Source: Botryococcus braunii (taxonomy: Eukaryota > Chlorophyta > Trebouxiophyceae). From it: DNA of 42,043 nucleotides. A model generated the notes under the pieces. The model saw only the letters and a list, made by a program, of their open reading frames with translations, had not been told where the DNA came from and ran no database searches. The DNA lies in assembly GCA_002005505.1 (NCBI GenBank), contig KV908641.1:126714-168756 (forward strand). The letters are read 5' to 3'. This document shows positions 1 to 42,043 of this stretch, piece after piece. Position 1 is the first letter of the stretch. Each line of letters begins with the position of its first letter. The translations under genes and the position numbers were made by a program.

Positions 1-74
1 ATATATAGTCCAGTAGCATCCTAACATATGTGCTGAGTGACCCCAATCTGGGAGCCCCACACCCTCTACCTTGA

Positions 75-270
75 GTGGGCAGAGCGTTCAGACGCAGCCT
101 GCTGCGTGGGCAATGCCTTCAGATTCAGTGCTTTCAGTGGGCTGCCCTTCAATTGCAGCGCGTTGGTGGGGAGTGCCTTCGCACTTGGTGCTTGGGGTAG
201 GTAGGGTTGAGACACGGCATGGTGGGCAGTGCCTTCAGACTCAGAGCTTTGGATGGGTGAGCCTCAGATG
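75..270. repeat. Degenerate minisatellite, about 30-bp unit
   Basis: Units start with GTGGG followed by TGCCTTC-like cores at about 75, 106, 137, 166 and 222, giving spacings of 27-31 bp, with a weaker unit near 195 and another near 251. It lies downstream, in gene sense, of the last recognised PWR-like exon, so it is probably intronic. The rest of 1-1,004 shows no exon I can support; it also contains a G run at about 565-582. Confidence 0.6.
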
Positions 271-1004
271 GATTGCATGGGGCAGGCACCGCCAGGCACA
301 ATTTAGATTGCTTGAACACACAAGTGCAAAGTTTACACCCACAGGACATGGCCAGGGCAGGTACCCGCCCTCCAGGACCACCACCTGAGAACTGCCAAAG
401 CTAGATGCTCGGGAGAAAGCAGCACTTCCTTCTCCCCACAAGGGATAAAGGGGAGGGGTGTGTGCCATTCCGTCATGTTCACACAAGGGGTCACACAAGG
501 GGTGTTTAACCTTTTTCAGGGTTAAAGGTTGATAATATAGTCGGGTGTCCCAGCAGTTGCCCCCGGGGGGGGGGGGGGGGGCGGTGTGGTAAGCCAATCC
601 GCTTGATCACTTTCTGCTGTGAAGACCTCCTATACTGCTACTTCACCCTGCATCCCTGCTACTTCACACTGCAATCCTGGCCAGACGCTGCTGTAAACGA
701 CCCTGTCGTACATGTTCAAGCCACAGACTAAATGATTGAATTGCATGTAGACTCGTTACTTATGATTCTTCCAGATGCTTGCAGGACTAAAAGAGTCCAA
801 GTGCTGCCTAAAGTGCATGTGGTAACTAGGACGACAACCTCTATCGCACATAAATCATCAGTCTCTTTGAGACCCTCACCAGAGATATAAGATAAATGAC
901 CCACAAAGGTCAAAGACCCCAGAGGGGAGACCAGAAGCACAAGGAAGAGCCAGGAAAGGGGGGAGGGGAGCAGGTAAAAGTCTTAAGGCGCAGTGTGAGC
1001 TCAC

Positions 1005-17811
<16,807 letters not shown>

Positions 17812-18091
17812 CTTACAGAAGTGGCAGTTGCCAGCCTATAAGTTTGAAGAACCACAGAGCATCAGCCGAGGCTGTGAGATTGCGATTCATTTTGGAGGAC
17901 GTGCCTCAGTAAAACCCGTAAACTACAGAAGTGTGTCAAGAGACACTTATTGCAGAAAACGTGGTCTATCTTTAAGAGACTTTCCCAGGGTCCTCTCTGG
18001 GGCCTCTTAGGTGCTTTACAATTAAAAATGCGTCTTGATTCGCCAACGAGCAGGGTGCCCGGGGGCGTCACGCAGAAAAGGTCCTTGATCC

Positions 18092-18112
18092 TATCACGTG
18101 GACCACGTGATA
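18092..18112. promoter_or_regulatory. 21-bp perfect palindrome with two G-boxes
   Basis: TATCACGTGG and CCACGTGATA flank one central base and are exact reverse complements, giving two CACGTG cores 8 bp apart. CACGTG binds bHLH and bZIP factors in plants. A third CACGTG follows at about 18,135-18,140. It lies about 280 bp upstream of the most 5' PWR-like segment and 94 bp outside the DIRS element, so a promoter role for the PWR-like gene is an inference. Confidence 0.4.
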
Positions 18113-18205
18113 AGACCTGTTTGAAGGTAAGGTTCACGTGCACTATCGTAAGTTACGTATCGTAAGGGCCCTATCACAATGCCGGTCCGTTATCGTCGAC
18201 GTTAA

Positions 18206-18334
18206 TTGCTACGAAGCCTTTGTCTGCCAATCCAGAGTCCCCAATCGGGTTTACAATAGGTTGACTGAGCCTTTTGAGGTGGCCTTAGGGCTTGGAGACC
18301 CTACTCTAGTGGGAAATTTTCCACCAGACCATCC
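18206..18334. repeat. Split direct repeat, B2 copy (element end)
   Basis: 129 bp, identical base for base to 18,593-18,721. Left of it the two sequences diverge after AATTGCT/ATTTGCT, and right of it one continues GGGTGGG and the other ACCTCCC, which fixes the ends. This is the outer terminus of the DIRS element. Confidence 0.88.
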
Positions 18335-18592
18335 GGGTGGGCGGGCGGGACCAATAAAGGTGCGATGAGCCGTCCGTCACCAGGGTATACACAGTCAAGC
18401 TAGTGCAACACCGCTCCTGTCTCTCTAGATTGAAACCCTGCCCTTTACCAAGCTTGGTAGCTTTAATGAGTTAGTTCAGCCGTTGTTTCCCTTGAAATAT
18501 CCCATATCATTCATCCGTGATCTGGAGTCACGTGATGGTTCCCTTAGTCACCCCTCCTGAGGGGTTTACTAGCCCTCTCGTAGCAATGGTAT
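18335..18592. repeat. Split direct repeat, A2 copy
   Basis: 258 bp between the two B copies. From 18,352 (CAATAAAGGTGCGATGAGCC) to about 18,515 it matches 41,014 to about 41,165 at the far end of the element, with many one-base gaps in the far copy. Beyond that, similarity to the far end fades. It begins with a G-rich run GGGTGGGCGGGCGGGA. Confidence 0.8.
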
Positions 18593-18721
18593 TTGCTACG
18601 AAGCCTTTGTCTGCCAATCCAGAGTCCCCAATCGGGTTTACAATAGGTTGACTGAGCCTTTTGAGGTGGCCTTAGGGCTTGGAGACCCTACTCTAGTGGG
18701 AAATTTTCCACCAGACCATCC
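18593..18721. repeat. Split direct repeat, B1 copy
   Basis: Identical to B2. The recombinase reading frame is already open here (from 18,648), so part of the repeat may be its leader or N-terminus. Confidence 0.88.
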
Positions 18722-21700
18722 ACCTCCCCAGTATCCCAACTGGCAGCCTGCTGACACGCTGGCTGTCCTGCAGCATGCAGGATCCCCTTTGGCAGCCATC
18801 CTAGAGTGCCCCAGACTCTTGGGTATGGCTGACACCATGCTATTGGGCCGCCAAATTCCTTGTCAGCCTGGACCTCCCCTTAGCGCAGCAACCGCAGACC
18901 AATATTTCCAATGGCTCACTAGGGCCAATACCATCCAGCTGCTAGCCATAAAAGGAGCCACCATGCAGAAGAAGCTCAGCGCCTTTGATAGGTTCTGCGA
19001 ATTCATGCGTGACACCGGCCGCCATGCCCTTCAGGCGACCCCCCAAGACATCAAAGTCCACATGACCCTGTGGGCTACTTCCAGTGGCAGATACAAGCAT
19101 CAAGGCTTGGACCTTGTCGCCCCCATCAGCATGCGATGCTTACTGTCCTTCTTAGCCACCGAGTTTGACCGCTATGCCACCACACATGGCAACTGGGATC
19201 CCCTCCACGGCCGAGGTAACCCCTCCATTGAGCTACCTTTGAAACCCGTGCATTGCCGCCTGCCTTGCTCCTCCGTATCGTATTTTGAATAAACGTGTAA
19301 CCAGTTTGTAAACGTGTAAGTGATGTACAGACTTGCACCTGCCGTAGGAAATCCCGTGCGCTCCCTTGATGTGGCTGAGTGGGCCACTGGCTACACTCGC
19401 TGGCTGGCCCATCTGGGCTACAATCCCCAGTCTGCACATCCCTGGAGTTTGGACGACCTGCGCCACGTGCTTGAACGTTTGGATGCTCGCATCGCCAGCA
19501 CCACTGGTGTCCCTTTGCTCCGCCTTCACCGGGATGCCTTCACCATGACCATCTTGTGGGAGACTTGCTCCAGGGGGGCTACTGCGGTCTCCTGGTGTCT
19601 GGATGACTTGTGGTTGGCCTCGGGTGTGCCCCCCCCCCCCTTTCTCCCTCGCCAGTTACCCCCCCCACCCCTTTAACCCTGGTGGCCTGCCCCGCCATCC
19701 CTTGGCCCCCCTGCCAGGCCTTCCTGCGCTGTCCCCGTCAGTTTCCCATACTGCCCCCATATCCCCTCGCTCTTGTGATGGAATGTAGGGATTTCCCGGC
19801 ATTTCTGGACATTTCCCTTACCCCCTAGCCTAGGCGCACATGTGGCGCACATGTCGTACGAGCAACGCGAGTACGCACGTGCCTAGCGTCTAGCCTTGGC
19901 TTCCTAGCCGTCGAATTCCATTGGATAGTTATGGACGTTACTCTCATAGTAGGATTCTAGGATATTTTCTAGATACTATTGTAGAGGTTTGGTGGACTAG
20001 TGCGCTACCATTGGAGGAACGTGAACACACGATCACGAACCACGGGAAGGAACGGATAGAGACGTAAGCCACGGGAAGACACGCACTCAGGTAATTTGGA
20101 AGCTTAGTAGACCACAAGTAGGGAGTGGAAGCTCCGTGAGGTGGGGGTTACTTGTAATTGGAAAGAGCGTCCAACTTGTCGGCCATCCGGCCTTGTCTCT
20201 CTCTCTCTCACAACTTGGAAATTCTCTCTAACTTGTGCATTCTACGACATCTGGTATCGGCGAGATGCCGAATTGTTCTCTGCAAGTCTTTCGCGTGGTG
20301 GAAGGAGGAAAGTCGTAGGAGGGAGATCGTTCGATGGAAGGTCCTAACTCTCATATGTGGGCCGTAGATGTCACCGCCCTCTTCTGGGAAGTTTAAAAAC
20401 CTTTCTTCGGAAGAAAGAGAATTTTTGGAAGCGTTGGAAAGCTCAGGGGAGCTGGTAGAGGACTTGATGGAGGGGGCATCTCGCGATCCGTCGCCCGCTC
20501 CGTCCACACCAAAGACAAAGAAGATCAAGTTGACCAATAAAATAAAGGAGCAGTTATTTTTGGAATTTAAGGAAAAGCTTCTTGCCGAAAGGCAAGTTGG
20601 AGGGGATGGGGTGGAGGAGACTCCTCGCCCTAGTGGACAAGTAAGAGCAACTCCTCCTTCTTTGTTTTCGGGAAAGAGGGGATCTTTTTGCTATTTTGCA
20701 AGGAAGTTGGAAGGCTATGCAAAACTAACCAATGTGCCTGCAGGAAAGTGGGTGGCCTTGGGAGTGCAATTGATGGAAGAAAGACCCACAAAAGTTTGGG
20801 ACACACATGTAAGGAAACTAGAAAAGGAAGGGATACATGAGCATACATTGGAATGGAAGGATTTTAAAACTTTTATGGTTAAAAGATATGATTCCACAGA
20901 CACAGTGGCCATTGCCAGGGCAAAATTAGACAAAGTCTTTCAAGGAAATGAGACTGTCGAGAGATATATTGAAAGATTTATGTCTCTCTTAGCAGATGTA
21001 GAGGTTGACTATCAAATAGCCATGCAAGACCAGTTACATCTTTTTACCAAGGGTCTTAATACTCCTCTCAAACTTGCATGCACTGTGAACCCTGCAACAG
21101 GCAGTCCTTTCACTGATCTGGAAGACATTTGCACTTATGTTGTTAAATATGAGGCAAGTCTCAAAAGCACATATGTGGATGCACAGGGACCCAAGAGGAA
21201 GAGGGTCTACACCCAGACACCTCAAGTGGCAGCAGGAGTGGTGGAACAACAGCCCCCTGCACCACCTTCCTTGGGTTTGGTGGGAGCACCCCCTTTTGGG
21301 TCCGGGAGAAAAATTGATTCTAGAACCTCTATTCCAAAGGATAGGGAATGCTATTTTTGTCATAAACTAGGCCACGAGTCATGGCAGTGTGTTGCTAAAA
21401 AGCAATATCTAGCTGCCAAAGCTCAAGCTAGTGGGCACACCCCATCAAATTTTCAGCCTGGATTCTATCCGAGGCAAGGAAACAATCAACCAGTGGCAGC
21501 ACCACTGCAAGGTGTTTCACCTCCCTCACACATTGGGCCTAAGGGATTTAACAAGGGAAAACATTGGAAAGGGAAAGGGAAGGGCAAGGGCCCTAAACAA
21601 GATTAGTCATGAATGAAATTTGTTTTTCATATTTAACTTTTCTTGTTCAGAAGTCCTTGGGAAGTTGGAATACACCTCTGATTGTTCCTGGCAAACACAA

Positions 21701-24700
21701 AGCTGAGACTTGTATTGAATCTTTTCTTGCTGAACGAAAAGAAAACTCACAAGTCAGTGCATGCTTTGTGATAGGCCAGAAGGTGTGGAAAAGTAGGAGT
21801 TTCTTTTTGCGGTTACGCTCTCGCGCAAACCTGAAAATTCTTGCTAGGGGCTCAAAAGGGGAATGCTTTTCTTTTCAAGGACAGCAATGTACATTTCCTT
21901 TTTCCTTTGTTTTAGCTTATGCAGCACCCAAAGCATCTTGTCAGTTGGGTTCAACGTCAAGTGCTGCACCTCTTAACCTCACATTTCCTGTCATGGCAAG
22001 GGGACAACAATGTAAAGCTTTAATGGACACCGGGGCCACACACTCTTTTGTCCGGGAAAAAGTTTTGCAAGGTTTGAGGTATAACAAGAGGACTTCACCC
22101 GTCACACTTGCTGATGGGACAGTAACACACACAAATGGGAAAGTGGATTTGAGTGTCCGGTTTGCTCCATCTATCATTACGAGACACTCCTTTCTTGTGT
22201 GTGACTCAATAATGGAAGGAATTGACATAATTTTGGGACAGGATTGGCTAGCACCACGACATGCTAATGTTAATGTGAGAGCTAGCAAGGCTCATATTAG
22301 ACACAATAACAAATGGGTCTTGTTAAACAAACATGGAAAAGGCTTGGGAAAGAAGTTGGGATGGGGAATCAAATTAGGAAACACCAGGAAAGGGAAACGG
22401 GATCATTGGAAAACCTGCTTGTTCAATGTCATGGCCAAGGATGAACATGTTGGTTGGGATGAACAGGAAGAGATGCCACCTTTGGTGGACATGGACGACC
22501 CCTCGACGGAGTCATCCGGGACTTCCTTACACAACTCTGCGCCGGGGGATACCTCGGGCACGGCCCCGGATATGGAGAGTTGCCTAGAAGTGGAGAAGGA
22601 AGTGGAAGAGGAAGAGGAAAGGGAAGAGGAAAAGGAAGAGGAAGAGGGAGAATCCGAGGTCACCACGGGTAAGCCTTCGGACCCTCTAGAGGAAATTTGT
22701 GCTAAAAAGCCTGAGCGGCTAGCACACTTGCTCCGGGAGTACAAGGACATTTTTCCAAATGGGCTACCAGGACTACCCCCACACCGACAAGTCTATCACA
22801 CTATTAATGTGCAGGAAGGAATAACTCCTCCAAACCGTCCTGCTTACCGCTTGTCCGTGGAAGAAACTGAGGAATGTGAGCGAACTGTGGATGAACTACT
22901 TTCTAAGGGACACATACGCCCCTCATGTTCACCATATGCTTCACCGGTCTTGTTTGTGAGGAAGAAGGAGGGCACATACCGAATGGTTATAGACTACAGG
23001 GCATTAAATAAAATCACCATTCATGATAGGTACCCTCTCCCTCGCATAGACGACTTGCTTGATAAACTTAAAGGTGCTAAGATTTTCTCAAGTCTGGACC
23101 TCCTCAGTGGTTATCATCAAGTAAGGCTAAAGGAGGAAGACATTCCTAAAACAGCGTTTCGTACACCCTTTGGGCTGTATGAGTTCTTAGTGCTTCCTTT
23201 TGGACTCACCAACGCCCCCGCTACCTTTCAACGCCTAATGAATGAAATCTTTCATGATTTCATAAGGGAAGGGTTTGTGGTAGTGTACCTTGACGATGTT
23301 CTAATTTTCAGTCGGGATGAAGAGGAGCATTATGCTCATCTTCGGAAGGTGTTCCAACGCCTTCGGGAAAAGGAATTGTTTGCAAAACTTGCCAAATGTG
23401 AATTCTTATGCTCAGAACTCAAATACCTCGGGCATATCATTGGCAAGGATGGACTGAAAGTGGACCCCCAAAAGGTGGAGGTAGTCAAGGATTGGCCCAC
23501 ACCCCAAAACGTCACCGACGTGCGTAGATTTTTGGGGCTTGCAAATTATTTTCGAAAATTTATTCAGGGGTTCAGCTCACTTGCTGCACCTTTGACTAAA
23601 CTGTCCAGTAGCAAAAGTTCTTGGACTTGGGGAAAGGAGCAAGATGAGGCCCTTGCGGCTCTCAAGGATGCATTAATACAGGCACCCATACTATCACTGC
23701 CAGACCTTCGTAAACCCTTCCAGGTAATTTGTGATGCGAGTGATTTTGGGGTTGGCGCTGTACTATTGCAGGAAGGTCGAGTCATTGCTTATTACAGTAA
23801 GAAGCTCAATAGTGCAGAAAGGAACTATTCTGCAACTGAGAGGGAGTTACTTGCTGTAGTGTATGCCTTGATTGAATGGAGATGTTATGTCCTAGGGAAA
23901 CAAGTCACTGCCACCACAGACCATAAGTGTAACACTTTTCTTCAGCAACAGGTTGGTTTAAGCCCTCGGAGGGCACGGTGGGCTGAGAAGTTGCAGGAGT
24001 TCAACATTCTTTGGGTTTGGGAGCCTGGAAAGACTAACGTTGCGGATGCGTTGTCCAGGAACCCAGTCCTCCAGGGACAGCTCCAGGGACAACAGCAGCG
24101 CAACGTCTCCACGGAGCCCAACCCCGGGAAGGGGACCAATGCAACCTCGATGGATGGGGACGGGAGGGCCCGCTCGGGCTCCATCACCCTCGGGTCTGAC
24201 GGGTGTGACACCTTCCTGGAATTGTTGAAGGGTGCTTACGCACATGATTCGTGGTTGGGAACAAGGGCAAATAGGAGAAAAGTTCACTTTACGGACGGGG
24301 TTTGGGAATTTGGAAGGGAGGGAAGAAAATATGTGCCTGCATTTTATGAAGTCCGGGATAAGGAAGGTCCAGTTGCTAGGAATCTGCGGCAGGACATATT
24401 GAAAGCTTTGCATGAACCTCCTTCTGTTGGTCATCCAGGCTTTGCGAAGATGTATGATCTAGTGAAGCGGGACTGGTGGTGGCCGGGAATGGCGGAGGAT
24501 GTGCGGGAGTATGTGAAGTATTGTGATTCATGCCAGCGGGTGAAGGCCTCAAACCAGTTACCCGCAGGACTCTTACACCCTTTACAAATCCCCACAAGGA
24601 AATGGCAAAGCATCTCAATGGATTTCATCACGGGACTGCCTAAAAGCAAACACGGGCATAACGCAATATGGGTAGTGGTTGACAGGTTGAGCAAATGTGC

Positions 24701-27700
24701 CCACTTTGCCCCTACCACTACCAATGCAGATGCTTATGAAGTTGCTGTTCTGATGAGGGATAAAGTATGGAAGTATCACGGTTTCCCTGAAGAAATTGTT
24801 TCGGACCGAGATCCTCGGTTTGTGAATAATTTCATGAACACACTTCTAAGTCTGACGGGGTGCAAGCCGGCTCGAACTACGGCATATCATCCTCAGTCAG
24901 ATGGTCAAACGGAACGGGTGAATAGGATCTTGGAAGATTTTTTTGAAACACTATGTCAAGGATAACCCAAGGGAGTGGGAGGATTACCTTTCAGTGGCGG
25001 AATTTGCCTACAACAACTCTTGGCAAACTTCCCTAAACTCCACACCCTTCAGGTTAACATATGGGCAAGATCCAAATATACCGTTTGCGGTGGGACACAT
25101 GGAGGGCACTAAGGTGGATAGGGCTGATCTCTTCATGAGAAAAATGCAAGACAAAATCACCCTTGCAAGGAAGTGTTTGCGTGCAGCTCAAGACCGTCAG
25201 ACGGCCTATGCCAACCGGCATAGGAGGGAGGCCATCTACCAGGAAGGGGACTATGTCCTCCTTTCAACCCGTGCGGCCCCCACGCTAACTTCAAACAGAT
25301 TCAGCAAGCTGCAACCCAGGCACGTGGGACCCTTCAGGGTCATGGCGGTCACGCCCGACAACGTTAACTTCGTCACACTGGATCTTCCGGACCGGCTGGA
25401 CATCCACCCCCGCATAAATGTCTGCTATTTGAAGCCATACTGGACACGTGAGGAGGCGCAGTCGCGTGGATACTGCCCCCCAAAAGTCATCACCAAAGCG
25501 GATGGCACCACTCACCTGGAGTGGGTAGTGGATGCACTAGTCGATCACCGGCTGTTGCACGACAAGGATGGGTTCTCCTACCATTTTGAGGATGGCACAC
25601 CCTTTCTCGAGTACCTTGTAAAGTGGGCAGGCCATGGGGCCACAGAGGACTCATGGGAATCTCAGGAGGCATTCGAGACCCATCCCGGGCTGGTTAATAC
25701 CTATCATAGACTCCAGGGGCTCGCCCCGCCCATTTGGGACCAGGTGGCGCTGCGCGACACCTTCCCTTGAACGGGCCCCTCCGGACGGTTGTCCCCCTCA
25801 TTCCACTTGTGGAGTTCCCACCTGGTGTCTGGGAATACATGGGACGGGACCTATGGTAGGGACTGTATATCTTGTGTACTTTGGGACAAGGGACGGGGTA
25901 GGTTGCCTACCTCGGTATGTGTGGCATGAGGCCTCATACCGCTTCGATGCATTGAACTCGGGGTTCTGCATTCAGGGATAGGAATTGAAGTACACATGGC
26001 GCGCAACCGCAGTCTGCTTAACTAGCACTTGGGACGTGGGCTTGAAGTACAGAAGTGACTTGGAACCCTTGGCTATGGGCTACTTGGAACCCTTGGCTAT
26101 GGGCTACTTGGAACCCTTGGATATGGACTACTTGGCATCTTGGGATGGATTTCTTTCTATGTACTATATGTGTACCTTATGTGTACAGTATGTGTACAGT
26201 ATGGACAATGTATCATAAAGAAACTGTGTTGTATGGATAGCCACTTTAGGGAAGCATTGTGGACTGAGCTACACCTGTGTCATATTTATCTTGTTCGGAT
26301 TGTTTATCGGTTGTGTCACAAGCATTGTATTGCTTTAATAAATAATAAATAGGGATGTGTCAATAAAGGCCGACTTGGATAGTTCGAAAGGAATAAGGCG
26401 AACGTTCGTCGTAGTTCGCCGTAATTTATCGTAATTATCGTACCGTGTCGTATCGTATCGTACAGTATTGTACTTAGGAATAAAGCCCACCAAATAAATA
26501 AATTAAAAACAAAAAAAAAAAAAAAAAATGGACGCTTTAGTCAATTGCTTGGGATGATAGGGGAATAACTTGGAGGCGGGGACCCTAATGTAACCCATTC
26601 GGCAAGGGTCTAACGGCGCTGGTGGATGGGCCGTTCGGTGACGACCATTCCCTTATAATTGTGGTCTACTGTATGTGTGTATGTGGCTGCATGAGGACAT
26701 GCAGGAATTAAGGGGGGGATGATGTGATGGAATGTAGGGATTTCCCGGCATTTCTGGACATTTCCCTTACCCCCTAGCCTAGGCGCACATGTGGCGCACA
26801 TGTCGTACGAGCAACGCGAGTACGCACGTGCCTAGCGTCTAGCCTTGGCTTCCTAGCCGTCGAATTCCATTGGATAGTTATGGACGTTACTCTCATAGTA
26901 GGATTCTAGGATATTTTCTAGATACTATTGTAGAGGTTTGGTGGACTAGTGCGCTACCATTGGAGGAACGTGAACACACGATCACGAACCACGGGAAGGA
27001 ACGGATAGAGACGTAAGCCACGGGAAGACACGCACTCAGGTAATTTGGAAGCTTAGTAGACCACAAGTAGGGAGTGGAAGCTCCGTGAGGTGGGGGTTAC
27101 TTGTAATTGGAAAGAGCGTCCAACTTGTCGGCCATCCGGCCTTGTCTCTCTCTCTCTCACAACTTGGAAATTCTCTCTAACTTGTGCATTCTACGACAGC
27201 TCTCTTCATGACTGTGTGCTTGCGGTTGCAGGGGTCCCTGCTGCCCCCTATCTGTTCCCCACTCTGCACGTTCCGCTTGGCGCGACCATCTTCTTCAAGG
27301 CTATAGAGCTCAAGCACAACTTGCACCCAGAGGTGATGATCGTCACCCGCAGAGACGGCCCCCTGTGCCCCATCCAACGCCTCCACACCTTGCTCGCCCA
27401 GTCTGCTGCCCTGGGTCACCCCGTCACCCAGTTCCTGTGTCGCCCCTTGTCTGCCAACAAGGACCAATTCCTCGAGCGCAGCCTCAGCGTGGCTGCCTTT
27501 GAAGACGACATCGACACCCATTTTACAGCTGCCAACATCCCTTACCATGCTACCCTCCACGGGAGCCGGCGTGGTGCACTGCAGCACCATGACCAGCAAG
27601 GGCAGTCCCTGGAAGCTCTCGGTCTTCTTGCCCAGATCAAGACCCCCAACGTGACCAAGCGCTACATCGATCCTAACCGCCACCTGCCCTCCAAGTTGCC

Positions 27701-27740
27701 CAAAGGGAAGCGCCCTAACAAAAGAGCTCGCCTGGCCTGA
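18648..27740 (+). CDS. DIRS tyrosine recombinase, three exons
   Basis: Cuts and rejoins DNA through a tyrosine-DNA link to integrate the element. Exons: 18,648 (first in-frame ATG 18,825) to 19,215; 19,348-19,623; 27,232-27,740. Both GT-AG junctions keep phase and join HGRG-NPVRSLD and WLASG-VPAAPYLF. From the ATG this gives 391 residues, normal for the family. Exon 1 has the helical core-binding domain (FDRFCEFMRDTG) and the GRGNP motif; exon 2 has the box A arginine in ETCSRGATAV (19,572-19,574); exon 3 has HGSRRG (His at 27,558, Arg at 27,567) and the nucleophile in NVTKRYIDP (Tyr 27,663-27,665). Intron 1 is 132 bp. Intron 2 would be 178 bp but now holds a 7.4-kb gypsy element. The coding sequence looks intact. 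Confidence 0.85.
19216..19347 (+). other. Intron 1 of the DIRS recombinase
   Basis: GTAACC to GCCGTAG, 132 bp, phase 1, with in-frame stops. Splicing restores the GNP motif found after the core-binding domain of DIRS recombinases. The intron start also happens to read GNP if retained. Confidence 0.75.
19774..20249 (+). repeat. 5' LTR, gypsy copy 1
   Basis: 476 bp, TG...CA ends. It carries two near-copies of GGCGCACATGT in tandem near 19,834-19,856 and a short (CT)n stretch at 20,196-20,208. It matches the 3' LTR at every base I compared. Confidence 0.95.
20252..20263 (+). other. Primer binding site, gypsy copy 1
   Basis: TGGTATCGGCGA starts 2 bp after the LTR. The first seven bases fit the 3' end of a tRNA ending GATACCA, as the initiator Met tRNA does; the following bases differ from the usual plant TGGTATCAGAGC, so the exact primer is unsure. 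Confidence 0.6.
20368..21606 (+). CDS. gag: Gypsy copy 1 Gag (412 aa)
   Basis: Structural protein that packages the element's RNA in a cytoplasmic particle. A retrotransposon Gag capsid region spans roughly residues 125-240, with VERYIERFMSLL typical of plant gypsy Gag. A CCHC zinc knuckle, CYFCHKLGHESWQC, has its ligands at C328, C331, H336 and C341. The C-terminus is basic (GKHWKGKGKGKGPK) and should bind RNA. The start is the first ATG after the 118-bp leader. The pol frame begins 3 bp after the stop in a different frame. The gene is open end to end, unlike in copy 2. Confidence 0.93.
   Translation: MSPPSSGKFKNLSSEEREFLEALESSGELVEDLMEGASRDPSPAPSTPKTKKIKLTNKIKEQLFLEFKEKLLAERQVGGDGVEETPRPSGQVRATPPSLFSGKRGSFCYFARKLEGYAKLTNVPAGKWVALGVQLMEERPTKVWDTHVRKLEKEGIHEHTLEWKDFKTFMVKRYDSTDTVAIARAKLDKVFQGNETVERYIERFMSLLADVEVDYQIAMQDQLHLFTKGLNTPLKLACTVNPATGSPFTDLEDICTYVVKYEASLKSTYVDAQGPKRKRVYTQTPQVAAGVVEQQPPAPPSLGLVGAPPFGSGRKIDSRTSIPKDRECYFCHKLGHESWQCVAKKQYLAAKAQASGHTPSNFQPGFYPRQGNNQPVAAPLQGVSPPSHIGPKGFNKGKHWKGKGKGKGPKQD
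21609..24965 (+). CDS. pol: Gypsy copy 1 Pol, protease to integrase core (frameshifted end)
   Basis: Polyprotein that copies the RNA into DNA and integrates it. Aspartic protease DTG at residues 140-142 (LMDTGATHSF); an acidic Glu-rich linker around 325-360; RT with YLDD at 560-563 and FGLTNAPATFQ upstream; RNase H with DAS at 709 and a TERELLAVVYA helix; integrase zinc site with H935, H942, C972 and C975; and a DDE triad at D1005, D1066 and E1102 with 35 residues between the last two. The frame ends at 1,118 aa because the T run at about 24,938-24,944 has seven Ts where copy 2 has six. The integrase tail continues in the next frame. Confidence 0.94.
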   Translation: MNEICFSYLTFLVQKSLGSWNTPLIVPGKHKAETCIESFLAERKENSQVSACFVIGQKVWKSRSFFLRLRSRANLKILARGSKGECFSFQGQQCTFPFSFVLAYAAPKASCQLGSTSSAAPLNLTFPVMARGQQCKALMDTGATHSFVREKVLQGLRYNKRTSPVTLADGTVTHTNGKVDLSVRFAPSIITRHSFLVCDSIMEGIDIILGQDWLAPRHANVNVRASKAHIRHNNKWVLLNKHGKGLGKKLGWGIKLGNTRKGKRDHWKTCLFNVMAKDEHVGWDEQEEMPPLVDMDDPSTESSGTSLHNSAPGDTSGTAPDMESCLEVEKEVEEEEEREEEKEEEEGESEVTTGKPSDPLEEICAKKPERLAHLLREYKDIFPNGLPGLPPHRQVYHTINVQEGITPPNRPAYRLSVEETEECERTVDELLSKGHIRPSCSPYASPVLFVRKKEGTYRMVIDYRALNKITIHDRYPLPRIDDLLDKLKGAKIFSSLDLLSGYHQVRLKEEDIPKTAFRTPFGLYEFLVLPFGLTNAPATFQRLMNEIFHDFIREGFVVVYLDDVLIFSRDEEEHYAHLRKVFQRLREKELFAKLAKCEFLCSELKYLGHIIGKDGLKVDPQKVEVVKDWPTPQNVTDVRRFLGLANYFRKFIQGFSSLAAPLTKLSSSKSSWTWGKEQDEALAALKDALIQAPILSLPDLRKPFQVICDASDFGVGAVLLQEGRVIAYYSKKLNSAERNYSATERELLAVVYALIEWRCYVLGKQVTATTDHKCNTFLQQQVGLSPRRARWAEKLQEFNILWVWEPGKTNVADALSRNPVLQGQLQGQQQRNVSTEPNPGKGTNATSMDGDGRARSGSITLGSDGCDTFLELLKGAYAHDSWLGTRANRRKVHFTDGVWEFGREGRKYVPAFYEVRDKEGPVARNLRQDILKALHEPPSVGHPGFAKMYDLVKRDWWWPGMAEDVREYVKYCDSCQRVKASNQLPAGLLHPLQIPTRKWQSISMDFITGLPKSKHGHNAIWVVVDRLSKCAHFAPTTTNADAYEVAVLMRDKVWKYHGFPEEIVSDRDPRFVNNFMNTLLSLTGCKPARTTAYHPQSDGQTERVNRILEDFFETLCQG
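24943..25770 (+). CDS. pol: Gypsy copy 1 Pol C-terminal part: integrase tail and chromodomain
   Basis: Continuation of pol after the one-base insertion; the first codons overlap the end of the preceding frame. It begins with the integrase C-terminal region (EWEDYLSVAEFAYNNSW, then a GPFRVMAV SH3-like segment). It ends with a chromodomain at about residues 200-255, carrying FLEYLVKWAGHG and EDSWES. Chromodomains mark the chromovirus branch and guide integration to certain histone marks. In copy 2 this part is fused in frame with the integrase core. Confidence 0.92.
   Translation: MKHYVKDNPREWEDYLSVAEFAYNNSWQTSLNSTPFRLTYGQDPNIPFAVGHMEGTKVDRADLFMRKMQDKITLARKCLRAAQDRQTAYANRHRREAIYQEGDYVLLSTRAAPTLTSNRFSKLQPRHVGPFRVMAVTPDNVNFVTLDLPDRLDIHPRINVCYLKPYWTREEAQSRGYCPPKVITKADGTTHLEWVVDALVDHRLLHDKDGFSYHFEDGTPFLEYLVKWAGHGATEDSWESQEAFETHPGLVNTYHRLQGLAPPIWDQVALRDTFP
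26058..26129 (+). repeat. 24-bp tandem repeat, three copies, in gypsy copy 1
   Basis: Units at 26,058-26,081, 26,082-26,105 and 26,106-26,129 share ACTTGGAACCCTTGG. Copy 2 has only two units at the equivalent place (33,646-33,693). Confidence 0.92.
26707..26722 (+). other. Polypurine tract, gypsy copy 1
   Basis: Purine-rich AAGGGGGGG stretch ending at the 3' LTR, the usual primer site for plus-strand DNA synthesis. Confidence 0.75.
26723..27198 (+). repeat. 3' LTR, gypsy copy 1
   Basis: 476 bp, the partner of 19,774-20,249, followed by the target duplication GCTCT. Confidence 0.95.
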
Positions 27741-27746
27741 CCATGC

Positions 27747-30215
27747 TCAGGCCTGTCTGCGCTTCCTCTTCCCCCTCTCTCCCACATGGGCTGGCCTCAC
27801 AGGCGGCTCGAACCATATCAGACTGCAGGTCAGGTGGCACTGATAATCCCCATCCTTCAACATGCTGGGTGGGAATCGTGAACCCAGTACGAACATGTGT
27901 TTCCTAGGAGGAACCGTGGTTTCTGCCTTAACCGGCAGGTGCAGCAGCCAGTTTTTCCACCTGGCTGGCATGTTGCAGACCACCAGGATGCAGTTTTTCC
28001 TCTCCTGTGCTATCTTGCCTATCACTTCCCTAACGCGCTCCCTTGGTGGGAAGACCCATACCAAGGGTGTACCCTCTGCCGGGTCCAGAAGGCTCCATGG
28101 CATGACCAGGCCATCAGCTCCCATACCCTCTGCAGCAGGGTATTGTGTAAAGTACCTCCTAACCTGATGGAACTTGTCCACTGTTCCCGCAAAACAATCC
28201 CCTGTGGGGAACCCCCAGTTGCCCCCTTCTGGTAAACGACTCATGCATATGTGCCTGTAAATCCCTCTATCCAGAGCAAAGTCCCCAGCATCATCACACC
28301 TAGACAGCAGGTCAGCCCTTTGAATTTCTGGCGTGTCCCTTGGCACCCACTGGGCCCTTACTTCTACCTCTGCCTTAGCTGCTTCCTCAAACATAAGCCT
28401 GAGCTCCATGAGGGTGTGTGCTTTCCCATTCATGCTGTTAACATTGGACACTGCCCCTTGGTTGTCACAAAACAGCAGCAGCACTGCTCCCCGCAACTTG
28501 CCACTATTTGCTTTAATACAAGACCTTACCAATAAACATATATTTTTAACTTCCCTGTGGCAGGAAGACAATTCCCCTCTGCTCATTTGCTCCTGCTCTT
28601 CCACAGTGAAACTTTCCTGCATGGGCTGCACCAGCAGCTCTTCTGAGAAACCCCCATACCCCCTAGCAGAGGCATCCCCATAGCACACATATACAGGCCC
28701 CTCCTGCCTCCAAGGTTTTCCTTTCTGATTCCTCAGAGCCCCCTCCCAGTACCCCAAATCTTCCTCAGACAACTCTGCCAACTCCTCTGACAGGCTCTCA
28801 CCCCACTCCTGGAGCCTCCCCATTGCTTGGAACAACCTCCTGGTGTACAAAGGGGCCAGTCGTACCGCAGGACTGACACTCACTAGCAGGCCAGCCAGAC
28901 TGGCCAAGTCCCTTTTTGTACTCCCTACTTTCCCCACCTGCCTGATTTGCTCTGTGATGTACTCTACCTTATCCTGAGGCACATAAAACGCCTGCTCCTC
29001 CAAATCCACCAACAAGCCCAAGTATTGACCCCTCCTTGTCGGGTCTGACACACACTTGCCCCTTGACAGACAGAAACCCAGAAAGGTCAGCAGCAGTATC
29101 AGTGCCCTCATCCCCAGCCTCCCCTGCCTCTCACTGGCAGATATGAATATTGCATCGTCCACAAACGTGGTCATCCTGAGACCCCTTACCCTGAGGGGCC
29201 CATACACCTGGAGCATGAACCTGGTGTAGGTCCTGCAAGCCGACGATAACCCAAATGGCAAAACCGTGAATACATAAAACTTCCCCTGGAAACTCAGCCC
29301 CAGGTATTTTTGATCCTCCTGGTGCACCCTGAAGTGATGGTAGCCAGCCTTAAAGTCAGTCAGGCATAACCAGTCTCCAGGCCTTGCATACTGTGGTACG
29401 TCTGTCAACTTCTCATACGAGAAGCTCACATATTTGTCAAACAAATTGATGTACCGAGCATCCAGAATCAGGCGCAGCTTGCCCTTCCTGTTTGCTGCTA
29501 CCCCCAACCCACTGCATACATGTACCTTATCTTCAGCCACTTCACGTACTGCCCCTGTGTTAAGCAAATCCTCCAAGGACGTCTTCACAAACGCCTCATG
29601 CAGTTGCACAGACTTTCTATTAGCAAACTGCACTTTCCCAGGTTTGTCCCCTTGGAGCAACTCCCTGGCCCTCTGCCCTTGCCCAGCTACTGTGCCCTTC
29701 AACAGTTCCCACACCTGCTGTCTTCTTTGGCTATACCTAGGGTGGCCCTTCTGCGCTTCGGTGTCCACCCCTACCCATTCCACCTTGACCCCGTGCCTGA
29801 GCCACGACAAAATCTTAAGCTGCTCTGCAGAGAGCGGTGCATCGCCCTGTGCCCACTTGAAATACTCCTCCCACGCCTTTATACGTCTATTTGGCACCCC
29901 TGCCACAAACTCATCGTCTTTAAGTGCCCTGCCCCACTCCTGCGCAAGCGACCATGGGGTGCCTGGGCCTGCTGGCTCCCCCACAGTACTGTTGCTCTCC
30001 TGCCAGGCCTCCAAAGCCTGATGTACTTCCTCCCACTTCACGTCTATGCTTGGCCCAACCCTATCACAACTTGCTATGAACCTTGTTGCTTGTGGAGCTT
30101 GACCTGCCCCACTGCCAGCCCCACCTTGTGGTTCTGTGGCTTCAGCCCAACCTGCCCCTTCCCAATCTGGCCCCCCCACCTCTAACTCTCCCGTTGACAA
30201 AAACACCCCCTGCAT
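27747..30215 (-). CDS. DIRS reverse transcriptase-RNase H with C-terminal domain (822 aa)
   Basis: Copies the element's RNA. The RT domain is at about residues 210-400: LRLILDARYIN, LTDFKAGYHHF, VLPFGLSSACRTYTR, and the catalytic FVDD at 351-354. RNase H follows with D514 (GDASARGYGGF), E548, D584 (FCDNQGAV) and D635 (ADLLSR). The tail (about 665-770) has NWGFPTGDCFAGTVDKF, GADGL, VWVFPP and a W-x-x-W segment. This is where DIRS elements carry a methyltransferase-like domain, but no clear catalytic DPPY is seen (FPP instead), so that label is tentative. There is no protease or DDE integrase. The frame is uninterrupted. Its ATG follows the gag stop by one codon in the same frame. Its stop nearly abuts that of the plus-strand recombinase. 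Confidence 0.9.
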   Translation of the reverse strand: MQGVFLSTGELEVGGPDWEGAGWAEATEPQGGAGSGAGQAPQATRFIASCDRVGPSIDVKWEEVHQALEAWQESNSTVGEPAGPGTPWSLAQEWGRALKDDEFVAGVPNRRIKAWEEYFKWAQGDAPLSAEQLKILSWLRHGVKVEWVGVDTEAQKGHPRYSQRRQQVWELLKGTVAGQGQRARELLQGDKPGKVQFANRKSVQLHEAFVKTSLEDLLNTGAVREVAEDKVHVCSGLGVAANRKGKLRLILDARYINLFDKYVSFSYEKLTDVPQYARPGDWLCLTDFKAGYHHFRVHQEDQKYLGLSFQGKFYVFTVLPFGLSSACRTYTRFMLQVYGPLRVRGLRMTTFVDDAIFISASERQGRLGMRALILLLTFLGFCLSRGKCVSDPTRRGQYLGLLVDLEEQAFYVPQDKVEYITEQIRQVGKVGSTKRDLASLAGLLVSVSPAVRLAPLYTRRLFQAMGRLQEWGESLSEELAELSEEDLGYWEGALRNQKGKPWRQEGPVYVCYGDASARGYGGFSEELLVQPMQESFTVEEQEQMSRGELSSCHREVKNICLLVRSCIKANSGKLRGAVLLLFCDNQGAVSNVNSMNGKAHTLMELRLMFEEAAKAEVEVRAQWVPRDTPEIQRADLLSRCDDAGDFALDRGIYRHICMSRLPEGGNWGFPTGDCFAGTVDKFHQVRRYFTQYPAAEGMGADGLVMPWSLLDPAEGTPLVWVFPPRERVREVIGKIAQERKNCILVVCNMPARWKNWLLHLPVKAETTVPPRKHMFVLGSRFPPSMLKDGDYQCHLTCSLIWFEPPVRPAHVGERGKRKRRQA

Positions 30216-30218
30216 GAT

Positions 30219-30791
30219 TTAATTTCTATGTACCCACCCCCTTCCCTTGTGCTCCTGCAGATGTGTGAACATGCAGAACTTTTCTCCTGCAATGGCATTG
30301 CATATCCCATCCAACCACCAGCCTCTGCAGCAGTCCTTGGGCGCCTGCCTTGCCCCAGGATAATGTGTGAGATCAAAACCCCCATTTTGCAGCTGCTTCC
30401 TCTTTGGGGTCCCCGCGCCCCCGCGCCCCTGACCGCCCGGAGATCCGTAGTTGGGTGCAGCCGCTGCACGTTGCTGAAGACTCGTCGTCAGGACCGTGAC
30501 TTGTGCACTTGCTTTCTCCTCCAAATGCACACTGTGTGCCTTGTCTTGCAAGACAGCATAATCCAGCTGCCACCGCTCCGCGAACAGGTAGTCCAGCAGC
30601 CCTTTTATCTTCCCCGCCTGCACCCGGTGCCTCTCTTGCACTACATATGGTTTGTTTCACCATGTTTGCCCCTCGGGCAATCCGACTTTTCCTCCCGAAT
30701 AGGCCCTGGCGTCCCCGGCGCCAACTGTCTCTCCCGATCGCCGGCTGCCCGAACCCTTGGCCCTCCTTTTGGCCGTGCAAGCTTTACAACC
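30219..30791 (-). CDS. DIRS gag-like 3' exon with an in-frame TGA
   Basis: The acceptor GGGGAACAG precedes a frame in phase with the 31,450 donor and with the RT gene. It reads a basic start (KRRAKGSGSRRSG), GLPEGQTW, then TGA at 30,657-30,659, then NKPYVVQERHRVQAGKIKGL and a Gln/Gly-rich tail, ending in TAA at 30,219-30,221. Sequence before and after the TGA reads as one protein, so the TGA is a point mutation, an assembly error, or read through. No zinc knuckle is seen. The role as Gag is inferred from position upstream of RT and basic composition. Confidence 0.6.
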
Positions 30792-31449
30792 CTGTTCCCC
30801 TTACCTCTGACAAGAGTTAAGTATCTCTTTTACAGCCTAAAGCTCACGCTTGTGGTTCCCCCTTTTTGCCTCGCCTGACTCCCCTTCCCCTGCCTTGACC
30901 TGTGTGCTCTCTCCCTCCCTGGATGCTACCTGCATGCGTCCTGGTCCCCTACAGCCCTCACTTGATAGCTGCTGCCCCTTTCTGACGACCCTCCACGGCC
31001 ATGCGTGACTCACCCGGTACGCCATAAGGCCCTCCACTCTCCCCCAGCCCTTGCCTGCTTTGCCAGCTAAGCCTCACTACAGTGTTCTCAGCTGCAGCTC
31101 GCTCGCAACGAGCTGCCCAAAGCATGCCCATGAAAGAATCACTTTACAGTGCCGTTCTGCGCATTCAAATCCTACGTTGCCCTGCCCTGCTTGCCCTGCC
31201 TTTACCACAGCCCAACAAACTGCACAGGCAGGTCCTACAGCCATATCCCACATGCCCTAGTCTCTGTCGCCTGACTCCCCAGGCCATGTTCTTGGCTTTC
31301 ACATAGCATGAGACCTGCTAGGAAAAACATGCCTTGGGCGCAACACCCCCCTGACTGCGTCCCCCACCTTGCGCTTCACTACTGCCAGCACTCAACTTGC
31401 CTAGCACTCTGGCCTATATGCAACTTGATAAGTCCGGTCGTGCGCTTAC
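30792..31449 (-). other. Predicted intron of the DIRS gag-like gene
   Basis: 658 bp from donor GTAAGCGC (after GAAAAG) to acceptor GGAACAG, phase 0, no open minus-strand frame across it. Spliceosomal introns are known in some DIRS elements. Confidence 0.6.
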
Positions 31450-31740
31450 CTTTTCCCTTGCCTGTAGTTTCTTTGCCTCTGAGTCGCTGGACTCGATGGA
31501 GATGTTTGCGTTGTTCTTGTTCTGCAACTGTTTGTCCAGCCGCAGCTCATGTGCTGCTACTTCCAGCGCCCTCTTGTAGAAATCCCTGGCACCTCTGCCG
31601 GTTTGGTTGTAGTCCTTTCTGCAGTCTTCCCTGAGTTCTGTAGCTCGCCTGGCAAGATCCTGCCAATCATCCTCGTGCTTGCCTCTGGTGGCTGCTGCCA
31701 CCCTCTGTGCCATGGCCCTGACCTTTTCCCTGGCGCTGCC
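31450..31740 (-). CDS. DIRS gag-like middle exon
   Basis: 291 bp, 97 codons, phase 0. The acceptor is CTGGGAGCAG and the donor is AAG followed by GTAAGCG. It encodes a charged, mostly helical protein segment: GKHEDDWQDLARRATELRED, RDFYKRALEVAAHELRLDKQ, then a Ser/Asp stretch and KKLQAREK. No known domain. Helical, basic and acidic patches fit a Gag-type assembly protein. Confidence 0.6.
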
Positions 31741-31833
31741 CTGCTCCCAGGCGACCCTCCCTCAGCTTAAGTGCATCCCATATCAAATGTCAGCCTCTTG
31801 CTGGTATGATAACCCATGCACCAAGACTGTACC

Positions 31834-32409
31834 TTATTTTCCCTTGTACCTTATGTCAGCAACGTGGCCCCTTCCCTTTGGCCTGCTAGCCTTGCCCTCT
31901 TCCCACTTAAAGCTGTCTCCTGTCCCACAGCATGTTAACCTCCCTGGTGCTATTGTTTCCATTGCTTTTTGGGGGGTCTCTGCCTGCCTGACACCTCCCC
32001 CTTGAGGTTCTGCTGTGATACCCCTTCTTCCAAGCTCCCTCCCTTCCTCTTGTTGGTCTCTTCCCCTGATCCCTTCCCTTTCCAACAAGGATACCACCTT
32101 GCCCAGCATGCTCCCATCTCCCTGTGGTGGCACCCTTCCTGCAATATGACTGTACCTTATTTTTTGCTGTACCTTATGCGAGCCCCCTTGCCCTGGCACC
32201 CTGGCCCTGGCCTCCCGGCTCTCACCCTCCTGGCCCCTGCCTCCTGGCCCCCAGGCACAGGCCCCCTGGCCCTCCAGCACTGGCCCCCTGGCCCAGGCCT
32301 CCCTGGCCTCCCGGCCCTGGCCCCCTTGCCCCCTTGGCTCTGCCCTTGGCCTCTGGCCTGCCCCCCCCCTTGTGCGTTTGACTAATGCATGTTGCCCTCT
32401 GGTCTCCAA
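31834..32409 (-). CDS. Low-complexity minus-strand ORF in the DIRS gag region (doubtful)
   Basis: 191 codons rich in Gly, Arg and Gln (REAREAWARGPVLEGQGACA). The composition comes from a CCTGGCCC-type minisatellite at about 32,178-32,365, so it may be a repeat artefact within the intron. It could equally be an RG-rich RNA-binding part of the DIRS gag; no splice sites decide the matter. Confidence 0.25.
   Translation of the reverse strand: METRGQHALVKRTRGGAGQRPRAEPRGQGGQGREAREAWARGPVLEGQGACAWGPGGRGQEGESREARARVPGQGGSHKVQQKIRYSHIAGRVPPQGDGSMLGKVVSLLEREGIRGRDQQEEGRELGRRGITAEPQGGGVRQAETPQKAMETIAPGRLTCCGTGDSFKWEEGKASRPKGRGHVADIRYKGK
32178..32365. repeat. Degenerate CCTGGCCC minisatellite
   Basis: CCTGGCCC, CCTGGCCT and CCCGGCCCTGGCC variants recur about every 8-20 bp. 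A second small repeat links 31,826-31,858 and 32,147-32,178, both with GACTGTACCTTATTTT followed by TGTACCTTATG, 320 bp apart. Confidence 0.7.
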
Positions 32410-32554
32410 CCGCCTTAAAAGGCCTCCCCATATTCCCCTGAATTGCCCTGGCCTTTTTGCCTACATTCCAGTTAATCCCACAGGTAGCCTTGCTCTTGCC
32501 AGCCTCCAGGTAACCTTGTCCCCTTCCCCCTCGAGCTTATGACACCCTGCCTTT

Positions 32555-33030
32555 TGTCGTAGAATGCACAAGTTAGAGAGAATTTCCAAGTTGTGAGAGA
32601 GAGAGAGACAAGGCCGGATGGCCGACAAGTTGGACGCTCTTTCCAATTACAAGTAACCCCCACCTCACGGAGCTTCCACTCCCTACTTGTGGTCTACTAA
32701 GCTTCCAAATTACCTGAGTGCGTGTCTTCCCGTGGCTTACGTCTCTATCCGTTCCTTCCCGTGGTTCGTGATCGTGTGTTCACGTTCCTCCAATGGTAGC
32801 GCACTAGTCCACCAAACCTCTACAATAGTATCTAGAAAATATCCTAGAATCCTACTATGAGAGTAACGTCCATAACTATCCAATGGAATTCGACGGCTAG
32901 GAAGCCAAGGCTAGACGCTAGGCACGTGCGTACTCGCGTTGCTCGTACGACATGTGCGCCACATGTGCGCCTAGGCTAGGGGGTAAGGGAAATGTCTAGA
33001 AATGCCGGGAAATCCCTACATTCCATCACA
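32555..33030 (-). repeat. 3' LTR, gypsy copy 2
   Basis: 476 bp, minus orientation. It has TCTAGAAATGCC near 32,994 where the other LTRs have TCCAGAAATGCC. Confidence 0.95.
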
Positions 33031-33046
33031 TCATCCCCCCCTTAAT
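33031..33046 (-). other. Polypurine tract, gypsy copy 2
   Basis: On the plus strand a run of seven Cs next to the LTR; on the element strand a G-run preceded by GGAATTAA, as in copy 1. Confidence 0.7.
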
Positions 33047-33645
33047 TCCTGCATGTCCTCATGCAGCCACATACACACATACAGTAGACCACAATTATAA
33101 GGGAATGGTCGTCACCGAACGGCCCATCCACCAGCGCCGTTAGACCCTTGCCGAATGGGTTACATTAGGGTCCCCGCCTCCAAGTTATTCCCCTATCATC
33201 CCAAGCAATTGACTAAAGCGTCCATTTTTTTTTTTTTTTTTTTGGTTTTTTTTTTAATTTATTTATTAGGTGTGCTTTATTTTAGTCCTAAGTACAATAC
33301 TGTACGATACGATACGACACGGTACTATAATTACGATAAATTACGATAAATTACGGCGAACTACGACGAACGTTCGCCTTATTCCTTTCGAACTATCCAA
33401 GTCCGCCTTTATTGACACATCCCTATTTATTATTTATTAAAGCAATACAATGCTTGTGACACAACCGATAAACAATCCGAACAAGATAAATATGACACAG
33501 GTGTAGCTCAGTCCACAATGCTTCCCTAAAGTGGCTATCCATACAACACAGTTTCTTTATGATACATTGTCCATACTGTACACATACTGTACACATAAGG
33601 TACACATATAGTACATAGAAAGAAATCCATCCCAAGATGCCAAGT

Positions 33646-33693
33646 AGTCCATATCCAAGGGTTCCAAGTAGCCCATAGCCAAGGGTTCCAAGT
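33646..33693 (-). repeat. 24-bp tandem repeat, two copies, in gypsy copy 2
   Basis: Two units sharing CCAAGGGTTCCAAGT on the plus strand; copy 1 has three. Confidence 0.9.
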
Positions 33694-33980
33694 CACTTCT
33701 GTACTTCAAGCCCACGTCCCAAGTGCTAGTTAAGCAGACTGCGGTTGCGCGCCATGTGTACTTCAATTCCTATCCCTGAATGCAGAACCCCGAGTTCAAT
33801 GCATCGAAGCGGTATGAGGCCTCATGCCACACATACCGAGGTAGGCAACCTACCCCGTCCCTTGTCCCAAAGTACACAAGATATACAGTCCCTACCATAG
33901 GTCCCGTCCCATGTATTCCCAGACACCAGGTGGGAACTCCACAAGTGGAATGAGGGGGACAACCGTCCGGAGGGGCCCGT

Positions 33981-36869
33981 TCAAGGGAAGGTGTCGCGCA
34001 GCGCCACCTGGTCCCAAATGGGCGGGGCGAGCCCCTGGAGTCTATGATAGGTATTAACCAGCCCGGGATGGGTCTCGAATGCCTCCTGAGATTCCCATGA
34101 GTCCTCTGTGGCCCCATGGCCTGCCCACTTTACAAGGTACTCGAGAAAGGGTGTGCCATCCTCAAAATGGTAGGAGAACCCATCCTTGTCGTGCAACAGC
34201 CGGTGATCGACTAGTGCATCCACTACCCACTCCAGGTGAGTGGTGCCATCCGCTTTGGTGATGACTTTTGGGGGGCAGTATCCACGCGACTGCGCCTCCT
34301 CACGTGTCCAGTATGGCTTCAAATAGCAGACATTTATGCGGGGGTGGATGTCCAGCCGGTCCGGAAGATCCAGTGTGACGAAGTTAACGTTGTCGGGCGT
34401 GACCGCCATGACCCTGAAGGGTCCCACGTGCCTGGGTTGCAGCTTGCTGAATCTGTTTGAAGTTAGCGTGGGGGCCGCACGGGTTGAAAGGAGGACATAG
34501 TCCCCTTCCTGGTAGATGGCCTCCCTCCTATGCCGGTTGGCATAGGCCGTCTGACGGTCTTGAGCTGCACGCAAACACTTCCTTGCAAGGGTGATTTTGT
34601 CTTGCATTTTTCTCATGAAGAGATCAGCCCTATCCACCTTAGTGCCCTCCATGTGTCCCACCGCAAACGGTATATTTGGATCTTGCCCATATGTTAACCT
34701 GAAGGGTGTGGAGTTTAGGGAAGTTTGCCAAGAGTTGTTGTAGGCAAATTCCGCCACTGAAAGGTAATCCTCCCACTCCCTTGGGTTATCCTTGACATAG
34801 TGTTTCAAAAAATCTTCCAAGATCCTATTCACCCGTTCCGTTTGACCATCTGACTGAGGATGATATGCCGTAGTTCGAGCCGGCTTGCACCCCGTCAGAC
34901 TTAGAAGTGTGTTCATGAAATTATTCACAAACCGAGGATCTCGGTCCGAAACAATTTCTTCAGGGAAACCGTGATACTTCCATACTTTATCCCTCATCAG
35001 AACAGCAACTTCATAAGCATCTGCATTGGTAGTGGTAGGGGCAAAGTGGGCACATTTGCTCAACCTGTCAACCACTACCCATATTGCGTTATGCCCGTGT
35101 TTGCTTTTAGGCAGTCCCGTGATGAAATCCATTGAGATGCTTTGCCATTTCCTTGTGGGGATTTGTAAAGGGTGTAAGAGTCCTGCGGGTAACTGGTTTG
35201 AGGCCTTCACCCGCTGGCATGAATCACAATACTTCACATACTCCCGCACATCCTCCGCCATTCCCGGCCACCACCAGTCCCGCTTCACTAGATCATACAT
35301 CTTCGCAAAGCCTGGATGACCAACAGAAGGAGGTTCATGCAAAGCTTTCAATATGTCCTGCCGCAGATTCCTAGCAACTGGACCTTCCTTATCCCGGACT
35401 TCATAAAATGCAGGCACATATTTTCTTCCCTCCCTTCCAAATTCCCAAACCCCGTCCGTAAAGTGAACTTTTCTCCTATTTGCCCTTGTTCCCAACCACG
35501 AATCATGTGCGTAAGCACCCTTCAACAATTCCAAGAAGGTGTCACACCCGTCAGACCCGAGGGTGATGGAGCCCGAGCGGGCCCTCCCGTCCCCATCCAT
35601 CGAGGTTGCATTGGTCCCCTTCCCGGGGTTGGGCTCCGTGGAGACGTTGCGCTGCTGTTGTCCCTGGAGCTGTCCCTGGAGGACTGGGTTCCTGGACAAC
35701 GCATCCGCAACGTTAGTCTTTCCAGGCTCCCAAACCCAAAGAATGTTGAACTCCTGCAACTTCTCAGCCCACCGTGCCCTCCGAGGGCTTAAACCAACCT
35801 GTTGCTGAAGAAAAGTGTTACACTTATGGTCTGTGGTGACAGTGACTTGTTTCCCTAGGACATAACATCTCCATTCCGTCAAGGCATACACTACAGCAAG
35901 TAACTCCCTCTCAGTTGCAGAATAGTTCCTTTCTGCACTATTGAGCTTCTTACTGTAATAAGCAATGACTCGACCTTCCTGCAATAGTACAGCGCCAACC
36001 CCAAAATCACTCGCATCACAAATTACCTGGAAGGGTTTACGAAGGTCTGGCAGTGATAGTATGGGTGCCTGTATTAATGCATCCTTGAGAGCCGCAAGGG
36101 CCTCATCTTGCTCCTTTCCCCAAGTCCAAGAACTTTTGCTACTGGACAGTTTAGTCAAAGGTGCAGCAAGTGAGCTGAACCCCTGAATAAATTTTCGAAA
36201 ATAATTTGCAAGCCCCAAAAATCTACGCACGTCGGTGACGTTTTGGGGTGTGGGCCAATCCTTGACTACCTCCACCTTTTGGGGGTCCACTTTCAGTCCA
36301 TCCTTGCCAATGATATGCCCGAGGTATTTGAGTTCTGAGCATAAGAATTCACATTTGGCAAGTTTTGCAAACAATTCCTTTTCCCGAAGGCGTTGGAACA
36401 CCTTCCGAAGATGAGCATAATGCTCCTCTTCATCCCGACTGAAAATTAGAACATCGTCAAGGTACACTACCACAAACCCTTCCCTTATGAAATCATGAAA
36501 GATTTCATTCATTAGGCGTTGAAAGGTAGCGGGGGCGTTGGTGAGTCCAAAAGGAAGCACTAAGAACTCATACAGCCCAAAGGGTGTACGAAACGCTGTT
36601 TTAGGAATGTCTTCCTCCTTTAGCCTTACTTGATGATAACCACTGAGGAGGTCCAGACTTGAGAAAATCTTAGCACCTTTAAGTTTATCAAGCAAGTCGT
36701 CTATGCGAGGGAGAGGGTACCTATCATGAATGGTGATTTTATTTAATGCCCTGTAGTCTATAACCATTCGGTATGTGCCCTCCTTCTTCCTCACAAACAA
36801 GACCGGTGAAGCATATGGTGAACATGAGGGGCGTATGTGTCCCTTAGAAAGTAGTTCATCCACGCTCAC
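33981..36869 (-). CDS. pol: Gypsy copy 2 Pol, RT to chromodomain (962 aa open frame)
   Basis: Continuous frame covering RT (YLDDVLIF), RNase H (DASDFGVG), integrase zinc site, DDE core and chromodomain (YLVKWAGHG). The T run in the integrase has six Ts, so the chromodomain stays fused to the integrase, which shows what the family's arrangement should be. A few substitutions distinguish it from copy 1 (TEWRC against IEWRC; TVTTDH against TATTDH). Its 5' end is not a real start: a 5-bp deletion near 36,867 (AACTG missing after GAGCG) and a one-base loss about 85 bp upstream cut it off from the protease part. Confidence 0.92.
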   Translation of the reverse strand: MSVDELLSKGHIRPSCSPYASPVLFVRKKEGTYRMVIDYRALNKITIHDRYPLPRIDDLLDKLKGAKIFSSLDLLSGYHQVRLKEEDIPKTAFRTPFGLYEFLVLPFGLTNAPATFQRLMNEIFHDFIREGFVVVYLDDVLIFSRDEEEHYAHLRKVFQRLREKELFAKLAKCEFLCSELKYLGHIIGKDGLKVDPQKVEVVKDWPTPQNVTDVRRFLGLANYFRKFIQGFSSLAAPLTKLSSSKSSWTWGKEQDEALAALKDALIQAPILSLPDLRKPFQVICDASDFGVGAVLLQEGRVIAYYSKKLNSAERNYSATERELLAVVYALTEWRCYVLGKQVTVTTDHKCNTFLQQQVGLSPRRARWAEKLQEFNILWVWEPGKTNVADALSRNPVLQGQLQGQQQRNVSTEPNPGKGTNATSMDGDGRARSGSITLGSDGCDTFLELLKGAYAHDSWLGTRANRRKVHFTDGVWEFGREGRKYVPAFYEVRDKEGPVARNLRQDILKALHEPPSVGHPGFAKMYDLVKRDWWWPGMAEDVREYVKYCDSCQRVKASNQLPAGLLHPLQIPTRKWQSISMDFITGLPKSKHGHNAIWVVVDRLSKCAHFAPTTTNADAYEVAVLMRDKVWKYHGFPEEIVSDRDPRFVNNFMNTLLSLTGCKPARTTAYHPQSDGQTERVNRILEDFLKHYVKDNPREWEDYLSVAEFAYNNSWQTSLNSTPFRLTYGQDPNIPFAVGHMEGTKVDRADLFMRKMQDKITLARKCLRAAQDRQTAYANRHRREAIYQEGDYVLLSTRAAPTLTSNRFSKLQPRHVGPFRVMAVTPDNVNFVTLDLPDRLDIHPRINVCYLKPYWTREEAQSRGYCPPKVITKADGTTHLEWVVDALVDHRLLHDKDGFSYHFEDGTPFLEYLVKWAGHGATEDSWESQEAFETHPGLVNTYHRLQGLAPPIWDQVALRDTFP

Positions 36870-36920
36870 ATTCCTCAGTTTCTTCCACGGACAAGCGGTA
36901 AGCAGGACGGTTTGGAGGAG

Positions 36921-38134
36921 TTATTCCTTCCTGCACATTAATAGTGTGATAGACTTGTCGGTGTGGGGTAGTCCTGGTAGCCCATTTGGAAAAATGTCCT
37001 TGTACTCCCGGAGCAAGTGTGCTAGCCGCTCAGGCTTTTTTACACAAATTTCCTCTAGAGGGTCCGAAGGCTTACCCGTGGTGACCTCGGATTCTCCCTC
37101 TTCCTCTTCCTTTTCCTCTTCCCTTTCCTCTTCCTCTTCCACTTCCTTCTCCACTTCTAGGCAACTCTCCATATCCGGGGCCGTGCCCGAGGTATCCCCC
37201 GGCGCAGAGTTGTGTAAGGAAGTCCCGGATGACTCCGTCGAGGGGTCGTCCATATCCACCAAAGGTGGCATCTCTTCCTGTTCATCCCAACCAACATGTT
37301 CATCCTTGGCCATGACATTGAACAAGCAGGTTTTCCAATGATCCCGTTTCCCTTTCCTGGTGTTTCCTAATTTGATTCCCCATCCCAACTTCTTTCCCAA
37401 GCCTTTTCCATGTTTGTTTAACAAGACCCATTTGTTATTGTGTCTAATATGAGCCTTGCCAGCTCTCACATTAACATTAGCATGTCGTGGTGCTAGCCAA
37501 TCCTGTCCCAAAATTATGTCAATTCCTTCCATTATTGAGTCACACACAAGAAAGGAGTGTCTCGTAATGATAGATGGAGCAAACCGGACACTCAAATCCA
37601 CTTTCCCATTTGTGTGTGTTACTGTCCCATCAGCAAGTGTGACGGGTGAAGTCCTCTTGTTATACCTCAAACCTTGCAAAACTTTTTCCCGGACAAAAGA
37701 GTGTGTGGCCCCGGTGTCCATTAAAGCTTTACATTGTTGTCCCCTTGCCATGACAGGAAATGTGAGGTTAAGAGGTGCAGCACTTGACGTTGAACCCAAC
37801 TGACAAGATGCTTTGGGTGCTGCATAAGCTAAAACAAAGGAAAAAGGAAATGTACATTGCTGTCCTTGAAAAGAAAAGCATTCCCCTTTTGAGCCCCTAG
37901 AAGAATTTTCAGGTTTGCGCGAGAGCGTAACCGCAAAAAGAAACTCCTACTTTTCCACACCTTCTGGCCTATCACAAAGCATGCACTGACTTGTGAGTTT
38001 TCTTTTCGTTCAGCAAGAAAAGATTCAATACAAGTCTCAGCTTTGTGTTTGCCAGGAACAATCAGAGGTGTATTCCAACTTCCCAAGGACTTCTGAACAA
38101 GAAAAGTTAAATATGAAAAACAAATTTCATTCAT
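36921..38134 (-). pseudogene. pol: Gypsy copy 2 pol 5' part, frameshifted
   Basis: The ATG at 38,134 matches the copy 1 pol start. A one-base loss near 37,903 (TTCTAGGGG against TTGCTAGGGG) breaks the frame; the protease part (LMDTGATHSF) is open again from 37,799 to 36,921. A CCCCC to CCCC loss near 36,965 then leads to an early stop. The two pol breaks near 36.9 kb total six bases, so the frame is restored beyond them. Confidence 0.88.
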
Positions 38135-38136
38135 GA

Positions 38137-39372
38137 CTAATCTTGTTTAGGGCCCTTGCCCTTCCCTTTCCCTTTCCAATGTTTTCCCTTGTTAAATCCC
38201 TTAGGCCCAATGTGTGAGGGAGGTGAAACACCTTGCAGTGGTGCTGCCACTGGTTGATTGTTTCCTTGCCTCGGATAGAATCCAGGCTGAAAATTTGATG
38301 GGGTGTGCCCACTAGCTTGAGCTTTGGCAGCTAGATATTGCTTTTTAGCAACACACTGCCATGACTCGTGGCCTAGTTTATGACAAAAATAGCATTCCCT
38401 ATCCTTTGGAATAGAGGTTCTAGAATCAATTTTTCTCCCGGACCCAAAAGGGGGTGCTCCCACCAAACCCAAGGAAGGTGGTGCAGGGGGCTGTTTTCCA
38501 CCACTCCTGCTGCCACTTGAGGTGTCTGGGTGTAGACCCTCTTCCTCTTGGGTCCCTGTGCATCCACATATGTGCTTTTGAGACTTGCCTCATATTTAAC
38601 AACATAAGTGCAAATGTCTTCCAGATCAGTGAAAGGACTGCCTGTTGCAGGGTTCACAGTGCATGCAAGTTTGAGAGGAGTATTAAGACCCTTGGTAAAA
38701 AGATGTAACTGGTCTTGCATGGCTATTTGATAGTCAACCTCTACATCTGCTAAGAGAGACATAAATCTTTCAATATATCTCTCGACAGTCTCATTTCCTT
38801 GAAAGACTTTGTCTAATTTTGCCCTGGCAATGGCCACTGTGTCTGTGGAATCATATCTTTTAACCATAAAAGTTTTAAAATCCTTCCATTCCAATGTATG
38901 CTCATGTATCCCTTCCTTTTCTAGTTTCCTTACATGTGTGTCCCAAACTTTTGTGGGTCTTTCTTCCATCAATTGCACTCCCAAGGCCACCCACTTTCCT
39001 GCAGGCACATTGGTTAGTTTTGCATAGCCTTCCAACTTCCTTGCAAAATAGCAAAAAGATCCCCTCTTTCCCGAAAACAAAGAAGGAGAGTTGCTCTTAC
39101 TTGTCCACTAGGGCGAGGAGTCTCCTCCACCCCATCCCCTCCAACTTGCCTTTCGGCAAGAAGCTTTTCCTTAAATTCCAAAAATAACTGCTCCTTTATT
39201 TTATTGGTCAACTTGATCTTCTTTGTCTTTGGTGTGGACGGAGCGGGCGACGGATCGCGAGATGCCCCTCCATCAAGTCCTCTACCAGCTCCCCTGAGCT
39301 TTCCAACGCTTCCAAAAATTCTCTTTCTTCCGAAGAAAGGTTTTTAAACTTCCCAGAAGAGGGCGGTGACAT
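38137..39372 (-). pseudogene. gag: Gypsy copy 2 gag, broken by one-base deletions
   Basis: Aligns throughout with the intact gag of copy 1, from the ATG at 39,372 to the stop at 38,137. At least three one-base losses are visible: in a G run near 39,266, in ACTCCTCC near 39,092, and in GGAACAACAG near 38,491. The CCHC knuckle region (38,360-38,400) is still readable. Confidence 0.9.
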
Positions 39373-39476
39373 CTACGGCCCACATATGAGAGTTAGGACC
39401 TTCCATCGAACGATCTCCCTCCTACGACTTTCCTCCTTCCACCACGCGAAAGACTTGCAGAGAACAATTCGGCATC

Positions 39477-39488
39477 TCGCCGATACCA
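39477..39488 (-). other. Primer binding site, gypsy copy 2
   Basis: TGGTATCGGCGA on the minus strand, 2 bp inside the 5' LTR, same as copy 1. Confidence 0.6.
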
Positions 39489-39490
39489 GA

Positions 39491-39964
39491 TGTCGTAGAA
39501 TGCACAAGTTAGGAGAATTTCCAAGTTGTGAGAGAGAGAGAGACAAGGCCGGATGGCCGACAAGTTGGACGCTCTTTCCAATTACAAGTAACCCCACCTC
39601 ACGGAGCTTCCACTCCCTACTTGTGGTCTACTAAGCTTCCAAATTACCTGAGTGCGTGTCTTCCCGTGGCTTACGTCTCTATCCGTTCCTTCCCGTGGTT
39701 CGTGATCGTGTGTTCACGTTCCTCCAATGGTAGCGCACTAGTCCACCAAACCTCTACAATAGTATCTAGAAAATATCCTAGAATCCTACTATGAGAGTAA
39801 CGTCCATAACTATCCAATGGAATTCGACGGCTAGGAAGCCAAGGCTAGACGCTAGGCACGTGCGTACTCGCGTTGCTCGTACGACATGTGCGCCACATGT
39901 GCGCCTAGGCTAGGGGGTAAGGGAAATGTCCAGAAATGCCGGGAAATCCCTACATTCCATCACA
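39491..39964 (-). repeat. 5' LTR, gypsy copy 2
   Basis: 474 bp; lacks one base in AGAGAGAATT and one C in the CCCCCACC run relative to the other three LTRs. Confidence 0.95.
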
Positions 39965-40309
39965 CCTTCCTCTCTTCAAAGGGATTTGGCCTCCAACCGG
40001 CACCCCAGCTTCTTTGACCAATGGCATACGTTAGACACCTCAGTCCCCTGTCCTGCCAGCCCTGTATCCCTTGGCATGACTTCATTTCTCAGTTCCCGCA
40101 CCCCAATGTGCGACGTAGCCGTGACTCTGCGCTTTTGTTGCCTTTGAGCCTGCTGTTGCCCTTAGTTAGTCCGCAGGGTTAGTACATATTTCCTGATTTT
40201 ATGTCTACTGCACTGCGAGACTTGCCAGGTGCTGCCTACTGCAGCTTGCAACCCAATCGTTCTTGCATGAACCCTCCTATTTTGCGATAAAGTTAAACTA
40301 ACTTCTTAC

Positions 40310-40605
40310 CTTGTGACTCTCCGCCGCCTGTTCAGCGCGAGTCAGCAACCTGCTACGATCTTCGTCCGAACTGGCAAGCTCAGACGAAGAGAAGCTGCCC
40401 GAGGAGCTCCTGCGTCTCTTGCTGTGTTTCTTTGTTTTCCTTTGTAATTTATTTACCTGTTTCAACGTTCTTTTGAAGGCGGCGACGCGACTGCCCTGTT
40501 GGTTACTTGCTCCCCGTGGCTGGCCCACTCTTTAGGTACTGGTCTATTCTGTTCGAACACCCTGTCTAGCCTGTCGAAAACTTCTGATGGGCTAACAAAC
40601 CCTTT
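40310..40605 (-). CDS. DIRS gag-like 5' segment
   Basis: Two overlapping minus-strand frames read like one protein. The first, from about 40,605, gives SPSEVFDRLDRVFEQNRPVP and KEWASHGEQV; the second, to 40,310, gives FKRTLKQVNKLQRKTKKHSK, RRRSSSGSFSSSELASSDED and RAEQAAESHK. The change of frame near 40,480-40,500 needs one base. The Lys/Arg and Ser/Asp-rich composition suits a nucleic-acid-binding Gag. No ATG start was found in these frames, so a further 5' exon or a lost start is likely. Confidence 0.5.
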
Positions 40606-41013
40606 AGAGGATTAAACTTGGTGCAGCTGACGGATTACTTAGAATGAGCTCGAATAGGGCGAGTTTGGACTGAATAACGATGTGTGCACTCTAAACAGAC
40701 CTGTTTGGTGTCCCCTGGGGACCCGGCAGCCCTCTTAGCTATCCCTCAACAAGTGCTCTTCATTCAACTCTCGAGACCGCCATATATATGAGGCGACCTC
40801 GTAGAGTTTGTGAGGATTGCTTCCTTTCTATTAGAGCGAAACCACATGACTTTCCGGACTGAGCTTTAGCTCGAAAGTCGTCCGGTGATCAAGTTAGCTG
40901 CCAAGCTTCGAAAAGGGGTAACACATCTCTTACCGCCCCAGCACCTGACGCCATGCTGAGGAATAACAAATACAAACTGCTCCTGCCCAAGCCAGTGGCG
41001 TCGGCCACCAACA

Positions 41014-41165
41014 CAATAAAGGTGCGATGAGCCGTCCGTCACCAGGGTATACACAGTCAAGCTAGTGCAACACCGCTCCTGTCCCTAGATTGAACCCTGC
41101 CTTTACAAGCTTGGTAGCTTAATGAGTTGTTCAGCCGTGTTTCCCTTGAAATACTATCCCCCATC
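41014..41165. repeat. Split direct repeat, A1 copy (element end)
   Basis: Matches A2 from CAATAAAGGTGCGATGAGCC through CCCTTGAAATA. Relative to A2 it lacks single bases at seven or more places, always in runs or simple doublets. The similarity fades after about 41,165, so this is the best estimate of the element's right end. Confidence 0.78.
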
Positions 41166-42043
41166 CATCATTAGCTACCTTGTAGCTGATTTTGATGTCA
41201 CACGTGGTATTTAATTACTTCGTTCAGTTTGACGATAAGGATCGCGGTCCACAAATGCAATGTTGCTTGTATCGAATCACAAGGAAAGGCGAAGATTTTA
41301 TTTCTAATATGCTTTCTGTTACTTTTATATTGAAAATGCCAAAATTCACAATGGTTTTAAGTTTCGGCGTGCCAGGTTGAAATTCGGAATAATAAAAAAA
41401 TTCGCGATACACAAACATTTGTACTCTACAGTATATTATTAATTTAATATAAGTGTGTTTTGCATATGGGGCGAGGCACTTTCCAGGTTGGGTTTTGGGT
41501 TCGAAGACCCCGAGGATATCCTCCTCCGTTGGCCTACACCCCCCCCCCCCCCCCCTCAGCGTAGCCTCCGTCTCCGTCTGCTCGATGCAAAATCGACCCT
41601 CGCGTACAAACGATTTCGATGACGAGGGCCGTCCCCGCTATTGATAGGCCCTACCGTTAGATGAACGTTTAGTCGGCGCGCCGCGTGCGGTCACAACATA
41701 TCTAGTCTGCCGCAGTTATTGTTCAGGCCAATGTACAGTTACTTGAATGGATAAATTATAGGCTTCACTCTTATAAAATATAGGCTTCACTCTTTTAAAG
41801 ATATATCCATTCTGAAAATCCAATTCCTAACATTCTGGTTCTTATGAAATGGGAAGGTAGTGGTGTCATTGATGTGAACATCGATTCCTTTTTAAAGAGC
41901 AGCATCGAACACGCTCTTTCTTCTCACACAAAAAAAAGTTGTTCTAAAAAAAAAAAAAACGGGCAAGTACAAAACTCTGATTCCATGAAGCAGCGAACTC
42001 TACAAGTGACACAGGGATATGTCTCTGATAAAACAGTGATAGC
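41166..42043. other. AT-rich flanking DNA without a recognised gene
   Basis: Contains a run of 18 Cs at about 41,540-41,558, a 22-bp tandem duplication at 41,757-41,800 (TATAGGCTTCACTCTT repeated), and A runs at 41,930-41,960. Short open frames here have no recognisable content. It may belong to the upstream flank or a first intron of the PWR-like gene, split off by the retroelement. Confidence 0.5.

Follow-up and report, generated by a model that had tools for sequence, protein, structure and literature searches.

TOC3, an element of Chlamydomonas, is one of the elements with which the element described here is compared. PAT-like elements occur in green algae, as described in two accounts (PMC4157794, PMC8226300), and the former of these states that TOC3 and kangaroo, a PAT-group element of Volvox carteri, differ in the direction of their tyrosine recombinase (YR) gene. 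Kangaroo is described there with an inverted YR, split direct repeats, internal repeats situated between MT and YR, and a Gag that has no zinc finger (PMC4157794). The same account shows a PAT element of Daphnia pulex, left without a name, that also has an inverted YR (Szitenberg et al. 2014, Fig. 1G; PMC4157794); its internal repeats immediately precede the 3′ terminal repeat, and its RT belongs to a clade sister to Pat1-like elements. In the papers examined, Volvox and Daphnia are the sources of inverted-YR retrotransposons. Here we consider a locus of Botryococcus braunii that is quite probably a tyrosine-recombinase retrotransposon of the PAT group with an inverted YR, propagated by the mechanism proposed below.

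Organisation of the element

The window, that is, the whole stretch of 42,043 nucleotides that was analysed, contains at 18206-41165 an element of ~8.2 kb together with two 7.4-kb copies of one gypsy element, mutually inverted. Read in RT sense, the order of the element is A1-gag-RT/RH-[YR antisense]-B1A2-B2, with the following features:

18206..18334, minus: B2, the 129-bp terminal repeat at the 3′ end in RT sense; flank varies among copies
18350..18592, minus: A2, repeating the 5′ terminal repeat internally; 18350-18594 is ~97-100% identical to the 5′ ends seen in other copies of family 1
18578..18601, no strand: circle-type junction and putative YR core, TCGTAGCAA-TGGTAT-TTGCTACGA, with 9-bp inverted arms and a 6-bp spacer
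18593..18721, minus: B1, repeating the 3′ terminal repeat internally, identical to B2
18825..19215, plus: YR exon 1, 391 nt, of the same length in 11/11 modelled copies; 129/130 residues to JGI model P0047
19216..19347, plus: YR intron 1, 132 nt, GTAACC...CCGTAG
19290..19329, plus: conserved block inside YR intron 1; it holds three TGTAA words and can be recognised in each of families 1, 2 and 3
19348..19623, plus: YR exon 2, 276 nt; 91/91 residues to the JGI model
19624..27231, plus: YR intron 2, GTGTGC...TTGCAG, swollen by a gypsy insertion
19769..27203, plus: Ty3/gypsy chromodomain LTR element (19774-27198, 7,425 bp) in YR intron 2, with 5-bp target duplication GCTCT
27232..27740, plus: YR exon 3; 168/168 residues to the JGI model
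27747..30215, minus: RT/RNase H ORF, 822 aa, C-terminal region uncharacterised; RVT_1 E=7e-12
30219..30617, minus: predicted gag exon 3, CCCH-like motif
31450..31740, minus: predicted gag exon 2, 291 nt, of the same length in 12/13 copies and 288 nt in one
32550..39969, minus: second copy of that gypsy element (32555-39964) in predicted gag intron A, flanks CCTTT/CCTTC
40310..40954, minus: predicted gag exon 1, with many single-base deletions relative to another copy; contig end
41012..41153, minus: A1, the 5′ terminal repeat, of which other copies have ~240 bp; incomplete here

Much of what a preliminary description had read off the sequence stands: the 822-aa RT gene on the minus strand (stop at 27747) converges on the YR gene on the plus strand (stop at 27740) with 6 bp between the stops, and the termini are split direct repeats, 18206-18334 equalling 18593-18721 (129/129) and 18352-18424 matching 41014-41086 at 99%. 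A1-B1-A2-B2 split direct repeats are a PAT-group feature, and the RT is accompanied by RNase H, as in the DIRS-order PAT group. Because the YR lies on the opposite strand, RT-sense RNA cannot yield a translated YR, as had been argued. The 391-aa recombinase is present, though split among three exons (18825-19215, 19348-19623, 27232-27740) instead of running in one frame. The description of both genes as intact applies to the reading frame of the RT and to the exons of the YR but not to the element: gag exon 1 has its many deletions, and the 5′ repeat is incomplete, stopping at ~41153; the window ends with the contig, and the sequence is poor there. The host, which had been taken for a probable streptophyte, is by its taxonomy the chlorophyte B. 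braunii (Trebouxiophyceae), and 390/391 YR residues equal a JGI Botrbrau1 gene model.

The YR has three exons of constant lengths and GT-AG introns in 11/11 modelled copies (of 20 fetched), and the window exons contain no stops. Its two JGI gene models correspond to two families, P0047 at 390/391 residues to family 1 and P0048 at 383/391 at best to family 2, between which dN/dS is 0.08. CSRGATAVSW in exon 2 is putatively the first catalytic Arg, and LHGSRRG and KRYI, both in exon 3, are putatively HxxR and Tyr, respectively; these candidate residues of the YR motif are seen across the aligned YR family. Neither Pfam nor PHROGs called a YR in the sequences searched, the best match being one to PF00589 in one relative (P0054, E=0.16). 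An hhalign profile comparison of the YR with P0035, a YR-bearing DIRS-like protein, gave no match, searching solved structures by profile yielded no recombinase (the matches were mostly to fluorescent proteins, E 0.075 or worse), and the structure model is poor (pLDDT 44.6). A simple scan of the B1/A2 stretch upstream of the YR in two copies found no TATA-like motif; the antisense promoter that had been proposed for this gene may lie in B1/A2.

In six other family-1 copies YR intron 2 measures 173-180 nt; the gypsy element within that of the window has LTRs identical at 476/476 positions. The block in YR intron 1 has two TGTAA words in family 3, and it is feasible that this TGTAA cluster could act as an intronic polyadenylation switch limiting recombinase output. 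The RT also has a dN/dS of 0.08 between families. A fold search with it covered mainly residues 89-640, and the ~180 residues C-terminal to RNase H, the putative MT position, contain no Pfam match. Seven other ORFs of the window had no Pfam match at E up to 0.01.

Copies, junction and insertion sites

Full-length open RT frames were found in 33 of the 58 RT matches in the same genome, and YR sequence convergent with the RT at 18 of the 20 other RT loci fetched. The layout is therefore not due to chance, and the proposal that the two genes belong to one YR retrotransposon with an inverted YR stands against the check set for it, further copies repeating this layout instead of separating RT from YR. 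That an assembly artefact, or two elements lying side by side by chance, one with the RT and the other with the YR, produced this arrangement has a negligible probability: the copy in the window holds two gypsy insertions and runs to a contig end, but the same junction is present at those 18 loci and the flanks differ among the insertion sites compared. To judge from its near-identical copies the element is recently active; L013 and L028 show 1 difference in 8,219 bp. RT-based scans of viral contigs and genome contig collections found no relative.

The B1A2 segment (18350-18721) lies past the YR start and adjoins B2. Among the B starts listed (100 of 177), 92 fall into 46 pairs with a spacing of 387 or 389 bp, and B1A2 and B2 are both kept at the 3′ side in 10 of 11 copies with mapped ends, L010 being without A2-B2. 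In all ten testable copies A1 equals A2 without mismatch (with six gap columns in one) and B1 equals B2. The family 2 junction, CCGTGGCAA-TGGAAT-TTCCCACGA, has arms changed in paired fashion. For the one insertion tested, the empty site matched at 193/195 positions, gapless over the join, and insertion at this site is shown from sequence to have been precise. Across 24 insertion sites there was no target duplication and A..TT was preferred. Insertion without target duplication fits a YR.

Predicted introns on both strands and the proposed life cycle

For gag, two phase-0 introns with GTAAG-/GTGAG-type donors and CAG acceptors are predicted in all 13 modelled copies; the spliced joins would be AAG|GGCAGCGCC and AAG|GCGGGGAAG, and the predicted gag is open over 449-450 aa in 11 of the copies. 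In one copy of each family its exon 3 has C-x8-C-x8-C-x3-H spacing, a motif recognised by spacing alone. All four intron sequences, two in the YR and two in the predicted gag, are retained in every modelled copy, and no processed copy turned up when the genome was searched for the four junctions that splicing would leave, copies more than 2 bases off at a junction escaping detection. The one match to one junction (C186, 2 mismatches) reads as an unspliced acceptor with one base changed, another junction had three matches at 2 mismatches in contigs without a known copy (a reversed-pattern control had five), and the remaining two had none.

Which RNA, then, serves as template when the YR is on the opposite strand and both strands apparently carry introns? 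We propose that it would be an unspliced RT-sense RNA extending from A1 to B2, Gag being made from a spliced version of that RNA and YR from a separate, spliced antisense mRNA. The YR introns would survive retrotransposition because they are antisense to the template. Via the split repeats the RT would make a circle with a B|A junction, and the YR would recombine this junction of 9-bp arms and 6-bp spacer with chromosomal sites resembling AW|TTGC. On balance, we incline to the view that this is a recently active retrotransposon in which each strand has two spliceosomal introns, those of gag on the sense and those of the YR on the antisense strand, and that none of them is lost. If so, it needs from one strand a dedicated genomic RNA that stays unspliced, and from the other a spliced mRNA with its own promoter, the two overlapping tail to tail at their 3′ ends.

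Two other readings concern these introns. It is rather unlikely that the gag “introns” are unspliced, so that gag would be three ORFs on their own or decayed sequence, and introns would be confined to the antisense YR. Gag splicing is a prediction from sequence, and the first spacer (1.14-1.16 kb; the second is 0.83-0.97 kb) aligns between families no better than shuffles do (intron A, 438/981 identical vs 420/963, 440/1076 and 462/1087). Such a reading would, however, have to accommodate phase-0 joins with consensus donors in every copy, a piece 2 without its own start ahead of the conserved part (family 2), a piece 3 without its own start (family 1), and a dN/dS between families of ~0.11 over 444 aligned codons, with dS saturated. 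Had the element multiplied chiefly at the DNA level, whether through cut-and-paste by the YR or through reinsertion of circles, intron retention would be uninformative on template splicing; the retention itself favours this, as does a third family (one copy read) in which the YR exons are kept and the N-terminal half of the RT is lost. We consider such a history very unlikely, given that purifying selection acts on RT and gag between families and that many RT frames are full-length.

Comparison with known elements

The Botryococcus element shares with kangaroo, as the latter is described, a green algal host, an inverted YR and split direct repeats, and membership of the Volvox kangaroo lineage, with relocated internal repeats, is possible though doubtful. 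The earlier term “kangaroo-type” suits the inverted YR but not the internal repeats, which adjoin the 3′ terminal repeat instead of lying between MT and YR, and the predicted Gag may differ too, having a CCCH-like motif where that of kangaroo is described without a zinc finger. Inversion by itself is no proof of kinship, because the inverted YR of D. pulex was taken by the authors as homoplasy with that of kangaroo (PMC4157794). No RT or YR database match was named kangaroo, TOC3 or PAT, most matches bearing no name. The D. pulex element, compared by description only, shares the inverted YR and the placing of the internal repeats ahead of the 3′ terminal one but has an animal host, and the word “intron” is absent from the paper on it (PMC4157794). 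TOC3 and other PAT-like elements of green algae are similar in group and in algal hosts; TOC3, by that account, differs in YR direction from the Botryococcus element too, since it differs from kangaroo.

Among the papers searched none joins Botryococcus, DIRS and retrotransposon, and “DIRS” does not occur in the body text of the B. braunii genome paper of 2024. What is added here is a family from a trebouxiophyte. It has 33 full-length RT frames and near-identical copies, its junction is mapped, and an empty site and a target preference are recorded, so that the proposed circle-and-recombine pathway could be tested in a culturable alga. Retention of introns on both strands would sharply constrain the choice of template RNA and the exclusion of spliced RNA from replication. 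Ogre and BARE1 of plants are LTR elements without a YR. As reported (PMC3735527), they too have introns on the sense strand, and BARE1 has pools of spliced and unspliced RNA of which, it is argued, only RNA left unspliced replicates; an antisense gene with introns is not among the features described there. The Botryococcus element is predicted to combine the inverted-YR layout of known elements with introns on both strands, the latter being its unusual part.

The window copy and its genes

The preliminary description had placed the element in a probable streptophyte alga, which has to be corrected, as Botryococcus braunii is a trebouxiophyte chlorophyte; its coordinates for a reverse transcriptase (RT) gene on the minus strand and a tyrosine recombinase (YR) gene on the plus strand, converging with six bases between their ends, were confirmed in the window. 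The YR product of 391 aa also stood, but the gene is not contiguous: it comprises three exons, and its second intron holds a Ty3/gypsy LTR element.

Features of the element in the window
18825-19215, plus: YR exon 1
19348-19623, plus: YR exon 2
19774-27198: gypsy chromodomain element, 7,425 bp, inside YR intron 2
27232-27740, plus: YR exon 3, with the gene end at 27740
27747-30215, minus: RT frame, 822 aa
32555-39964: second copy of the same gypsy element, inverted relative to the first

The first gypsy insert has a target duplication, GCTCT, and identical LTRs (476/476), and the second has LTRs identical at 473 of 474 aligned bases, with four gap columns, and flanks CCTTT and CCTTC. Each lies inside a predicted intron and is oriented like the surrounding gene; LTRs of this gypsy element also occur near YR exon 3 in another copy, L009. 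Without both inserts the window element measures ~8.2 kb. The window copy is damaged and lies at the contig end, where 40500-41165 carries many single-base deletions relative to copy L012, which probably reflect a poor consensus and not decay. Elsewhere in the window, long overlapping frames of up to 606 aa occupy both strands of 13126-16195, adjoining a (GT)n tract at 16.6 kb; the three of these frames compared with Pfam gave no match.

Copy number, conservation and recent movement

There are at least 58 RT matches in the same genome, the window copy included, a lower bound because only scored matches were counted. Full-length frames (starting at or before residue 3 and ending at or after residue 814) free of stops were present in 33 of the 58. 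Nine of these frames, with identities of 98-100%, make up family 1, and the other 24, with 78-79%, make up family 2. A search of other copies for the same convergent layout had been proposed, and in a sample of 20 other loci YR sequence was convergent with RT in 18, being absent from that position in L021 and L026.

YR could be modelled in 11 of the 20 loci, from two families, with exon boundaries located by motifs picked from the family alignment. All 11 models encode 391 aa in three exons, the first two of 391 and 276 nt, separated by GT-AG introns whose positions are shared but whose lengths vary (127-132 and 120-180 nt). JGI Botryococcus braunii gene models give nearly the same YR proteins (389-390/391 residues for family-1 proteins of other copies), and a family-2 RT matches another such model at 813/815. 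Domain libraries, hhalign and a fold model gave no confirmation of YR identity; the putative assignment rests on the mode of insertion and an R, HxxR, Y signature, which we take to mark a tyrosine recombinase.

Gag, on the opposite strand, was modelled in 13 loci as three predicted exons, the first measuring 663 nt in family 1 and 644-645 nt in family 2 and the second 288-291 nt; in all 13 the joins are in phase 0 with consensus splice sites. The frame of 449-450 aa is open in 11 of the 13, L016 stopping at 398 aa and L018 being frameshifted. Between families dN/dS was 0.08 for both YR and RT and ~0.11 for gag, with dS saturated in the latter.

Divergence was 0.01-0.24% over 8.2 kb in family 1 and 0.2-3.0% in family 2 (five copies each). 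In all ten testable copies the split direct repeats agree: A1 and A2 show no mismatches, although six gap columns occur in one copy, and B1 is the same as B2. Such low divergence and matching repeats point to recent movement and, as judged from sequence, to a recently active element. An eleventh copy, L010 (7.8 kb), lacks A2-B2 and, like L011, ends at B1, a form that B1-B2 recombination or a circle with a single junction would be expected to leave. The one copy of a third family that was read, L069 (C139:185300-194000), shares the element ends and has YR in three exons, but lacks the N-terminal half of RT and has other sequence in place of gag.

Introns on both strands

The most surprising feature of the element is that introns are predicted on both of its strands. 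How might they have persisted? The template is likely an unspliced RT-sense RNA, of which a spliced form would make Gag; an analogous argument, for unspliced template versus spliced Gag RNA, is made for BARE (PMC3735527). The YR mRNA would be antisense to the template, so that YR introns would survive replication. With patterns for the four spliced junctions of YR and gag, allowing up to two mismatches, no processed copy was found in the same genome; four pattern matches were rejected as processed copies, one because it reads as an unspliced acceptor with a single altered base, and three, at two mismatches, because they fall on contigs with no known copy and a control with the pattern reversed gave five.

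Because only 5-6 bp separate the RT and YR stops in both families, the two transcripts would have to terminate almost at their own stops to avoid overlapping. TGTAA is a green-algal poly(A) signal, and TGTAA words lie on the RT-sense strand in B1 and B2 (one copy of each family). A block of ~40 bp in YR intron 1 (19290-19329) contains three TGTAA words and is recognisable in three families, with two such words in family 3, although the intron shows little conservation outside it; metagenome proteins P0052 and P0053 seem to read through a stretch matching it. Between families 1 and 2, YR intron 1 is identical at 81/123 positions, the block being kept, and intron 2 at 62/120, slightly above shuffles (51/120, 52/120, 53/114). 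The first gag intron is no more alike than shuffles, and the second has 374 of 815 aligned bases identical, a figure without its own shuffle for comparison.

Integration and relation to known elements

The internal junction in family 1 reads TCGTAGCAA-TGGTAT-TTGCTACGA. Family 2 has paired changes in the inner arms, from GTAG..CTAC to GTGG..CCAC, though its arms match at only 7/9; YR sites are described in PMC3212892 as 6-8 bp flanked by inverted repeats of 11-13 bp. We chose 30 insertion sites among those listed and scored 24 for target preference, leaving out six next to another copy or a run of N (L017 was kept though a copy adjoins it). The 99.9% chance level was exceeded by A at -2 (18/24), T at +1 (15/24) and T at +2 (19/24). 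Only the 99% level was passed by G at +3, by C at +4 (each present at 14/24) and by an unexplained bias at -15, and A or T at -1 (19/24) reached neither level. When the sequences flanking copy L013 are joined in silico, they align to an unoccupied paralogous site with 193/195 identities and no gaps, so that this insertion was precise and neither duplicated nor removed bases. At five of the 30 sites the 5' end lies head to head against the 5' end sequence of another copy. The 3' ends of two copies, L051 and L053 (C171:11486-11646), face each other only a few bases apart.

In the RT sense the element reads A1, gag, RT/RNase H, inverted YR, B1, A2, B2. Kangaroo, to which it had been assigned, is defined in the account of Szitenberg et al. 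(PMC4157794) by an inverted YR and by the position of its internal repeats, between the putative methyltransferase domain and YR; the inverted YR is common to both, but the Botryococcus element does not have its internal repeats in that position, so on layout we do not class it as kangaroo. The same account describes a PAT element of Daphnia pulex in which YR is likewise inverted and the internal repeats precede the 3' terminal repeat, a layout that, compared by description only, the Botryococcus element shares. We conclude that this is a real, multicopy element of the inverted-YR PAT kind, and a new variant of it in a trebouxiophyte host.
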